Of a stretch of 64,000 bases of DNA, positions 1 through 64,000 are shown one piece after another. This DNA comes from Fictibacillus arsenicus (lineage in GTDB: Bacteria; Bacillota; Bacilli; Bacillales; Fictibacillaceae). Location of the stretch: positions 3,472,001 to 3,536,000 of the forward strand of contig NZ_CP016761.1 in the NCBI RefSeq assembly GCF_001642935.1, written 5' to 3'. The notes beneath the pieces were generated by a model, which was given only the letters and a program-made list of their open reading frames with translations, did not search any database and was not told the origin of the DNA. Position 1 is the first letter of the stretch. Every line of letters begins with the position of its first letter. A program made the position numbers and the translations under genes.

Positions 1-441
1 TTCTAGGAGAGCATCCGTCAGAAGCTGAGAACTTTCCAACAGCACCAAGATATGTTCTCGTAAAACGAGCCTGTACATGGCAACACCCATGTCGTTTCGG
101 CTTCGGGCGATGTGCATTTTCCCTGCAAGGTCCGGACCAATTTCTTCACTGATCTTATGTTCCATCATAAAAAAGAGGTCTTCAAACTGAGGATCGTATT
201 CGAGTTTTTGGTAGTCGGTTTTAGCGACTGCTTCAACTCCTTGCAGAATTACACCCGCTTCTTTTTTATCTAAAATACCTTGTTCAGCAAGCATCACAAC
301 ATGTGCACGGTGTATTTGAAACATTTGTTTAAATAAGTAGTCCCGCTGATCGTTAAAAACAGGACGAAGCAGATGATCGACGTATGTTTTTCCTGGAAAA
401 GATGTGCCTTCAGCTTTTATAAAATCATCTTTAGATGGCAT
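1..441 (-). CDS. argininosuccinate lyase family protein (3' part outside window)
   Basis: Reverse-strand reading frame from an ATG at 441 that stays open to base 1, so only the first 147 residues are visible. The stretch KMHIARSRNDM near residue 115 matches the fumarase/argininosuccinate lyase superfamily signature that precedes the substrate-binding loop of ArgH. A clear ribosome site (AAGGAGTG) lies just upstream. ArgH splits argininosuccinate into arginine and fumarate. No argG is visible beside it, and Bacillaceae carry ArgH-like paralogues, so the exact substrate is uncertain. The family call is firm; the role in arginine synthesis is inferred. Confidence 0.75.
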   Translation of the reverse strand, partial: MPSKDDFIKAEGTSFPGKTYVDHLLRPVFNDQRDYLFKQMFQIHRAHVVMLAEQGILDKKEAGVILQGVEAVAKTDYQKLEYDPQFEDLFFMMEHKISEEIGPDLAGKMHIARSRNDMGVAMYRLVLREHILVLLESSQLLTDALLE

Positions 442-547
442 GTTTTCACTCCTTATAAAAAGGAATATTTATTGTAATTAGTGTATGGATTGGGTGAATG
501 ATTGGGAACTCGTATAACTTGGAATCGAAAGGTGCTGTGTTAAGGGA

Positions 548-690
548 TTTACGGTACGTGTTCTTGTATTTATTACACGTTCGCTCAAAATAGTTGACCT
601 ACGCTCAAACACTCTGACTTTCGCTCAAAAATCTTGAGTACCGCTCAAAATACCTTACTACCGCTCAAAAACTCATTTTTACGCTCAAAA
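548..690 (+). repeat. six-unit CGCTCAAA array, copy 1
   Basis: The head TTTACGGTACGTG starts near 548 and contains the inverted pair ACGTGT/ACACGT. CGCTCAAA then follows at 582, 602, 622, 642, 662 and 682, spaced exactly 20 bp. No plausible protein is encoded. This array and the minus-strand terminator at 741-775 fill the gap between the ArgH-like gene and the DJ-1/PfpI gene. It belongs to a family of eight arrays in the window. Confidence 0.9.
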
Positions 691-740
691 TATAGTTTAG
701 CAGCAAAATTTATTCATTCCTGTTAGGTAAAACAGGTTAT

Positions 741-775
741 AAAAACCCAAAAGATGAATACCTTCACCTCTTGGG
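741..775 (-). terminator. rho-independent terminator of the DJ-1/PfpI gene
   Basis: On the minus strand CCCAAGAG pairs with CTTTTGGG (arms 768-775 and 746-753, one G-T pair) and is followed by a run of T. It lies just past the stop codon of the gene ending at 787. Confidence 0.75.
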
Positions 776-786
776 CATCTTTTTAC

Positions 787-1311
787 TTATTTCGCTTCTA
801 AAACCGCAATAAACTCTCTCATATAATCCGGCAAATCAGGCGGACGGCGGCTTGAAACGAGGTGACCGTCAACTACTACCGGCTCATCGATCCACTCGGA
901 ACCTGCATTCTCCATATCATCCTTGATTCCAGGTGTGCTCGTTACTTTTTTACCGTTTAACACTTTTGCAGAGATTAGCACCCAGCCGGCATGGCAGATC
1001 TGCCCGATAGGCTTCTTTTCTTGTTCCATGTGTTGAACCATTTCAAGAACTTCAGGAAAACGGCGCAGCTTGTCCGGTGCCCAGCCGCCTGGGACGAGGA
1101 TTGCATCATAATCGGCAGCATTCACATCACCGAACGCGAAATCCGCTTCAGCAGGTACACCATATTTTCCGATGTACGTTTCCCCTGCCTTTTCACCAGC
1201 AAGTTCCACAATAGCACCTTCTTCACGCAACCGAAGAATAGGATACCATAACTCCAGATCCTCGAAATCATGATGAACAAGGCTGATTACTTTTTTACCT
1301 TTTAAACGCAT
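787..1311 (-). CDS. DJ-1/PfpI family protein (class I glutamine amidotransferase-like)
   Basis: A protein of 174 residues starting MRLKGKKVISL. The nucleophile elbow QICHAGWVL and the upstream LVPGGWAPDKLR are typical of the PfpI/YfkM/YraA branch of the DJ-1 superfamily, whose members act as cysteine proteases, deglycases or stress proteins. The start at 1311 is preferred over the upstream ATG at 1329, because GGAGGTG lies 9 bases before 1311 and inside the longer version. It is cytoplasmic with no signal peptide, and appears to be a single-gene unit with its own terminator. The enzymatic activity cannot be told from sequence. Confidence 0.85.
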   Translation of the reverse strand: MRLKGKKVISLVHHDFEDLELWYPILRLREEGAIVELAGEKAGETYIGKYGVPAEADFAFGDVNAADYDAILVPGGWAPDKLRRFPEVLEMVQHMEQEKKPIGQICHAGWVLISAKVLNGKKVTSTPGIKDDMENAGSEWIDEPVVVDGHLVSSRRPPDLPDYMREFIAVLEAK

Positions 1312-1429
1312 GTTTAACATCACCTCCACTACCTATATTTCCTATTCAGCGTAACATTAATCTTTATTTGGTTGATAGTGTGATGGTAGCATATGTATAA
1401 ACTAATTTATAAAAAGTGGAGGTTAAAAA

Positions 1430-1516
1430 GTGAACGGGAGAAAAATAGCAGGTATCGTTTCATTCTTCGTGGCTTTCATAGCATCATTTTTAATTGTACA
1501 GTGGATATTGTCATAG
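1430..1516 (+). CDS. 28-aa predicted single-span membrane peptide
   Basis: A GTG-started frame of 28 codons (MNGRKIAGIVSFF... ending QWILS): a short basic start followed by about 20 hydrophobic residues, so one membrane span is expected. Support comes from a good ribosome site (GGAGG, 7 bases upstream) and a strong terminator beginning 5 bases after the stop, giving a complete small transcription unit. No known family was recognised; a membrane-embedded regulatory or stress peptide is possible but unproven. Confidence 0.6.
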   Translation: MNGRKIAGIVSFFVAFIASFLIVQWILS

Positions 1517-1520
1517 TAAA

Positions 1521-1546
1521 ACCCGGAGATTTTCTTCCGGGTTTTA
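1521..1546 (+). terminator. terminator of the 28-aa peptide gene
   Basis: ACCCGGA and TCCGGGT form a 7-bp stem with a short loop, followed by TTTT. It starts immediately after the TAG at 1514-1516. Confidence 0.8.
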
Positions 1547-1616
1547 TTGTTTCGTATGTGATTGTAAGACCCGGTTTAAGGGGACATTTATGAAGTTTGA
1601 AGGATTTCACGTGGGG

Positions 1617-1910
1617 TTAGTTTTGTTGTTTCAACTCGAAGATTTCGCGATCGTGTTCTGCAATCTTAAAATCATAATACTTTAAATCGCTTTTTCGAAC
1701 CATATTTTCTTCGATGTTTGTTACTCTTTCTTCGATGTTTGTTACTCTTTCTTCGATGTTTGTTACTCTTTCTTCTATGTTGGTTAATCTTTCTTCAATG
1801 TTTGCTACTCTTACTTTTAAATCTGCAACATCAGCTGTTAGCTCCAAAACGCTTTGTTGTGTTTGCTGAGTTATTTCTAAAATCTTTTGTATCATTTCTT
1901 TTTCGCTCAT
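1617..1910 (-). CDS. small heptad-repeat coiled-coil protein
   Basis: About 97 residues starting MSEKEMIQK. The start at 1910 is chosen because GGAGGTG lies 6-7 bases upstream; the ATG at 1919 overlaps that site. The middle is a run of near-identical heptads (IEERVTN repeated), encoded by 21-bp tandem DNA repeats between about 1709 and 1800. A long parallel coiled coil is expected. It resembles the gene at 59817 in build and size but with a different heptad. No catalytic motif and no signal peptide. Function unknown. Confidence 0.75.
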   Translation of the reverse strand: MSEKEMIQKILEITQQTQQSVLELTADVADLKVRVANIEERLTNIEERVTNIEERVTNIEERVTNIEENMVRKSDLKYYDFKIAEHDREIFELKQQN

Positions 1911-2326
1911 TATATACACCTCCTTTGTATCATTATATCAAAACGGCTTCCTAATTACGTTAATATTATTAAACAAATGTTTCAATTAGCTGCGCAGAAT
2001 CGCTATTATCTCCCTGACATCTTTCTTAATAATTTCCAAATTCTCTAAAATATTTTCTGCTATTTTAATCATTTAATCTATTTTTTCCATTAATATATTT
2101 CCTCCAATCTAAATGTTTTAGCAACTCACTCTTGTTATTCTTTCACTCCGTTAAAAACCACACCATCCTTGAAGTGGTGTCAATGAGAAATGAAAGAATA
2201 AGTCTGCTTTCTTCCATTTGAAGCGCTAGTTTGTTACTATTTCTAATATATTTCTTTTTTCAAAAATTAATAAAGTTTACTATTATTAAGGTTTCCTAGA
2301 GTACAGCATAAGGAAGTGTACACATT
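1911..2326. other. AT-rich intergenic region with a possible decayed small ORF
   Basis: On the minus strand a GGAGG site precedes a 5-codon frame (MEKID, stop) and then an ATG at 2072 opening 28 codons to 1986 (begins MIKIAENILENLE). This looks like a remnant or a very small amphipathic peptide and is not called as a gene. A 6-bp hairpin (ACACCA/TGGTGT, 2159-2180) with T-rich flanking on the minus strand is also present. The ribosome site of the MFS gene (AAGGAAG) is at the right end. Nothing else was recognised. Confidence 0.3.
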
Positions 2327-3526
2327 ATGGCAGTTTGGAAGCGAAATTTATGGGTGCTATGGGTCGGCGTCTTCTTTACTTCAGCCAGCTACTCCATGGT
2401 CGTTCCTTTTTTACCTCTTTTTCTCCTTCAGATTGGTGTTCATGACCACACCGAGATCTGGTCAGGACTTATTTTCAGCTCAGCCTTTTTTGCAGGTGCC
2501 ATAGCTTCTCCTTATTGGGGGATGATGGCCGATCGATACGGAAGAAAGCCGATGATAATCCGCGCAGGTGCCTTCCTGTTCATTATCTACACATTAACTG
2601 CATTTGTTACGAACGCTTATCAGCTACTCGCACTGCGTATAGCGCAAGGATTACTGACGGGCTACATTCCTGGTGCGATTGCACTGATTGGAACAAACAC
2701 ACCGAAAAAGAATGTCGGCTACGCGCTTGCGATGATTTCCTCTGCGGGTGCATCAGGCGGAATTATGGGTCCGCTGCTTGGTGGCGGGCTAGCTGAATTG
2801 TTCGGGAACCGCTGGGCTTTTGCGAGTGGAGGTTTCTTATCTCTCATCTCGACTCTTTTAGTTATCTTCTGGGTAACCGAAGAAAAATTTACACCGAGCA
2901 AAGAAAAAGGATCTGTTTTAAAAGACATTCGTGTCGCAGCAGCCAACAAACCCTTTATGAACGTGCTGTTTTTATCGATCATCACCGCTCTCTCTATCTT
3001 AACGATCGAACCCGTTCTTCCCCTTCATATATTAACAATCAGTGGTTCATCTGATAATACGGCACTTTTAGCGGGCATCGTCTTTTCATTACCGGGTATT
3101 GCAAGCATTATTTTTGCCGCTTATTGGGGACGCATGTCTGATAAAATCGGGTTTCAAACTGTATTGATGATCGGCTTATTGGGTGGCGGAATCGGAACCA
3201 TTGCACAGGCTTGGTTTGATGGTGTTTGGGGCTTTTCTTCAATACGTTTTCTATACGGAATTTTCTTTTGCGGCGTTTTCCCAGCCTTAAATGGGTTGGT
3301 TGTTCAAACCACACCGGACGAATTCAGAGGACGAGCTTTCGGACTTCAGCAAACTGCCACTCAAATTGGAGCCATGCTCGGACCGCTAGTTGGGGGAGTG
3401 ATCGGCGGATTCTTCCCCGTCGAGATCGTTTTCGTCGTAACAGGTGTAATGCTGCTAATCGCGATGTGGTACGCGTATTCATTTAAAGACGAAACCAAGG
3501 AGTTAAAAAAAGCCGTCGGCAGTTAA
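2327..3526 (+). CDS. MFS drug exporter, DHA1 type
   Basis: 399 residues with about 12 hydrophobic spans. The loop 2-3 signature of the major facilitator superfamily is present (GMMADRYGRKP, about residues 64-74), and the equivalent second-half loop reads GRMSDKIG. The glycine/proline-rich GGIMGPLLGG in helix 5 is the antiporter motif C of drug:proton exporters. The build is MdtG/YfmO-like, so export of a toxic compound by proton exchange is likely; the substrate is unknown. It is followed after 45 bases by a small gene on the same strand, with no terminator between them, so co-transcription is possible. Confidence 0.85.
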   Translation: MAVWKRNLWVLWVGVFFTSASYSMVVPFLPLFLLQIGVHDHTEIWSGLIFSSAFFAGAIASPYWGMMADRYGRKPMIIRAGAFLFIIYTLTAFVTNAYQLLALRIAQGLLTGYIPGAIALIGTNTPKKNVGYALAMISSAGASGGIMGPLLGGGLAELFGNRWAFASGGFLSLISTLLVIFWVTEEKFTPSKEKGSVLKDIRVAAANKPFMNVLFLSIITALSILTIEPVLPLHILTISGSSDNTALLAGIVFSLPGIASIIFAAYWGRMSDKIGFQTVLMIGLLGGGIGTIAQAWFDGVWGFSSIRFLYGIFFCGVFPALNGLVVQTTPDEFRGRAFGLQQTATQIGAMLGPLVGGVIGGFFPVEIVFVVTGVMLLIAMWYAYSFKDETKELKKAVGS

Positions 3527-3571
3527 CTTGTGTTATAAATAATACAAACCTTTTGTTAGGAGTGAGATTCC

Positions 3572-3799
3572 ATGGGGAAATGCACGATTGATCATACGTT
3601 GGAAGATGTAAAACAAAAGCTTGTTGACCAAGCTGCATTCATGCCAAAAAATCTGGTGCGTGAAGTGGAAGGTTCATTAACAGAAAAAGCAGATCAGGAG
3701 TTTTTGAACGAAGTCTTTCATCTATTAAAAAAGTATGATTTGGCTGATGAAACAGAAAGAGAAGAACGGAACGAGAAACTAAATGATTTAGTAAAATAG
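3572..3799 (+). CDS. 75-aa hypothetical acidic protein
   Basis: A small soluble, highly charged, mostly helical protein (MGKCTIDHTLEDVKQKL at the start) with a good ribosome site (TAGGAGTG). The family was not recognised. Its natural terminator originally began directly after the stop, but the loop of that hairpin is now occupied by an IS3-family element, so the 3' end of its transcript is probably changed. Confidence 0.65.
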   Translation: MGKCTIDHTLEDVKQKLVDQAAFMPKNLVREVEGSLTEKADQEFLNEVFHLLKKYDLADETEREERNEKLNDLVK

Positions 3800-3800
3800 A

Positions 3801-3810
3801 AAAACCCGGG
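3801..3810. terminator. left arm of a terminator split by the insertion element
   Basis: AAAACCCGGG at 3801-3810 pairs with CCGGGTTTTT at 5108-5117. If the element (3816-5102) and one copy of the AAT duplication are removed, the two arms rejoin as a near-perfect hairpin with a loop of about 8 bases and T/A runs on both sides. That is a bidirectional terminator for the convergent genes ending at 3799 and 5123. Confidence 0.8.
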
Positions 3811-3855
3811 CTAATTAGACTGACCTAGTCATTTGAGACAATAATAAAACACCCT

Positions 3856-4608
3856 TTAGGCTGCCATACTACCAAATTCAATTGGGGTGTGGTAGCCTAA
3901 TTTTTCTTGGATACGTTCTTCATTATAATACTTCATGTATTGATCTACTTGTTCCCTGATTTTATCCATCGACATAGAATTAAACTTCACATACTGAAAT
4001 CCTTCAGATTTTAGATTTGAATGGAAGGACTCGATAACCGCATTATCCCAACAATTTCCCCTTCTGGACATACTGCTAATCAATTTTCTTTCGTTTACTA
4101 AATGTTGATACGTATAGGATGTATACACACTTCCTTGATCAGAGTGAATAATGACCCCTTTGGGGTTCCCTCGTGATTCCAAAGCTGCTTTTAACGTATC
4201 TGCCACAAGAGGGGTTTGTTGATGGGTATAGAGCTTGTAAGCCACAATTTGATTATTAAATAAATCCATTATGGTTGATAAGTACAATGTGGTTGAACCA
4301 TACTGAATATACGTTATATCTGTTACCCATTTTTGATTAGGCAAAGTTGCTGAAAAATCTCGCTGTAAAATGTTTGGTGCGACAATGATTGATTCCCCTT
4401 GAGATTTCCACTTGCGCTTTGGTTTTACACGGCACTGTAGATGATGCTTTTGCATAATACGTTGAACAGAATTTCGATTCAAACTAATTTGATGTCGACG
4501 CTTTAGTAAATTCTTAATTTTACGATGACCATAACGATAGTTAGTCTGTTCACAAAGGGAGATAATGGCCTGCTCTGATTTAGACAGTTCATCAGATGGA
4601 GCAGACAA
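3856..4608 (-). CDS. IS3-family transposase OrfB (catalytic part, DDE)
   Basis: The DDE integrase core is complete: the first Asp in WVTDITYIQYG, the second in VIIHSDQGSVY, and Glu in NCWDNAVIESFHSNLKSE. An HTH_21-like region (YRYGHRKIKNLLKR) precedes it. The frame begins here at a TTG but stays open upstream to 4707, adding residues such as VVLRLVKRLRKKYT. It therefore has no proper start of its own and is made as an OrfAB fusion by -1 slippage on AAAAAG at 4707-4712, just before the orfA stop. It cuts and joins the element ends. Confidence 0.93.
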   Translation of the reverse strand: MSAPSDELSKSEQAIISLCEQTNYRYGHRKIKNLLKRRHQISLNRNSVQRIMQKHHLQCRVKPKRKWKSQGESIIVAPNILQRDFSATLPNQKWVTDITYIQYGSTTLYLSTIMDLFNNQIVAYKLYTHQQTPLVADTLKAALESRGNPKGVIIHSDQGSVYTSYTYQHLVNERKLISSMSRRGNCWDNAVIESFHSNLKSEGFQYVKFNSMSMDKIREQVDQYMKYYNEERIQEKLGYHTPIEFGSMAA

Positions 4609-4700
4609 CCAACGATAGTATGTGGATCTTGGAACGTTTAAAGCGCATAGAACAGCCGTAACTGTGTACTTTTTTCGTAATCTTTTTACTAAACGGAGAA

Positions 4701-5018
4701 CTACTTCTTTTTCAGCTCCTTTTCGATCTCCAAATACTTTTTTAAAATCTCATTCTCCTGTTTATAGTGATTGAATTGACGTTCTTTCTTTTCCTCTTCA
4801 CTAGCTGAATCAGGCCCTTGACCATAAGAGTATTGCTTGCCTATTGGCTGATTAAACCGATGTACTTGATTTTCCCGATACCATTTCATCCATGTTTTTA
4901 TTTGAGAAACATTTTTAATGTCATACTTATTCATGATTTCTTCATTCGTAAATTGGCCACTCATTTTATCCTTAACTACAGCCCACTTTGTTTCTTTTGA
5001 ATAAACGTTTTTGCCCAC
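4701..5018 (-). CDS. IS3-family transposase OrfA (DNA-binding part)
   Basis: 105 residues with an N-terminal helix-turn-helix (YSKETKWAVVKDKMSG...TNEEIMNKYDI) and a C-terminal leucine-zipper-like coiled coil ending EIEKELKKK. It binds the element ends and, alone, usually limits transposition in this family. The last codons contain the slippery AAAAAG followed closely by the TAG stop, which lets some ribosomes shift -1 into orfB. It starts just inside the right inverted repeat, as usual. Confidence 0.92.
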   Translation of the reverse strand: MGKNVYSKETKWAVVKDKMSGQFTNEEIMNKYDIKNVSQIKTWMKWYRENQVHRFNQPIGKQYSYGQGPDSASEEEKKERQFNHYKQENEILKKYLEIEKELKKK

Positions 5019-5122
5019 GCAAAAACACCTCCGATTATCACTTTTAATAAGTGTATCATTTCGAAGGTGTTTTATTGTGTCCCATTTATCTAGGTTAGTC
5101 TAAATGTCCGGGTTTTTACTTA

Positions 5123-5767
5123 TTATTCTTTATTAGGCTCTACCGTCTCAAGCATCGCCCACAAACTAGGCTCCACGCCTTCCATTTCTGCTTTCGATGG
5201 AATATGGAGCGATAAGTAAAGCAGCTCCCCTTCCACTTCCTTCACTAAATACATAACCACATCGTACTCTTCACTTACTCCCTTCACGAAGAACTTTGCA
5301 TCATGAAAATAAGAGAAGTAAATGTCGGTAGCGGGTAAATCATTGGCTTTACCGGTTTGTTCCTCTGCACTTTTCAGCGACGACTCTTTTAAGCTTTCAA
5401 GATCTGTTGATGGATCCAATTTTTCAATCGTGGCATACAAGGTTGGATCGTTCGCGAATGCGATCCTACCTGTCGTCTCGTTCTCTTTTTCAAAATTGTA
5501 AAGGTCCAGCATGTAAAAATGATACCCGTTAGCGCTTTGCTGGAGTTCAGCTGGCCGCTGCTCTTTCATCCCCTCAATTTCTACTTCGATATTTTTAGTC
5601 GGTGGAAGGTTTGACTCTGGCTGATTTTCCTTTTCTTTATCGTTTTCTTTTTCTTTTACTTCTGTAGGGGGTTTTTGAGGTTTTACTGTTTCTTTTTCAC
5701 CGCTAGAACATGCAGTTAAAGTGAAAGCAAGTGTAAACAAGATTCCAACACTAAGGACTCTCTTCAT
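5123..5767 (-). CDS. hypothetical lipoprotein
   Basis: 214 residues with a classic lipoprotein signal: basic MKRV, a hydrophobic stretch and the lipobox LTAC with the lipidated Cys at 20. A Lys/Glu/Pro-rich low-complexity linker (about residues 25-55) leads to a globular domain of about 150 residues. The start at 5767 is used because AGGGG lies 8 bases upstream; the codon at 5770 is TTG. Probably anchored on the outer face of the membrane. No recognised domain. Its terminator (right arm 5108-5117) has been separated from its partner arm by the insertion element. Confidence 0.7.
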   Translation of the reverse strand: MKRVLSVGILFTLAFTLTACSSGEKETVKPQKPPTEVKEKENDKEKENQPESNLPPTKNIEVEIEGMKEQRPAELQQSANGYHFYMLDLYNFEKENETTGRIAFANDPTLYATIEKLDPSTDLESLKESSLKSAEEQTGKANDLPATDIYFSYFHDAKFFVKGVSEEYDVVMYLVKEVEGELLYLSLHIPSKAEMEGVEPSLWAMLETVEPNKE

Positions 5768-5943
5768 CAAATCATCCCCTTTTCACCTGTTTCCTTCTTT
5801 TTCAATGCAATTGCAATAAAATCCTCTAAAAAACATGACTTTATACGTTATGAAACACCCTGAATGTTATGCCTGAAAAGTTTTATTAGTCTATTTTTTT
5901 GGTACTCAAATCATTAAAAGACAAAGATTTGCATTAACTTGGT

Positions 5944-6023
5944 GAATCGTTTCGATTTATCGTTGACTCTAAAAATGAAAGCGCTTATAATTTTTATTAA
6001 CAGAATTATCGAAACGTTTCGAT
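5944..6023 (+). promoter_or_regulatory. GH3 promoter with cre box and LacI-type operator
   Basis: The -35 TTGACT (5963-5968) and -10 TATAAT (5986-5991) are separated by 17 bp, a near-consensus sigma-A promoter. A cre-like box TGAAAGCGCTTATA (5975-5988) overlaps the spacer and -10. The perfect palindrome ATCGAAACGTTTCGAT (6008-6023) lies just downstream of the expected start point. A partial copy (AATCGTTTCGATT) lies at about 5945-5957. Catabolite repression by CcpA plus repression by a LacI-family protein is inferred; the same palindrome core occurs upstream of the LacI gene at 28613. Confidence 0.8.
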
Positions 6024-6083
6024 TGTTCATCACGTACATACATAATAAAAAACAAACTCTCAAAAATCTGGAGGTACTTATTC

Positions 6084-8252
6084 ATGCTTAAGCAAAAAGT
6101 ACAAAATCTGATTGACGAAATGACATTGGATGAAAAGATCGGCCAACTGCTCCAGCTAGCTACTCCTTTTTTCAAAGGTTCATCCGATCAAGGATTCATT
6201 ACAGGCCCTATGCAGGAAATGGGGATTACTGATGACGTTGTGCGGAACACAGGCTCTGTACTTGGAGGCTCCGGGGCTAAAGAAACAAGAAATATTCAAG
6301 AAACTCATTTAAAAGAGAACCGCCTTGGCATCCCCCTTTTAATGATGGCTGATATTGTTCATGGTTTCAAAACCATTTTTCCTGTTCCGCTTGCGATCGG
6401 ATGCTCATGGGATATGGAACTTGCCGAAAAGAGTGCTGAGATTGCAGCAAAAGAAGCTTCTGTTTCTGGTGTCCATGTTACGTTTGCACCGATGGTCGAT
6501 CTAGTCCGTGATCCGCGCTGGGGCAGAGTGATGGAATCCACAGGTGAAGATCCTTACTTGAACAGCGAATTTGCTCGTGCGTTTGTTCGAGGGTTCCAGG
6601 GGTCAGATTTGACGAACGATAAAGACCGGGTTGCAGCGTGCGTGAAACACTTTGCGGCATACGGGGCACCTGAAGGCGGACGCGACTACAACACGGTTAA
6701 CATGTCCGAGCGACAACTGCGTGAATCGTATCTTCCAGCTTATAAAGCAGCTCTGGATGAGGGGTGCGAGATGGTGATGACTGCTTTCAACACGGTTGAT
6801 GGCATTCCTGCTACTGCGAACAAAAAGTTGATGCGCGACTTGCTTCGGGATGAGTGGGGATTTGAAGGTGTGATCATCTCCGACTGGGGTGCTGTAAAAG
6901 AACAGCTGCCACACGGTGTGGCTGAAGACGAAGCGGAAGCGGCATACAAAGCGCTTCAAGCCGGTGTTGATATTGAAATGATGACCACATGTTATATCGA
7001 TCATATAAAAGAACTTGTGGAAAGCGGAGCATTGGCGGAATCGCTTGTCGATGAGTCGGTTGAACGAATTTTATCGCTCAAACAGAAACTGGGACTCTTT
7101 GAAAATCCTTATCGCGGAGCGGATGAAAAACGTGCAGCCGAAGTCATTTTATGTGAGGAACACCGTCAAACGGCTCGTGAACTGGCAGCCAAATCGTGTG
7201 TTCTTTTGAAAAATGAAAATGTACTGCCATTAAAACCTGAACAAAAGATCGCGTTGATCGGTTCGTTCGCGCAAAGCGGCGATTTGATGGGACCGTGGTC
7301 ATGGCAAGGTGCCCATGAAGATGTGGTAAAAGTGGATACAGGATTACGTACAAAACTAGCAGATCCATCCCTTCTTTCGGTCGCTGTCGGCAGTGATGTT
7401 GAAACTGTCACAACTGAACAGTTAAAAGAAGCAGTGGATACAGCGAAAGATGCTGATGTGGTTGTGCTGGCACTTGGGGAAGCTTCCTTCATGAGCGGTG
7501 AAGCTGGCTGCCGTGCAGATATCCGCTTGCCTGAACCTCAGCTTCAATTGATTCAAGAAATCAAGAAACTTGGTAAGCCAACTGTTGCGGTACTGTTTAA
7601 CGGCCGTCCGCTCGATTTGCATGGTGTGGTGGAACATGTGGATGCGGTGCTGGAAGCTTGGTATCCAGGTACAGAAGGTGGAGCTGCGATTGCCGATCTA
7701 TTGTTCGGTGACGTGAATCCGACTGGACGATTATCCATGTCGATGCCGTTCTCGGTTGGACAAGTGCCTGTCTATTACAATCACTTCAACACGGGACGTC
7801 CACAGCCGACTCCTGATAACAAAGAACGTTATCTGTCGCATTATCTCGACATTCCGAACGAGCCATTATTCCCGTTTGGATTTGGGTTGAGTTATACGGA
7901 GTTTAAGTATGAAGATGTAAAGTTATCTGGTGACACGTTAACGGAGGACGGAAAGCTGATTGCTTCTGTAACCGTAACGAACACTGGCGATCGAGCTGGC
8001 GAAGAACTCGTTCAATTGTACATTCGCGATATCGCCGGTGAAGTCGTGCGTCCCGTAAAAGAATTGAAAGGTTACAAAAAGATTGAACTTGAGCCTGGAG
8101 TTTCTGAAACTGTGACGTTTGAGATTAAAGAAGAAATGCTTCGCTATCATCACGAAAACCTGGAGTTTAAGAGTGATGCTGGTCGTTTCAACGCTTTTAT
8201 CGGTAAAAACAGCCAAGACGTCGTGAGTGTCCCATTTAAATTAGTAAAATAA
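6084..8252 (+). CDS. GH3 beta-glucosidase (cytoplasmic)
   Basis: 722 residues, the usual length for a three-domain GH3 enzyme: a TIM-barrel domain (to about 330), an alpha/beta sandwich (about 365-560) and a C-terminal fibronectin-III-like domain (about 610-710). The nucleophile is Asp267 in ISDWGA, the likely acid/base Glu473 in SGEAGCRA, and the sugar-binding KHF and RDPRWGR motifs are present. There is no signal peptide, so it acts on imported oligosaccharides. From memory it closely resembles the Listeria Lin1840 type, which favours sophorose and laminaribiose; the substrate here is inferred. A strong GGAGG site, own promoter and terminator frame the gene. Confidence 0.92.
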   Translation: MLKQKVQNLIDEMTLDEKIGQLLQLATPFFKGSSDQGFITGPMQEMGITDDVVRNTGSVLGGSGAKETRNIQETHLKENRLGIPLLMMADIVHGFKTIFPVPLAIGCSWDMELAEKSAEIAAKEASVSGVHVTFAPMVDLVRDPRWGRVMESTGEDPYLNSEFARAFVRGFQGSDLTNDKDRVAACVKHFAAYGAPEGGRDYNTVNMSERQLRESYLPAYKAALDEGCEMVMTAFNTVDGIPATANKKLMRDLLRDEWGFEGVIISDWGAVKEQLPHGVAEDEAEAAYKALQAGVDIEMMTTCYIDHIKELVESGALAESLVDESVERILSLKQKLGLFENPYRGADEKRAAEVILCEEHRQTARELAAKSCVLLKNENVLPLKPEQKIALIGSFAQSGDLMGPWSWQGAHEDVVKVDTGLRTKLADPSLLSVAVGSDVETVTTEQLKEAVDTAKDADVVVLALGEASFMSGEAGCRADIRLPEPQLQLIQEIKKLGKPTVAVLFNGRPLDLHGVVEHVDAVLEAWYPGTEGGAAIADLLFGDVNPTGRLSMSMPFSVGQVPVYYNHFNTGRPQPTPDNKERYLSHYLDIPNEPLFPFGFGLSYTEFKYEDVKLSGDTLTEDGKLIASVTVTNTGDRAGEELVQLYIRDIAGEVVRPVKELKGYKKIELEPGVSETVTFEIKEEMLRYHHENLEFKSDAGRFNAFIGKNSQDVVSVPFKLVK

Positions 8253-8264
8253 AATAACGAAAAT

Positions 8265-8291
8265 GACTGTTCAGTTGAGCAGTCTTTTTTT
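8265..8291 (+). terminator. terminator of the GH3 gene
   Basis: GACTGTTCA pairs with TGAGCAGTC (one G-T pair), followed by a run of T. It starts 13 bases after the GH3 stop codon. Confidence 0.85.
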
Positions 8292-8300
8292 ATTGAAGTT

Positions 8301-8443
8301 TTTACGGTACGTGTTCTTTTATTTATTACACGTTCACCCCAATTCACTGCGTCTTCACCCCGAAAAGGCATCGTTTCACCCCAACACATTGAGTCTGCGC
8401 CCCAAAAGAAGCACGTTTCACCCACAAACCGCCCTTTCGCAAA
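8301..8443 (+). repeat. six-unit array, copy 2, variant TTCACCCC motif
   Basis: The head TTTACGGTACGTG and the ACGTGT/ACACGT inverted pair are the same as in the other arrays, but the repeated unit is TTCACCCC (8333, 8354, 8375), then degenerate forms at 8396 (TGCGCCCC), 8417 (TTCACCCA) and about 8436 (TTCGCAAA). Spacing is 21 bp, and there are again six units. It lies between two convergent terminators. Confidence 0.85.
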
Positions 8444-8461
8444 TACAAGCCTTCTTCTCAC

Positions 8462-8507
8462 AAAAAAACTGACCTCAAAATGCACTCGGAGTGCTTTCGA
8501 GATCAGT
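8462..8507 (-). terminator. terminator of the GH35 gene
   Basis: Read on the minus strand, a long two-part stem (ACTGATCTC with GAGGTCAGT, and GCACTC with GAGTGC inside) is followed by a run of T. It lies 10 bases beyond the stop at 8518. Confidence 0.85.
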
Positions 8508-8517
8508 CTTTTATACT

Positions 8518-10929
8518 TTATCCTAACAACACACGTAAATAATCATCCACTTTAGCATGTTTTTTACTTCTAACTAGCATCATTTCATCCGTTTTCTCAA
8601 CAAAATAGTCATCACTCGGTAATATTTTCGTATTTTTATCGAACCTAATAACATCCTCCGATTGTGTTAAGCGGAAATCGATACTACCTTCATTTACCGC
8701 TGCAATCTCAGCAGTAGAATACGCAATATTAACAGAACCGATCGATAGATTCATAGGCAGCATCACGCCATCCTTGCTTTGAAGAAGGATCTTCCTTCCA
8801 TCAAACAGCTTCTCTTCACCATCTGTAATCGTAAATTCTTTATCAAAACCGTCCAGATTCAACAAATGCACAAAACGCTCGTATTCCCTATTAGATGTGG
8901 AGGTCATAAAGATCCCGTGGTGCTTGAAGTCATGCGATAACTTAACCGTTGCACCTAATCTCTCAAGCGCCTTTTTAAAGAATGGCAGATCACAGCGATA
9001 AGCGCCAGCCACAACGATTGCGCGTCCGCTTCCAACCTCTGATTCAAATCCACAAACATCGTCTGATCCGTACACTCGTAAAATCGGAGTCACACTCTCC
9101 CCAATTTCAAACCCTTGTGCAAAGTAAGTGCGAATTTCAGGCTGCTCTGCCGCCCAGTTGTCTCCATAGATTGAGAGATAGTGACGGTGATGACCTTGGC
9201 TATAACTCTTGTATTTCACATTAAGGGCATCCGCTAGAATTGTACAGTCCTTCCCTTCCATATCATAAAGAGGAACCTCGCCGTACAAAAGAACTTTACC
9301 GCCATCCTGAAGATAGTTTACTAGCTTTTCCTGAATCCCGCCGTCCATATAACGGGCGGATGGCAATGCCAGCACCGGGGTATTATCCTTCATAAGCGGC
9401 TTGTTCTGTACATCAACTGCTGTAAAACGATACCCGTTCAAAAGCATCGCACGGCCCATGATCTCCCATGCGCCAGAACCGCGGTTCGCCTCAATGTTGG
9501 AAAGGATCTCTCGCATCACTTTACTGTCTGGGTATCGGTATTCCGTCATGTAATAATCCGGAATAAAGGCGAACGACACATCATCGCGGTCCTCGTCCAT
9601 TGCTGCTAACTTATCACCTACCGCCATCACACTCTGATTCACGCGGGACATACGCGGAAACGTATAGTTATAGTCTCCTTCAGGGCCGATCGGTGCCGCA
9701 AAACCATGGCGTTCACCAGTTGATGCGATCCGGTCGTTCCCGTCTCCAACAAGCGCATCCAACCGAGCATTCCGGCCGCCAGCAAACAGATAATAGTTAA
9801 TTAAACGGTTACCTTGAGCAAGACACATCCTGAGCTTAAAATCTGCAGATGATGGATCGTAACGCTCACCAAGCGTTTCACCAAAGTTTCCGTCACCACA
9901 ATTAAATTCAACCGATGTTAACGGCTGATCTTCATTATGAACAGCATCCATAAAACCGTTGATAATATAGAGATCCTGAAACGTCTTCATGTCGAGATCA
10001 CCAAAATAAATATCAGAACCAGATATGTAGCCAGGCCCTTGCGTATACGATTCATAAAGCTGACTGATCCCAATTGGGTACGTCAGTCCGCGTCCGCCTC
10101 CCGTTCCATGGATGTTCACCACAAATGGAATATCCTTTACGCCAAACTCTTCTGCATATTCTCTTAAAATAGCAATGTATTTGGCGAAACGGTAACGCAT
10201 ATAATACCCGAGATCTTTTAAAAGCTGTGCTGCGTATTCTTCCTTCGGTGAGCGCAATGCCACGTTTCGTTCAGCACTTTCCTCTAAAGAAAACGGATAG
10301 CGCGACTCAACATCCTCACCATAACGCTCACCTAACCAACTTGAAAAATCATTCAACAGATTATCAGTCAGATCAGGCGTATTGCTTACCCACGATAGCA
10401 TTCCTACCTCGTTATCGAGCTGGAACGCAATAATCTTACCGCCATTTGGATACAGCCTCGGCGTTATTACTTCCATAACTTTTTCATAATACTTACGGAC
10501 TTCCTTTAAAAAGCCCGGTGCTAGATAATCAACAGTAGGTGTTGTCGCTTCCTTTTCGTCCCATCCTATAGGAATGATCTCTGGATGTTTCTCATACACC
10601 CAATAAGGCAGGCCCTCGTTTTTCATTTCGGCCATAATAAAAGGACCTGGACGAACAAAAAAATAAAAGCCGTTCTCTGCACAAAGGTCGATAAAGCCAG
10701 CAAGGTCAGTCTCAGGACGCGTTTTTCCCGTAAAATCAAACTGCCCTTCTATTGGTTCATGCCAAAGCCATGGCACATAAGTGGCCACGGCGTTGCAACC
10801 TGTTTCTTTTAGCTTGTCCAACCGGTCTTGCCATTCACTTTTATCCACACGGTAATAGTGGATCTCTCCACACGTGATCAATACCGGTTTTCCGTCAATG
10901 ATGATCTGCTTATTCTTAATCTCAATCAT
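8518..10929 (-). CDS. GH35 family beta-galactosidase-like glycosidase (paralogue 1)
   Basis: 803 residues. The GH35 barrel occupies about 1-360: GEIHYYRV near residue 21, YVPWLWHEP near 51, RPGPF near 93, the proposed acid/base Glu174 in FQLDNEVG and the proposed nucleophile Glu341 in TSVEFNCG. A glutamine-amidotransferase-like/trimerisation region and beta-rich tail follow. No signal peptide, so it is intracellular. It overlaps the preceding GH144-like gene by 4 bases (ATGA), implying coupled translation and a shared substrate. GH35 members cleave terminal beta-galactosides and sometimes glucosaminides, so beta-galactosidase activity is not certain. A second GH35 paralogue of the same length lies at 25248. 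Confidence 0.85.
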   Translation of the reverse strand: MIEIKNKQIIIDGKPVLITCGEIHYYRVDKSEWQDRLDKLKETGCNAVATYVPWLWHEPIEGQFDFTGKTRPETDLAGFIDLCAENGFYFFVRPGPFIMAEMKNEGLPYWVYEKHPEIIPIGWDEKEATTPTVDYLAPGFLKEVRKYYEKVMEVITPRLYPNGGKIIAFQLDNEVGMLSWVSNTPDLTDNLLNDFSSWLGERYGEDVESRYPFSLEESAERNVALRSPKEEYAAQLLKDLGYYMRYRFAKYIAILREYAEEFGVKDIPFVVNIHGTGGGRGLTYPIGISQLYESYTQGPGYISGSDIYFGDLDMKTFQDLYIINGFMDAVHNEDQPLTSVEFNCGDGNFGETLGERYDPSSADFKLRMCLAQGNRLINYYLFAGGRNARLDALVGDGNDRIASTGERHGFAAPIGPEGDYNYTFPRMSRVNQSVMAVGDKLAAMDEDRDDVSFAFIPDYYMTEYRYPDSKVMREILSNIEANRGSGAWEIMGRAMLLNGYRFTAVDVQNKPLMKDNTPVLALPSARYMDGGIQEKLVNYLQDGGKVLLYGEVPLYDMEGKDCTILADALNVKYKSYSQGHHRHYLSIYGDNWAAEQPEIRTYFAQGFEIGESVTPILRVYGSDDVCGFESEVGSGRAIVVAGAYRCDLPFFKKALERLGATVKLSHDFKHHGIFMTSTSNREYERFVHLLNLDGFDKEFTITDGEEKLFDGRKILLQSKDGVMLPMNLSIGSVNIAYSTAEIAAVNEGSIDFRLTQSEDVIRFDKNTKILPSDDYFVEKTDEMMLVRSKKHAKVDDYLRVLLG

Positions 10930-12149
10930 TTTACTGTGCTCTCTTCTTTCTTTTTCCAGCCTAAAAGATCAGCGCCGCGTTTTACATATTTGTTTTTCAT
11001 AAAAAGATCCCACACTAAACCAGTTTGATAGTTTTCGATCATGAGCAGTGTTATGCCTTTGTCGATCCCGATCACATGATCTGAGTACCATGGAGGACTT
11101 ACATCTAAATTGTAAGAATCCTGGAAACCATACTCTCCCCAAAGCTGAGGATGTTCTTCATAAAAATACTTCATCGCTGCAATCGACTCTTCCGGAGTAA
11201 ATACAATTGAACCCGCTGCCCCAGTCGGTGCGATCGTACCCTCAAGCTCTGGTTCACATCCTTCATAATAAGGAGGCGCACCTGGTACACGATAACCCGT
11301 AGGACTCGCGCTAGCCGTTAAGCCCCATGAGTTTTCATGATACGTCTTAAACTCACTTGATTTTTCTTTACAGAATGCACGGTTTGCGAGTGATGCTTTT
11401 ACCGAGTTTTCAAACCAGTCGATACCGTCTCCGTCTACAATTCCTCTAAAATCAACGAACGCATGTGAATATTGATGAACAAACATGGCGTTTCCAGGTG
11501 CGTGAATGTATTCATACTCTTTGTACTTGCCTTTACTGCGCTTAAAACCATCGTAAATCTTAGCAGGAACCGGATGTGTAGGTGATGCCACGCCAAGTAC
11601 GTACATCATCATCTGTTCTGCGTACATGTCCCAATGGTGGAAGCCCCCTCTTTCAGGGGTGTAGCCCATATAAAACTGGTTCACCAGCTCATCGTAATAA
11701 ACGTTCCAGTCCACGCGTGCATAAATTTTTTCAAAAAGCTCGCTGATCTCTCCGCCAAAATATTCAGCTGAAGTAACCGCCCCGCATAAGAAGATCGCAG
11801 TATCAATAATGGACGCGCAATCATACCATTCTTCATTCTTTTTCCCTGTTTGCATATTTAAGAAGTGGTAGAAGAATCCGCTTGCATGCTCTACATTGTT
11901 TAAGTAAGTCTCAAGCGTTCCTTTTGTGCGTTCATAGCCTTCCTCACGTGTAATCCAGCCGCGCTCGATCCCAATGATGATCGCCGTCAAACCGAATCCA
12001 TTGGACGCAATGCTTGCTACTTTCTTATTCGCCGACTGATCTAAAATCAAACCGTACCCAGGACTATTTTTATCAGCATTCGATTCTTTCCAGAAAAAAT
12101 CGAAACAGCCTTTAGCTTCTAAATCCAAAAGTTTTTGCGTATCCATCAT
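10926..12149 (-). CDS. glucoamylase-like/GH144-type glycosidase
   Basis: 407 residues with the (alpha/alpha)6-barrel pattern of the Glycoamylase family (COG5368): DFFWKESN near the start, ASNGFGL, WYDCASIIDTA, and ASPTGYR...YEG...APTGAAGS in the second half. Members of the related GH144/GH162 families cleave beta-1,2-glucan; none is known to be a true alpha-glucosidase. No signal peptide. It is translationally coupled to the GH35 gene, and a Lin1840-like GH3 enzyme lies nearby, which fits beta-1,2-gluco-oligosaccharide or a related cytoplasmic substrate. The precise activity is inferred. The ribosome site GAGGGG sits before ATGATG. Confidence 0.75.
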   Translation of the reverse strand: MMDTQKLLDLEAKGCFDFFWKESNADKNSPGYGLILDQSANKKVASIASNGFGLTAIIIGIERGWITREEGYERTKGTLETYLNNVEHASGFFYHFLNMQTGKKNEEWYDCASIIDTAIFLCGAVTSAEYFGGEISELFEKIYARVDWNVYYDELVNQFYMGYTPERGGFHHWDMYAEQMMMYVLGVASPTHPVPAKIYDGFKRSKGKYKEYEYIHAPGNAMFVHQYSHAFVDFRGIVDGDGIDWFENSVKASLANRAFCKEKSSEFKTYHENSWGLTASASPTGYRVPGAPPYYEGCEPELEGTIAPTGAAGSIVFTPEESIAAMKYFYEEHPQLWGEYGFQDSYNLDVSPPWYSDHVIGIDKGITLLMIENYQTGLVWDLFMKNKYVKRGADLLGWKKKEESTVK

Positions 12150-12303
12150 AATTCCCCTCTCTATTTTTCGAGTGAGTTTTTGTAAATTTACTTCGTAGAC
12201 AAGTTGGTTAAGTACAAGTTGCGAGATTCCGCCTAGGATCTGCGAGAAATTCGAAAAGCGGAAGCGTCGTTTTAGCCCTATCTCCTGTCCTTTATTGATG
12301 CAG

Positions 12304-12455
12304 TTTTACGGTACGTGTTTCTTATATTTATTACACGTTCACTCAGACTCATTAAGGTTTCGCTCAAAAACGCCGAGTTACGCTCAAAATCCTCCCGCTA
12401 CGCTCAAACTACCCTTCGTTTCGCTCAGAATTACCCTTTTTTCGCTCAAAGTACC
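12304..12455 (+). repeat. six-unit CGCTCAAA array, copy 3
   Basis: The head TTTTACGGTACGTGT begins at 12304. Units are at 12340 (CACTCAGA), 12361, 12381, 12401, 12422 (CGCTCAGA) and 12443, spaced 20-21 bp. The spacers are nearly the same as in copy 4 at 31966. On either side are fragments resembling the ends of the 130-bp stem-rich repeat (about 12190-12245 and 12487-12503). The gap 12150-12975 holds only repeats. Confidence 0.9.
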
Positions 12456-12580
12456 TCTTCTTTACAAAAAAGCAAGCACGTGTGAGTTGAAATCAACTAC
12501 CCAAAATTTTTAAATCCTTCATTTTATCTAAATGCACCCTGATCTCGTAGCAAGATCGTTAACATTACTTCATTGACAAG

Positions 12581-12710
12581 TTGATTGGAGCGTAAGGTGC
12601 GAGACTCCTGCGGGATCAGTGGGACAGGTGAGACCCCGCCAGCGCAAAGCGATAGGGAGGCTCACCGCACACCCCGCGGAAAGCGAGCAACCTGGAGCGG
12701 AAATCAACCA
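12581..12710. repeat. 130-bp stem-rich repeat, copy 1
   Basis: Begins TTGATTGGAGCG and ends GGAGCGG...AATCAACCA, so the ends are inverted (TTGATT/AATCAA). Internally GGTGAG and CTCACC, GCGGG and CCCCGC can pair. GC content is far above its AT-rich flanks. Two further copies are at 12791 and 61497; the internal loop differs most between copies. Open frames across it are side effects of its GC richness. Confidence 0.85.
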
Positions 12711-12790
12711 CCTACTATTCTTTTTGTTTCGCTCACTTCTAAAAGATAGTTGCTTAAAAGCTTTTTTGAAGAGTATGCTTCTTCGACTAG

Positions 12791-12920
12791 TTGATTGGAG
12801 CGCAAGGGGCGAGACTCCTGCGGGACGAGTGGGACAGGTGAGACTCCTAATGGCGCAAAGCGGCAGGAGGCTCACCGCCCGCCCCGCGGAAAGCGAGCAG
12901 CCTGGAGCGGAGATCAACCA
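12791..12920. repeat. 130-bp stem-rich repeat, copy 2
   Basis: A direct tandem-style neighbour of copy 1, separated by 80 bases of AT-rich DNA, in the same orientation. The termini are the same (TTGATTGGAGCG ... GATCAACCA) with a different central loop (CTAATGGCGCAAAGCGG). It lies 56 bases beyond the stop of the last permease gene, so it may form the 3' end of that operon's RNA. Confidence 0.85.
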
Positions 12921-12975
12921 CCCACAAATCTTTTTGATTTAATATCAACAAAGCATACGAAAACAGCACTTATCT

Positions 12976-13935
12976 TTACTCTCCAGTAATCCCCGAACGA
13001 TCCACACCCTCAACAAACCAGCGTTGCGTTATAAAATAAACGATCAAGAGCGGTAGGATCGAAAGCACAGTACCTGCCATCTTTATCCCTTCATTCAATT
13101 GGTTGCCCCCGCTCACTCCCATCTCAGCCGGGAACATCTTCTGATACGTAGCGACGAATTTTTGCAGTTGAAGCGGCAGTGTCGTCAGGGCGTCACCGAA
13201 ATAGATAGCCGCTAAATACGTTTCGTTCCAATACCACACGAAGGAAAACAAAAACGAGATGATAATCGCCGGCAACGCCATCGGAAGCGCGATCGTAAAG
13301 AAAATCCGAAAATGCCCTGCTCCATCCAGTTGCGCTGCTTCTTCCAGAGCTTTAGGAACAGCACGGAAAAACTGATAAAAAATCAGGATGAAAATCGCAC
13401 TGTTCAATCCTTGCCCAAAGGTTGCGGGCAGCAAAAACGCCGATAAACTACCCAAAATATTCAGCTCATTAAAGAAGATATACCTCGGGATGAGCGTCAC
13501 TTGAGGCGGGATGATGAATGTGGCAAGAACGAGAACAAAGATGATCTTTTTCCCTTTAAAATCAAAACGTGCAAGCCCGTAGCCAACAACCGCTGCAACC
13601 GCTGTTTGAGCCAAAGCAGGCAATACCGTAACGTAAAGCGTTTCCATTAAAGTAGAGAAGAAATCCATCACTTTATTAGCTTGTTCATAGTTCCCTGTAT
13701 AAAACTGAGTTGGAATCCAGTTCACAAGGGGATTTAACAAGTCATCTAAACTCTTGAAACTGTATACACCCATGTAGAGAAGTGGATATAAGTACACGAA
13801 TCCGATCCCGATCAAGAGTCCGTAGATCAAGAGTTTGAAAAGAAGACCATCCGTCCCTTGCATGCCCAAAAACATTCGTTTCGTTTTAAAATAATATTTG
13901 TTTACATGTTGTGTTTTTGTTTGCACCTTGATCAC
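12976..13935 (-). CDS. carbohydrate ABC transporter permease, MalG type (pair 1)
   Basis: 319 residues with about six spans. The EAA loop that docks the ATPase is visible as EEAAQLDGAGHFRIFFTIALP. This places it in the CUT1 (oligosaccharide) class. It is the last gene of the 15.6-kb operon, 6 bases after its partner permease. The start is a GTG at 13935 very close to its ribosome site; the GTG three codons later (13926) is an alternative. No ATPase gene is present, so a shared MsmX-type ATPase is expected to drive it. Confidence 0.9.
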   Translation of the reverse strand: MIKVQTKTQHVNKYYFKTKRMFLGMQGTDGLLFKLLIYGLLIGIGFVYLYPLLYMGVYSFKSLDDLLNPLVNWIPTQFYTGNYEQANKVMDFFSTLMETLYVTVLPALAQTAVAAVVGYGLARFDFKGKKIIFVLVLATFIIPPQVTLIPRYIFFNELNILGSLSAFLLPATFGQGLNSAIFILIFYQFFRAVPKALEEAAQLDGAGHFRIFFTIALPMALPAIIISFLFSFVWYWNETYLAAIYFGDALTTLPLQLQKFVATYQKMFPAEMGVSGGNQLNEGIKMAGTVLSILPLLIVYFITQRWFVEGVDRSGITGE

Positions 13936-13941
13936 ATCCTC

Positions 13942-14802
13942 TTAGGTGTAATTTTTCTTTCTCTTTAACGTCATCGCACCAACGGCAATGGCCAGAGCTG
14001 CTGCGATAATGAGAAAGTAAATCCAGGACAGCGCTGATGCATACCCATAGCCTGTATCTACTTTAAACATGTTCTTTTGTATATGTTCGATAATTGGATT
14101 CAAAGAAAAAACAGAATATGTGACGATCGTATAGATCAAATTCACGACGATCATCGGTACAAGGCTAGGCAGGGTAATCTTCCAAAAGAACTCCCAGTTG
14201 CTTGCTCCATCAATCTTCGCTGCATCAAAGATCTGCTTGTCCATCTTCTGAAGAGCGGCAAGAAAGATCAAAATCTGAACACCTGAGTACCAGAGAATAA
14301 CGATTAAGTTTTTGATCAAATACAGCAGAATTCCGTTAAAAAAACCTTCTGGGTTTTCGTTTAACGTCTGGTAGATCGCATATTGCTCGATAGAAGGAAT
14401 CGTCGTGATCCCCTGATCGATCAGTTCTTTGATTACCGGTCCGCTCGCTATGATGACGGGCAGAAAGAAAATCGTCCGGAACACACCGCGAAATTTTACC
14501 TTTTGATTTAAGAGAAGCGCGATAATCAATGAAAAAACGATGATAATCGGAACAGAGATCACCATTTCTTCCAGATACGTCATAACCCGGTCCAAAAACG
14601 TACCATCCACTGTAAACGCATATTCATAGTTTCCAAATTTCACAAATTTCGTCTTAATGCCATCAGTCGTGATCTTGACTTGCTGAAAACTCAGAAACAG
14701 CGAGTATAAAAGAGGAAAAGCCGTGAAGATAAGAAAGCCGATAATCCAAGGTGAAACAAAGAGCAGCCCAGTGATATTTCTGTTATTCCTCAGCCTTTTC
14801 AT
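13942..14802 (-). CDS. carbohydrate ABC transporter permease, MalF type (pair 1)
   Basis: 286 residues with six spans and the EAA-type loop FDAAKIDGASNWEFFWKITLP. It pairs with the downstream MalG-type gene. Its first 20 bases overlap the end of the DUF5696-like gene, suggesting translational coupling with that secreted protein. It has an unusually extended periplasmic-side loop after the first span (about residues 36-80). CUT1 class; an imported oligosaccharide is inferred. Confidence 0.9.
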   Translation of the reverse strand: MKRLRNNRNITGLLFVSPWIIGFLIFTAFPLLYSLFLSFQQVKITTDGIKTKFVKFGNYEYAFTVDGTFLDRVMTYLEEMVISVPIIIVFSLIIALLLNQKVKFRGVFRTIFFLPVIIASGPVIKELIDQGITTIPSIEQYAIYQTLNENPEGFFNGILLYLIKNLIVILWYSGVQILIFLAALQKMDKQIFDAAKIDGASNWEFFWKITLPSLVPMIVVNLIYTIVTYSVFSLNPIIEHIQKNMFKVDTGYGYASALSWIYFLIIAAALAIAVGAMTLKRKKNYT

Positions 14803-17062
14803 TCGCTTCTCCTCCTTCCGTTACAGCAAATCCTTTAGCTTTGACGATGATCCCATTCTTTTTGTATGGAACATTTGTGTAATTCACAATGATGACCTTT
14901 CCGTTCGAATAAGCCACTTCAACAACACCGGTCTGTGGAACGGTCCTGCTTACGATCTCTTCACCTTCTACCTGTCCAAGACTTTTTTCTACTTGTTTGT
15001 ATTGATCAATGATCTTGTCTTTCCAGATCGAATACTCAGAGGTATAGATATGCTTGGATGCTGTTTTAGCCAGAAGATGAGATGGCTCTTCTGTTAACAG
15101 GAACGATGGGTACGCACCATACTCAATCGTGCGCAGCATCTGATCTTCCGTGTCTGAGTTAAAGTTCGAGTAAGGCGCATAATACGGCATGTACCCTTTT
15201 AGAACAATCTGCATGAACGGTACTGTGTCGGTTTCAAACACGTAGTTGGATGAATTCATCGGAACATCCAGATAACGGTCTGTCTCGCTCCATAAATACG
15301 TGTTCGGCTCATACAGAGCTACGTTTCCAACTTGGCTTTTCAACGTTCCAAACAGCTTTTGATACGTCTTGATCGTCTGGCTGCGTTCTGACGATTTTTT
15401 CGTGCTAAAATCGGAAAACAGCGTGTATCCGCTCGTATCCACAGCAACATTAGAAATTCCAAGCTCCTTGTATTCTTCACTTTCATCCTTAGCTGCTTTT
15501 AAAGCTTTTTCTGGCGATAAGTAAAAGATGGTTTTCTTATCCTCACTGTGTGAGATCGTCTCGGAACTGATCTTCTTCGCTACATCTTTACTGCCCGAAT
15601 AGCCGGAAGCACCATCATAGGCTTTTGTATAATCGGTGTAAAAGTAAGTCGGAATGTTATCTTTTTGAAGAGCTTTAATCGTGTCTTTTACTTCACCCTC
15701 ATCACCTAGGTTGTTTTCAAATGGAAACTTGTTAGGCAGTGTTCCGGTCAGTCCGCCCTTTGACCATCCTTTATAAACGACAAACATGTTTTTTACTTCT
15801 TGTTTAAGTTCATCCGTCATTTTTGGAATGCTCGTTATCTTTGTCATCGGAAGAACAGAGTCCCATAGAAGACCTTCTTTTACTTCTCCTCCAAGAAACT
15901 CAAGCCTTACACCTGTCTTGTCTTCCTTTTTTTCCAGCTGTTCCGTGTCTGTCAGATGGTTCTGGTAAGCCTTCGCCATCCCGACATAGTCCGCTTCTTC
16001 CTCTTGAAGGAACTTGTATCTCAGCTTTACACCGAACGGGTTCTTTGATTTTTGATAGAGAGTTAAGCCTTTCATGTTTTTACTTGTCGGCTGATAGTAT
16101 TCTTTTCTAAAATGAAACTCGGAAGCGATCCAGTTAAAGTCAGTTGAAACACCAGATGGATAAGCTAGGATGTCGCCGTGCGTGTATCCCTCTTCAATGA
16201 CCGCTAAAAAGGCATTCTGTTTTACTCCATGAACAGCGCCAAAAACGGGCATCTTAATCTGTTTAGCCGGTGTTACTTTTGAGTCCTTCTTCGTTTCTGT
16301 TTTTTTGAACGCTTCGTCTGTACCATAAATAGCGCCTGTAAACGGAGCATCTGCTTTGTTGCTGCTCTTTTCATAGCGGATCAGAGCACCGCTTCCATCC
16401 GGAATGAACATATACCCGTTGATGTCGTTTTCGTTCACCGCACCTAAGAACGGATAGACGCGCATCGAGATGATCTTCGTATATTTGCTTTCTTTGATCT
16501 CCTCTTCGGGTATGGAAACCACCAAGTCGCTTCCTTCAAGCTCCGCCTTCACTTCAAACTCAAGCTTGGATTGGTTCAAATAAAGAGAAGCTGTAAAGCC
16601 ATTGTCCGTCATCTTCACTCTTGGACTGGAATCATTCGTCGTGATGCTCTCTGTTCTTACCTTTCCGCGCCGGTCCATGTAGTCGACGGTGATCGCAGAC
16701 TGCCCCATCTGTTCCCACGTTTTGTTCAAACGGTATTGATCTGGCTGATCGAGTCCTGAGTTCCAGACGTATTTGGTCTTTTTGTTTTGGACCTTAATGG
16801 CCAAGTTTTCTTCATTCACATATAAAGCAAGGCTTTCGTTTTCAGCTGCTTTCTCAAAACCTTTAAACGTGTTTTGCTGCTGAACGGGCTTTACATCTTT
16901 CTTTTCAGGCTTCGTGAACGAAGAAGAAGTGTATTTCATCAGATTTTGGCTGGTATTCGGTTTTGCAGGAGGCTGATCCGTACTTTTTTTATCATCTTGT
17001 GCCGCTAACACCGTGATCGGTACAAGCAATAGAGCTAGAGCAAGCATGATTTTTTTATACAC
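14783..17062 (-). CDS. secreted DUF5696-like protein, possible glycosidase-fold
   Basis: 759 residues with a Sec signal peptide (MYKKIMLALALLLVPITVLA). A basic/Gln-rich linker (about 25-70) is followed by a beta-rich N-terminal domain (about 70-330) and an alpha/beta region with barrel-like strands, for example MFVVYKGWSKGG, IPTYFYTDYTKAYDG and ISNVAVDTSGY. That layout recalls GH101-like (alpha/beta)8 enzymes with a beta-sandwich in front, and the conserved acidic residues would suit catalysis, but this is inference. It lies between the NHL-TPR-Yip1 gene (8-base overlap) and a permease pair (20-base overlap). The DUF5696 assignment is from recalled family features. Confidence 0.65.
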   Translation of the reverse strand: MYKKIMLALALLLVPITVLAAQDDKKSTDQPPAKPNTSQNLMKYTSSSFTKPEKKDVKPVQQQNTFKGFEKAAENESLALYVNEENLAIKVQNKKTKYVWNSGLDQPDQYRLNKTWEQMGQSAITVDYMDRRGKVRTESITTNDSSPRVKMTDNGFTASLYLNQSKLEFEVKAELEGSDLVVSIPEEEIKESKYTKIISMRVYPFLGAVNENDINGYMFIPDGSGALIRYEKSSNKADAPFTGAIYGTDEAFKKTETKKDSKVTPAKQIKMPVFGAVHGVKQNAFLAVIEEGYTHGDILAYPSGVSTDFNWIASEFHFRKEYYQPTSKNMKGLTLYQKSKNPFGVKLRYKFLQEEEADYVGMAKAYQNHLTDTEQLEKKEDKTGVRLEFLGGEVKEGLLWDSVLPMTKITSIPKMTDELKQEVKNMFVVYKGWSKGGLTGTLPNKFPFENNLGDEGEVKDTIKALQKDNIPTYFYTDYTKAYDGASGYSGSKDVAKKISSETISHSEDKKTIFYLSPEKALKAAKDESEEYKELGISNVAVDTSGYTLFSDFSTKKSSERSQTIKTYQKLFGTLKSQVGNVALYEPNTYLWSETDRYLDVPMNSSNYVFETDTVPFMQIVLKGYMPYYAPYSNFNSDTEDQMLRTIEYGAYPSFLLTEEPSHLLAKTASKHIYTSEYSIWKDKIIDQYKQVEKSLGQVEGEEIVSRTVPQTGVVEVAYSNGKVIIVNYTNVPYKKNGIIVKAKGFAVTEGGEANEKAEE

Positions 17063-19070
17063 GTAAAACAGCCTCCTTTATGATGGAATAAACAAAATCG
17101 TACACTTGGTCGATCAGTACGAATACGATGAACACGACGAGAAGCATGATCACCATGCCAAACAGCGTAACGAAAATGTTTCTGAGCGTATCAGAGAACG
17201 TGTAGTTGTGAATTTCTTTAATCATGATGAATAAGATGACCAGGCACCACGCGTAGATGATGCGAATCGAGAACACATAAACAAACGCTTCGTTATACGT
17301 CAGCACATTTGATAGAAGCGTGAACGGCAGACTGAACACAAGAAACGGTGCCAGCGAATAGATCGTTCCGATATAAATATCCTTAAATCTTCCTTCTCCG
17401 TCATTGATCGTACTGACTAAATAGTTCACGATAATAAAAAGAGCAAGAGGAACAACGAGAAGCAGCAGTTCTCCGAGCAGCGTCGCTTCCGTGCCAACCG
17501 TGTTGTAGATGAAACCTGTGTAGAACCGGCTGTAGATATACTCAGCGATCAGAACGATATACAGGATGGTCGCTGACATAACCGATGCATAGTTCTTGCG
17601 CTTTAAATAATAGAAGCTGTCGATCGGATGTCGGAAGAACTGGAACAAAAAGAGCAGTTCCCCGATCAGTTTCTGTTTTTTCACAGCTCTCAAGCTGCTG
17701 CGCGGCTTATCCAGTATGCCTTTTCTCTTATCCACGACCTTCACGATATAGAATAGGACGATCAGGATCATAACGATAAACAAAACGGTCTCCAGATTTT
17801 CCTGCATCCATGCATGGCGGACTTCCCAGAATGAATCCGAATAGCCGTACACATCGTTAGCAAACTTGTATTCTTCTAAAGCTCTTTCATAGTCTTGCTG
17901 TTTATAGTAGGCAGAACCCATGGCTGAATGCGCCAGTCCAAACGAGGAGTTCATCTCCAGCACGGATTCCCAGTACTTTTGACTTTGTACATAACGCCCC
18001 TCTTTAAAGAGCGCGATTCCTTTATGTACTTGATTCGAAAAGGTAGTTGATTCAAATACCTGAATCAGTCCGCGCTCTTTATCGGTTACATACAGTCTGC
18101 CGTCAGGATCGATGGTGATGCCGGTCGGCTGTTTAAATAATCCGAGCCGGTTCGTACCATCGTCTTTCCCGCCAAAAATAAATAATAGATTTCCAAAGCT
18201 GTCATATTCATAGATTTCGCCTGTGCTCGATACGACAAACATGTTTCCGTCAGCATCAACTGCGATATCCTGAAGTGATTTTTCTTCTGAAATGTCTTCA
18301 AACAGCATGTTCTTTCCTGCAACATTCAGCTTTTTTATAACCTCGTTCGTTGTTCCTTCTGTCACGGAATACACGAGCCCCTGATCATCCAGTGCGATAT
18401 TATCCGGAGCAGGAGGTGTTTTCATGAACATTCTTGCTTTTTTGCTCTCAGAGGTCAGAAGCTTTTGCACGAACGAGCTGAAAGAAGCCTCTGTGCTGTT
18501 AACCCCGTAATACCCAAGGAACGAACCTTCGTTGCTTAGCTGAATCATACCGTTCGTAGATCCTTCACTGATCACATAGATGTTGCCGCGTCTGTCCACG
18601 GCCACTTTTTGCGGTTTAAAAGAAGATTTTTTACCGAACAGCGGAGAGTCAGGCTTCCCAAATTCCGCTTCTACTTTGCCATCACTAGCAAAGCGAAATA
18701 CCTTCTCTTCTTCATAATCCGCAACATAAATCTGTTCTTTATCGTCCACATAGACGCCAGTCGGTGATTTTAAAATGCCTTTCCCGATCTCCCGGATCCT
18801 GTTTCCATTCTTGTCAGCTACAATAATGGTCTTCGTACCTGAATCAGCCACATAGAGGTTTCCTTTTGTGTCAGAAAAAATATCTTCAGGATTCGTAATC
18901 CCCGCATCCGGCATAAGTGTGCCCACCGGCATATAGGCGGTCTGTGTTTCGATCGTCTGTCCATCCGCCGATAACGTCTCTGTCTTATAAGGGACAGAAG
19001 CAGAAGCGATCGACTGGAGCGGAACGAGCAAAAATACTAATAATGCTGCAAATTGTAATGTACGCTTCAT
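17055..19070 (-). CDS. membrane protein with NHL propeller, TPR and Yip1 domains
   Basis: 671 residues: a signal peptide (about 1-24), then an NHL-type beta-propeller outside the membrane (about 45-345, repeats such as GNLYVADSGT, EQIYVADYEE and GRLYVTDKER), a short TPR region (about 350-405), one span (about 425-445), a cytoplasmic segment, and a Yip1-like domain of five or so spans (about 470-665). It could sense or scaffold sugar or protein at the cell surface. It is coupled to the DUF5696-like gene and sits between two permease pairs, so a role in the same importer system is likely. No described function known to me. Confidence 0.75.
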   Translation of the reverse strand: MKRTLQFAALLVFLLVPLQSIASASVPYKTETLSADGQTIETQTAYMPVGTLMPDAGITNPEDIFSDTKGNLYVADSGTKTIIVADKNGNRIREIGKGILKSPTGVYVDDKEQIYVADYEEEKVFRFASDGKVEAEFGKPDSPLFGKKSSFKPQKVAVDRRGNIYVISEGSTNGMIQLSNEGSFLGYYGVNSTEASFSSFVQKLLTSESKKARMFMKTPPAPDNIALDDQGLVYSVTEGTTNEVIKKLNVAGKNMLFEDISEEKSLQDIAVDADGNMFVVSSTGEIYEYDSFGNLLFIFGGKDDGTNRLGLFKQPTGITIDPDGRLYVTDKERGLIQVFESTTFSNQVHKGIALFKEGRYVQSQKYWESVLEMNSSFGLAHSAMGSAYYKQQDYERALEEYKFANDVYGYSDSFWEVRHAWMQENLETVLFIVMILIVLFYIVKVVDKRKGILDKPRSSLRAVKKQKLIGELLFLFQFFRHPIDSFYYLKRKNYASVMSATILYIVLIAEYIYSRFYTGFIYNTVGTEATLLGELLLLVVPLALFIIVNYLVSTINDGEGRFKDIYIGTIYSLAPFLVFSLPFTLLSNVLTYNEAFVYVFSIRIIYAWCLVILFIMIKEIHNYTFSDTLRNIFVTLFGMVIMLLVVFIVFVLIDQVYDFVYSIIKEAVLRV

Positions 19071-19090
19071 TTCTCCCCCCTCCTACTTTC

Positions 19091-19969
19091 TTACTTGATT
19101 CCTGAATGGGCCATCGTGTTCATCACCTGGCTCTGCAGAATAATAAAGATTACTAGATTCGGTATGAACATGATCAAGGAGGCGGCAGCTGCAAGTCCTT
19201 GTCCTGCTACATTATTACCGTCAACCGTTGACGTTAAAGTCGACATGTAAAACGAGAATGTCTTCAGTCCTTCATCGTTCACATAGAGTGACGAGCTCTC
19301 AATACTGTTCCATACGAGCTGGAAGGAGAGTATCGCAATCGTTGCGATAGCAGGCTTCACGAGCGGAACGATGATTCGGACGAAGATCTGAAAATCAGAT
19401 GCTCCATCAAGCCTTGCTGCTTCCAGCAACTCATCTGGTATCTGGTCGATAAACTGCTTGACCAGGAACAAACCAATCGGCATGGCAAGGAGTGGCAGGA
19501 TATGAACCAAGAACGTGTTAATCAGTCCCAATTCGTCGATTAACAGGTAGCGCGGAATGGCTACAGCTGCCGGGACGAACATGAGCGCGAGTGTGTTGAT
19601 CTCAAAGATCGCTTTCTTCATCTTAAAATTTTTCTTAGATAACGCGTAGCCTGCCATCGTGCTGATAATAACAGTCAGAACCACGACAATGAGCGTAACG
19701 ACAACACTGTTAAACAAGAAACGCGACATCGGTACTCCCGTATCGTTCGTTTTTGTAAACAGGTCCACAAAGTTTTGAAACGTTGGCTTATCTACAAAAA
19801 AGCGCGGCGGATATGCGAACAATTCATCAATTGGTTTAAATGCATGAAAAAATATATAGACGATCGGCAAAGCCATAAATATAGCCAATGGAATCAGAAA
19901 AGCAAGGAACTTCAATTGGCTTTTATGAAACTTTGACGGGTTCATCTTTGTCCCTTGAAAGGCCGACAT
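19091..19969 (-). CDS. carbohydrate ABC transporter permease, MalG type (pair 2)
   Basis: 292 residues with six spans and the EAA loop [21 protein letters not shown]. The start at 19969 is preferred to the GTG at 19978, because GGGAG lies 8 bases upstream of it. It ends with a hydrophilic tail [12 protein letters not shown]. It follows its partner permease and precedes the NHL-TPR-Yip1 gene in the same operon. The operon thus holds two full permease pairs. Confidence 0.9.
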
Positions 19970-19988
19970 GTTTATCACTCCCTAACGT

Positions 19989-20885
19989 CTAGTCCTTTTC
20001 TCCAAACAGCCTCCAGGCTACTTTTGAGAACGCATATACAACAATGAGAAGAACAACGGAGATCGCAGCAGCATATCCCATTTCGTAGCGGATAAAACCA
20101 TAGTCCTCTAAGTGGTTGACCATCAGCTGACCGGCATATTGCGGTGTCGGGTTCGCTCCCGACAAGGCAACACCGATCGCCCCAGCCTGAAACGTTCCAA
20201 CAACTGCCATTACGGCACCGAACAGCATCTGCGGCTTCATGGAAGGAATCGTAATGTAGATGATCTCCTGAAAACGGTTGTTGATCCCATCAATGTATCC
20301 TGCTTCATAGATCTCGGTGTTAATGTTGAGAACGCCAGACAGCATTGCGAGAAATCCAACTCCCATACTGCCCCAGAGCGTTACAAAGATCATGATCTTC
20401 ATGAGGTATTCAGGTGACTGCAGCCACTGGATCGGCTCCAGCAAAACACCTATTGTAAGAAGCAAACTGTTCAAATAACCTGTCTCATCTCCACTGAAGA
20501 TGATCGTCCAAACAACCGCCATCGCAACACCTGCTGTCATCGACGGTGAGTAGATGATCAACGCAAGAACCGTCCGCATCCGTTTTGGTACTTGAGCGAG
20601 TGCCCACGCGAGAATAAACGATAAGATATACCCTCCTGGTCCAACGATCAAGGCAAACGTTAACGTGTTTGGCAAGACTTTCTGCATGAACACTTCATCT
20701 TGCGTGATCAGACCGACGTAGTTGCTCAACCCGATAAATGTTGGGGTTTCAATCGCGTTAAAATACGTGAATGACAATAGGATAGCCGCCCCAACAGGTA
20801 TGATGATGAATGTTGTAAACAGGACAATGTATGGTGCAAGGAACATCCAATGTGAGTGGTCTCGTTTAGTTGTTTTTGTTTTCAT
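19989..20885 (-). CDS. carbohydrate ABC transporter permease, MalF type (pair 2)
   Basis: 298 residues with six spans and the EAA-type loop [22 protein letters not shown], typical of CUT1 permeases. The ATG at 20885 has the better ribosome spacing (AGGGG, 7 bases) than the ATG at 20891. The gene starts inside the last 20 bases of the 986-aa binding-protein gene, so the two are translationally coupled. That is good evidence that this permease pair works with that unusual binding protein. Confidence 0.9.
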
Positions 20886-23826
20886 TCTCATCCCCTGCCC
20901 AACTTTTCACTTGTTCTATCGTAGGGATCGGATACGGCTTGACCATCTTGCCGTCCTTCACATACCCGAACTCTTCCATTTTTCTTTTAATCTCCCTGTC
21001 GATCGCAACGACTGAATCATCGACTGCTGACCTTGGGTTAACCCCATCGAATACAATGCGGTTCCAGATGTTGCTCAGTTCACGCTCGATCATGTAGGAA
21101 CCTGGATTCTTCGGCACTTCGTATAAATACTCCCATTGTTTAAGAATCGTTTTCTTATGCTCTTCCGGCCAAGGAAGGTTCTTAAACGCCTCAAGGTTCG
21201 ACGTGTTCCACATGTATTCTGGTCCGTACAGCATCTGTAGGTTTGTCGCGAACTCTGTCTGTGTATCCGTAGACAGCCACCATTTTAAGAGTTCCCAAGA
21301 ATCTTCCTTGCTCTTTGTTCCTTTAAAGATCATCGCCGACTGTCCAGAACCGGTTGCCCAACGTTCGACTGTACCATCTTCCTTTTTCACACCAGGATGA
21401 GGAGAGATATCCCACCAACCCGCGATCTCAGGAGCAGCAGCTGTCAGCTGGGTGTACGTTGTAAAGTTTGCCGTCCCGATCGGAAGCGTTGAGTAACGGA
21501 AATGGTTATAAAAGTTTGGAACTTGCAGCGGCAAGCTGTAGATCGTGTTCAATTCCGCCATGAATTGGATTCCTTTTAACGATTCTTCAGATCCGATCGC
21601 GGTTTTCATGCCATTATTTCCGTACAGATTACCATCAAACTGATAAACGAAAGGAGCTGTTGCCTGGAACGGTTTGAAACCAGTAGCACCTGCGATGTGG
21701 GTATAATAGTTCATCCCGTAACGCTGGAGTTCTGGCAGGATGCCCTTGACGTCATCCCATGTATCCGGAACCGGCAGTTCTAACGCCTGCATAATATCTT
21801 TTCTATAAAATTGAACGAAGAAATCTTGCGTTTCTGGCATCGCATAGACAGAATCACCAATCATGAGCGGTAAAAACGCGCCTGGCGAGAACTGTTTGCT
21901 GAACGCCTCGAAATCGTCAAACTGATGCAGATCAACCGCCGCCCCGCGAATTGAAAGCTCATATGGCAGCCAAGAGCTGATGCCAAGCGCGATATCCGGC
22001 TGTTTGTTTGAAGCGTTGGCTAAAATTAGCTTTTGTTCTTCAGGCATGATCGAGAATTTGACTTTGATTCCGGTCTCCGGTGTAAAGTTCTGATCCGATA
22101 AGTTTTGCAATAGCTCTACGTATTGACGAGGCCGGTTCACCCATACTTCTAACGTATCCTCTTCTGCTTCACTTGCAGAATAGTTTTCCGAGAAGAACGA
22201 TAAGAAGAATCGGTGGATGGAATCGAATAGTTTTTCCCAAAAACCTGCTTCCGCATCAGGCACTTCTTTTTGATCACCGTGTACGTAAAACCGGTCGACC
22301 GTTAACGGCTGTTTCGGTAAGGTCACAAGCATGTTCCCCAACAGCTGTGCGGCTGATGATGAACCTTCTGAAAGTTCTGTCAGTCTGCTCGGGATCTCGT
22401 CTGGTTCATTGCTTAAACTTCTAAGCTTTTGAACGGCCATTTTTAATGAAACCATGTCTTTTGAATCTTCATTAGAATTGTCCAATGTGCGTAAGTATTT
22501 CAGTTCTCCTTCAAGTTCATCCGCCCAGTCGGAAAGCTTTTTATCGATACCCGGAATATATTCACTGATCTTCCAGCCGCGGGCCGTATCCGTTTGGTTC
22601 CCTGTGAGTTTTCTGATCTCAAGCGTAAGCTCTTCCATCTCCCGCATGATGTTGTTCGTCGTATGAAGGACTGGTTCAACGGGTGAAGCATCGGCTTCTA
22701 ATCCGATCTCATGCTCACCTTTGGATAAATAAAATAAAAAAGCCTTTCCATTCTTGTCTTCTAGCGTGACGTTGGACCAGTTTTTATTAAAATCAAATGT
22801 GATCGGTGCTGCCTCAGCGAAAGGAACTTCTCCATCGATCAAAAGTTTTCGGAAAACAGGACCGGTCGTTTCTTTGTTCTGCAGAACTTTAAAGGTCAGC
22901 TTGTAAAAGCCATCTTTCTTCACGTTTACTTTCCAGTTAACGGTTTGCCCGGACTTTGTCCAAGATTCACCGCCAAGCGTGTTCAGCAGAAGTTTCTTCG
23001 GACTGCTTGGAACAGCAGATGTATCATTTGCGGCAAACGGCCGTATGTACGAGCTGTTTTTTTCGTAGTTTTTTTCCGCTTCCCGTGTGATCAGCGCTTC
23101 TTTAACGAGCTTCTGATCCTTATGTTTCTTTAAATAGTCTCTATAGCTGAGCAGTTTGCCAGGTGATGTCACGTACGCATTCCCGAGAAGCATTTCACCC
23201 GATAAGTTCGTAAGCGTAATCGTATTCTTTCCTTTTTGCAGCTCGTATTTTAACGGTTCGGCATGCAGCTGGCTCGCATCCTCTGCGGTTATCCGGCTCC
23301 ACTCCTCGATTCGTTTTTGCTTCGGAATCATGTCATTTCCAAACCGGTCTTTCTCGAAAGTTTGTTTTGCATTCTTCCAGTTAGCCGGAAATACAATTCT
23401 TCTGCTCTCGTAAAATGAATATTTACCGTTCACTTGAATAGCGCCCTCTATTGGAACAACCTCGTTGCTCAGCGGGTAATAATCAAAAGATAGTTCATAT
23501 AGCCCCGCTTCTTTTACATCAACCTCATATGAAACGGATGCTTGGTTATGCCAATAGAAAACACGATCGTTGTATCCTTTGCTTTTCTCAACCGGCAGCA
23601 AATTCTTTTGATCTGCTGTTTGAAAGTTTGAAGGAGATACGAACGCTTCAAACGTTGAAGCGTCCTTCTTCCCTTCTTTCTTCCAGTTTTCAAGGACGGT
23701 ATGATAGTTTTCCTCCACGACTTGTTCGGCAGGTTTATCATTACTGTTCGTTTCAGCAGTTACAAAATGTTGTGGAAAGATGAAGCACAGCATTAAACCT
23801 AACCAAAGAAATCTTTTAAACTTCAT
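20866..23826 (-). CDS. giant extracellular solute-binding protein with two beta-sandwich modules
   Basis: 986 residues, more than twice the usual 420-460 for the family. A signal peptide (about 1-24) has no lipobox. Two CBM6/PA14-like beta-sandwich regions follow (about 85-225, with [21 protein letters not shown], and about 285-390, with [21 protein letters not shown]), then a helical linker (about 395-560). The C-terminal 400 residues are a family 1 solute-binding domain ([40 protein letters not shown]). It probably binds a polysaccharide or long oligosaccharide and feeds permease pair 2. Without a lipobox it may be held through the propeller protein or the wall (inference). Confidence 0.85.
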
Positions 23827-23857
23827 ACTATCAACCTCCCCTTAAAATCCCGGCTTC

Positions 23858-25222
23858 TTATTTATCTTTTAAAGCCTCTTGTGCTTCCTTGCTTTTTTGG
23901 TCTGCTAATTGATCAAGCTGTTTCGCATAGTCTTCAATCTTTAAGTTGCCTTTGATCACGTTATCCATAATTAAGGCTACTTTTGCATTTGCTTCATCTC
24001 CCACTTTCACGCCTGTTGGTGCTTCCCAGCGTGCATCCACATAACCAGGTTCCGTTTTAACAGGCTCTACAACCGCATTGTCTAAGTTGTCATAAGCTAT
24101 CTTAATTCCAGGCACTTCGTTAATCGCAAAGTATTCATCTAAAATTTCAGGATCTGAGTTAACAGGAAGAGTATTTAGCGCTTTTCCTTCTTTTTGTGCA
24201 ATCTCCATGCGCTTCATGAATCCTTCTTTTCCAAATGACATCCACTTAGAGAAAAGGTAAGCTTCTTCAGCATGTTTACTTGTTTTAGAGATTCCAACAA
24301 AGTCGTTCGTTACGCCCGTTCTTCCACCAGGAAGTCCGATATAGTCAAATTCAAACTGTCCTTTTTCAAGGAGTGCCGGAATACCCCATGTACCGTCCCA
24401 TTTCACGGCAACCTGGCCGTTCATCCAAACTTCCTCTGGATTTTCACCTTTAAAGTTTGCTTTTTGATCATCAGGCAGAGTCTCGTATGCATAGTTGTTT
24501 GTTATGATTTCTTTTGCAAGATTTGCACCTGCAATAAACTCTTTGCTGTCTAATGAGTATTGTCCGTCAGCCAATGTGTACCAGCCCATGTCAGGGTTAA
24601 CCGCAGCCGGATACCAGTCCGCTACTGAGAAGGCATGGTTAGTTCCAGCAACACCTTTGCTGATATTCGTAACTTCTTTAATCGCTTTTGTATATTCTTC
24701 AACGGAAAAACCGAACTCTGGATAATCCAGGTTTGCTTCATTAAACAAGTCTTTATTTACTAAGTAGCCTAAGAAATGCTGAGCGAATGGAATCGCATAC
24801 ACTTTTTCGTTGTATGTTGCCGATTCACGTACTGCCTCTGGGATGTTTGCAAAGTCTTTGTCTTTTTCCGTCATTTTCGTAACATCCATCAGCCAGTCAT
24901 TTGATAATGACGCTGGAATTTGCGGTAAAGCAAAAACATCAGGCATCTTGCCAGCACTAGCCGCTGCAGCTAATGTACCGTTCCAGTCTGTCGGACTGAT
25001 CGATTCATCGATTTTTACCTTGATGTTTGGATATTTCTTTTCGAATGCCTTAATCATAAGACGCTCAAGGTTTTGTTCTTTTTCTGTACCAAGTGACCAG
25101 CTTGCATAAGAAATGGTCACATCTTCTTTTTTCTCACCGGTGCTAGCCTTTTCATCAGAGCTGCAGGCAGCCATTGAGAACATAAGCGCCAAGATAGCGA
25201 TAAGCGAAAAAACTTTTTTCAT
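23858..25222 (-). CDS. sugar ABC transporter substrate-binding lipoprotein
   Basis: 454 residues with a lipoprotein signal (lipobox SMAAC, lipidated Cys20). Family 1 binding-protein features include ISYASWSLGTEKEQN at the start of the mature protein and KWDGTWGIPALLEKG. The start at 25222 is used because GGAGGGG lies 6 bases upstream. Normal length, in contrast with its 986-aa neighbour. It could serve either permease pair; pair 1 is the natural remaining partner. It sits directly after the GH35 gene. Confidence 0.92.
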   Translation of the reverse strand: MKKVFSLIAILALMFSMAACSSDEKASTGEKKEDVTISYASWSLGTEKEQNLERLMIKAFEKKYPNIKVKIDESISPTDWNGTLAAAASAGKMPDVFALPQIPASLSNDWLMDVTKMTEKDKDFANIPEAVRESATYNEKVYAIPFAQHFLGYLVNKDLFNEANLDYPEFGFSVEEYTKAIKEVTNISKGVAGTNHAFSVADWYPAAVNPDMGWYTLADGQYSLDSKEFIAGANLAKEIITNNYAYETLPDDQKANFKGENPEEVWMNGQVAVKWDGTWGIPALLEKGQFEFDYIGLPGGRTGVTNDFVGISKTSKHAEEAYLFSKWMSFGKEGFMKRMEIAQKEGKALNTLPVNSDPEILDEYFAINEVPGIKIAYDNLDNAVVEPVKTEPGYVDARWEAPTGVKVGDEANAKVALIMDNVIKGNLKIEDYAKQLDQLADQKSKEAQEALKDK

Positions 25223-25247
25223 AAAAAACCCCTCCAATTTAATAGAT

Positions 25248-27629
25248 TTATAGTTTTGAAGCTTGTACTGCCACAGGGTTAAAAAGAATGCTTTCTGTTT
25301 CGTTGTGGGAACGAATCAAAACTTTGAATTGATTCTCTGCCAGTTTTTGAACGATAACGTTTTCATTTTCAGAAGGAATCCATTTCATCGAAGTTAAAAC
25401 GAATTCTTCTTCAGGCTGTGTGATTTTGATGGAAAGCTCTAGCTTGTCTTGCTCGTGCTTCATGTTGTAGATCTCACCTGTTCCATAAGTAATGGTCAAA
25501 TCATCTCTAAGCGGAACATCGATCGGCAGCATAAGGCCGGTCCTTAGCGGAACGACTAACTCTTTACCGCCAAAAAGCGGCTTTTCTTTGTAGTGAAGAG
25601 TCGTTTTCTTCTTGTATTCATCAAAGTTTTGGATGAAAAGATAGCTTCCATGGTCTGGGCTCGTTCGAATAGCTAGATCAAGTTCAGCATCTAGTTTGAA
25701 ACGGCTTTGAATACCGGCTCGGCCTGCCAATTGGACTATAGAATCGTTCTGGTAGTTGAAGTTGTGATCCATCCCAATCCCGAACATGATAAGAGTCCCT
25801 TTTCCTAGCTGCTTTTCGAAAGCTGCCACTTCTTTGTCATCTTCTGTCCAGGCGAATGCTCCGCTTTCTGTTTCATAGATTTCCATCTGATTCGTGATTA
25901 CATTTTCCGTGTCATCGATCTGGACGAAGCTATGTTGCTTATGCCCTTTTACAGAAACGCCGATGTAATCTTTTAAAATCGTACACGGTACGTTTTTCAT
26001 CGTTTTTACCGGTATGGTCGGGAACAAGATGAGCTTTCCGCCGTTTTCCAAGTAATGAACGAGCTTACGCTGGATATCCTCATCCATCCACTCGGTCGCG
26101 AACATCCAGAGCGTCGGAAGTTTTTTAGGATAAAGCTCTTCATCATCTAATAGATTTACAGCGTCATAGATGATGTTGTTCACCCTTAGCGCTTTCGCGA
26201 TGCCGTTATACAGATAGGCATCTCTATCTCGCTGAATTCGATCGGTCATGCCCTTCGTATGTTCATCGTGAAATTCCGTCATGTAATAATCCGGATAAAA
26301 TCCAAAATGAATATCCACTTCTGGTTTTGTTTCGATCAATGAGCGTTCAAAGACTTGAAGCATCTTCCCGATATGCTGGATGGTATAGTAATGCGGACTC
26401 TTTTTACCATCTGCGGTAAGAGGTGCTTGCCAATCATGACGTTTACCGAACAAACCGATGTTTTCATAGTTTTCACCCGCGGCGAACATGTAATAGTTCA
26501 CGCCATTCATGCCATCAGCTATACAAAGCCGGGTTGTGAGATCGAACGTTGCCGGCTGCAGCCTTGGTTTGTCATGGATACTTCCACCCTGGAATTCAGC
26601 CGAGAACAGCGGCTGTTCTTTCCATTGGATCGCCTTTGTAAACGCATTTGCGAGAACAATATCTGTGTAGTTGTCGTACTCAATATTGCCGATGTAGTAA
26701 TCTCCAGCCATAAGGACGTTGTCGATCTTCGCTGTTTCTAACAGCTGTGAAATGCCAATCGGGTACATCGTGCCTCGTTTTGTGAGGTCGATCGTATGGA
26801 AACCATGGATGTTCACAACAAAAGGTACATCCATCCCTTTTTTCTCAGCCGATTTCTTTAAGTACTCGATGAACCGTCGATAATGTTCACGGAGGAATAA
26901 TCCAAACTCATTTCGAAGAGCATGTGCAAAGATTGGGTCTGGTTTTTTAATTTTGGATTGTGCGAAAGTGCTGATCTCTCCGTAAGGAACCCGGAATGTA
27001 TGTTCAAAATCTTGCTGCGTGTATTTGTTTTTAAGATGATCTGTGAATTCTTTTAGAGTAGATTCGTTATAGTCAGGCTGATTGGTCACCCAATGAAACA
27101 TCCCTACTTCATTATCAAGCTGAAACAGAATGACCGATCCGCCGTTAGTAACAAGAAACGGTTTGATGACGGCGCAAACTTTTTCATACCAGATCTCAAC
27201 TTTTTCAAGAAAGACCGGATGGCTGTAACTGACAACTCGTGTAGGATGTGGATTTCCTTCGTTTGTTTTCGCGACCGCTTCTGGATATTTATCGATGAAC
27301 CATGTCGGGACGCCGTGGTCCACGATTTCCGCCATTACGTATGGGCCTGGACGAACAAGGCAGTTCATCCCTTCTTCTTTTACCAGTTGGAGAAACGTTT
27401 CTAGATCTCTTTCCGGACGCGTTTCACCTGTTAAATCAATCGAACCCTCTTCATATTCATGAAAAATCCAAGGAACATAGGTGCTGACCATGTTTGCTCC
27501 GGCTTCTTTCACTTGGCGGATGCGCGTTCTCCATTCGCTTGAAGGTACACGGAAGTAGTGAAGCTCTCCACCGAACAGGATTACTTCTTTTCCGTTTACG
27601 ATTACTTTCTCATTTTTTATCTGAATCAT
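25248..27629 (-). CDS. GH35 family beta-galactosidase-like glycosidase (paralogue 2)
   Basis: 793 residues, same layout as the gene at 8518: GELHYFRV near residue 21, YVPWIFHE near 51, RPGPYVMAE near 93, the proposed acid/base Glu174 in FQLDNEVG and the proposed nucleophile Glu345 in SAEFQGG. No signal peptide, so it is cytoplasmic. It is the first enzyme gene after the LacI regulator and probably trims a sugar brought in by the importer downstream. A beta-galactoside is the family default, but a different terminal beta-sugar is possible. Confidence 0.85.
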   Translation of the reverse strand: MIQIKNEKVIVNGKEVILFGGELHYFRVPSSEWRTRIRQVKEAGANMVSTYVPWIFHEYEEGSIDLTGETRPERDLETFLQLVKEEGMNCLVRPGPYVMAEIVDHGVPTWFIDKYPEAVAKTNEGNPHPTRVVSYSHPVFLEKVEIWYEKVCAVIKPFLVTNGGSVILFQLDNEVGMFHWVTNQPDYNESTLKEFTDHLKNKYTQQDFEHTFRVPYGEISTFAQSKIKKPDPIFAHALRNEFGLFLREHYRRFIEYLKKSAEKKGMDVPFVVNIHGFHTIDLTKRGTMYPIGISQLLETAKIDNVLMAGDYYIGNIEYDNYTDIVLANAFTKAIQWKEQPLFSAEFQGGSIHDKPRLQPATFDLTTRLCIADGMNGVNYYMFAAGENYENIGLFGKRHDWQAPLTADGKKSPHYYTIQHIGKMLQVFERSLIETKPEVDIHFGFYPDYYMTEFHDEHTKGMTDRIQRDRDAYLYNGIAKALRVNNIIYDAVNLLDDEELYPKKLPTLWMFATEWMDEDIQRKLVHYLENGGKLILFPTIPVKTMKNVPCTILKDYIGVSVKGHKQHSFVQIDDTENVITNQMEIYETESGAFAWTEDDKEVAAFEKQLGKGTLIMFGIGMDHNFNYQNDSIVQLAGRAGIQSRFKLDAELDLAIRTSPDHGSYLFIQNFDEYKKKTTLHYKEKPLFGGKELVVPLRTGLMLPIDVPLRDDLTITYGTGEIYNMKHEQDKLELSIKITQPEEEFVLTSMKWIPSENENVIVQKLAENQFKVLIRSHNETESILFNPVAVQASKL

Positions 27630-27638
27630 ATTTTCACC

Positions 27639-28613
27639 TCACCCCGAAGTCCGGCTCATTAATTCGATCGATACGGCCTCGTCTGTTTCACTTTCATACT
27701 CTGAATCCATCATTTTAAACAATGAATGTGCTGCAATGATCCCCCACTGTTTTCTAGGCACTTTTATCGTCGTGATCGAAGGGCTAAAATGCTGGGATAC
27801 ATAAATATCATCAAATCCGATAATGGCTATGTCATCTGGCACTTTTAGATTCTTTTCTTTTATAGCTCTGATTGCCCCCATGGCCATTTCATCATTTGCA
27901 CAAATAAAAGCCGTGGGAACGTTCTGTGTATGTTTCTCTATGTATTGGAACATGGCTAGATAGCCGCTGGATTCAGTGAAATCGGCTCGCAGAAGATCTT
28001 TTTCAGAGAATGAATGGTTGTGTTTTTGCATCTCCTTTTTAAAACCTTTCAAACGCATCTCGCCATCGTAGGATTCAGCGGAACCTGCCATGTAGCCGAT
28101 TCTTTTATGCCCTTTTTCTAAAAGGTAATGAACCGCCATAGCCGATCCTCGTTCATTAGGAAGAAGGACTTGATTAATAAATGGGGATTCCATTTCTCTG
28201 TCCAGCACAATACAAGGCAGCTTTTCGTCGGCAATGGATTCTAAAAATGCATCTTTCATATGAAAGTTAAGGATGATTGCCCCATCCACATAACGTTCCA
28301 CAAGCAGACGATGCTTGTCATCCGAAGCATAGACCATTAACTCATATCCGTTTTGAATAACCACATCTTGAATGCCTTCCATCATGTCCGTGAAAAACGG
28401 ACCCGTGAATCCACTGAGAAATAAGCCGATAATATTCGTTTTTTTCTCTTTGAGGTTTTTGGCAGGACCGTTCGTGCGATAGCCGATCTCTTTAGCGGCA
28501 AGAAGAACCTTTTGTTTTGTTTCATTTGTGATTAAGGAGCTTCCATTGATGGAGTAGGATGCTGTTGAAACGCTGACACCTGCCCGTTTCGCAACATCTT
28601 TTAATGTGACCAA
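27639..28613 (-). CDS. LacI-family transcription regulator (operon head)
   Basis: 324 residues: an N-terminal LacI helix-turn-helix (TLKDVAKRAGVSVSTASYSIN) followed by a periplasmic-binding-protein-like sugar sensor domain (ANDEMAMGAIRAIKEK, IIGFDDIYVSQHFSPSITTI). It is the first gene of the long operon, 10 bases before the GH35 gene, and has four palindromic sites in its own promoter region, so autoregulation is likely. The same GAAACGTTTC core upstream of the GH3 gene and of the epimerase operon suggests it controls those too (inference). Confidence 0.92.
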   Translation of the reverse strand: MVTLKDVAKRAGVSVSTASYSINGSSLITNETKQKVLLAAKEIGYRTNGPAKNLKEKKTNIIGLFLSGFTGPFFTDMMEGIQDVVIQNGYELMVYASDDKHRLLVERYVDGAIILNFHMKDAFLESIADEKLPCIVLDREMESPFINQVLLPNERGSAMAVHYLLEKGHKRIGYMAGSAESYDGEMRLKGFKKEMQKHNHSFSEKDLLRADFTESSGYLAMFQYIEKHTQNVPTAFICANDEMAMGAIRAIKEKNLKVPDDIAIIGFDDIYVSQHFSPSITTIKVPRKQWGIIAAHSLFKMMDSEYESETDEAVSIELMSRTSG

Positions 28614-28632
28614 CTACCACCCTCCTCACTGG

Positions 28633-28775
28633 TTGAAACGTTTCAATTTTTCTGTAAAAAAAGATCGGGAACGAGTATCGAAACGTTTCACCGAAGTGCA
28701 AAAAAATATAAGGCTTTACATTAAATTGAAACGTTTCAATGAAATTATTATAATGGAACTTGAAACCGTTTTCAA
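28633..28775 (-). promoter_or_regulatory. promoter with three LacI operators and a cre-like box
   Basis: On the minus strand: -35 TTGAAA (28770-28775), 17-bp spacer, -10 TATAAT (28747-28752). Operators: ATTGAAACGTTTCAAT (28725-28740, at the expected start point), ATCGAAACGTTTCA (28677-28690) and TTGAAACGTTTCAA (28633-28646). A cre-like box TGAAACCGTTTTCA overlaps the -35. Three near-identical palindromes about 44-48 bp apart would allow looping repression. This drives the LacI-GH35-importer operon. Confidence 0.85.
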
Positions 28776-28817
28776 TAGTACTTTTTGAATATTTTGAAAT
28801 ATTATAAGATAATTTGT

Positions 28818-29720
28818 CTACTCTTTTATCATCTTTATGAGAGGATCAGTAACCAATCCAGAAATTTTTTCAAGATATTGTTTTGAGATGACTAGTCCTT
28901 GTTTTGTCTTGGACAAATCCCCACCCCAAACAGGATCTTCATGTTCTACACTAATTACTCCATTGTAACCAGCCTCAGTCAGTTCAGAGACAAATTTCGT
29001 CCAGTTAAGGTCTCCCAAGCCTGGTAAACGGTATCTCCACCAGCTGAAATCCGACAAAATCCCCGCTCTCTTTAGTTGTTCATGATTGATTTCAGTATCT
29101 TTTGCATGAACATGAAAGACTTTGTGGCCGAATTCTTTAATAGGAAGATAAGGGTCGATAAACTGCCAGATGAGATGAGAGGGATCATAAGCCAGACCAA
29201 CATTTGGTGAATCCAGTCTTTCAAATAACAATCCCCATAGATCTGGTGATATGGCGATATTCCCCATGAGCGGGCAGTTCTCAAAGGCAATCTTAACGTT
29301 CATTTCTTCAGCTAGTGTGATAACTTCATGAAACAATGAAACGACCTTTTCCAAACTGTATTCAGGTTTTGAACGGATGGCATCATAGCCATCATAATGA
29401 TCACCTTTTGCGCTGGCTGATATTCCAGTGGAAGTTACCACGACTGGAATACCAAGTTCCCCAGCCATCCTTACCCGGTTAAAGAGCTCCTTTTTATGAA
29501 GAGTCGCGAGTTCTTCGTCTTCACTTAAAAAATTTCTGCAATACGTTAACGCAGCTACTTCTATCTTTTTTTCTGATACCACTTTTTCTAAGGAATGAAA
29601 GGGTACATTCGGTCCTACTTCCAAAGCCTGAAACTTATGCTCTACGGACCAATTCACTAGATCTTCCATGTTGTTCATTCCGTGATGAACCAACGAATTC
29701 GTTAAAAAACCAAGCTTCAT
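28818..29720 (-). CDS. sugar phosphate isomerase/epimerase-like TIM barrel (a)
   Basis: 300 residues of the xylose-isomerase-like (AP_endonuc_2) superfamily. Probable metal ligands are the Glu of IAFENCP, the Asp/His of AYDPSHLIW, the His pair of VFHVHAKDTE and the Glu of ISVEHED. The family moves or removes protons next to a keto group in free sugars, polyols or keto-glycosides. It follows the ROK regulator gene by 4 bases and ends the operon that starts with the oxidoreductase at 33225 or the propeller gene at 31901. Substrate unknown. Confidence 0.82.
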   Translation of the reverse strand: MKLGFLTNSLVHHGMNNMEDLVNWSVEHKFQALEVGPNVPFHSLEKVVSEKKIEVAALTYCRNFLSEDEELATLHKKELFNRVRMAGELGIPVVVTSTGISASAKGDHYDGYDAIRSKPEYSLEKVVSLFHEVITLAEEMNVKIAFENCPLMGNIAISPDLWGLLFERLDSPNVGLAYDPSHLIWQFIDPYLPIKEFGHKVFHVHAKDTEINHEQLKRAGILSDFSWWRYRLPGLGDLNWTKFVSELTEAGYNGVISVEHEDPVWGGDLSKTKQGLVISKQYLEKISGLVTDPLIKMIKE

Positions 29721-29724
29721 ATTC

Positions 29725-30891
29725 TCACCTTTTTCCGGTTAGATTCGCATTGAATACGGCATAAAGCAATGCTAGACTCGCAGCACCAATCACGCCGACC
29801 TGCTCTCCCATAGAAGAAGCTTCGATCTCAACGCGTCTTTTTTTATCAAGAAAAGATAAATGGCGGACCTCTTTTCTAATCTCAGTGATCAAGGGCAGTT
29901 CTGGATCAGCAAGTTTTCCTCCGACCATGATCTTATTTACATGAAGCATATTGATGATAGAAGTAAGAACAGTTGCGATTTGTTTTCCTGCATCAGTTGC
30001 ACCCTTTAGCATGTTTTCGTCACCATGCTTGCACCCCGTTATAAAATCATCGATAGAGCTTACCTTAAATTCTTTTAAAATTGCAGCTTCAGAGGCATAT
30101 CGCTCCAAACATCCACGGCTTCCGCACCAGCAAGGAATACCGCCAGGTTGGTAGATCATATGACCCAGCTCACCCGCTCCTGTCAGATCACTTCGAAACA
30201 ATTGATCTCTCAAATACATGCCTGAACCGATTCCTTGTCCAAGATAAACACAAAGGAAATCTGTTTCATTCTTGCATGATCCGAATAGCTTTTCAGCAAG
30301 CGCCATCCCTCGAACATGATGATCCAGATAAACAGGAATATGGAAGCGGGAAGAAATAGCCGATACAAGTTCGACTTTTTCCCAACCCATATGTTCTGCT
30401 TCTAGGATTCGTCCATTCTCAAAATCAACAAGTCCAACTGATCCTATTCCGATACAGGATACGGGAACTTTTGATGTCGCCAGAAAGCTTTCGAGTTCTT
30501 TTATTAATATAGCTAAAAAATCGTTTTGATCGATTTTATCTGGAAGAGGAAAATGATGAAACTGCAGCACTTTCCCCTTTAATGTCATGATTCCTAATTC
30601 AACACGGTCACTGCGGATATGAACACCCGCAATACGCTTAGACTCTTCATTCAAATCAAGGACGATGGTTTTGCGCCCTGCCCTCTTTTCCCCGCCTTCC
30701 ATACTGCCTGTCTCTACAACGAGTTTCTCAGCCATCAATTCACCGATAATATTTGTGATGGTCGCTGGTGTCAGCTTCGTAAAAGAAGCGATCTCCTGGC
30801 GAGTTGGCTTTGTTAGCCTAAGAATCGATTGCAGTACGAGTGAGCGGTTTAACTGTTTTGTTCGTAACGTATTTTGACCGATGAATGACAT
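29725..30891 (-). CDS. ROK-family transcriptional repressor (XylR/NagC-like)
   Basis: 388 residues: an N-terminal winged helix (SILRLTKPTRQEIASFTKLTPATITNII) joined to a ROK domain with the zinc motif CWCGSRGCLE and GHM just before it. Members of this build repress sugar operons and release DNA when sugar is bound. The glycine-rich phosphate loop of kinases is replaced (AGVHIRSD rather than DLGGT), as in repressors. AT-rich palindromic stretches at 33256-33300 and 36147-36170 are candidate operators, because NagC/XylR sites are AT-rich. Confidence 0.9.
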   Translation of the reverse strand: MSFIGQNTLRTKQLNRSLVLQSILRLTKPTRQEIASFTKLTPATITNIIGELMAEKLVVETGSMEGGEKRAGRKTIVLDLNEESKRIAGVHIRSDRVELGIMTLKGKVLQFHHFPLPDKIDQNDFLAILIKELESFLATSKVPVSCIGIGSVGLVDFENGRILEAEHMGWEKVELVSAISSRFHIPVYLDHHVRGMALAEKLFGSCKNETDFLCVYLGQGIGSGMYLRDQLFRSDLTGAGELGHMIYQPGGIPCWCGSRGCLERYASEAAILKEFKVSSIDDFITGCKHGDENMLKGATDAGKQIATVLTSIINMLHVNKIMVGGKLADPELPLITEIRKEVRHLSFLDKKRRVEIEASSMGEQVGVIGAASLALLYAVFNANLTGKR

Positions 30892-30914
30892 TCTTCCTGA
30901 CTCCTTATTTCATG

Positions 30915-31901
30915 CTAGATTTTCACTTTGCATAGACGCAGTTCATGCGCACCGTCTTCCCTTGTATATTCATAATAGTACCATATGGAACCTTCATGAA
31001 TGATCGCATCCACGTAACGAACGGCTTTGCCTGATGCGGTTTCGAGTACTGGACCATCCACGTTTAGTTTGGCAAATGTTCGCAGATCGAAGGAAACTGC
31101 CAGTGCCATTTTTTCTTCATAATTCTGTTCTACGCCGACACTGCCATCCCAAAGAACCGTGTATCCGTTTTGTGTTGGAATGATCGTAGTCAGACGTGAT
31201 TGATACTGATCCCATCCTGCATCACTTACCGGAATCACCGTATCTACCCAATCAAAATGGATTCCGTCTTCGCTGATTGCAAGCCCTGTCGGTGCGACTG
31301 CAAGACCTGTATTATGGACATCTCCCGTTTGATGCATCTCTTCTGAACCAGCCGAATCCAGTCCTTTCGCATATACAAAATACATGTAATACTTGTTTTC
31401 ATGTTTCACGATATACGGATCTTTTACCCCTTCAACATTGGGATGATCGCTTGCGGTTAAAATCTTTTTACGGTTTTCAACCTGGAATGAAGAAGGTGAT
31501 TCTGCTTCAACTACATCAATGCGCCAGCGATTATCAGCAGGATCGACATAGCTGATGTAAAGACGGTACAGTTGATCGCTTACTTTCACAAGTGCAGAGC
31601 GTTCAATGGAGCTGGAGTTTAGTTCGCGTTTATGGACACTCCAAACGTCCGTAAAGTTTTCACCATCTTTGCTGCTCGCGATTCGGACTTCAAAGCCCCG
31701 CTCATCTTCACCATGTCCGCGAGGGTTGCGGAGACGGTAATACAAATAAAACGTCTCATCTTTGTCATCAAATAAAACAGTCGGTGCGCCTGCCCAATAC
31801 CCTGTTTCGTTTCCAAGCGGTGAGATGACCGTTCTTCCTTCTTCCGGGTTGAATAACGGTGCAAGATTCACGATTGTTTCCTGTGTTTTTGTTTGTTCCA
31901 T
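30915..31901 (-). CDS. five-bladed beta-propeller glycosidase-like protein
   Basis: 328 residues with repeated propeller strands: GYWAGAPTVLFDD..FYLYYRLR, RSALVKVSDQLYRLYISY, GVKDPYIVKHENKYYMYFVY and RYVDAIIHEGSIWYYYEY. This is the fold of GH43, GH32, GH117 and GH130. The acidic residue of GAPTVLFDD and the Asp of GVKDPYIV fit a catalytic or binding role, but the family cannot be named. No signal peptide, so it is cytoplasmic. It has a strong AGGAGG site and precedes the ROK repressor gene by 23 bases. It probably acts on the same glycoside as the oxidoreductase/epimerase genes. Confidence 0.65.
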   Translation of the reverse strand: MEQTKTQETIVNLAPLFNPEEGRTVISPLGNETGYWAGAPTVLFDDKDETFYLYYRLRNPRGHGEDERGFEVRIASSKDGENFTDVWSVHKRELNSSSIERSALVKVSDQLYRLYISYVDPADNRWRIDVVEAESPSSFQVENRKKILTASDHPNVEGVKDPYIVKHENKYYMYFVYAKGLDSAGSEEMHQTGDVHNTGLAVAPTGLAISEDGIHFDWVDTVIPVSDAGWDQYQSRLTTIIPTQNGYTVLWDGSVGVEQNYEEKMALAVSFDLRTFAKLNVDGPVLETASGKAVRYVDAIIHEGSIWYYYEYTREDGAHELRLCKVKI

Positions 31902-31965
31902 AATAGAATCCTCCTTTATTATTGGCTTTTTTCTAGATCTTTTTTAACTATCTTTGTTGATGCCG

Positions 31966-32115
31966 TTTTACGGTACGTGTTCTTATATTTATTACACGTT
32001 CGCTCAGACTCATTGAGGTTTCGCTCAAAAACGCCGGGTTACGCTCAAAATCTTCCCGCTACGCTCAAACTACCTTTAGTTTCGCTCAAAATATCCCTTT
32101 TTCGCTCAAACTACC
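31966..32115 (+). repeat. six-unit CGCTCAAA array, copy 4
   Basis: The head TTTTACGGTACGTGTTC begins at 31966. Units are at 32001 (CGCTCAGA), 32022, 32042, 32062, 32083 and 32103; spacing 20-21 bp. The text between units is almost that of copy 3 (for example AACGCCGGGTTA against AACGCCGAGTTA), so the two share recent ancestry. It separates the oxidoreductase gene from the propeller gene. Confidence 0.9.
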
Positions 32116-32148
32116 TACAGAACAACAAAGCTTACGAAAACAGCCTTT

Positions 32149-33225
32149 TTATTCGATCTCTGAAATAGAAACTCTTCTTCCTTCTTGGCTTGATAATACA
32201 GCCGCATCGATCACTCTTGCTGCTTGAGCTGCATACGCGAACGATAATTCATGTGGTTGGTTGTTTTTTACCGCCTCATAAAACTCTTTATATTGTTTCC
32301 CGCGAGCAAGTCCAAGGAACTTATGTCTCTCTTCGATCTCGAGCTCTTCCCGTTCGCCTGACCATGAACCGTCAGCATTCTTTTTTCTTAAAAAGAGCCG
32401 GCCGTGCTGATCCATTGAAATGGCTGCTTTCGTCCCCACGATCTCAATACCATCGCCATCTTGCGGCAGAAGCCTGGAGTTGTTCAGTGTAATCATCGCT
32501 CCGTTTTCTAAGCGAGCGATCACAACCGCGATATCATCGTTTGTAACAGGGGCCGCTGACGCACCTTCTGACTGACGCGCTTGGATGAATGTCGCAAGTT
32601 CGGCTTGTACGCTTGTAATTTCTCCGCACGTTTCATGCAGGAAAAAATGAATGAGATCCACCTGATGAATCCCAAAATCGGCGACTGCTCCAGCTCCTGA
32701 CGTTTCTTTTTTCATCCGCCATTCCATTCCAACATTCGGGTTTCCGATTCTCCCGCCCCCTAGCTTATGACGGTATGAAAAGATGTCTCCAAGTTCGCCG
32801 GATGAGATGATCTCTTTGATCAGCTGAGCGTATGGATGATACCGGTATTGCATGCCCATGTAATTGACGACACCCACCGCCGCTGCTTCTTCAGCCAGTT
32901 TTTTCGATTCGTGATAGTCGACTGAAAGAGGTTTTTCACATAGAACAGGCAGCTTTCTTTTGAATGCTTCTCTTGCGATCGTTCCGTGGGATAAGTTATC
33001 TGTACAGATTACGACAGCATCTACCTTGTCTAATAGTTCTTCCAGGCTGGAACAAATCAGTGCAGAAGCAAGATTGTGCTGCTGGATCCATTGTTTCGCG
33101 TTGTCCGGGACGATGTCGTAAACAGCTGAGAGAATCCATCCGGGATTCGCTTGAATGCCGTGCAGATGATCACTCGCCACGCCGATCGTTCTTCCTGTTC
33201 CAACAATTCCGATTCGTAAGCTCAT
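32149..33225 (-). CDS. Gfo/Idh/MocA family oxidoreductase (1)
   Basis: 358 residues: a Rossmann NAD(P) site (GIVGTGRTIG), the catalytic-lysine motif CEKPLS, and GIHQVDLIHFF in the C-terminal alpha/beta domain. The start at 33225 is chosen for the GGAGGTG site 7 bases upstream; the ATG at 33255 has none. The family oxidises or reduces sugars, inositols or glycosides, often at C3. Neighbouring TIM-barrel epimerases suggest a joint oxidise-then-rearrange pathway. Substrate unknown. Confidence 0.87.
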   Translation of the reverse strand: MSLRIGIVGTGRTIGVASDHLHGIQANPGWILSAVYDIVPDNAKQWIQQHNLASALICSSLEELLDKVDAVVICTDNLSHGTIAREAFKRKLPVLCEKPLSVDYHESKKLAEEAAAVGVVNYMGMQYRYHPYAQLIKEIISSGELGDIFSYRHKLGGGRIGNPNVGMEWRMKKETSGAGAVADFGIHQVDLIHFFLHETCGEITSVQAELATFIQARQSEGASAAPVTNDDIAVVIARLENGAMITLNNSRLLPQDGDGIEIVGTKAAISMDQHGRLFLRKKNADGSWSGEREELEIEERHKFLGLARGKQYKEFYEAVKNNQPHELSFAYAAQAARVIDAAVLSSQEGRRVSISEIE

Positions 33226-33255
33226 TTTTGTGCACCTCCTAAGAAAGATAAACAA

Positions 33256-33300
33256 ATGATAATTAATTAATTAATTCATTAAATTTATTAATTTAATATT
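33256..33300 (-). promoter_or_regulatory. AT-only palindromic promoter region, candidate ROK operator
   Basis: A stretch built of TTAATTAATTAA-type palindromes upstream of the oxidoreductase gene. A similar TTAATTTAATTAATTA lies at 36150-36165 before the epimerase operon. ROK repressors use AT-rich inverted repeats, so these may be sites of the repressor at 29725. Simple low-complexity promoter DNA is an alternative. Confidence 0.3.
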
Positions 33301-33315
33301 GATAATACCACCTGC

Positions 33316-34068
33316 TTATGAACCTATCAACCTCTGAATATAGTTGTAACTTATTTGTAAACTATCGAACGGATCTCCCGGACATTCGTCTTGTTCCACC
33401 ACATACCATTCGATCCCCGATTTTTCTCCCCATTCGATGATCGGCTTAACGTCGATACTCCCTGTACCTAGCGCAGCGTATGTCTCTTCTTCATCATTCG
33501 TCATGTCTTTTAAGTGGATGATGGGCATGCGATTTTGATAAGTTTGGATAAATTGCAGCGGGTCCTTACCAGCTTTTTTGATCCAATACACATCGATCTC
33601 TGCCAGCACTTTATTTGGTTCTGTTGGATCTAATATAAACTCAAGTGCTGACTGCCCACTGATCTTAGTATTGAACTCAAAATCATGATTATGATAGCTC
33701 ACACGAAGATCCGGATGCGTTTCGGCTATCGAGTTAAGCAACTGTTTAACATGCAGATACCCTTCAGCGGTTCTGAGATCTTCCGTTAAGTAAGGACAAA
33801 CGATATCTTTTGTCTCGTAAAAGTTTGTTTCGTTTAAAACATTCTCCATATCATTTTCCATCCGGTGGATCGGTACGTGCATGCCAGCTGCTTTTAGATT
33901 TAATTCTTTTAACGTGTGTGCGACTTCAGAAGGGTCATATTTAGGAGGCAACGCGGATATTTGAACACCACTCCACCCCATTTTCTTAAGGTCTTTAAGG
34001 ACGCTAAACAGATCTTGTTCCACTTCATGGCGAAGGGTATACAGCTGTACGGCAAACTTTTCTATCAT
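33316..34068 (-). CDS. sugar phosphate isomerase/epimerase-like TIM barrel (b)
   Basis: 250 residues, a compact member of the xylose-isomerase-like superfamily starting FAVQLYTLR. Expected metal-site residues are His in SYHNHDFEF, Asp in EIDVYWIKKAG, His in IIHLKDM and Glu in VVEQDE. It is the third gene of an operon with barrel (c) and the second oxidoreductase. Similar short barrels sit beside Gfo/Idh/MocA genes in inositol and keto-glycoside pathways. Confidence 0.82.
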   Translation of the reverse strand: MIEKFAVQLYTLRHEVEQDLFSVLKDLKKMGWSGVQISALPPKYDPSEVAHTLKELNLKAAGMHVPIHRMENDMENVLNETNFYETKDIVCPYLTEDLRTAEGYLHVKQLLNSIAETHPDLRVSYHNHDFEFNTKISGQSALEFILDPTEPNKVLAEIDVYWIKKAGKDPLQFIQTYQNRMPIIHLKDMTNDEEETYAALGTGSIDVKPIIEWGEKSGIEWYVVEQDECPGDPFDSLQISYNYIQRLIGS

Positions 34069-34084
34069 TCTTATACTCTCCTTT

Positions 34085-35134
34085 TTATTGGGCTGTTTTC
34101 ACCGTTTTTAATGGCAATGTGACTTCTTTTCCAGTCCTAGCAGATTCATAGATCGCCAATATGATTTCGAGCGGCTTCAATCCTTCTTCACCGTTAACTA
34201 AAGGCTCTCTGTCTTCCAGGATTGCATTCATCACGTCTTCGATCTGCAAGCCATGGGCATAGCCAAAAACCGTTGTAGGGTCTGGTGCATCTAGATTTTT
34301 TGATGCTAAGTTGGAAGAAGGTTCTTCAGATTTCAAGTATAAATGCGTGAGTTTATCATGTTCGATAACCGCTGAACCAGACGTCCCAAAGACCTCAAGC
34401 CTTGAGGAGAGACCAGGATACGCACTCGTTGTTCCGACGATCGTTCCGAGTGCACCACTTTTAAATTTGACGGTCGCCACCGCAACATCTTCCACTTCGA
34501 TCCTCTCATGGGCGAGTGTTGCCGTATGGGCAAAAACACTTTCGACCGGCCCAACCAAATATTGAAGCAGATCAATCGTATGGATGGACTGGTTCATCAA
34601 TGCACCGCCTCCATCCATGGCCCACGTCCCGCGCCAAGCTCCACTGTCATAATAGCTTTGTGTCCGGTACCAATTTACCGCACACTCTCCAAGAACGACA
34701 TGGCCCATCTTTCCTTCTTCAATCACTTTCTTTACTTCTACCGTTGACGTATCAAACCGGTGCTGTGAGATCACGGCCAGCTTAACCCCTGCTTCCCTGC
34801 ATGCTTGAATCATGTCGGTGGCTTTTTCAAACGTTACATCAATCGGTTTTTCAGCGATTACATGTTTTCCATGCCGGGCAGCTTCAATCGCAATTTCTGC
34901 CCTCAAACCACTCGGCGTCAGGATGTTAACAATATCGATGTCATCCCGCTTCAGCAGTTCAAGATAATTCGAATACCAATCTACTCCGTAAACTTCGGCC
35001 ATATTCTTTGCACAATCTTCGGCCACATCGGCCACAGCTACTAAAGTTGCACCTTTGATTTTATGGATCTCATCTGCGTGCGTACGGCTGATCACACCGC
35101 AGCCAATGATTCCGAATCGAAACTCTGTATTCAT
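34085..35134 (-). CDS. Gfo/Idh/MocA family oxidoreductase (2)
   Basis: 349 residues: a Rossmann site GIIGCGVISRTHADEI, the AEKPIDV lysine motif, the GGGALMNQSIHTIDLLQYL motif with the likely catalytic His, and HGLQIEDVMNAI near the C terminus. It lies between two TIM-barrel epimerase genes with gaps of only 6 and 16 bases. A sugar- or glycoside-3-dehydrogenase role is plausible but inferred from neighbours. Confidence 0.88.
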   Translation of the reverse strand: MNTEFRFGIIGCGVISRTHADEIHKIKGATLVAVADVAEDCAKNMAEVYGVDWYSNYLELLKRDDIDIVNILTPSGLRAEIAIEAARHGKHVIAEKPIDVTFEKATDMIQACREAGVKLAVISQHRFDTSTVEVKKVIEEGKMGHVVLGECAVNWYRTQSYYDSGAWRGTWAMDGGGALMNQSIHTIDLLQYLVGPVESVFAHTATLAHERIEVEDVAVATVKFKSGALGTIVGTTSAYPGLSSRLEVFGTSGSAVIEHDKLTHLYLKSEEPSSNLASKNLDAPDPTTVFGYAHGLQIEDVMNAILEDREPLVNGEEGLKPLEIILAIYESARTGKEVTLPLKTVKTAQ

Positions 35135-35140
35135 CTTGCT

Positions 35141-35965
35141 TCATCCTCCTTTTGCTTGAATGTTTGATAAGACGCTGTTCAATGCTTGTGCAGCTTCTTG
35201 AAAAAGCTTTGAATTGCTGCATCCTTCAAATTCGCCATCTGGACCTAGATGATGTTCGATGGATAAAAATCCGTTATAGCCATCTTTCATTAGCTGGGTC
35301 AGCAGCTCTTCCACCTCGCCATCTCCCAAGCCCGGCGGTACCACTTTTGAATCGGAAAAACGTGCATCTTTAATATGCACATATTCGAGGTATGGTTTTA
35401 AAAGTGGATAAGCTTTTGTAAAGGGCCTCACTCCACTTTGCACAAAGTTGGCAATGTCAAAGATAGCCCGGTAGTTTGGAGAATCAACCTCCGTGAGCAG
35501 ATCTAAGCATCGTTCTGGAATATCACCGTATATGCCCTTTTCATTCTCGTGAAGCAGAATCACGTTCTTTGTTTCTGCTTTTTTTACCAAGGCTTTTGTT
35601 TTGTTGATGATTACCTCTCTGTATGTGTAAGGATTTTCACCTTGTGGAATGAAATATGAAAAAACTCTAATGTAAGCGGTGTCAAAAGTCTTCGCAAGCG
35701 TGATCACTTTATCCAAGTCGTTTAGCTGAGATGAAAAATCTTCAAGAATGTCGGTCTTACCAATAGGTGACGCAATAGATGAAACCCGAAATCTACGTTT
35801 ATCGAGCTCTTCTTTTATGATTGCAATCTCGTGTTCGTTTAGCTCGACCACGCTTTTCCCCCATACACTTCGAAAGTCTAAATATTTGATTCCTTCAGAC
35901 TCCAAAACGTCCAGTTGTTCCGTCAGATCGAGAGAAATTTCATCTCCAAAACCTGTTATATTCAT
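35141..35965 (-). CDS. sugar phosphate isomerase/epimerase-like TIM barrel (c)
   Basis: 274 residues with superfamily metal-site residues: Glu in LLHENEKG, Asp in IFDIANF, His in YVHIKDAR and Glu in LSIEHHLG. It is the first gene of the three-gene epimerase-oxidoreductase-epimerase operon. The promoter region upstream has a LacI-type GAAACGTTTC operator, linking the operon to the LacI-controlled glycosidase/importer genes. Confidence 0.85.
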   Translation of the reverse strand: MNITGFGDEISLDLTEQLDVLESEGIKYLDFRSVWGKSVVELNEHEIAIIKEELDKRRFRVSSIASPIGKTDILEDFSSQLNDLDKVITLAKTFDTAYIRVFSYFIPQGENPYTYREVIINKTKALVKKAETKNVILLHENEKGIYGDIPERCLDLLTEVDSPNYRAIFDIANFVQSGVRPFTKAYPLLKPYLEYVHIKDARFSDSKVVPPGLGDGEVEELLTQLMKDGYNGFLSIEHHLGPDGEFEGCSNSKLFQEAAQALNSVLSNIQAKGG

Positions 35966-36095
35966 ATGTGAACCGTTCCTTTCTATAGCTGGATGATTTC
36001 TGCAGGTCTCTCCGGCTGTGATCGGTAATTATGATTCTTTCATCATTGATGAATTAACATGTTGAATATTCCTCTATTTTCTTTTGTGGAAGATT

Positions 36096-36170
36096 GGTGA
36101 AACGTTTCGAAAATTAACATGAATACGTCCTGAATTTTTAGAGTGTTTGATTAATTTAATTAATTATTTA
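36096..36170 (-). promoter_or_regulatory. epimerase operon control region: GAAACGTTTC operator and AT palindrome
   Basis: TGAAACGTTTCG at 36098-36109 is the same core found at 6008 and three times at 28633-28740. An AT-only palindromic run lies at 36147-36165. No convincing -35/-10 could be fixed. The whole gap 35966-36271 otherwise holds a plus-strand GGAGG site with only a 7-codon frame behind it (36236-36259) and a terminator. Confidence 0.6.
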
Positions 36171-36249
36171 TCATTATAGTTTTATTGAAAAAGGATAACA
36201 ACCAAAGATTTATAGGTAAAAGGAGGTGTTTTCGCGTGCTTGATCAAAC

Positions 36250-36277
36250 AAAAAGCTGATCCTTATTGGAATCAGCT
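36250..36277 (-). terminator. terminator of the ROK sugar kinase gene
   Basis: Read on the minus strand, AGCTGAT..CC pairs with GG.ATCAGCT (one bulged base) and is followed by TTTTTG. The stem includes the stop codon of the kinase gene. Confidence 0.75.
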
Positions 36278-37153
36278 CAATTTCGATATCATATTTTTTG
36301 CCAATGCCAACGCACCGCACAATCCCGCATTATCACCCAATTCAGGCGGAACGATATAGTTATCGATATTTACTAGTAAATTCTCATGCTGAATATAACC
36401 GTTTAACAAGGTCACTACGTTTTCGATGATGATCGGAAACAACTGTTTTTGCTGCATCACTCCACCGCCAAGGATGAGCTTTTTCGGCGAGAGTACCAGA
36501 ATATAGTTCACAAGTGCTTGTGCTAGGTAATAGGCTTCGAGCTCCCAAACTTGAGGATTTGCTGAGAGCACCACACCTTTTTGGCCCCAGCGGTTTTCGA
36601 TAGCTGGTCCTGAAGCCATTCCCTCCAGGCAATCTCCATGAAAAGGACAGTTTCCTTTGTACGTGTCGTTTTCATGACGTTTGACGAGAATGTGCCCCAT
36701 TTCTGGGTGAAGCATTCCGTGAATGAGCTTACCTTCTGCAACTGCCCCGACTCCGATTCCCGTTCCAACTGTCATGTAGATGCAGCTGTCGAGACCTTTT
36801 GCCGCTCCCCATTCCAGTTCACCGAGCGCCGCTGCATTCACATCTGTATCGAATGCCATTGGCACATCGATATGTTTTTTAAGTTCACCGAGCAAGTTCA
36901 CGTTTTTCCAATGCTTTTTCGGTGTGCTCGTGATGAATCCGTACGTGGAGTTTTCCGTGTTCAGATCGATCGGTCCAAATGAGCCTACGCCAAGCGCCTC
37001 AATCTGCTTGTCCTTGAAATAATCAGTTACGAGTTTTAACGTTTCTTCCGGTGTTGTCGTTGGAAAGCTGATTTTCTCTATGATATCTCCGTTTTCGTTG
37101 CCGATTCCGCATACAAATTTTGTACCGCCTGCTTCAATTGCACCTAAAATCAT
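36272..37153 (-). CDS. ROK-family fructo/mannokinase (GmuE-like)
   Basis: 293 residues: the ATP phosphate loop EAGGTKFVCGIG at residue 7, the sugar-site motif TDVNAAALGE, GTGIGVGA, the zinc site (HPEMGHI...GNCPFHGDCLEG), and GGGVMQQ near the end. It closely resembles B. subtilis YdhR/GmuE, a fructokinase-type enzyme of the glucomannan operon. It would phosphorylate mannose (or fructose) to the 6-phosphate for ManA (gene at 45275). Single gene with AAGGAG site and own terminator. Confidence 0.88.
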   Translation of the reverse strand: MILGAIEAGGTKFVCGIGNENGDIIEKISFPTTTPEETLKLVTDYFKDKQIEALGVGSFGPIDLNTENSTYGFITSTPKKHWKNVNLLGELKKHIDVPMAFDTDVNAAALGELEWGAAKGLDSCIYMTVGTGIGVGAVAEGKLIHGMLHPEMGHILVKRHENDTYKGNCPFHGDCLEGMASGPAIENRWGQKGVVLSANPQVWELEAYYLAQALVNYILVLSPKKLILGGGVMQQKQLFPIIIENVVTLLNGYIQHENLLVNIDNYIVPPELGDNAGLCGALALAKNMISKLS

Positions 37154-37228
37154 GTTGACCGCTCCTTTCGTTAGATTGATTTTAACATGAAACGGGTGTA
37201 GCGAGCTTATGTGAACCGTGCTTAGGTG

Positions 37229-37378
37229 TTTTACGGTACGTGTTCTTTTATTTTGTTACACGTTCGCTCAAAATGTCCAACCTACGCTCAGAATAGACCC
37301 TGTTTCGCTCAAAAACTCTCACCTACGCTCAACTTATACCTATCTACGCCCAAACTGCCCCTGTTTTCGCTCAACTAA
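37229..37378 (+). repeat. six-unit CGCTCAAA array, copy 5
   Basis: The head TTTTACGGTACGTGTTC begins at 37229. Units are at 37265, 37285 (CGCTCAGA), 37306, 37326 (CGCTCAAC), 37347 (CGCCCAAA) and 37368 (CGCTCAAC); spacing 20-21 bp. It lies between the kinase start and the GH130 terminator. Confidence 0.9.
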
Positions 37379-37401
37379 ACCTGTTATCCATTATTTCCAT
37401 A

Positions 37402-37432
37402 TTAAAAAGAAGCCAAAACGCAATGTTTTGGC
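37402..37432 (-). terminator. terminator of the GH130 operon
   Basis: GCCAAAAC and GTTTTGGC form a perfect 8-bp stem with a 5-base loop; on the minus strand it is followed by TTCTTTTTAAT. It lies 15 bases past the GH130 stop. Confidence 0.88.
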
Positions 37433-37446
37433 ATTCATCTTCCTTA

Positions 37447-38505
37447 TTAATACGTCAACGAGTCCAAAATCTCCTGTAAACTGAGCTCTGCACATGCCAT
37501 CGACGTGTCTGCCACACCGTAATACATCTTCACAACATCGCCTTCAACGAGAACTCCGCATGAAAACACGACATTGCCGAAGAATCCGTCCACTTCATAA
37601 TCCGCTTCAGGCTCTAAGATCGGTGTTTCTGAACGAGCGATTACTTTTGCCGGATTCTCTAAATCTAGTAAAACAGCCCCCATACAATAACGGTCATCTT
37701 TTGATGCTCCGTGATAGAGTTCGAGCCAGCCTTTTTCCGTCTTGATCGGAACGGCACCGCCTCCGATTCGGCCGTTATCCCACATACCATCACGCAATCC
37801 AATCAAATGTTTGTGATTGCCCCAATGCAAGAGGTTCGTAGATTCTGCGACCCAGATTTCCGGTGCACCCGTGCTTTTCGGTACCGGCCGGTGCAATGCA
37901 TAATATAGTCCGTTAATTTTTTCAGGAAAAATTAACACGTCTTTGTTTTCTGGGCAAAAGATCATCCCGTGATGCTCCACTTCCACAAAATCTTTCGTCG
38001 AAACGAGCGATTCACCCACACCTGCTGGAGAAACCGCACTGTAGTAGATGTAATACGTGTCCCCAATCTGAGTCACGCGCGGGTCTTCGATTCCGAACGT
38101 CTCGAGTTCATTCGATGGGTAGATGAATGGCTCATCATCGATCGTAAAGTTGCGTCCATCTTTACTGCGCGCTAATCGAATATAAGAAAGGGATGTTAAA
38201 TAAGAAAAGCTCTTACCGTTTTTCTTTTCACAGATCACACGCGGATCAGAGAAATCATACCGTTCATCGTCCAAATCTAAAGAATGAATCTCCAGTTCTC
38301 CAGTCTCAACATTGTAAACCGGGGCTTTCACCACTTTCGGTTCATCACTAATTGGTCGCTCAGCCACACGCAAAAGCATGATAACTTCGTCTTTGTACTG
38401 CGCAATTCCAGCGTTAAACGCCCCGATCACTTCAAAATCGTCACGATGCGGCTTCACGTCACGAGGCGTAACGAGCGGGTTTTCTTCATATCGATACACA
38501 TTCAT
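37447..38505 (-). CDS. GH130 beta-mannoside phosphorylase (likely beta-1,2-mannobiose)
   Basis: 352 residues starting MNVYRYEENPLVTP. The start at 38505 has an AAGGGG site and avoids overlap with the upstream gene. It is a five-bladed propeller with GH130 motifs: LLRVAERP, the proposed general acid Asp141 in GIEDPRVTQIGD, GRIGGGAVPI, YHGA and YYGVADTSMA. From memory it is very like Listeria Lin0857, which splits beta-1,2-mannobiose with phosphate into mannose 1-phosphate and mannose. The linkage specificity is inferred. Last gene of the SBP-permease-permease-DUF1861-GH130 operon; cytoplasmic. Confidence 0.88.
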   Translation of the reverse strand: MNVYRYEENPLVTPRDVKPHRDDFEVIGAFNAGIAQYKDEVIMLLRVAERPISDEPKVVKAPVYNVETGELEIHSLDLDDERYDFSDPRVICEKKNGKSFSYLTSLSYIRLARSKDGRNFTIDDEPFIYPSNELETFGIEDPRVTQIGDTYYIYYSAVSPAGVGESLVSTKDFVEVEHHGMIFCPENKDVLIFPEKINGLYYALHRPVPKSTGAPEIWVAESTNLLHWGNHKHLIGLRDGMWDNGRIGGGAVPIKTEKGWLELYHGASKDDRYCMGAVLLDLENPAKVIARSETPILEPEADYEVDGFFGNVVFSCGVLVEGDVVKMYYGVADTSMACAELSLQEILDSLTY

Positions 38506-38518
38506 GCTGCATGTCCCC

Positions 38519-39442
38519 TTATTTTTCAAATTGGTTGAACGGATCTTTTATCGTAATTTTGTGTGCCTCTGCATCACTAATCCCAGCGTAAAAATCTGCA
38601 GTTCCATCTTCCTTCCGAACAAGTCCGCCGCTAAACACCACATCTACTAAATCTGGTCGCTTAGAAGCGCCAGCTAAAAAGTCATCACGGATTGCAATGA
38701 GCTGAATTTCCGTATGATCACCTGTTTCAGGATTTAATGAAAATACTATCGGATAGTAATGACGGTTTCCTTCTTCATCAAAACTTGCGATATGTCCGAG
38801 TACGCCGATCAATCCATTATCGAGAATGTGAAGCTCGTTCGCACCGCCCCATTCTCCTTCAGCAAACTGCCCTTCTAAAAGTGGCGAGTCTTCAATCACA
38901 TCAAGTGTTAACTCTTTTAATGAAGGGATGCGCGCAAAACCAATCTTTCCACGTCCCCCTTTTTCTCCTTGAGGACGGGTTAAGACAGCAACGCTTCCGT
39001 CTTTTAATTCAGCCAGTCTTAGATCTTTCATCCCGTCTGGACCTTTGAAAAACTGCTTTAACGTTTCTATGGATGAACCTTTGTAAAAAACAGTCCGCCA
39101 GCCAAGTGCGCCGTCATTCGTCGGATGAGGAAAAATCTCAACTCCGCCAAGCACTAGCTCTCCGGCAATCCTTGTCACGAACGGATCTTGAAGTTCAAAA
39201 ACCGGTGCACCTTCTCTTGGTGTCCAAACGCTATCACGGTTCACAAAAAAGTAAACCTCTGAATGCTCGGTGTCACGGGCTTCAACACGGCCTGCAATCA
39301 CTAACTCTCCTTCATCTTCAAACGGAGCTGTAATGTTGTAAACATCCCTTTCACCAACACCCGCAAACGTTAGTTTTTCAGGGTTCGCCGGCTGATCTTT
39401 TTCTATATAGATCTCCACTAATTCTCCACATGTTTTTGTCAT
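38519..39442 (-). CDS. DUF1861 family propeller protein
   Basis: 307 residues with repeated propeller-like strands (ELVIAGRVEARDTEHSEVYFF, FELQDPFVTRIAGELVLGG, DGSVAVLTRPQG). The motif ELQDPFVTRI is like the DPRVT blade of GH130, so a related five-bladed fold is likely. DUF1861 genes often sit next to GH130 genes, and here it lies 13 bases before one. It may be a mannoside-binding or hydrolysing partner. No activity is known to me. Cytoplasmic. Confidence 0.78.
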   Translation of the reverse strand: MTKTCGELVEIYIEKDQPANPEKLTFAGVGERDVYNITAPFEDEGELVIAGRVEARDTEHSEVYFFVNRDSVWTPREGAPVFELQDPFVTRIAGELVLGGVEIFPHPTNDGALGWRTVFYKGSSIETLKQFFKGPDGMKDLRLAELKDGSVAVLTRPQGEKGGRGKIGFARIPSLKELTLDVIEDSPLLEGQFAEGEWGGANELHILDNGLIGVLGHIASFDEEGNRHYYPIVFSLNPETGDHTEIQLIAIRDDFLAGASKRPDLVDVVFSGGLVRKEDGTADFYAGISDAEAHKITIKDPFNQFEK

Positions 39443-39459
39443 AGAAATTCTCCTTCAAC

Positions 39460-40287
39460 CTATTTAAGCGTAAACTGCATGCCTTCTTTGAACTGTTTTG
39501 AAAAGAATAGGAACAAGATAATGATCGGAACCGTTAATAGGACGGATGCTGCATACATTGGACCTGGGTAGCCGCCATATGGTCCGAACATTTGGGAAAG
39601 TAATACGTTAAGCGTCAGCATGCTGTCACTTCTGACCACAATCATATCCCACAATAATTCCGTCCATCTTTCCATGAACAAGAATAAGAATACGACTGTT
39701 GTAATCGATTTTGACATCGGCATTACGATTTTATATAAAATTTGAAAGTTAGAAGCTCCGTCTAGTTTAGCCGCTTCAATAAATGTGTCTGGGATCGCCC
39801 TGAAAAAGTTCGTGTACATGAAGACGGCCCATAAACTCATCGCTTTCGGCAGAATCATCGCCGTATATGTGTCATAAAGCCCTGCGTTTTGGATAATTAA
39901 AAACGTAGGAATTAATAAGATGATCGCCGGGAAGAACATTTGGAACAAGACCGCATTATTGATGAAATCCCGTCCTCTAAAGTTCATTTTCGCGAGTGCG
40001 AAAGCGACCATAGCACCCGTCACCATCATGAGTGCGGTCGATGCTGTTGATACAATCACACTATTAAGAAAAGCCTTAAGCCATGGTCTTGCGATACCCG
40101 CCTCCCCGCCAGAGAAAAGCCATTCATACGAACGGATCGTAAACTCAGTCGGCACCACTTTTTTATCAACCTGCGTCCAGTCGGCAAACGAGTTCATCAC
40201 CATATAGAGATACGGAAAGACCATAACGATAAGCAATGCAAAGGCGATCACATAGCGAAAAGTTAATCCTTTTTTAGACCCAACCAT
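39460..40287 (-). CDS. sugar ABC transporter permease, MalG type (GH130 operon)
   Basis: 275 residues with six spans and the EAA loop IEAAKLDGASNFQILYKIVMP. It overlaps the partner permease by 14 bases. CUT1 class, likely importing manno-oligosaccharides for the GH130 enzyme. No ATPase gene is next to it. Confidence 0.92.
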   Translation of the reverse strand: MVGSKKGLTFRYVIAFALLIVMVFPYLYMVMNSFADWTQVDKKVVPTEFTIRSYEWLFSGGEAGIARPWLKAFLNSVIVSTASTALMMVTGAMVAFALAKMNFRGRDFINNAVLFQMFFPAIILLIPTFLIIQNAGLYDTYTAMILPKAMSLWAVFMYTNFFRAIPDTFIEAAKLDGASNFQILYKIVMPMSKSITTVVFLFLFMERWTELLWDMIVVRSDSMLTLNVLLSQMFGPYGGYPGPMYAASVLLTVPIIILFLFFSKQFKEGMQFTLK

Positions 40288-41146
40288 TACGTTTCCCCCA
40301 CATCTCTAGTAATTTTCTGATGACTAAAATGGATGCGAACGTCACAACTGAAGCGATGATCGCAACTGCTGACGCATAACCTGCGCTCAAGTTCGTAAAC
40401 GCTTGTTTAAAAATCTCCATCTGCCACGTGTTTGTTGCGTAGTTTGGTCCACCGCCTGTCAGCTGGTAAACCTCAGTAAAGATTCCGAATGATACGCCGA
40501 TCGAGAGGATCAACACGGTAAATATAGCTGGATACAACAGCGGCAACGTTATTTTCCAAAAACGTTGTGATGGTGTTACCCCATCAATCGCAGCTGCTTC
40601 ATAAACGTCTTTATTGATACTTTCAAAACCAGCTGTCAAAATAAGTGCGTAATAGCCGGTGAACTTCCAAGCGATGATAGCCGCAACCACCAGCAATGCG
40701 GATAACGGTGTGCTCAGCCAGTCGATTTCGATTCCAAATTTCCGCAAAAATACGTTGAACGCACTGTTATGGGACAGCAATCCTTTTACGATCAAGGATG
40801 AAACAACCCCTGATGCTAAATAAGGTAAAAAGAACCCGATTAGGAATAAGCCTTTGAAACGAGGCAGTCCGTGAATGACAAGTGCTACAGCGAGCGATGA
40901 AACGATAACCATCGGTACGAACGCTGCCATGAACTTGAACGTTACAAAGAATGCTGCCTGTACTCCTGGATGCTTCACTGCTTCGATAAAGTTATCAAAG
41001 CCTTTAAAATAGTAGACTGGCGAGATCAAGTTCCAGTCCGTAAATGATAGATACATCGACCAGATTAGCGGTATGGCGAAAAAAATAACCGCATATAAAA
41101 GGTAAGGACTGGCAAATAGCCAGCCCGTCCCGTTTCTTTTCATCAT
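40274..41146 (-). CDS. sugar ABC transporter permease, MalF type (GH130 operon)
   Basis: 290 residues with six spans and the EAA-type loop YEAAAIDGVTPSQRFWKITLP. Its start overlaps the stop of the binding-protein gene by 4 bases (ATGA). It pairs with the MalG-type gene that follows. Confidence 0.92.
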   Translation of the reverse strand: MMKRNGTGWLFASPYLLYAVIFFAIPLIWSMYLSFTDWNLISPVYYFKGFDNFIEAVKHPGVQAAFFVTFKFMAAFVPMVIVSSLAVALVIHGLPRFKGLFLIGFFLPYLASGVVSSLIVKGLLSHNSAFNVFLRKFGIEIDWLSTPLSALLVVAAIIAWKFTGYYALILTAGFESINKDVYEAAAIDGVTPSQRFWKITLPLLYPAIFTVLILSIGVSFGIFTEVYQLTGGGPNYATNTWQMEIFKQAFTNLSAGYASAVAIIASVVTFASILVIRKLLEMWGKRNGWV

Positions 41147-42462
41147 TTTTTAAGTTCCTCCTTTATGGCCTTCTTCATCTCTTTCCAGCCTTTTTCAGGA
41201 TCAACTTCTCCCTTCACGACAGGGTTAACTGCATAACGGCCGATATGTGTTTGAAGTTCGTTGTATTTAGCGTTATCAATAGAAGGTATTGCGTTTGGTA
41301 CAGCATCTGCATAAGGCTTCAGCTCAGGATTTTTATCAAAGAACGCTTTGAACGATTCATTTGCTGAAAGGTCGTCACGAGCCGGTGGAAGCTTAGTCGT
41401 TTCGAGCCACTTCAGATCGTTTTCCGGATTCGAATATACGAAATTCATAAACTCCATCGCCGCTTTTCGCTCTTCTTCTGTTGCGGACGCATAGATAACG
41501 ATTCCTTTTGTATCAGCGAATGTGTTTACGTTTTCTGTATCCGCACCATCCGGAACTGGTGGAAGCGATAACCCAAAGTTCTCGTTGTATTTCATTTCAG
41601 GGAACTTTTCTTCCCAATAGCTGAACGTCCATGGTCCAAGGTCTGTGAAAATTCCAAGACCATTTTCAAAAGGATCTGTGGACTGTTTTGTTAAAATGGC
41701 ATCTTCTTTTCTGAGGTCATCCATAAATTTCAATGCATTTAAGCCTGCTTCATCCTCGGCTACAAACTTATCACCTTCAATAAAATTGTTACCGCCGGAT
41801 GCCGCATCATAAAGCATGAAGAAGTCAAACCATCTATGATGTGCTGTTGGATCTGCAAGGGCAGGTTTAGCCCAAACGTACTTTTCAGGGTATTTCGCTT
41901 TTAGCTTTTTAGCAGCATCTAGAACTTCACTATAAGTAGCAGGCATTTTATCTACGCCTACTTCTTTTAAAATGTCGAGCCTCCAACCGAATAGCATTGG
42001 GTTAGAGTAAATCGGCATTACATATTGATTGTCATCAGAGAATTCCCATGTTTTGATCGTGTCTGTCATGCTGCGATTTTTCAGAAGCTTATCCCAGCCT
42101 TCGATTTCGTTAAGCGGAACAAGTGCTTTACTATCAGCGAGCTGAGCCGCAAATCCACGGTTGATGTTCTCAGACATCGTTGGCGCACTCTTACCTGCAA
42201 TTGCAGATTGAATGCTTGCTTCTGAAGTAGGACTTTCTTTCATCGGACTTACTTTAACGTTAACTTTCGGATTTTCTTTTTCAAATTCTTTCGCCATCTC
42301 TTTCCAATACACTTGCTGTGTCGGGTTTGGAGCCGCCCAGAATTCGATCGTCGTCTTTCCGTCAGCTGATTTCCCCCCGCCGTTTCCAGTTGAACAACCT
42401 GCCAGTGCGGATGCTGCGATCGTTGCGGTAAGGAAAAGAGATGCTACCTTTTTCATTTTCAT
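41143..42462 (-). CDS. sugar ABC transporter substrate-binding lipoprotein (GH130 operon)
   Basis: 439 residues with a lipoprotein signal (lipobox LAGC, Cys23) and a family 1 binding-protein fold (TIEFWAAPNPTQQVYWKEMA; GIFTDLGPWTFSYWEEKFP). First gene of the operon leading to two permeases, DUF1861 and GH130, so a beta-mannoside ligand is inferred. Ribosome site AAGGGGGAT. Upstream is a cre-bearing inverted repeat and a divergent LacI gene. Confidence 0.92.
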   Translation of the reverse strand: MKMKKVASLFLTATIAASALAGCSTGNGGGKSADGKTTIEFWAAPNPTQQVYWKEMAKEFEKENPKVNVKVSPMKESPTSEASIQSAIAGKSAPTMSENINRGFAAQLADSKALVPLNEIEGWDKLLKNRSMTDTIKTWEFSDDNQYVMPIYSNPMLFGWRLDILKEVGVDKMPATYSEVLDAAKKLKAKYPEKYVWAKPALADPTAHHRWFDFFMLYDAASGGNNFIEGDKFVAEDEAGLNALKFMDDLRKEDAILTKQSTDPFENGLGIFTDLGPWTFSYWEEKFPEMKYNENFGLSLPPVPDGADTENVNTFADTKGIVIYASATEEERKAAMEFMNFVYSNPENDLKWLETTKLPPARDDLSANESFKAFFDKNPELKPYADAVPNAIPSIDNAKYNELQTHIGRYAVNPVVKGEVDPEKGWKEMKKAIKEELKK

Positions 42463-42509
42463 CAGAATATCCCCCTTGTTAATAGTGATGCCCAGTATTT
42501 GTTTTACGA

Positions 42510-42541
42510 ACCTAAAATGGCAGCGCTATCATTTTAGGTTT
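42510..42541. promoter_or_regulatory. inverted repeat enclosing a cre box, leader of the mannoside operon
   Basis: AACCTAAAATG and CATTTTAGGTT are perfect 11-bp inverted arms around GCAGCGCTAT. The centre, read as TGGCAGCGCTATCA (42518-42531), fits the cre consensus TGNNANCGNTNNCA exactly. It lies about 50 bases upstream of the binding-protein start, so it can act as a DNA roadblock for CcpA and as an RNA hairpin in the leader. Confidence 0.75.
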
Positions 42542-42560
42542 TAAAAAAGTGTGACTTTGA

Positions 42561-42625
42561 TTACAATGTGTAAATATGTCATTTTCGTAATTGTTTTTGT
42601 AACTTTATGTAATGTGATTATTACA
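42561..42625. promoter_or_regulatory. candidate operators between divergent SBP and LacI genes
   Basis: TTACAATGTGTAA (42561-42573) and TGTAATGTGATTATTACA (42608-42625) are inverted repeats of the same TGTAA/TTACA half-site, with more half-sites between and after (TTGTAACTT, TTGTAATG). They fit binding by the LacI-type protein encoded divergently at 42811, although the core differs from the usual AACGTT. Confidence 0.55.
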
Positions 42626-42810
42626 CGTATTTGTAATGTTGTCAATCGGTTTATCAGACAATTTTATAAGCATAACTTCCTTAGTTATTTCTTGGCTCAA
42701 AGGCTATTTTAAAATTTATCTTTTGTTTTTATTTACTTAATCTACCTTTTCGTTTATATTTAATTTGTAACGTGACAAAATTCTTTTTTTTTGGAAGGTT
42801 TGTTTAAATA

Positions 42811-43824
42811 ATGGCGAAAAAAGTATCCATGCAAGACATTGCGGATCATTTGAATATCTCAAAAAACTCGGTGTCACAGGCCCTATCTGGAAAGCCAGGT
42901 GTCAGCCCAGCCACTCGTAAAAAAATTGAAGAGACAGCTAAGGAATTAGGATATCAATACAAGACGATCACATCGAAAACAGCGGACAAAGGTACGGGCA
43001 ACATCGGACTGATCGCTTCAGATTTAGCTTTTTCTCTGCAAAGCTTTTTTGGAAAGATTTATTTGAGTGTGGAAAAAGAGGCGACAAACAAAGGGCTGAA
43101 TGTACTGATACAATCGGTAACTAACGAGGCGAAGGAGAATCTCACTCTCCCTTCTTTTATAGAAAATAAACACGTTGATGGTGTGCTTATCTTATCTCAT
43201 ATTAGTACTGAATATATCAACAAAGTCATCGGAACCGGCATTCCAACGGTAACGATTGACCATCATCACCCGCTCATTCAGGCTGATGCGATTCTGACGA
43301 ACAACCGATTTGCGGCTTACACTGCCGTTAAACATATGGTCGATCTTGGTCATAAGAAAATTGCGTTCGTTGGGGATACCCGTTTTTCTCCAAGTTATCA
43401 GGAAAGGCTTGAAGGGTTTTTGCTCGCATTTCAAGAGCACGAACTGCAAGTTGACCAGCGATTAATTTTTTCTTCTGTGGAGGAAAGTGAAATCATAGTA
43501 CGAGATTTGGTGGAATCAGTAGAGACACAACCGACAGCTTGGTTTTGCGTTAACGACGGACTAGGATTTTTTGTACAGTCATCGCTTCAGCAAAAAGGGT
43601 TACGCGTGCCTGATGATGTTTCGGTCTGCAGCTTTGATAACGGACAGCTTTCAAGGTTAGCGAACCCGAAGATTACGACGATGGATATTGATTTAGAGCT
43701 TTATGGAAGAAAAGCAATCGAACAGCTCGTCTGGCGGATGGACAACACAGAAGAACCGATCACAGAGCTTCTCCTGCCAGCAACCCTATTAAAACGCGAG
43801 TCTACTTCTAAAGTGAATAAATAA
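42811..43824 (+). CDS. LacI-family regulator of the GH130 operon
   Basis: 337 residues: a LacI helix-turn-helix (SMQDIADHLNISKNSVSQALSG) and a sugar-binding sensor domain (GNIGLIASDLAFSLQSFF, HKKIAFVGDTRFSPSYQERL, CSFDNGQLSRLANPKITT). It is divergent from the binding-protein operon, the normal place for a local repressor or activator. The recognition helix differs from the one at 28613, in keeping with different operators. Own terminator follows. Confidence 0.9.
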   Translation: MAKKVSMQDIADHLNISKNSVSQALSGKPGVSPATRKKIEETAKELGYQYKTITSKTADKGTGNIGLIASDLAFSLQSFFGKIYLSVEKEATNKGLNVLIQSVTNEAKENLTLPSFIENKHVDGVLILSHISTEYINKVIGTGIPTVTIDHHHPLIQADAILTNNRFAAYTAVKHMVDLGHKKIAFVGDTRFSPSYQERLEGFLLAFQEHELQVDQRLIFSSVEESEIIVRDLVESVETQPTAWFCVNDGLGFFVQSSLQQKGLRVPDDVSVCSFDNGQLSRLANPKITTMDIDLELYGRKAIEQLVWRMDNTEEPITELLLPATLLKRESTSKVNK

Positions 43825-43830
43825 AATGAA

Positions 43831-43855
43831 GCCCCTTGGTTGCAAGGGGCTTTCG
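43831..43855 (+). terminator. terminator of the divergent LacI gene
   Basis: GCCCCTTG and CAAGGGGC form a strong stem followed by TTTCGTT; it starts 6 bases after the stop codon. Confidence 0.8.
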
Positions 43856-43871
43856 TTATGGAAATTTGCAG

Positions 43872-44017
43872 TTTTACGGTACGTGTTCTTTTATTTGTTA
43901 CACCTACGCTCAAAAATAGCTCGCTACGCTAAGAATCATCGATCTTCGCTCAGACTTCCCTGCTTTTCGCTCAAACCACCTTTAGTTTCGCTCAAAATCA
44001 TCGAGTTACGCTCAAGA
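43872..44017 (+). repeat. six-unit CGCTCAAA array, copy 6
   Basis: The head TTTTACGGTACGTGTTC begins at 43872. Units are at 43907, 43927 (CGCTAAGA), 43947 (CGCTCAGA), 43968, 43989 and 44009 (CGCTCAAG); spacing 20-21 bp. It directly precedes the NERD gene and shares spacers with copy 7 on its other side. Confidence 0.9.
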
Positions 44018-44099
44018 TTATCCTTAAAACAGTGAAACTAAAATCCGGTGAAGGACTCTGATGCCATATAAGGGAATTTTTATCATGAGGAGTGATGTT

Positions 44100-45068
44100 A
44101 TGATAGTAAAAGAAGCAGCAGAATCTATTAAAATTAAGAAACTAAGACTTTTACATAAGCGTTTTTCCCCTGACCATCCTGCAGAGAAGGAAATTGAAGG
44201 TGAACTTATGAGGAGCATTGCAGGGTATAAAGGTGAAAAATCCCTCGATTTTCATCTGGATTTGCTCCCAAAAGAGGAAACTCACATTTTCCACGATCTC
44301 CGTCTCCCGTTTGGCTCCAGTCATTTCCAAATCGATATCCTTATCTTAACACCATCGTTTTTTCTCATTATCGAGGTGAAACACATTTCAGGTACTCTAA
44401 TATTTGACCAAGAATTTCACCAACTTATCCGTACTTATAAAGATACCGAAGAAACATTTTCGGACCCAATCTCGCAGCTATACCGGCAAACCCACCTGTT
44501 CAAAGAATGGTTAAATCTCCATAAGTTTCCCATACTTCCAATCGAATCTCTTGTGATCATCAGCAACCCCAACTCCAAAATTATGTCGATTCCTAAAAAT
44601 ATGAATATCTCCAAATTTGTAACACATAGCGCTAACCTTCTAGCAAGATTTCACGCCTATCAAAAAAATTATCCAATAGAAATAATCACTAAAAAAGACA
44701 TCAAAAAATTATCTCGTCTTCTGCTCAAACACCATAATCAAACCGACCAAGATCTTTTTAAAAAATTTAATATATCTGCGGATGACTTGATTAAAGGTGT
44801 ATCCTGTCCAGAATGTTTTAAAATTCCTATGATTAGAGCAAGGAGGAAGTGGTTTTGTCCTAATTGTGGTCATTATTGCAGCAATGCACATATTGAAACA
44901 TTAAAGGAATATGCATTATTAATCAGTCCTACTCTACCAATTCATGATTGCTGCGACTTTCTTCAGATTTCCTCCCGCCATCTCGCAAAACACCTTTTGA
45001 ATGATTTAAATATTTCAGCCACGAAAATAGGAAAGTACAAGGTTTTCCACTTGAATGAGTTAAATTAG
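44100..45068 (+). CDS. NERD-domain protein with C-terminal zinc ribbon
   Basis: 322 residues. The nuclease-related domain (NERD) covers about 40-150: EGELMRSIAGYKGEKSL, then the catalytic-type pattern QIDILILTPSFFLIIEVKHISG with the Asp and Glu-x-Lys expected of a restriction-like fold. A zinc ribbon (CPEC...CPNCG) lies near 255-280, followed by a small helical domain. The start at 44100 is used because GAGGAG lies 7 bases upstream. Base composition is more AT-rich than its neighbours and direct arrays bracket it, hinting at transfer. Possibly a DNA-processing or defence-related nuclease; unproven. Confidence 0.85.
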   Translation: MIVKEAAESIKIKKLRLLHKRFSPDHPAEKEIEGELMRSIAGYKGEKSLDFHLDLLPKEETHIFHDLRLPFGSSHFQIDILILTPSFFLIIEVKHISGTLIFDQEFHQLIRTYKDTEETFSDPISQLYRQTHLFKEWLNLHKFPILPIESLVIISNPNSKIMSIPKNMNISKFVTHSANLLARFHAYQKNYPIEIITKKDIKKLSRLLLKHHNQTDQDLFKKFNISADDLIKGVSCPECFKIPMIRARRKWFCPNCGHYCSNAHIETLKEYALLISPTLPIHDCCDFLQISSRHLAKHLLNDLNISATKIGKYKVFHLNELN

Positions 45069-45070
45069 CT

Positions 45071-45217
45071 TTTTTCACGGTACGTGTTCTTTATTCTGTT
45101 ACACGTTCGCTCAAAAAAAGCTCGCTACGCTCAGAATTACCGATCTTCGCTCAGAATCCCTGTTTTACGCTCAAACCACCTCTAGTTTCGCTCAAATTCA
45201 TCGAGTTACGCTCAAGT
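45071..45217 (+). repeat. six-unit CGCTCAAA array, copy 7
   Basis: The head TTTTTCACGGTACGTGTTC starts at 45071. Units are at 45108, 45128 (CGCTCAGA), 45148 (CGCTCAGA), 45168, 45189 and 45209 (CGCTCAAG). The spacers closely match copy 6, 1.2 kb upstream, in the same orientation. Confidence 0.9.
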
Positions 45218-45230
45218 CTTTCGGTTACAC

Positions 45231-45263
45231 AAAAAAACAACCGGAATCCCTCCATTCCGGTTG
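45231..45263 (-). terminator. terminator of manA
   Basis: CAACCGGAAT and ATTCCGGTTG form a perfect 10-bp stem with a 6-base loop; on the minus strand a run of seven T follows. Confidence 0.92.
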
Positions 45264-45274
45264 CTCCTTCTCTA

Positions 45275-46240
45275 TTAAATCGTCGGATGCGACACGATAA
45301 ACTTCGCATCACCGCTCATTCCGAATTTTTTCACTGTCGATGGCACGATAAAGTGGTCGCCTTTTTTAAATGCGGAAGAAGATTGATCATCAATCTTCAA
45401 CTCTCCTTCTCCCTCCAACACACTTACTAAAAAATACGAAGGATTTTCGACCGCCGCCACTGAACCTTCTAAGTTCCAGTGATACACGGTAAAATAGTTC
45501 TCTTTGATCAGCTTCTCGATCTTTAAATCCTCATTCGCTGATAAAACAGGTTCAAAGTCAGCGTCCTGATGCGGAATCATCGCGACTTCAATCGATTTTT
45601 CGATATGAAGCTCACGCGTATTACCTGCATCGTCAAGACGATCATAATCGTAAACACGATACGTAATATCAGAGCTTTGCTGCGTCTCCAAAATCATTGT
45701 GCCCGCACCGATCGCATGGATCGTTCCGTTCGGTACATACACAAAATCACCTGGCTTAATCGCCACTTTACGAAGAAGCTTATTCCAGCGGTTATCTGCT
45801 ACCATCTCTTCAAACTGAAGCTTAGATCCAGCATGATGACCATACACCAATTCTGCATCTGGCTCGCAATCGATCACGTACCAGCATTCTGTTTTTCCGA
45901 ACGCCTCGCCTTCCACTTCACGCGCGTAGGAATCATCCGGGTGCACCTGTACGGAAAGATCCGTCTTTGCATCTAAAATTTTTACAAGCAATGGGAAGTC
46001 TTCTCCAACTTGATCAGCAAAGAGTTCACGATGCTCGTCCCACACTTGGTCAAGCGTCTTTCCTTTTAACGGGCCGTTTACGACTTCACTCGGTCCGTTT
46101 GAATGAGCGGAAATTCCCCAGCACTCTCCGGTTGTTTTAGATGGAATATCGTAGCCGAACTCTTCACGTAGCTTTGTTCCGCCCCAGATTCGGTCTTTGA
46201 ATACAGGTTTTAAGAAAATCGGTTCATTATACACTTTCAC
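45275..46240 (-). CDS. manA: mannose-6-phosphate isomerase, class I
   Basis: 321 residues of the type I phosphomannose isomerase cupin. The N-terminal FKDRIWGG, zinc-site residues in VQVHPDDSYARE and ECWYVIDCEP, and the PNGTIHAIGAGTMILE strand with the catalytic region are all present. It turns mannose 6-phosphate into fructose 6-phosphate, the natural exit for mannose freed by the GH130 enzyme and phosphorylated by the ROK kinase. Start is GTG at 46240 with a GGGAG site. Single gene with own terminator. AAACGTTTG near 46280 is a weak operator-like sequence. Confidence 0.95.
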   Translation of the reverse strand: MKVYNEPIFLKPVFKDRIWGGTKLREEFGYDIPSKTTGECWGISAHSNGPSEVVNGPLKGKTLDQVWDEHRELFADQVGEDFPLLVKILDAKTDLSVQVHPDDSYAREVEGEAFGKTECWYVIDCEPDAELVYGHHAGSKLQFEEMVADNRWNKLLRKVAIKPGDFVYVPNGTIHAIGAGTMILETQQSSDITYRVYDYDRLDDAGNTRELHIEKSIEVAMIPHQDADFEPVLSANEDLKIEKLIKENYFTVYHWNLEGSVAAVENPSYFLVSVLEGEGELKIDDQSSSAFKKGDHFIVPSTVKKFGMSGDAKFIVSHPTI

Positions 46241-46359
46241 AACACTCCCTATGTGGGTTTTCTACTCCCCATTTTAAACGTTTGTTTAAAGATAAACCAC
46301 CTGTATAGAAAATTCGAGACTAGAAATAATTACTATCGGGAAACAATTGATAAGAAGGT

Positions 46360-46387
46360 TTGATTTTAAAGCGTTTTCCTTTATACT
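46360..46387 (+). promoter_or_regulatory. probable promoter of the pxpB operon
   Basis: TTGATT (46360-46365) and TATACT (46382-46387) are separated by 16 bp, about 60 bases upstream of the pxpB start. An AAAGCGTTTTCC stretch in the spacer only loosely resembles cre. Confidence 0.5.
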
Positions 46388-46446
46388 AGACCTTTATAAA
46401 TATACAAATATTCTGATTAATTTTACATAAATAGACAGGGGAGAAA

Positions 46447-47154
46447 ATGATGGAGTTTAAATTGCAGCCTTTAGGTGACAACAGTGTAATTATTGAGCTC
46501 GGCGAAGACATCAGCCGGAACATTCAGCAAAAAGTGAATAAAGTCTCCTCTTTTTTAGATGAACAGTCCTTTGACTGGGTAATTGAATACGTTCCAGGGT
46601 TCACGACGGTCGCCGTTTTTTATGATCCTATGAAAATCAAAACGGACACACTTCCTTATGAGCAGGTTTGTGAAGAATTAAGTTCATATTTGGAAAAACT
46701 AGACGTGGAAGAAGGGGCTGAACCACGTGTGGTTGAAATCCCTGTTTGCTATGGCGGAGAATTCGGACCTGACTTGGAAGAAGTAGCCGAACGAAACGAA
46801 CTTACATCAGAAGAAGTGATCGACATTCACTCAAACGGAGAATACATCGTTTACATGATCGGGTTTGCCCCAGGATTCCCTTATATCGGCGGGATGGATG
46901 AACGGATTTCTGCACCTAGACGGAAGAACCCGCGATTGAAGATTCCAGCTGGATCTGTTGGAATTGCAGGCAAACAAACAGGTGTATATCCAATTGAAAC
47001 ACCTGGCGGATGGCAGCTGATCGGTAAAACACCTCGTAAACTTTTTCTCCCGGAAGGCGAAACACCAAGTCTTCTACAAGCGGGAGATCAAATAAAATTT
47101 GTACCGATTACAGAAGAAGAGTTTCAGAAATGGGAGGAGAACGAGAATGATTAA
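46447..47154 (+). CDS. pxpB: 5-oxoprolinase subunit PxpB (KipI homologue)
   Basis: 235 residues, carboxyltransferase domain C/D type. Motifs PGFTTVAVFYD, IGFAPGFPYIGGMDERISAPRR and GIAGKQTGVYPIETPGGWQLIGKTP are those of KipI/PxpB. With PxpA and PxpC it opens 5-oxoproline to glutamate using ATP; in B. subtilis KipI also inhibits kinase KinA. ATG ATG at the start leaves the first codon open (46447 or 46450). It overlaps pxpC by 8 bases. Confidence 0.95.
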   Translation: MMEFKLQPLGDNSVIIELGEDISRNIQQKVNKVSSFLDEQSFDWVIEYVPGFTTVAVFYDPMKIKTDTLPYEQVCEELSSYLEKLDVEEGAEPRVVEIPVCYGGEFGPDLEEVAERNELTSEEVIDIHSNGEYIVYMIGFAPGFPYIGGMDERISAPRRKNPRLKIPAGSVGIAGKQTGVYPIETPGGWQLIGKTPRKLFLPEGETPSLLQAGDQIKFVPITEEEFQKWEENEND

Positions 47155-48160
47155 GATTACGAAGCCGGGTCTCCTTACAAGTGTTCAAGATTTAGGCCGC
47201 TATGGTTATCAAAAATACGGTGTGATCGCGAGTGGCGTGATGGATGCGACAGCCCATCGGATAGCAAACCTTTTAGTTGGCAATGATGAGAATGAAGCGA
47301 CGTTGGAGCTCACTTTATTAGGTCCTGACATGGAATTTACGGAAGACACGCTGATTTCAATCTGCGGCGGAAACCTCTCCCCTTCAGTTGATGGGAAGCC
47401 AGTTAAACTATGGCGTTCTGTTTTAGTGAAAGCCGGAAGCAAACTTAAGTTCGGAGGCTGCAAAACAGGCTGCCGTGCTTATTTAGCGGTCGCGGGTGGT
47501 TTCGATCTGCCTGAGGTCATGGACAGCAAATCAACTTACATAAGGGCAGGAATTGGCGGATTTAACGGAAAACCGCTTCAAGCGGATGATGAACTAACAC
47601 TCGGAGAACCTAGTGATTTTGCGACCCAAATTACGAAAGTGTTATCAGCTGAATTAGACGGGCAAAAGTTTGCGGAGATGCAGTGGACGATTGCATCAGA
47701 ATTCACAGCAACACCAGCTTCAAAACCGAAAGTACGCGTGATGAAAGGCAGACAGTATGATTGGTTTACGCAAGACAGCCAGATGAAGCTTTTTACCGAA
47801 TCGTTTGAAGTGACATCGCAGTCTGATCGAATGGGCTACCGCATGAAAGGGCCTGAACTTTTACTCGAAAAAGAACAAGAAATGCTATCAGAAGCTGTGA
47901 ACTCCGGTACGATTCAAGTGCCATCAGAAGGCAATCCGATTGTGCTGCTGGCGGACCGGCAAACGACTGGCGGCTATCCGAAAATCGGGCAGATCGCAAC
48001 GGTCGATCTTCCAATCATGGCGCAGCTGAAGCCTGGCGACAAAGTACAATTCACCGAGGTCTCACATGAAGTCGCTCAACAGTTATATTTAGACCGAGAA
48101 AAACAAATACACCAGTTGAAACAAGGAATCTCACTAAAAATAAAACAAGAATCGAAGTAA
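47147..48160 (+). CDS. pxpC: 5-oxoprolinase subunit PxpC (KipA homologue)
   Basis: 337 residues starting MIKITKPGLLTSVQDLGRYGYQ, the classic N terminus of the biotin-dependent carboxylase-like PxpC family; SDRMGYRMKGPEL and LADRQTTGGYPKIGQIATVDLP follow. The start at 47147 with GGAGG upstream replaces the longer frame beginning at 47099. It overlaps pxpB and is followed 15 bases later by the NRAMP-like gene. Confidence 0.95.
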   Translation: MIKITKPGLLTSVQDLGRYGYQKYGVIASGVMDATAHRIANLLVGNDENEATLELTLLGPDMEFTEDTLISICGGNLSPSVDGKPVKLWRSVLVKAGSKLKFGGCKTGCRAYLAVAGGFDLPEVMDSKSTYIRAGIGGFNGKPLQADDELTLGEPSDFATQITKVLSAELDGQKFAEMQWTIASEFTATPASKPKVRVMKGRQYDWFTQDSQMKLFTESFEVTSQSDRMGYRMKGPELLLEKEQEMLSEAVNSGTIQVPSEGNPIVLLADRQTTGGYPKIGQIATVDLPIMAQLKPGDKVQFTEVSHEVAQQLYLDREKQIHQLKQGISLKIKQESK

Positions 48161-48175
48161 TCTAGGAGGAAGAGT

Positions 48176-49366
48176 ATGAAGAAAGAATCGAAAGCTAGTA
48201 TACTGCTAGGCGCCGCGTTTTTGATGGCGACATCCGCCATCGGACCTGGATTTTTAACACAAACGACACACTTCACGTCCATTCTCGCAGCAAGTTTTGG
48301 TTTTGTTATTTTAACTTCCATCATTATTGATATTGGTGCGCAGATGAACGTATGGCGAATTATCGCGGTTTCCGAAAAAAGAGCACAAGACATCGCAAAC
48401 GATGTTCTGCCTGGCTTAGGATTTTTTCTTGCCGCGTTGATCGTGATGGGCGGACTAGCCTTTAACATCGGTAACATCGCTGGGGCTGGACTCGGGGTGA
48501 ATGTTCTGTTTGGTGTTTCCCCTAAAATGGGTGCATTGCTCAGTGGAGTTATCGCCATTTTAGTATTCGTTGTCCGTGAAGCTGGAAAAGCGATGGACCG
48601 TTTTACGCAAGTTGCTGGTTTTATCATGATCGCGTTAACCGTTTATGTCATGTTTACCGCTCAGCCTCCTGTTGGTGAAGCGGTTGTAAAGACGTTTGTT
48701 CCTGACACGATCGATGTACTTGCAATCGTAACTCTAGTTGGGGGAACAGTCGGAGGGTACATCACATTTGCCGGTGCCCACCGTTTGCTTGATGCAGGAA
48801 TCAAAGGAAAAGAGAATTTAGGAGAAGTCACAAGAAGTTCTGTTTCAGCAATCGGAATCGCATCTATCATGCGTATCTTCTTGTTCTTAGCCGCTCTAGG
48901 TGTCGTGGCGCAAGGATTGACGCTTGATCCAGCTAACCCGCCGGCTTCCGTGTTTAAATTAGCTGCCGGTAATGTTGGTTATAAAATTTTCGGTGTCGTA
49001 ATGTGGGCAGCTGCCATCACTTCTGTTGTCGGTGCAGCTTACACGTCTGTTTCATTTATCCGTACATTTAGCCCAACTTTGGAAAAGTACCATAAGTGGA
49101 TTATCATCGGATTTATCGCTGTTTCAACACTGGTTTTCACGATTATTGGACAGCCCGTTAAGATCCTAATTTTAGTTGGATCATTAAACGGATTAATTTT
49201 ACCGATTTCATTAGGTGTGATGCTGATTGCAGCTTACAAACCAAAGATTGTCGGTGACTATAAACATCCAATGTGGATGACGATTTTCGGTGTGCTGATC
49301 GTTGTGATCATGGCAATCATGAGTGTTTATTCACTGTACACAGGACTGCCTAAGTTATTTGCATAA
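48176..49366 (+). CDS. NRAMP-family transporter (YcsG-like)
   Basis: 396 residues, about 11 spans. The start ATSAIGPGFLTQTTHFT resembles the NRAMP helix-1 region (in classical NRAMP, D-P-G-N), but here the metal-binding DPGN is SAIGPGF, as in the YcsG branch, so metal transport is doubtful. The gene is always near 5-oxoprolinase genes in Bacillus, and an amino-acid or 5-oxoproline-related cargo is possible (inference). AGGAGG site, operon with pxpBC. Confidence 0.8.
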   Translation: MKKESKASILLGAAFLMATSAIGPGFLTQTTHFTSILAASFGFVILTSIIIDIGAQMNVWRIIAVSEKRAQDIANDVLPGLGFFLAALIVMGGLAFNIGNIAGAGLGVNVLFGVSPKMGALLSGVIAILVFVVREAGKAMDRFTQVAGFIMIALTVYVMFTAQPPVGEAVVKTFVPDTIDVLAIVTLVGGTVGGYITFAGAHRLLDAGIKGKENLGEVTRSSVSAIGIASIMRIFLFLAALGVVAQGLTLDPANPPASVFKLAAGNVGYKIFGVVMWAAAITSVVGAAYTSVSFIRTFSPTLEKYHKWIIIGFIAVSTLVFTIIGQPVKILILVGSLNGLILPISLGVMLIAAYKPKIVGDYKHPMWMTIFGVLIVVIMAIMSVYSLYTGLPKLFA

Positions 49367-49384
49367 AATCGAGGGGGAGCTTTC

Positions 49385-50176
49385 ATGAATGCACTAGACC
49401 GTATGAATCCTGCTGATGCGCGTGATATGATCAGACGCGGAGAATGGACAAAGCCTACAAGCGGACTCGCTAACGGGTACACACAAGGAAACTTAGTGGT
49501 ATTGCCAAAAGAACTGGCGTTTGAGTTCCTTCTGTTTTGCCAGCGGAACCCGAAACCATGTCCTGTGCTGTATGTGACGGAGCCAGGTTCAGCTGTCCCT
49601 GCGCTTGTCGCTCCTGATGCAGATTTGCGAGTGGATATTCCGAAGTATCGTGTTTATCGTCGAGGTGAGCTTATTGAGGAAAAAACCGATATTACTGACC
49701 TTTGGGATGACGGGATGGTTGGCTTTTTGCTTGGCTGCAGCTTCACGTTTGAGCATGCCTTGATGAATAATGGAATTCCGGTACGCCACATCGACCGCGG
49801 ATGTAACGTTCCGATGTTTAAAACGAACATCGAATGTGTGAAAGCCGGCCGTTTCGAAGGGCCGATGGTCGTGAGCATGCGTCCGCTTCCTGAAAAAGAC
49901 GTAGTGAGAGCCGTTCAAGTCACAAGCCGCTTCCCTTCTGTTCACGGCGCACCCGTTCATATCGGTAATCCCGAGAGTATCGGGATCTATGACTTGTATC
50001 AACCCGATTTCGGTGATCCCGTTCAGATCCATGAAGGCGAAGTTCCCGTGTTTTGGGCATGCGGCGTAACTCCTCAGGCAGTTGCGATGCATGTGAAGCC
50101 GGAAATCATGATCACCCACGCTCCAGGACATATGTTTATTACCGATGTACGGGATGAGAAGTTTGGGGTTTTATAA
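49385..50176 (+). CDS. putative hydro-lyase, YcsI/DUF1445 family
   Basis: 263 residues. Conserved family motifs: RGEWTKPTSGLANGYTQGNLVVLP near the start, FLLGCSFTFEHALM, RNPKPCPVLYVTEPG, and FWACGVTPQAVAM...THAPGHMFITD near the end, a pattern shared with D-glutamate cyclase-like enzymes. It is part of the 5-oxoproline cluster, and mammalian members turn D-glutamate into 5-oxo-D-proline, so work on D-glutamate/5-oxoproline is a fair guess. Last gene of the operon; strong terminator follows. Confidence 0.88.
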   Translation: MNALDRMNPADARDMIRRGEWTKPTSGLANGYTQGNLVVLPKELAFEFLLFCQRNPKPCPVLYVTEPGSAVPALVAPDADLRVDIPKYRVYRRGELIEEKTDITDLWDDGMVGFLLGCSFTFEHALMNNGIPVRHIDRGCNVPMFKTNIECVKAGRFEGPMVVSMRPLPEKDVVRAVQVTSRFPSVHGAPVHIGNPESIGIYDLYQPDFGDPVQIHEGEVPVFWACGVTPQAVAMHVKPEIMITHAPGHMFITDVRDEKFGVL

Positions 50177-50185
50177 AATAGGACG

Positions 50186-50214
50186 AAGGTGTCTCTTTGT
50201 GGAGGCACCTTTTT
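50186..50214 (+). terminator. terminator of the pxpBC-ycsGI operon
   Basis: AAGGTGTCTC and GAGGCACCTT pair (one G-T) and a run of T follows; 9 bases after the last stop codon. Confidence 0.88.
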
Positions 50215-50217
50215 ATG

Positions 50218-50363
50218 TTTGAGCGAAAAGTTGGTCAATTTGAGCGGTACTAGGAGTTTTTGAGCGAAACTCAAGGTAGTTTGAGCGTAGGTGAAGAATT
50301 CTGAGCGTAGCGAGCTTTTTTTGAGCGAACGTGTAACAGATTAAAAGAACACGTACCGTAAAA
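50218..50363 (-). repeat. six-unit CGCTCAAA array, copy 8 (reverse orientation)
   Basis: Seen on the plus strand as TTTGAGCG at 50218, 50239, 50259, 50280, 50300 (TCTGAGCG) and 50320, then the head reversed, ending in ACACGTACCGTAAAA at 50363. Spacing 20-21 bp. It is the only copy in the opposite orientation and sits between two convergent terminators. Its first two units and spacer equal those of copy 7. Confidence 0.9.
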
Positions 50364-50388
50364 GCCGATTTCACTGGAAATACACGAT

Positions 50389-50412
50389 AAAAATCCCCTT
50401 ACACGTAAGGGA
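50389..50412 (-). terminator. terminator of the BrkB-family gene
   Basis: On the minus strand TCCCTTA pairs with TAAGGGGA (one bulge) around CGTG and is followed by TTTTTATC. Confidence 0.75.
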
Positions 50413-50418
50413 CTGTAA

Positions 50419-51222
50419 TTAGTCATGCGGAAACACCACCGTATTCAGCAGCCCACCCAGTATAATAATCATCGCAGACAGGTAAAACCACAGCATCAAC
50501 ACGACGAGACCTGCCACTTGACCGTACAACGCTGAATAATTACTGCCGCTTACATACGAAGCAAACCCCATTGAAACGAGCTGCCAGCCGATCGTAGCGA
50601 AGAAAGCTCCTGGAACTACTTTGCTAAAACCGAGCCTGATGCTAGGCGCGAATGAATATAGCACAATAAAAAAGACCAGCAGAAAGACAGTCCCGATCCC
50701 CCACTGCACAATGATCCATAACTTCTGAAACTCAACAATCGAAAAAATCCCCTTTAGATACACACTTAACAATTTTTCAAAAAGAGGAACGATCACTGAA
50801 AACAGGACTGCAATCATAAACCCGACTGTTAACAGTAGACTCTCCACAATTTGTTTTATTTTGTGTTCATCATTTCGAACCTCATACGCATCATTTAAAA
50901 TGCGCTTCATGCACTGAAAGCCCATGGAAGAAAGCCACAATGTAACAACTAAGCTCAACGAAAGGAGATTTCCCTCCTGCCTCCTAACCGTATAAGATAG
51001 CGTCTTCTCGATCAGAGCGTACGTAGCATCAGGAGCGTATGGCTGGATCAGCTCCAATATATTGCTCTCATTTAGAGGCAAATAAGTCATTAATGAGTAG
51101 ATTACTAACAAAAACGGGAAAACCGACATCAGAAAATAATAAGCCATCTGAGCAGATAGATCGTAAACTTTCATCTTAAAAAAGCGGTCGCTCAATTGAT
51201 TCAGGATCTCGACGATGTTCAT
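50419..51222 (-). CDS. YihY/BrkB-family inner membrane protein
   Basis: 267 residues, six spans, with typical motifs SAQMAYYFLMSVFPFLLVIYS and SALYGQVAGLVVLMLWFYLSAMIIILGG. Members were once called RNase BN but are membrane proteins of uncertain function, sometimes linked to envelope integrity or transport. AGAGGTG ribosome site. Stands alone with its own terminator. Confidence 0.88.
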   Translation of the reverse strand: MNIVEILNQLSDRFFKMKVYDLSAQMAYYFLMSVFPFLLVIYSLMTYLPLNESNILELIQPYAPDATYALIEKTLSYTVRRQEGNLLSLSLVVTLWLSSMGFQCMKRILNDAYEVRNDEHKIKQIVESLLLTVGFMIAVLFSVIVPLFEKLLSVYLKGIFSIVEFQKLWIIVQWGIGTVFLLVFFIVLYSFAPSIRLGFSKVVPGAFFATIGWQLVSMGFASYVSGSNYSALYGQVAGLVVLMLWFYLSAMIIILGGLLNTVVFPHD

Positions 51223-51358
51223 GATGCAGCACCTCTTATCTTAGCCAGTCCATAAAACTAACTATTCTAGAATACGCAGAGAGCTGTCCGTTTAGGTCAC
51301 TTTTTTATAAAGAGTGGTTCCTATGTTAGTATTTTTGTAGGATAAGATGGAGATTAGA

Positions 51359-51454
51359 ATGAAGAAACTTTACAGCATTTCACTTCTTTTTTGGTGCGTG
51401 TTTTTCGCTTTTGGTAGCTTAGGAGGGATAACTAAAAAGAGTGCCTCATCGTAA
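51359..51454 (+). CDS. 31-aa possible secreted or membrane peptide
   Basis: ATG frame of 31 codons: MKKLYSISLLFWCVFFAFGS, then a short GGITKKSASS-like tail. It looks like a signal peptide followed by almost no mature part. GGAG lies 8 bases upstream. The stop falls inside the hairpin that terminates the convergent gene at 51475, which weakens the case. No family recognised. Confidence 0.3.
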   Translation: MKKLYSISLLFWCVFFAFGSLGGITKKSASS

Positions 51455-51463
51455 AGGCACTCT
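51434..51463 (-). terminator. terminator of the pyroglutamyl-peptidase-like gene
   Basis: AGAGTGCCT and AGGCACTCT form a perfect 9-bp stem; on the minus strand TTTTTAG follows. Confidence 0.88.
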
Positions 51464-51474
51464 CTCCTATCCTA

Positions 51475-52770
51475 TTATTCTATTCCTCGCGCGGCCGCTT
51501 CAACTAATTCAACCGTCTGATCTACCGTGTTTTTGCGGAATTCCTTAAATTCATCGGTGATGTAAACCGATTTGTCTTCTGGATAAAACTCTTGGGCTGC
51601 GATGTGAAGGTGACCACCCGGGATATCGTCAGCTCCTAGACCTAAACGGACGCGATTGGATCTGTACATGCTCTCGTTAGATAAGTAACTGCCTCCCCCG
51701 CCTGCTCTTGCCTTTGAACCAGGTGTTGGACCACCGTCATGACAAACGGCTGGGTCTTCATAGTTTGGCGGCAGCCATTCACAAACCTCATCGTTTCGGA
51801 ACACCGGCCACGGTCCTGTTTCTGCCGCAATCATTTCTTCATACGGCAGTGTTGTTTCAATAAATTCCGGAAGCGGCTCTGGCATAGGCCAATGTGAAAC
51901 GGTCGGCGTTACTTCAGCCCGCTCTTCTAACTTGTTATCAGCACCTGTGTGCCATCGGCCGGCATAACCTTCAATCGCCATTTTACGGGGTCCGCCCTGA
52001 CTGATTGTCATCATCAAGTCTATTTGCTTTGGTCCTTTTTTCAAATATGGACCGAATGTATCTTCAACAATTCCTTCTTCAAAATCGTCCCATCTAACCG
52101 GAAAATTCGCCGCTTGGATAACAGCTAGTCCATCATCCGTCCAAACCCATCGACCGTCGAGCTGGAGCCCAGAAGCACCTGAAGGATTCGTTCTTCTAAA
52201 TTCCTGCTCCAAACGGTACGGATCAAATCCGCTCACCAGTATTCGCTTTACTCGTTCACCCTCCGGAAAATGAATCGTTGTAATTCCTCGTGAAGTGTAC
52301 TCTAGCTTTTTCATGAGCTGTGCCCGTTTTTCTTCAGCTACTTCAAAATCTGGAGTCCATTGTCTTAGTGCACTTGTCATGCTCAGTCTCGCCCAGTATA
52401 GCGGACGATCATCATATGTATCGAGCTCTCCTAAATCAGGTCGTTTCCCCTGAGAACGGTCAACCGCAGTCTTCCATAGCTTCGTTCCGTGTCTTTTGAT
52501 CAACTTCTCAGCTTGTTTTTCACTTTTTGCCGAACAAAGATCTCGCTTAAACTTATCTACGTATTGAGTAAATTCGCTGTCCTCTAAAATCTGCTGCGGA
52601 ATCGGCTTCCCGTCCTCAATCCTCTGTTCCTCTGGTGTTAACGCTACACTTGAGTCATAACAGTTTGTCTTGTCCTTTTCTTTTGCCTCAGCCGGCTGAG
52701 TACCGAAAAATATCACACTAAATACGCACGTTATTCCTAAAATAAATAATCTATTATCTCGTATTCTCAC
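51475..52770 (-). CDS. secreted pyroglutamyl-peptidase I-like protein (C15 fold, Ser in place of Cys)
   Basis: 431 residues with a Sec signal peptide (cut after PAEA, about 29) and a GTG start with AAGGAGG. A helical N-terminal part (about 35-165) precedes a C15-like domain: RILVSGFDPYRLE and NPSG (about 177-198), and GGSYLSNESMY near 359-369, where classical enzymes read GTxxCN. The usual nucleophile Cys is Ser364. The His is probably 387 or 389 in GGHLHIAAQE. Classical members are cytoplasmic and about 215 residues. It may release or bind pyroglutamyl ends outside the cell, fitting the nearby 5-oxoprolinase genes. Confidence 0.75.
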   Translation of the reverse strand: MRIRDNRLFILGITCVFSVIFFGTQPAEAKEKDKTNCYDSSVALTPEEQRIEDGKPIPQQILEDSEFTQYVDKFKRDLCSAKSEKQAEKLIKRHGTKLWKTAVDRSQGKRPDLGELDTYDDRPLYWARLSMTSALRQWTPDFEVAEEKRAQLMKKLEYTSRGITTIHFPEGERVKRILVSGFDPYRLEQEFRRTNPSGASGLQLDGRWVWTDDGLAVIQAANFPVRWDDFEEGIVEDTFGPYLKKGPKQIDLMMTISQGGPRKMAIEGYAGRWHTGADNKLEERAEVTPTVSHWPMPEPLPEFIETTLPYEEMIAAETGPWPVFRNDEVCEWLPPNYEDPAVCHDGGPTPGSKARAGGGGSYLSNESMYRSNRVRLGLGADDIPGGHLHIAAQEFYPEDKSVYITDEFKEFRKNTVDQTVELVEAAARGIE

Positions 52771-52956
52771 AATAAGCCTCCTTTTTTACTTATTGTAGAA
52801 TAACAATCGAATCGTTTAAATAGTATGAATTGTTTAAAAATATTTTAGTAATAGAGCATTTGTCCTGCGACATTAAGACGAGAAAATAAGTACTTTCAAT
52901 CACTTTCCTTATATTAAAATCCCTGTATTAAGTACAATGATTAATTTGTCACAGCT

Positions 52957-53070
52957 TTAAGCGATCCCACAAGTACAACACCCACAACTGGATTGTCCTC
53001 CAGCAAATAAGATGGTTAAGATATCTATTGAAAGAAGCACGTCATCTAATACATCAAGCTGTTCACCCAT
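52957..53070 (-). CDS. 37-aa peptide with Gly-Gly and Cys-rich tail
   Basis: ATG at 53070, 37 codons, TAA at 52957; GAGGGTG lies upstream at suitable distance. The first half is acidic and aliphatic (MGEQLDVLDDVLLSID), then hydrophobic, then GGQSSCGCCTCGIA at the end with four Cys in six residues. The pattern of acidic leader, Gly-Gly and Cys/Ser/Thr/Gly tail is that of a ribosomally made modified peptide precursor, but a small metal-binding or spore peptide is equally possible. No modification enzyme or exporter lies beside it. Not a recognised family. Confidence 0.55.
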   Translation of the reverse strand: MGEQLDVLDDVLLSIDILTILFAGGQSSCGCCTCGIA

Positions 53071-53130
53071 TAATCATCACCCTCGTTTTTTATAGTAGGG
53101 CGATTGAAAGAAAATCTAAGACACTCTAAC

Positions 53131-53164
53131 AAAAAAACCACACAGTGTTTTAACCACTGTATGG
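53131..53164 (-). terminator. terminator of the gnd gene
   Basis: CCATACAGTG and CACTGTGTGG form a 10-bp stem (one mismatch-type pair), followed on the minus strand by a run of seven T. Confidence 0.88.
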
Positions 53165-53174
53165 CCTTTATCAT

Positions 53175-54071
53175 TTATTTTTTTACTACAGCATGTCCAC
53201 CGAATTCGTTTCGAAGTGCTGCAACCACTTTTCCAGAGAATGTATCGTTTTCTTGAGAACGGTATCTCATGATTTGAGATAATGTAATGACAGGTGCAAC
53301 AGCTTGCAAATCAAGTGCAGTTTCAACGGTCCATTTACCTTCCCCAGATGAGTTCATTACACCTCTTAAACTATCAAGCTTTGCATCTTTTGAAAAAGCA
53401 TTCTGCATGAGTTCGATCAGCCAAGAGCGAATGACAGATCCATTATTCCAAACTCGTGAAACCTCTTCGTAATCGTAATCAAAATCGCTTTTCTCTAGGA
53501 TTTCATAGCCTTCCGCAATAGCCTGCATCATCCCATATTCAATACCATTGTGAACCATCTTAAGGAAATGTCCGCTTCCAGACTTGCCTGTGTAGAGGTA
53601 TCCGTTTTCAACTGAGATATCTTGAAATAACTTCTCGACTTGATCAAAAGCCTCTTTATCTCCGCCAATCATCGTGCAGACACCGTCTCTTGCTCCGTCC
53701 ATACCGCCGCTAGTACCGGAATCTATAAGATATATTCCTTTTTCCTTTAAATCATTTCCTCGACGGAGTGTGTCTTTGTAATTTGCATTTCCACCATCAA
53801 TAATAATATCTTGTTCAGATAGAAGTGAGGAGACACGATTCATAACATCTTCAGTAATGTCGCCTGCTGGAACCATTAACCAAACGATTTTAGGTGTTGG
53901 AAGCTTACTGATCATTTCCTCAAAAGATGCCGCTGTTTCAACACCTTCACTGGCGATTTTATTCATTGCTTCTTCACTAACATCGTGAGCCACTACTTCA
54001 TGACCTTTATTAGTCATATTCAAAACCAAATTATAACCCATTTTTCCTAAACCGATTAAACCAATTTTCAT
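53175..54071 (-). CDS. gnd: 6-phosphogluconate dehydrogenase, decarboxylating (short GntZ/YqeC type)
   Basis: 298 residues, the short single-unit form. NAD(P) site GLIGLGKMGYN at residue 4, DGGNANYKDTLRR, substrate-binding SGTSGGMDGARDG, and KMVHNGIEYGMMQAIAEG with catalytic Lys and Glu. It turns 6-phosphogluconate into ribulose 5-phosphate and CO2. It follows a GntP-family permease gene on the same strand, so gluconate or a related sugar acid may feed it. AGGAGG site. Confidence 0.9.
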   Translation of the reverse strand: MKIGLIGLGKMGYNLVLNMTNKGHEVVAHDVSEEAMNKIASEGVETAASFEEMISKLPTPKIVWLMVPAGDITEDVMNRVSSLLSEQDIIIDGGNANYKDTLRRGNDLKEKGIYLIDSGTSGGMDGARDGVCTMIGGDKEAFDQVEKLFQDISVENGYLYTGKSGSGHFLKMVHNGIEYGMMQAIAEGYEILEKSDFDYDYEEVSRVWNNGSVIRSWLIELMQNAFSKDAKLDSLRGVMNSSGEGKWTVETALDLQAVAPVITLSQIMRYRSQENDTFSGKVVAALRNEFGGHAVVKK

Positions 54072-54140
54072 AGTGGATCCTCCTAGTGATGTCTTTTGCT
54101 GTCCAATAAATTATATCAAACAACTTTTTACTATGTCTGT

Positions 54141-55514
54141 TTAGAAGATCGTATTTGCGATTAATAGACTAATTAATCCGACAAACCAACAGATTGTAGT
54201 TGGCACGGACCAAACCATGATCTGTTCTTTTACATCTCTAATCCCTAACATTCGGTTAACGACCCAGAACAAGCTGTCGTTGAAGTATGAGAATACCATC
54301 GATCCCATAGCTGCAGCCTGAGCAGCTAGTGCCATATTCACATCAAGCTGTGAAAGAATCGGTGCTGAAATGGACGCCGCCGTGATCATTGCTACCGTTC
54401 CGCTACCCTGTACTAGACGTACGATGGTCGCTACAAAAAATGGGATTAAAATAGCCGGTAATGGAAGATCTGCAATTTTTTCTGCAATGAAGTTTCCAGC
54501 GCCACTTTCACGAAGTACATTACCAAGCGCTCCACCTGCACCTGTTACAAGAAGGATAATCCCAGCTGTTTGAATCCCCTCTTCCATACGGTCAAGTGTC
54601 TTAGAACGACTTAAGTCCCCAGCTAAGGCATAGATCGCTACAATTAATCCAATGCTGACTGCGATAATCGGTTTACCTAGGAATATGAGAATCCCATAGA
54701 AACCGGATGTTAATTCGAGGGCTGTTAACGTCGTATTTAAAAAGATTAATAGAATTGGAAGAACAATCGGAAGAAGTGAGCGCCCTAGAGAAGGAAGATC
54801 ATTTTCTCTTGTACTTGCTAATTCAATGAATTCTTGATAAGCACCTTGTTTATTTGGTCGTGTAAAACCTAACTCAGAATCATCTGGTACCTGATAGATT
54901 CTTTTTCCTAACCATTTTGCGTAAAGTACACCTGCAATCATAGTCGGTATTGCAAACAGAAGACCAAGTGCGATCATAAGGCCGATATCTACTCCAAAGA
55001 TCCCTGCTACACCTAGTGGACCAGGAGTTGGAGGTACTAAGGAGTGTGTGATTACAAGACCTACTGCTAATGCTACTCCTAATGAGATAACTGATTTTCC
55101 TGTCTTTTTAGAAAGTGCTTTTACAAGTGGATTTAAGATAACAAATGCTGAATCTACAAAGATTGGAATGGAAACGATATATCCAGCAATCGCCATTGCC
55201 CATTCTTCTTTTTTCTTCCCTACTGCTTTGATCAATGAATAAGCTAATGTTTCTGCAGCCCCGGATACTTCAAGGATCCGTCCGATCATAACCCCTAAAC
55301 CAATAACGATACCAATGGATGCTAACGTGCTTCCGAAACCTGCTGAAATGGTATCTGCCACTTTGCCAGGTTCCATTCCACCTACCAACCCTGCGATGGA
55401 AGCGGCAATAATTAAAGCTAAAAACGCATGTACCTTTGTTTTTAATACAAGAAAAATTAATGCAATAACACCAAGAACTAAACCAGCTACCATTTGTGCT
55501 CCTGAAACTTCCAT
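54141..55514 (-). CDS. GntP-family gluconate/sugar-acid permease
   Basis: 457 residues, about 12-14 spans, with family motifs GFGSTLASIGIVIGLGVMIGRILE, HSLVPPTPGPLGVAGIFGVDIG and QGSGTVAMITAASISAPIL. It takes up gluconate or four-carbon acids by proton symport. It lies between pdxA2 and gnd. A cre box is just upstream. The partners PdxA2 and DtnK suggest threonate or erythronate as the cargo. Confidence 0.92.
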   Translation of the reverse strand: MEVSGAQMVAGLVLGVIALIFLVLKTKVHAFLALIIAASIAGLVGGMEPGKVADTISAGFGSTLASIGIVIGLGVMIGRILEVSGAAETLAYSLIKAVGKKKEEWAMAIAGYIVSIPIFVDSAFVILNPLVKALSKKTGKSVISLGVALAVGLVITHSLVPPTPGPLGVAGIFGVDIGLMIALGLLFAIPTMIAGVLYAKWLGKRIYQVPDDSELGFTRPNKQGAYQEFIELASTRENDLPSLGRSLLPIVLPILLIFLNTTLTALELTSGFYGILIFLGKPIIAVSIGLIVAIYALAGDLSRSKTLDRMEEGIQTAGIILLVTGAGGALGNVLRESGAGNFIAEKIADLPLPAILIPFFVATIVRLVQGSGTVAMITAASISAPILSQLDVNMALAAQAAAMGSMVFSYFNDSLFWVVNRMLGIRDVKEQIMVWSVPTTICWFVGLISLLIANTIF

Positions 55515-55532
55515 GTTTATACCCCCCTATAA

Positions 55533-55546
55533 TGTAAGCGCTTTTA
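55533..55546. promoter_or_regulatory. cre box upstream of the gntP-type gene
   Basis: TGTAAGCGCTTTTA fits the CcpA cre pattern closely and lies about 20 bases before the permease start, between pdxA2 and the permease. It could block RNA polymerase reading through or control a local promoter. Confidence 0.65.
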
Positions 55547-55607
55547 TTTGTTTCAAATGATAGAGAAGGGCTCTTCACCCTTCACTATCATTTTCATTCA
55601 ATCTTTC

Positions 55608-56624
55608 TTATAAGCTGTTCGCCGTGAATTTAGGTGCATATTGAGCAGCCAGCTTAATACACTCTTCCATGCTTATGCTTTCAGCAATATTTTTCCCTGC
55701 AATATCAAAGGCTGTTCCGTGGTCTACAGAAGTTCTTAAGAAAGGCAAGCCGTTCGTGATAGAAATTGTTCTATGAAAATCAGTCATCTTCGCAGCGATA
55801 TGCCCTTGATCATGGTATAGAGATAGAACAGCGTCATATTTTCCATTTAGAGCTTGGAAGAATACGGAGTCAGCTGGAACAGGACCAACTGCATTGATGC
55901 CGTCTGCAACTGCCATTTCAATACCTGGTTTAATCTGTTCTACTTCTTCCCAACCGAACAGTCCGCCTTCTCCGCTATGAGGGTTTAATCCCGCTACTGC
56001 CCATTTTCTGTTTTCGACACCGAGTCTAGCGAGTGCTTTGTCACAGCGAATCAGGTAATCATGTACACGTTCTTTTGTCATAGCTGCAATTGCATCTTTT
56101 AGTGATAAGTGACGCGTTAAGAAGAAGATTCTCATCCCTTTTACTTCAAACATAGTCAAAGGATCATCTGAACCAGCAAGTGCTTCAAGCATTTCTGTAT
56201 GTCCGATATATGGAACATTTGCTGCTTTTAGTGATTCTTTATTGATTGGTGTAGTGGCAAGTGCTTTTACTTCGCCGCTTTTTGCAAGTTCTACTGCTTT
56301 CTTAATGTATTCAAATGCACCTTGCCCGCCTTGAGCAGAAACTTCTCCATATTGAAGCTGATCCATATCAATATTGTTTAAATTGATCACATCAACGGTT
56401 CCTAGCTCATACTTTCCTTCTGCTGGAGAGCTTACTTCGTTAATCTTGAGTTCTGCTCCAACAATCGTAATCGCTTTTTCAAGTACTGCTGCGTCCCCAA
56501 TCACTAGCGGCTTACATACGTCATAAATTTCTTGTTTAGCAAGGGATTTCATTGTAATTTCTGGTCCAATACCTGCTGGGTCACCCATTGGAATCGCAAT
56601 AATCGCTCTCTCATTCGTTGTCAT
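55608..56624 (-). CDS. pdxA2: PdxA2-type 4-phospho-D-threonate/erythronate dehydrogenase
   Basis: 338 residues of the PdxA family: [14 protein letters not shown] at the start, [23 protein letters not shown], and metal-site His/Asp residues in [13 protein letters not shown] and [10 protein letters not shown]...[19 protein letters not shown]. Placed next to a DUF1537 kinase it belongs to the PdxA2 branch, which oxidises and decarboxylates 4-phospho-D-threonate or -erythronate to dihydroxyacetone phosphate rather than acting in vitamin B6 synthesis. AAGGAGG site. Confidence 0.9.
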
Positions 56625-56671
56625 GTTATGTTCCTCCTTGGAAAGTATCTATTTAAAATTTTTTAATGAAC

Positions 56672-57979
56672 TTAATTCACTTGTTTCGTTGACGTTTGGT
56701 TAGCTAACAGGTGCTTTACGATTGTGTAGATCGCTTTTTTATCTCCAACCATGCCTCCCTTTGTGGCTAGTGGAATGCCATCGAAATATCCGCCAATGAA
56801 CTCGCCATAAGCAACAAGCGGCAGCACTTCGTCTTTTAGCTTGATACCTTCAGCTCTTCCTATTGAACAAAGGGAAGCTGTAACATCGCCTCCACTTGAG
56901 AAGCATCCGCCAATTTCGTATGAGGTTGATTGAATGACGATGCGTGTAATCTTACCTAAACCGTCAGCGATTCGTTTCGCTAGCTGATCTTGACTTACAC
57001 CTTGTTCTTCGGATAATCGTTTAAGATCCAATCGCTTAGCAGCTGGTGAATTGGTCGTGATGATCAAAATATCTTGCTGACTTATACGCTCTAAAGCTTC
57101 TTTTACCACACTATCGACTTCGGTTTCCCAGCTATCTGAAATACTTGCCAGTTTATCTGCATCCACATAAACCGGGTTCGCATTTGTTTTATCGATCAGG
57201 TAATTTAGTTGTTGGGCACTTAACGACGTTACACTTCCAACGGTTACGATGATTTTCTTACTTTGTGTGTGCTGACTCGTGTACGCTTTTGAGTAATAAG
57301 CTGTAAGCGGTCCAGGATCAACCGGCACTAGTTGATAATCCTCGATTAATGCCATCGCATGAGCTATGTCTTCAATCTCTTCGTCTGTCACCGCATCTAA
57401 AACGAGGACACGATTCCCGTCTTGAATCTTTTTCTTCAAATCTTGTAAAATGATCTCTTTTCCTTGAAGAACGATTTCCAGACCGATGTGTGCAACATTA
57501 AATTCACTTTGTTTTCTAATAATAGAGGGAACATAGGATTCAGTGAGTGGTGTTACCGGGTCTTTTGCAACATCTGTTGCTTGAACAGGTACACCATTTA
57601 CTAAAAGATATCCGCCTGATGTAATTCGGTTTGAATCTGGAAACGATGCTACAACAACTGCTATTGATTTTTCGCCTAGTTCATTTAGAACCGTATCAAT
57701 TTCAATGCCGATATTTCCTCGTACAGTACTGTCGATTCGCTTGCATATCACATCAGCACTCCAGTTTTTCAGGTTTTCAAGGGATTTTTTAATTCGCATT
57801 TCTGCAACATCTTTTCTGGCATATCTGCTATCTGTGTCAATACAAACGGCATTATAACTGCCTGATACAGGCGGCTGATCGTAATAGACCATAGTCGCTG
57901 CCTCAAAGCCTTGTTTTACGAGTTTGACTCCAGTTGCGTTAGCACCTGTTAAATCATCCGCAATGACTCCGACTTTCAT
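56672..57979 (-). CDS. dtnK: four-carbon acid sugar kinase (DtnK/DenK, DUF1537)
   Basis: 435 residues. N-terminal domain starts GVIADDLTGANATGVKLVKQGF and has CKRIDSTVRGNIG; the C-terminal nucleotide-binding domain has GGDVTASLCSIGRAEGIKL and GGMVGDKKAIYTIVKHL. It phosphorylates D-threonate or D-erythronate at the 4-position for PdxA2. Its start overlaps the stop of the DeoR gene by 4 bases. The choice between threonate and erythronate is not visible in sequence. Confidence 0.9.
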   Translation of the reverse strand: MKVGVIADDLTGANATGVKLVKQGFEAATMVYYDQPPVSGSYNAVCIDTDSRYARKDVAEMRIKKSLENLKNWSADVICKRIDSTVRGNIGIEIDTVLNELGEKSIAVVVASFPDSNRITSGGYLLVNGVPVQATDVAKDPVTPLTESYVPSIIRKQSEFNVAHIGLEIVLQGKEIILQDLKKKIQDGNRVLVLDAVTDEEIEDIAHAMALIEDYQLVPVDPGPLTAYYSKAYTSQHTQSKKIIVTVGSVTSLSAQQLNYLIDKTNANPVYVDADKLASISDSWETEVDSVVKEALERISQQDILIITTNSPAAKRLDLKRLSEEQGVSQDQLAKRIADGLGKITRIVIQSTSYEIGGCFSSGGDVTASLCSIGRAEGIKLKDEVLPLVAYGEFIGGYFDGIPLATKGGMVGDKKAIYTIVKHLLANQTSTKQVN

Positions 57980-58749
57980 GATTGCTCACCACCTTCAACG
58001 ATTACAACCTCTAGATATTCATTCAATTTTTCAGTGGTCCCTGGGGAAATGCTGTGATCTGTAATCACCCCACAAATCAGAGAAAGATCGCATACTTTTG
58101 TAAGTGACTTTTGATCAAACTTGCTTGAATCTGCTACTAGCCATGTTTTTTCTGACGCTTCAATCATGAGCTGTTTTATGGAAGCCTTTTCAAAAGTAGG
58201 TGCAGTAACACCTGCTTTGAAGTCAATCGCATGAGCCCCTAGGAAAAAAACATCAACATGAATGTTCTTCAGCATTTGTTCAGTGAGTGGTCCAAATAAT
58301 GTACCTACGTTATTTTGCAGTTCGCCGCCTGTAACAATCACTTTCACATCCGTATCAATCAGCTCTGCTGCAATTTTTATGTCATTCGTAACAACCGTGA
58401 TCGTCTTTTTGTCTTTTAGCAATTTTGCGATTTCTAATGTTGTTGTGCCAGAGTCTAAAAGAATCGTTGAGTGATCTTGTATATACTCCACCGCTTTTTT
58501 GGCAATCATTTTCTTTTGGTCATTGAACTTCCCTTCTTTGGAAGCAAATGATGATTCAATAACCAACGGTTTATTTAAGATCGCACCGCCATGTGTACGG
58601 ATGATCTTATCATTTTCTTCTAGGTAAGCAAGGTCACGACGAATCGTCATAGCTGAAACATTCAACTGGCTAACAAGATCTTCAATATCTATTTTTCCAT
58701 TCGCACTTAATTGTTTAAGAATTTTATTTCTACGTTCTTTAGGCATCAT
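57976..58749 (-). CDS. DeoR-family regulator of the four-carbon acid operon
   Basis: 257 residues: an N-terminal DeoR helix-turn-helix (RRNKILKQLSANGKIDIEDL...SAMTIRRDLAYLEE) and a C-terminal sugar-phosphate sensor domain (DSGTTTLEIAKLL, TGGELQNNVGTLFGPLTEQML). First gene of the DeoR-dtnK-pdxA2-gntP operon, coupled to dtnK. A TGTTC/GAACA palindrome in its promoter suggests self-control, probably relieved by a phosphorylated intermediate. Confidence 0.92.
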   Translation of the reverse strand: MMPKERRNKILKQLSANGKIDIEDLVSQLNVSAMTIRRDLAYLEENDKIIRTHGGAILNKPLVIESSFASKEGKFNDQKKMIAKKAVEYIQDHSTILLDSGTTTLEIAKLLKDKKTITVVTNDIKIAAELIDTDVKVIVTGGELQNNVGTLFGPLTEQMLKNIHVDVFFLGAHAIDFKAGVTAPTFEKASIKQLMIEASEKTWLVADSSKFDQKSLTKVCDLSLICGVITDHSISPGTTEKLNEYLEVVIVEGGEQS

Positions 58750-58792
58750 TTTTCATCACCTTTGTGTTAATTTCAAACACTTTATATTTTAT

Positions 58793-58821
58793 ATAATGTT
58801 CTAAATGAACATAAAAGTCAA
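58793..58821 (-). promoter_or_regulatory. promoter and probable operator of the DeoR operon
   Basis: On the minus strand: -35 TTGACT (58816-58821), 17-bp spacer, -10 CATTAT (58793-58798). The palindrome ATGTTCTAAATGAACAT (58796-58812) fills the spacer, so a bound DeoR protein would block polymerase. A further half-site ATGTTCATTATAAAC lies just upstream. Confidence 0.7.
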
Positions 58822-58885
58822 CACTTTTGTTTATAATGAACATTTTTCCATCGGTTTCAAAAATTACTATTTTAAAGATACAAAT

Positions 58886-58933
58886 AAAAAAAGCCGGCTA
58901 ATCGTGTCTTTTACAACACGTTCTAGCCAGCTT
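58886..58933 (-). terminator. terminator of pxpA
   Basis: A long stem: AAGCTGGCTA with TAGCCGGCTT outside and CGTGT with ACACG inside, then a run of T on the minus strand. It lies 10 bases past the stop. Confidence 0.85.
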
Positions 58934-58942
58934 CTTTCTTAA

Positions 58943-59710
58943 TTAAATACTTTCACCGATTTTCCGAACCGTAATCCCCGAATCCTCAAGCGTCTGCCTA
59001 ATCTTTTTCGCAAAAGAAAGCGCATGAGCTCCGTCTCCGTGGATACAAACGGTATCAGCTGTGATATCCGCATCCACTTTCTGCTGTGTCAGGACTTTTC
59101 CCTCTTTTACCATGCGGATCACTTGGGCAACAGCTTCATCGTCATTTTCGATCATGCAATTCGGCAGCTTGCGGGAGGTAAGCGTGCAATCCTGCTGATA
59201 CGTTCTGTCCGCAAAAACTTCTGATGCCGTGCGAAGTCCCACCTTCTCGCCTGCTTTCACAAGCTCACTTCCGGCAAGGCCAAACAGAATCAACTCCGGG
59301 TTCACCTTATACACCGCTTCTGAAATTGCTTCCGATAGCTCACGATTCACCGCAGCCATGTTGTAAAGCGCACCATGAGGCTTCACATGCTGGATCTCTC
59401 CGCCTTCTGCCTGAACGAACGCCCATAACGAACCGATCTGGTATACCACCATCTCATACGCTTCTTGAGGCGAGATATCGATATTACGACGGCCAAACCC
59501 GGCAAGGTCAGGCAAGCCTGGGTGAACTCCAATTCCAACACCATGTTCAAGAGCAAGCTTCACCGTTTTTCTCATAGTCGCTGGATCACCAGCATGAAAT
59601 CCGCACGCAATGTTAGCTGACGTCACATACTTTAAAATCTCTTCATCTGTTCCGAGTCTATAAGCTCCAAAACTCTCACCCATATCGCAGTTAATATCAA
59701 TAACACTCAT
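58943..59710 (-). CDS. pxpA: 5-oxoprolinase subunit PxpA (LamB/YcsF family)
   Basis: 255 residues starting [20 protein letters not shown], the hallmark of the family; [42 protein letters not shown] and [10 protein letters not shown] follow. With PxpB and PxpC it hydrolyses 5-oxoproline to glutamate with ATP. In B. subtilis all three genes are together; here pxpA stands alone about 11 kb from pxpBC. AAGGAGG site and own terminator. Confidence 0.95.
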
Positions 59711-59816
59711 GCAAAAACCTCCTTGATTTTAAACACACGTTTAATTTACCCCAACTGTACGACAAGTTTTATATATTGTAAAATGATTAGGAATACTAAA
59801 GAAGGAGGTGAGAAAT

Positions 59817-60155
59817 ATGGAAAAAGTATTGAATGAAATCTTAGTAAAATTGCTTAGCATCGATAACAAAGTTTCTGATTTGGATAATAAGGTTTCAACT
59901 TTGGATCACAAGGTTTCTAACTTAGATAACAAAGTTTCTGAGTTAGATAACAAAGTTTCTGAATTAGATAATAAATTCTTTAATTTAGACAATAAAGTTA
60001 CAAACTTAGAAATGGGTCAGCAACAGATTGTAACAAGACTTGATACATTAGAAACCGATGTTAAAGAGATTCGAGACACTGTAAATCGAATTGAAGTTAG
60101 CCAGAATGATGACGTGATTGCGTTGTTAAAGATGATGCATAATCAAAAGCATTAA
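59817..60155 (+). CDS. heptad-repeat coiled-coil protein
   Basis: 112 residues starting MEKVLNEILVKLLSID. The start at 59817 has AAGGAGGTG 6 bases upstream; the GTG at 59808 lies within that site. Eight or so near-identical heptads (LDNKVSE, LDNKVSN, LDHKVSN) form a long coiled coil, encoded by 21-bp repeats. The C-terminal third is less regular (VKEIRDTVNRIEVSQ). Same build as the gene at 1617 but a different repeat text. No known function. Confidence 0.8.
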   Translation: MEKVLNEILVKLLSIDNKVSDLDNKVSTLDHKVSNLDNKVSELDNKVSELDNKFFNLDNKVTNLEMGQQQIVTRLDTLETDVKEIRDTVNRIEVSQNDDVIALLKMMHNQKH

Positions 60156-60246
60156 CGTTCATTTCGTGTAGGTTGCCTCACAATAAGTCCCCAAACATCA
60201 CACTTCAAGAATCACTTCTAAAAATTCTCAAATCCTATAAAAATGA

Positions 60247-60272
60247 GGAAAGCCCCTTGAGAGCAAGGGGCT
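60247..60272 (-). terminator. terminator of the glycerate kinase gene
   Basis: AGCCCCTT and AAGGGGCT form a perfect 8-bp stem around a 6-base loop, overlapping the stop codon; on the minus strand TTTCCTC follows, a short T tract. Confidence 0.7.
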
Positions 60273-61413
60273 AATTTATTTTCAATTGTAACAAACGCGC
60301 GATGTTTTCCGCTGTTTTTTCAACATTAACCGATCCGTTCGCCAGTGCTTCTTCTAACGTAACTACACCGTTAACAACACTAAAAACCGTATCGATACCA
60401 TGTTCAAACACCGCTTCATAATCCGGACCGATGCTGCCTGCAATCGCAACGACCGGAACATCAGCCGCCACAGCTTTTGCACGTTTGGCTACACCAACCG
60501 GCGCTTTCCCGTGAACCGTCTGGGAATCAATCCGTCCTTCGCCTGTGATTACAAGATCTGCATCCCGAACGGCCTCTTCAAACCTGATAACATCAAGCAC
60601 GAGGTCGATTCCGCTTTGCAACTTTCCGTCTAAAAACGCAACAACTCCAGCACCTAGTCCCCCTGCTGCACCTGCTCCAGGCAGCTCATCTACTTGCAAT
60701 CCTAGATTCCGCTCAATTACTTCAGCGTATCTTTTCAAACTCGCATCTAAAACGCCAACCATCTCAGGTGTCGCACCCTTTTGCGGTCCAAAGACAGCAG
60801 AAGCTCCAAGCGGTCCAGTCAACGGGTTCGTCACATCACATGCAACATCAACTTTTGTCGATTTCAAGCGCGGATCCATTTCAGATGTATCAATCGTAAG
60901 CAATTCGACTAACGCTTCACCCCCTGGACGAAGTTCCTCACCATTCACATCTAAAAACTTCACGCCAAGAGCTGAAGCCATACCTGCTCCACCGTCGTTC
61001 GTCGCAGACCCGCCTAGTCCCAAAACGATGCGCTCCACCTTTTTATCAAGTGCATCTAAAATCAGTTCGCCAGTTCCGCGTGTCGTTGTCACCAATGGAT
61101 TTCGCTGCTCTCTTGGTACGAGGTGCAAACCGGAAGCAGCAGCCATCTCGATCACTGCCGTCTTCCCGTCCCCTGTAATCCCGTAAAAGGCATCGACTTT
61201 ATCACCGAGCGGACCTGTCGCCTGAACTTCAACGATTCGGCCATTCGTTGCATCCACTACCGACTGAACCGTTCCTTCTCCACCGTCGCCAACAGGAACG
61301 TGCATATATTCTGCGTCCCCAAACACTTTCCGAAATCCAGCCTCGACAGCCGCACAAACTTCTGCGGCCGTCATGCTTTCTTTAAACGAATCGGGAGCGA
61401 TGACAATCTTCAT
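60271..61413 (-). CDS. glycerate kinase (GlxK/GarK family)
   Basis: 380 residues starting MKIVIAPDSFKESMTAAEV, the family signature; PVGDGGEGTVQSVV, VLGLGGSATNDGGAGMASALG and VITGEGRIDSQTVHGKAPVGVA complete it. It phosphorylates D-glycerate to 2-phosphoglycerate. The start at 61413 is used (GGTGG 5-6 bases upstream); the GTG at 61422 lies inside the ribosome site. A GH13_18 phosphorylase and GH38 enzyme lie upstream on the same strand, pointing to glycerate released from glycosyl-glycerates. Confidence 0.93.
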   Translation of the reverse strand: MKIVIAPDSFKESMTAAEVCAAVEAGFRKVFGDAEYMHVPVGDGGEGTVQSVVDATNGRIVEVQATGPLGDKVDAFYGITGDGKTAVIEMAAASGLHLVPREQRNPLVTTTRGTGELILDALDKKVERIVLGLGGSATNDGGAGMASALGVKFLDVNGEELRPGGEALVELLTIDTSEMDPRLKSTKVDVACDVTNPLTGPLGASAVFGPQKGATPEMVGVLDASLKRYAEVIERNLGLQVDELPGAGAAGGLGAGVVAFLDGKLQSGIDLVLDVIRFEEAVRDADLVITGEGRIDSQTVHGKAPVGVAKRAKAVAADVPVVAIAGSIGPDYEAVFEHGIDTVFSVVNGVVTLEEALANGSVNVEKTAENIARLLQLKIN

Positions 61414-61496
61414 TGCATCCACCTTCTTTTATATTTTGCTTTTTTCTAAAAGGTTGTAGCTACTGGAGGTATTTGTATTTGTCTCCATTGCTAAGT

Positions 61497-61626
61497 TGAT
61501 TGGAGCGGAAGGTGCGAGACTCCTGCGGGTTCAGCGGGACAGGTGAGACTCCGGCAGGCTAAATTAGCCTAGGAGGCTCACCGCACGCCCCGCGGAAAGC
61601 GAGCAACCTGCAGCGGAAATCAACCA
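61497..61626. repeat. 130-bp stem-rich repeat, copy 3
   Basis: Starts TTGATTGGAGCG and ends CAGCGGAAATCAACCA, as in copies 1 and 2. The central loop is different: GGCTAAATTAGCC, which itself forms a perfect small hairpin. It lies between the GH13_18 gene end and the glycerate kinase start. Confidence 0.85.
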
Positions 61627-61660
61627 CTCCATAACATCAAAGTTTTTACGAAAAGAGCCT

Positions 61661-63334
61661 TTATTTTTTAATCCACATAAACTGATACGGCGCGAGCTCA
61701 ACAGTTTCACTCACCGTTTCTCCGCTCCATAGGTCTTGGCCGCAAAACGGAAGTTCAACTTCAACCGTGTCATAAGCTGCGTTCACAACAAACAGCACCG
61801 TATCGCCTGTTTCCTCATTTCTGCGCACTAACGCAAATACCTGCTCGCCGAGCTCTAAAATCAATTGAGCCGCAAAAGGATTAAACGCACTCTCGCCCTG
61901 GCGTGTTCGAATCAATTTCTTTAATCCTGTAAAAACTTTCTGCCTGCGCGTCGATGTTTCCAACTCTTTCACTAAATCTTCATAGTCGAATTTTTCACGA
62001 TTGATACGTCGGTTAATGCCTGATGACTCCAAGCCTTCATAATCATTTTCAGATCCTAAAAGCGAGTGATAATACACAGCCGGAACACCCATCACTGAAA
62101 ACAGCACGGAATGAGCAGCAAGCATCTTCTGAACTTGAACGTCCTCACTCACGTCTTCGTCCTTGTTGATGAGCGCGTCCATGTAATTGATGTTCAGCTC
62201 ATAAGGAGATTCCGTTCCGTCCGGATTGCTCTTATAAGAAACACGTCCGCCGTTCTCCAGCACTTTTTCAGCCAAAGCCGTACGCTCTTCTTCTGTTAAA
62301 ATTCCTTCTGTCGGGCGCATCCCGATTCCGTCATGACTTGCTAAAAAGTTAAAATACGTAGCTGAATCAGAAACTTTTACAATCGTTTTTGCCCAGCCCG
62401 TCAGCTTGCTTGCATCATGTGTCGTTAACGTGTGCAGCACAAGCGGCGGCAAGGAGAACTGATACACCATATGCGCCTCATTCTCGCCATCACCAAAATA
62501 GCTGATGTTCTCTTTATGAGGTACGTTCGTTTCAGTAATCAGCAGCGTGTTTAACTCCAGCTCATCTAAAATCTCACGCCACAATTGGATTATCGCATGC
62601 GTCTGTGGCAAGTGGATACAAGTCGTTCCTGATTCTTTCCACATGAAGCCGATGGCATCCAAGCGAATGCTTGTCCCGCCTCGGTTTGCATACTCCAACA
62701 AAATATCCGTCATTTCATGCAAAGCTGGAAAATGCTTAAAGTTCACATCCACTTGATCTTCAGAGAATGTCGTCCAAGCTGTCTTCCCGCCTTCATACTC
62801 ATGGAAAAGAGGTGACGTACGCGGACGAACCACCTTTGAAGCATCAAAACCTTCTTCACGAGGAATGAAGTAATTCGCATACTCCGCTTCACCCTTCAGA
62901 TACCCTTGAAACCACTTGCTCGATTTGGACATATGATTCGCCACAAAATCAAACATGAGACGGTAATCCCCTGAAAAACGCTCAATATCGGACCAGTCAC
63001 CAAGGTCAGGATGAATCTCACGGTAATCCACTACCGAAAAACCGTCATCAGAAGTGTAAGGGAACATCGGCAGCAAATGAACATCAGTGATCTCATTTTT
63101 TGCATATTCATTAATGAACTTGTTCAGCGTCTTTAATGTCGGCTGGCCTTCTTCTTTAATGATGTCGCCGTACGTGATCAGATACACGTTTTTCTCGGAA
63201 AGTGGAGCTGTTTCACTCCACTCTTTCTTTTTCCATGCCTCAACAAGTTTCAAAATCTCATTTTTATATTCAGGTAAAAAGTCCTCACCATAGATCGTTT
63301 TTAGCAGGTTCTCAACTTTTTCTGGAAAACTCAT
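61661..63334 (-). CDS. GH13_18 phosphorylase, probably glucosylglycerate phosphorylase
   Basis: 557 residues of the sucrose-phosphorylase-like subfamily of GH13: VHLLPMFPYTSDDGFSVVDY, FDFVANHMS, nucleophile Asp226 in SIRLDAIGF, acid/base Glu268 in LITETNVPH and Asp335 in LASHDGIG. Among this subfamily the E. coli YcjM type splits glucosylglycerate with phosphate into glucose 1-phosphate and glycerate. The adjacent glycerate kinase and GH38 genes favour that activity over sucrose phosphorylase; this is inference. The start codon directly abuts the stop of the GH38 gene (TAAATG). Cytoplasmic. Confidence 0.82.
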   Translation of the reverse strand: MSFPEKVENLLKTIYGEDFLPEYKNEILKLVEAWKKKEWSETAPLSEKNVYLITYGDIIKEEGQPTLKTLNKFINEYAKNEITDVHLLPMFPYTSDDGFSVVDYREIHPDLGDWSDIERFSGDYRLMFDFVANHMSKSSKWFQGYLKGEAEYANYFIPREEGFDASKVVRPRTSPLFHEYEGGKTAWTTFSEDQVDVNFKHFPALHEMTDILLEYANRGGTSIRLDAIGFMWKESGTTCIHLPQTHAIIQLWREILDELELNTLLITETNVPHKENISYFGDGENEAHMVYQFSLPPLVLHTLTTHDASKLTGWAKTIVKVSDSATYFNFLASHDGIGMRPTEGILTEEERTALAEKVLENGGRVSYKSNPDGTESPYELNINYMDALINKDEDVSEDVQVQKMLAAHSVLFSVMGVPAVYYHSLLGSENDYEGLESSGINRRINREKFDYEDLVKELETSTRRQKVFTGLKKLIRTRQGESAFNPFAAQLILELGEQVFALVRRNEETGDTVLFVVNAAYDTVEVELPFCGQDLWSGETVSETVELAPYQFMWIKK

Positions 63335-64000
63335 TTACGCATTCTCCTTCATAACCAGTTTCAATGTTACGTACCCTTTAGGTCGAACGGTAATTTCATC
63401 CTTCACGTCGATGACGCTTTTTTCGTTTAATTTCGTTTGTGAAACAGACTGGATGTGTTCGCTCGATAACACCACCGTCTGTTCTTCCTCACTCGGATTA
63501 AACAAGCGTAAAATAACGGAATTGTTATCGTGTGCTTTTTTCAACGTGCTCAAGAAAACATCTCCTGTTGATTCAAACAAACTGAAGCTAGCTGGCAGAA
63601 TATCCACTGGATACGGGATCTCAAAACGGTCAAGCCTTTCTTCAAATGTGTTCAGTGTTTGCTTTTGATAACTTAAAGAATGACCGCGATATTGGTCCAC
63701 AAATTTAAACAACTGTTTAACATCGTGACCTTTTCCGACATGAATCGCGTACTCAAATGTCATCTTTTCCTGCATCTGAGCATCAGGCGTGTAAACGACT
63801 TTATTGTTAATTCCAGACGCTCGTCCAGGTCTCCACGCCAAGTTGTCGCGGCCGAGCAACCCAACACTTCTGAACAACGTTAATGCCAGTTCACCTGTTT
63901 CCTTAATCAGCTCGTATTCCTTGATTCCTTTTGTCATAACTATGGCAGTTCGTTCGCCATTCGTCGCACCAGCCAAGTTTTCCAATGGATAGATCGGTAC
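63335..64000 (-). CDS. GH38 alpha-mannosidase, probably mannosylglycerate hydrolase (C-terminal part)
   Basis: The frame is open to the window edge (codons before the TTG at 63985 read VPIYP), so about 222 C-terminal residues are seen. ATNGERTAIVMTKGIKEYELI, ALTLFRSVGLLGR and RPGRASGINNKVVYTPDAQM are typical of the beta-sandwich end of MngB-type GH38 enzymes, which release glycerate and (phospho)mannose from mannosylglycerate. The catalytic barrel is outside the window. It is coupled to the GH13_18 gene, and the glycerate kinase completes the route. Confidence 0.78.
   Translation of the reverse strand, partial: VPIYPLENLAGATNGERTAIVMTKGIKEYELIKETGELALTLFRSVGLLGRDNLAWRPGRASGINNKVVYTPDAQMQEKMTFEYAIHVGKGHDVKQLFKFVDQYRGHSLSYQKQTLNTFEERLDRFEIPYPVDILPASFSLFESTGDVFLSTLKKAHDNNSVILRLFNPSEEEQTVVLSSEHIQSVSQTKLNEKSVIDVKDEITVRPKGYVTLKLVMKENA

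Follow-up and report, generated by a model that had tools for sequence, protein, structure and literature searches.

Eight arrays in the 64-kb window

The window, i.e. the whole stretch of 64,000 nucleotides that was analysed, contains eight arrays, all composed of a 35-bp head followed by six motifs ~20-21 bp apart. Heads were matched, with up to 3 mismatches, at positions 547, 8300, 12304, 31966, 37229, 43872 and 45073 of the forward strand and at 50363 of the reverse strand, compared to 0.17 matches expected, and none of 100 shuffled sequences reached eight. All the arrays claimed in a sequence-only reading of this DNA are thus present, although some of the coordinates given there need shifting by 1-2 bp. 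The predominant motif of that reading, CGCTCAAA, was found in seven arrays, whereas the remaining array carries CACCCC with a degenerate sixth unit.

Array 1 (547..689, forward strand) has its head at 547-581 and six CGCTCAAA units at 582, 602, 622, 642, 662 and 682. Array 2 (8300..8445, forward strand) lies between convergent genes and is the exception, as its usual head is followed by five CACCC/CGCCC units, CACCCCAA, CACCCCGA, CACCCCAA, CGCCCCAA and CACCCACA, at 8335, 8356, 8377, 8398 and 8419 in steps of 21 bp, and by a degenerate sixth unit, CGCAAATA, at 8438, 19 bp after the fifth. Arrays 3 to 7 are also on the forward strand, each with a head and six units. In array 3 (12304..12450), which has an orthologue in the relative G007, the first unit is CACTCAGA and the others are of the CGCTCAAA type. 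Orthologues of array 4 (31966..32110) have five units in G007 and six in G002, and those of array 5 (site A, 37229..37375) belong to the CACGC class in G014 and have two units in G002. Array 6 (site B, 43872..44016) is flanked by two forward-strand genes and array 7 (site C, 45073..45216) by convergent genes. Array 8 (site D, 50218..50363), with its head and six units on the reverse strand, occupies a convergent gap, and this site was traced through 16 relatives.

Mechanical open frames of 88-111 aa overlap arrays 2, 4 and 5. Nevertheless, a coding repeat, already discounted in the earlier reading, is unlikely, because steps of 20 bp break the reading frame. Two other chains in the window are coding heptad repeats and were hence dropped as arrays. 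No Rfam covariance model matched at gathering score within the window.

A search of the whole genome and of its relatives yielded about 64 copies in the Fictibacillus source genome, and arrays were found in 17 of the 18 genomes of this genus (8-88 each). The model also matched in 25 further genera of Bacillales; all 20 loci inspected, from 13 other genera, were headless and had a period of 20-21 bp. Among 398 genomes sampled across the phylum, the matches were confined to the order. Array 4 gave no match in plasmids and phages, and no exact match to the head was found in viral contigs.

Period, unit number and turnover of the motif

The period of 20-21 bp was borne out by the motif starts, since 675 of the 698 intervals in chains of headed arrays measured 20 or 21 bp, with a chaining method that allows only steps of 19-22 bp, and, independently of that method, by a free scan of lags 14-47 in the window and in stretches of two relatives, in which chains of at least four units appeared only at 19-22 and 40-43 bp. 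When 940 kb of DNA, mostly unselected for arrays, were scanned for periods of 12-50 bp, 10 out of 10 noncoding arrays had a period of 20-21, with several unrelated motifs among them; the figure is 8 out of 8 after removal of the stretch G012:C10:300001-320000, which contains two previously known arrays. Repeats within open frames had periods of 15-48 bp in the same scan. The spacing varies little between arrays, whereas the unit number is not fixed at the exactly six that had been claimed. Six is the commonest number, seen in 100 of 159 unique arrays with a head and in 38 of 62 in the source genome, and five-unit and two-unit orthologues occur among the relatives.

The unit has the non-palindromic consensus gTTtCRCNCAAA. 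Inside headed arrays, likeness was 0.50-0.96 at motif positions -3 to +7 and about 0.3 in the spacers, so that the whole unit including its spacer is not repeated, as it would be in a VNTR. Some headless arrays are near-perfect tandems. Between orthologues of the same class, identity was 0.944 for the head, 0.915 for the motif and 0.752 for the spacer (10 of 15 pairs, the other five, with motif identity of 0.60 or less, being left out).

The 35-bp head of Fictibacillus carries an inverted repeat, ACGTGT-N13-ACACGT. Of 100 heads that had no more than two changes in either arm and were followed by four or more units, 86 were identical in both arms; among the other 14, six had G-U changes only, five were broken, two had A-C changes only and one had both. 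One compensated stem, ACGCAT/ATGCGT, was seen outside this count, at site D of G003. Convincing covariation for an RNA hairpin in the head was not found.

In the gap of G007 that is orthologous to array 2, a headless TTTGGTGCATAGA array was found in its place. Between species, the class of motif switches at one orthologous site while location and geometry are kept. Similarly, a head or an array is retained at site D in 13 of the 16 relatives despite a change of class. The polarity of this site is not fixed, because the array found there in G002 has the opposite orientation, and part of the turnover at site D may be due to inversion or re-insertion.

These arrays might be repeats that are selfish or close to neutral, spread by carriers and conversion, growing by slippage in steps of 20-21 bp and doing no job for the host. 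Such an origin would fit the gain and loss of units and the inverted array of G002, as well as some dozen copies that form a subfamily with common spacers, several of them flanked by portions of a larger mobile repeat (16 copies aligned). In several genomes, arrays B and C of the same genome also look alike by eye. However, the head and the motif are more conserved than the spacers in orthologues, the sites endure while their sequence turns over, and a single period across unrelated motifs is not predicted by neutral slippage, which makes such a family unlikely.

Gene context, replication strand and RNA-level readings

The gene context was derived from a crude frame caller and not from an annotation, for 66 loci, some of them incomplete, after four of 70 model hits (733971, 860554, 963038 and 2878857) had been dropped. 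Gene 3' ends were favoured, with 27 convergent versus 4 divergent sites, and the tail-side gene was antisense to the array at 54 of the 66 loci. Orientation relative to the replication origin was biased as well, 52 of the 66 arrays being on one replication strand, and the bias was also seen where gene orientation cannot account for it (24 of 31, p 0.003). In the window, the three arrays described as lying between convergent genes (at 8300, 45073 and 50218..50363) do so; according to a rough gene list, an array is present in three of five convergent gaps versus 4 of 43 others (p 0.018). Array 1 falls outside this count because the list starts no gene left of 787.

Intrinsic terminator-like hairpins were found for 24 of 33 head-side genes, where they precede the head (2 in shuffled sequences), less often for tail-side genes (20 of 49; 5 in shuffled sequences) and in 5 of 14 window gaps without an array. 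The hairpins owned by 24 of the 33 head-side genes argue against the array as the sole terminator of these genes.

The arrays could instead act as RNA, each serving as a Rho utilisation site whose six units would correspond to the Rho hexamer and which would stop transcription that opposes replication and is antisense to the gene on the tail side. The sequence-only reading had dismissed an RNA role, but the sense strand is rich in C and poor in G (C 0.305, G 0.151; YC density 0.176 versus 0.046 on the opposite strand), and this composition keeps Rho in play. The C excess and the polarity of the sense strand suit an RNA role equally well; the antisense tail-side genes also speak for Rho, and 19 of 20 arrays read from other genera have more C than G. 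Sense-strand folding is slightly below that of shuffled sequences (mean z +0.45, n=50), but the opposite strand likewise folds slightly less than its own shuffles (z +0.35). Four arrays of other classes (L259, L269, L267 and L263) show little or no C excess, and their polarity looks weak by eye; with C minus G at percentiles 94.6-99.5, the array windows are not unique. Moreover, neither a fixed period of 20-21 nt nor an exact motif is required by Rho. The presence of Rho does not discriminate, as it was found in 38 of 39 array carriers and in 41 of 41 other genomes.

According to the available parts of two reports, Rho of B. subtilis favours long, unstructured, T-rich RNA with C>G, and about 80% of its sites are antisense to genes (PMC13323073, PMC12350095). 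These sites resemble the arrays in being C>G, U-rich, unstructured, mostly antisense and about 100-150 nt long, and differ from them in that they are described there without a fixed period, a head or a uniform motif (PMC12350095, PMC13323073). The sequence features of Rho sites (C>G, U-rich, unstructured, antisense) were found in the Fictibacillus class and are weak in the others. For the Fictibacillus class with its C-rich arrays, Rho-dependent antisense termination has to be taken seriously as an alternative, although as an account of the arrays we consider it rather doubtful.

The strand bias and the placing at gene ends also resemble those of REP elements, and one RAYT-like gene, judged from score band and frame length, is present in all 18 Fictibacillus genomes. 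The arrays might accordingly be REP-like elements moved by a single-copy Y1 (RAYT-type) transposase. However, neither a head with fewer than 3 mismatches nor a CGCTC-type array was found in 23 loci around Y1 genes, the array carrier G048 (a draft genome) gave no match to Y1, and such matches are common among non-carriers. The arrays were not found to flank the RAYT gene or to track with it, and such a mover is unsupported and very improbable. A clean insertion site was not found; at site D of G006, which has no array there, the flanking DNA has diverged too far for the ends of the element to be located. What the Y1 loci did contain was two head-like strings with 3 mismatches and a CGAACAA chain of four units.

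Known systems and proposed phased protein binding

REP/BIME-type extragenic repeats are palindromes present in many intergenic copies, at gene 3' ends and in convergent gaps, with an orientation bias. The arrays share the intergenic copies, the location and the bias, but their unit is non-palindromic, and they have a fixed period of 20-21 bp, variable spacers and class switching. The iterons of replication origins are direct repeats about two helical turns apart that are bound cooperatively. Their directly repeated motifs have the same spacing as ours, whereas here dozens of chromosomal copies occur at gene ends with a variable motif class. A constant motif with variable spacers is also a feature of CRISPR arrays, in contrast to which the motif is here 8-11 bp long and the spacers are 9-12 bp and drift between orthologues.

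Like the arrays, the stoperators of mycobacteriophages are short and asymmetric and recur across a genome; as far as the available description goes, they are dispersed phage sites, unlike the chromosomal arrays of about six units, and they are not known to be arranged in arrays. In the large group of phages covered by the available part of one report, the sites are genome-wide, the bound repressor halts transcription elongation and specificities evolve (PMC9283540). No description of such arrays was found in the titles and abstract openings listed by searches of the open-access PMC literature, among them those of the stem-loop surveys PMC2267715 and PMC1590033, nor are they mentioned in the available part of a spaced-motif survey.

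The best reading, which we favour tentatively, is that the arrays are phased, protein-bound DNA elements acting as polar boundaries at gene 3' ends. Some six copies of one short motif, one per two helical turns, would span about 125 bp of DNA; with this spacing they would therefore face roughly the same side, and a candidate protein could bind them side by side to form one nucleoprotein patch. Units are gained and lost in steps of 20-21 bp. Neighbouring arrays seem to swap content, so that an entire array can take on another motif with geometry and place kept; the replacement itself was observed, and swapping would be its probable route. Place and polarity suggest that such a boundary would hold up transcription that opposes replication or enters the next gene in antisense direction. 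An anchoring or termination role is conceivable, and chromosome organisation might be a further one.

A phased array at the DNA level, as claimed in the sequence-only reading, agrees with the restriction of noncoding periods to 20-21, with the motif and head outlasting the spacers, and with AA/TT phasing, the power of which peaks at 10.2 bp (7.96; 7.05 at 10.4 bp versus 1.28 in shuffled sequences). The lack of an Rfam match and of convincing covariation in the head points the same way. On the other hand, no one-turn AA/TT phase dominates in 4 of 13 arrays of other motif classes, and five 20-bp intervals drift by about half a turn at 10.5 bp per turn. Furthermore, because the motif classes differ, several readers or one reader of DNA shape would be required, and a single sequence-specific binding protein is insufficient as the whole story, since the class varies from one array to the next and, at one orthologous site, even from species to species.

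The predicted bend was 89.8 in the array and 38.8 in shuffles, but the flank, at 73.8, was only little below the array, which also counts against phased binding. Together with the one-turn AA/TT phasing, the excess over shuffles might indicate that curved DNA as such is maintained at convergent ends, for gyrase or HU-type proteins. As curvature leaves the exact conservation of the motif and the strand polarity unexplained, we regard this as improbable, and curvature alone was rejected, the predicted bend exceeding that of the flank only modestly.

It is also possible, if somewhat unlikely, that Bacillales chromosomes pass on geometry rather than sequence. Whichever short motif recurs some six times, once per two helical turns, would then serve at its gene end, and the arrays would be read either by a reader of self-similar, helically phased DNA irrespective of its sequence or by fast-evolving DNA-binding proteins that co-evolve with them. 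If true, geometry that is conserved at fixed sites across many Bacillales genera, with a motif that can be exchanged, would be a new principle of bacterial non-coding DNA. The roughly 64 sites of one complete genome and the orthologous sites that differ in class offer handles for finding the reader and for asking whether gene ends are shielded from head-on or antisense transcription. Co-evolution of the arrays with their binding proteins would be reminiscent of eukaryotic satellites and the proteins that bind them.

Array copies, unit number and period

The sequence-only reading had claimed eight arrays in the window, and all of them were located, at 547, 8300, 12304, 31966, 37229, 43872 and 45073 on the forward strand and at 50218-50363 on the reverse strand. 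The head TTTTACGGTACGTGTTC occurs eight times at up to three mismatches, against 0.17 expected, and each head is followed by six motifs in steps of about 20-21 bp. Seven of the eight arrays use the motif CGCTCAAA, and in the array at 8300 five units of CACCC/CGCCC are followed by a sixth that is degenerate. Rfam gave no match for the window sequence.

A model of the eight window copies that uses sequence alone (R1) matched the complete 4,055,461-bp genome 70 times at E<=1 and 64 times at E<=1e-5. Copy numbers are 8-88 in 16 of the other 17 Fictibacillus genomes; the sole non-carrier, G001, has none by R1 and matches the window region weakly, in four short pieces at 67-77% identity. R1 matches were found in 56 of 397 genomes and 26 of 135 genera of the order sample, Fictibacillus counted in, and in the phylum sample of 398 genomes only in the F. 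arsenicus genome and one genome of the same order. Among named genomes the head pattern is confined to Fictibacillus (50 stretches). Twenty R1-matched loci from other genera (19 genomes, 13 genera; L089 scanned in part only) were read, and all were arrays of 5-27 units with mean periods of 19.9-21.0 bp in a free 12-50 bp scan. These arrays are headless, and their motif is uniform inside an array and different between genomes (TCGCTATAAAA, TCGCCAATAAA, TTCGCACA and TTTGCTCAGACTT, among others). An earlier description is possible, as the literature search that returned none of such arrays was confined to open PMC, where most subscription papers are absent.

Six units were counted in 100 of the 159 unique headed arrays. 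In headed arrays of at least five units, with steps limited to 19-22 bp, the intervals were 21 bp (n=397), 20 bp (n=278), 19 bp (n=13) and 22 bp (n=10). By class, the mean is 20.49 bp for CRCTC and 20.96 bp for CACGC and CACCC. When the window and two relatives' stretches were scanned with no preset motif, chains appeared at 19-22 and 40-43 bp only. A 12-50 bp scan was also applied to a 940-kb set (other carrier genera, 27 stretches; four Fictibacillus, 16; G032, of the same family, 4), from which three of ten stretches of genome G371, picked because of matches, were left out. All 10 noncoding arrays had a period of 20-21 bp, as had 8/8 without stretch G012:C10:300001-320000, which contained two places known beforehand as R1 matches from the order sample. 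The 540 kb of other carrier genera yielded a single noncoding array, so arrays are sparse there. No array was found in 200 kb of G039, and G032 had two arrays of other motifs despite zero R1 matches, so the geometry is shared more widely than the motif.

Eight repeats in open frames of at least 80 aa in the 940-kb set had periods of 15, 20, 21, 21, 37, 42, 45 and 48 bp. Window frames 1617-1919 (reverse strand, 100 aa) and 59808-60155 (forward strand, 115 aa) contain 21-bp coding repeats with a heptad coiled-coil pattern. Genome G000 has, at 3051706-3052055 (L082), a separate class of unchanged period, in which 17 or more copies of the CGATCATAAATTCCGTATGG type form a near-perfect 20-bp tandem.

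Anatomy and turnover between relatives

The unit consensus is gTTtCRCNCAAA, followed by a free spacer; likeness within arrays is 0.50-0.96 at motif positions and about 0.3 in spacers. Positions +1 and +3, more alike within arrays than between them, are the class signature. AA/TT steps show a 10.2-bp phasing, and in 9 of 13 arrays of other classes the one-turn AA/TT signal is stronger than the two-turn one. Of 100 heads, 86 have an identical inverted repeat. At the site of the 50218-50363 array (site D) in G003 (L180), both arms are altered together, ACGCAT/ATGCGT replacing ACGTGT/ACACGT.

Site D, the position after gene 49385-50176, holds a head or an array in 13 of 16 relatives; neither was found there in G017, G009 and G006. 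Judged by eye, the array is of the CGCTC class in G014, G007 and G011, of the CACGC/CACCC class in G002 and of the CACCG(G/A/C)T class in G012, G008, G010, G005 and G015; by the same inspection, G016 has a headless GTTGATATC array, and those of G013, G003 and G004 are degenerate or short. The G002 array (L168) lies between two convergent genes and is inverted relative to those of the window, G014 and G007, so that the class change there is not a simple in-place replacement. At sites A, B and C (37229, 43872 and 45073), CACGC arrays in G014 correspond to CGCTC arrays of equal orientation in the window, and the 8300 site of G007 holds a headless TTTGGTGCATAGA array. Same-class orthologues (10 of 15 pairs kept) show identities of 0.944 in the head, 0.915 in the motif and 0.752 in the spacer. 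Neighbouring units are near-identical in G011 and G016, which suggests recent unit duplication. Arrays B and C appear alike by eye inside each of the window, G013 and G014, as would be expected from exchange between them.

Place, polarity and a possible action of Rho

Convergent genes flank 27 of the 66 copies; another 27 are antisense to two tandem genes, 8 are in sense and 4 stand between divergent genes. The array tail points toward the opposing gene's 3' end in 54. The tail-side gene also opposes at 70 of the 91 other Fictibacillus loci where its direction was readable; for headless arrays in other genera the figure is 13 of 19. With dnaA at 4.040 Mb of the F. arsenicus genome, the head-to-tail direction is toward the origin in 52/66 copies (p 2.8e-6) and in 24/31 convergent and divergent sites (p 0.003), p-values that are optimistic because many copies have common ancestry. 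The bias is stable for an assumed terminus anywhere in 1.8-2.25 Mb.

Beyond the observed geometry, conservation, class turnover, place and polarity, we propose that a protein would read the array at the DNA level and that the array would serve gene ends as a polar boundary. The leading rival explanation has Rho acting at the arrays. Their sense strand is rich in C, poor in G, weakly folded and for the most part antisense, and is alike in composition, folding and place to the B. subtilis Rho sites, to which PMC12350095 and PMC13323073 ascribe these same features. Rho would account for the tolerated class changes and for the polarity but leaves the 20-21 bp period unexplained, and the other array classes are poorer in C. 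Rho is present in 38 of 39 carriers tested (the one lacking a match, G256, is a 500-contig draft) and in 41/41 other genomes, so its presence is not discriminating. Rho and an array-reading protein may act jointly.

Neighbouring mobile repeats and transposase

A RAYT-like Y1 transposase gene is found once per genome in all 18 Fictibacillus genomes (L203 1459-2019 and equivalents), apparently as a vertically kept single copy, with no good head and no CGCTC-type array around it. An array subfamily with common spacers (72111, 820349, 2822609, 3790838 and others in the F. arsenicus genome; L026, L018, L024, L019) lies within portions of a bigger GC-rich repeat, GGAAAGCGAGC...GGAGCGGAAATCAAC, which is its likely carrier. 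In three places recognised by eye, a mobile repeat whose ends resemble GGCTGTTTTC...GAAAACAGCC splits the head at the TTTATTTA (or TTTATCTA) stretch, namely ~962814-963037 (L069) and 2270706 (L081) of the F. arsenicus genome and site B of G017 (L170). At ~962814-963037 the flanks, by eye, suggest an 8-bp target duplication, TTTATTTA.
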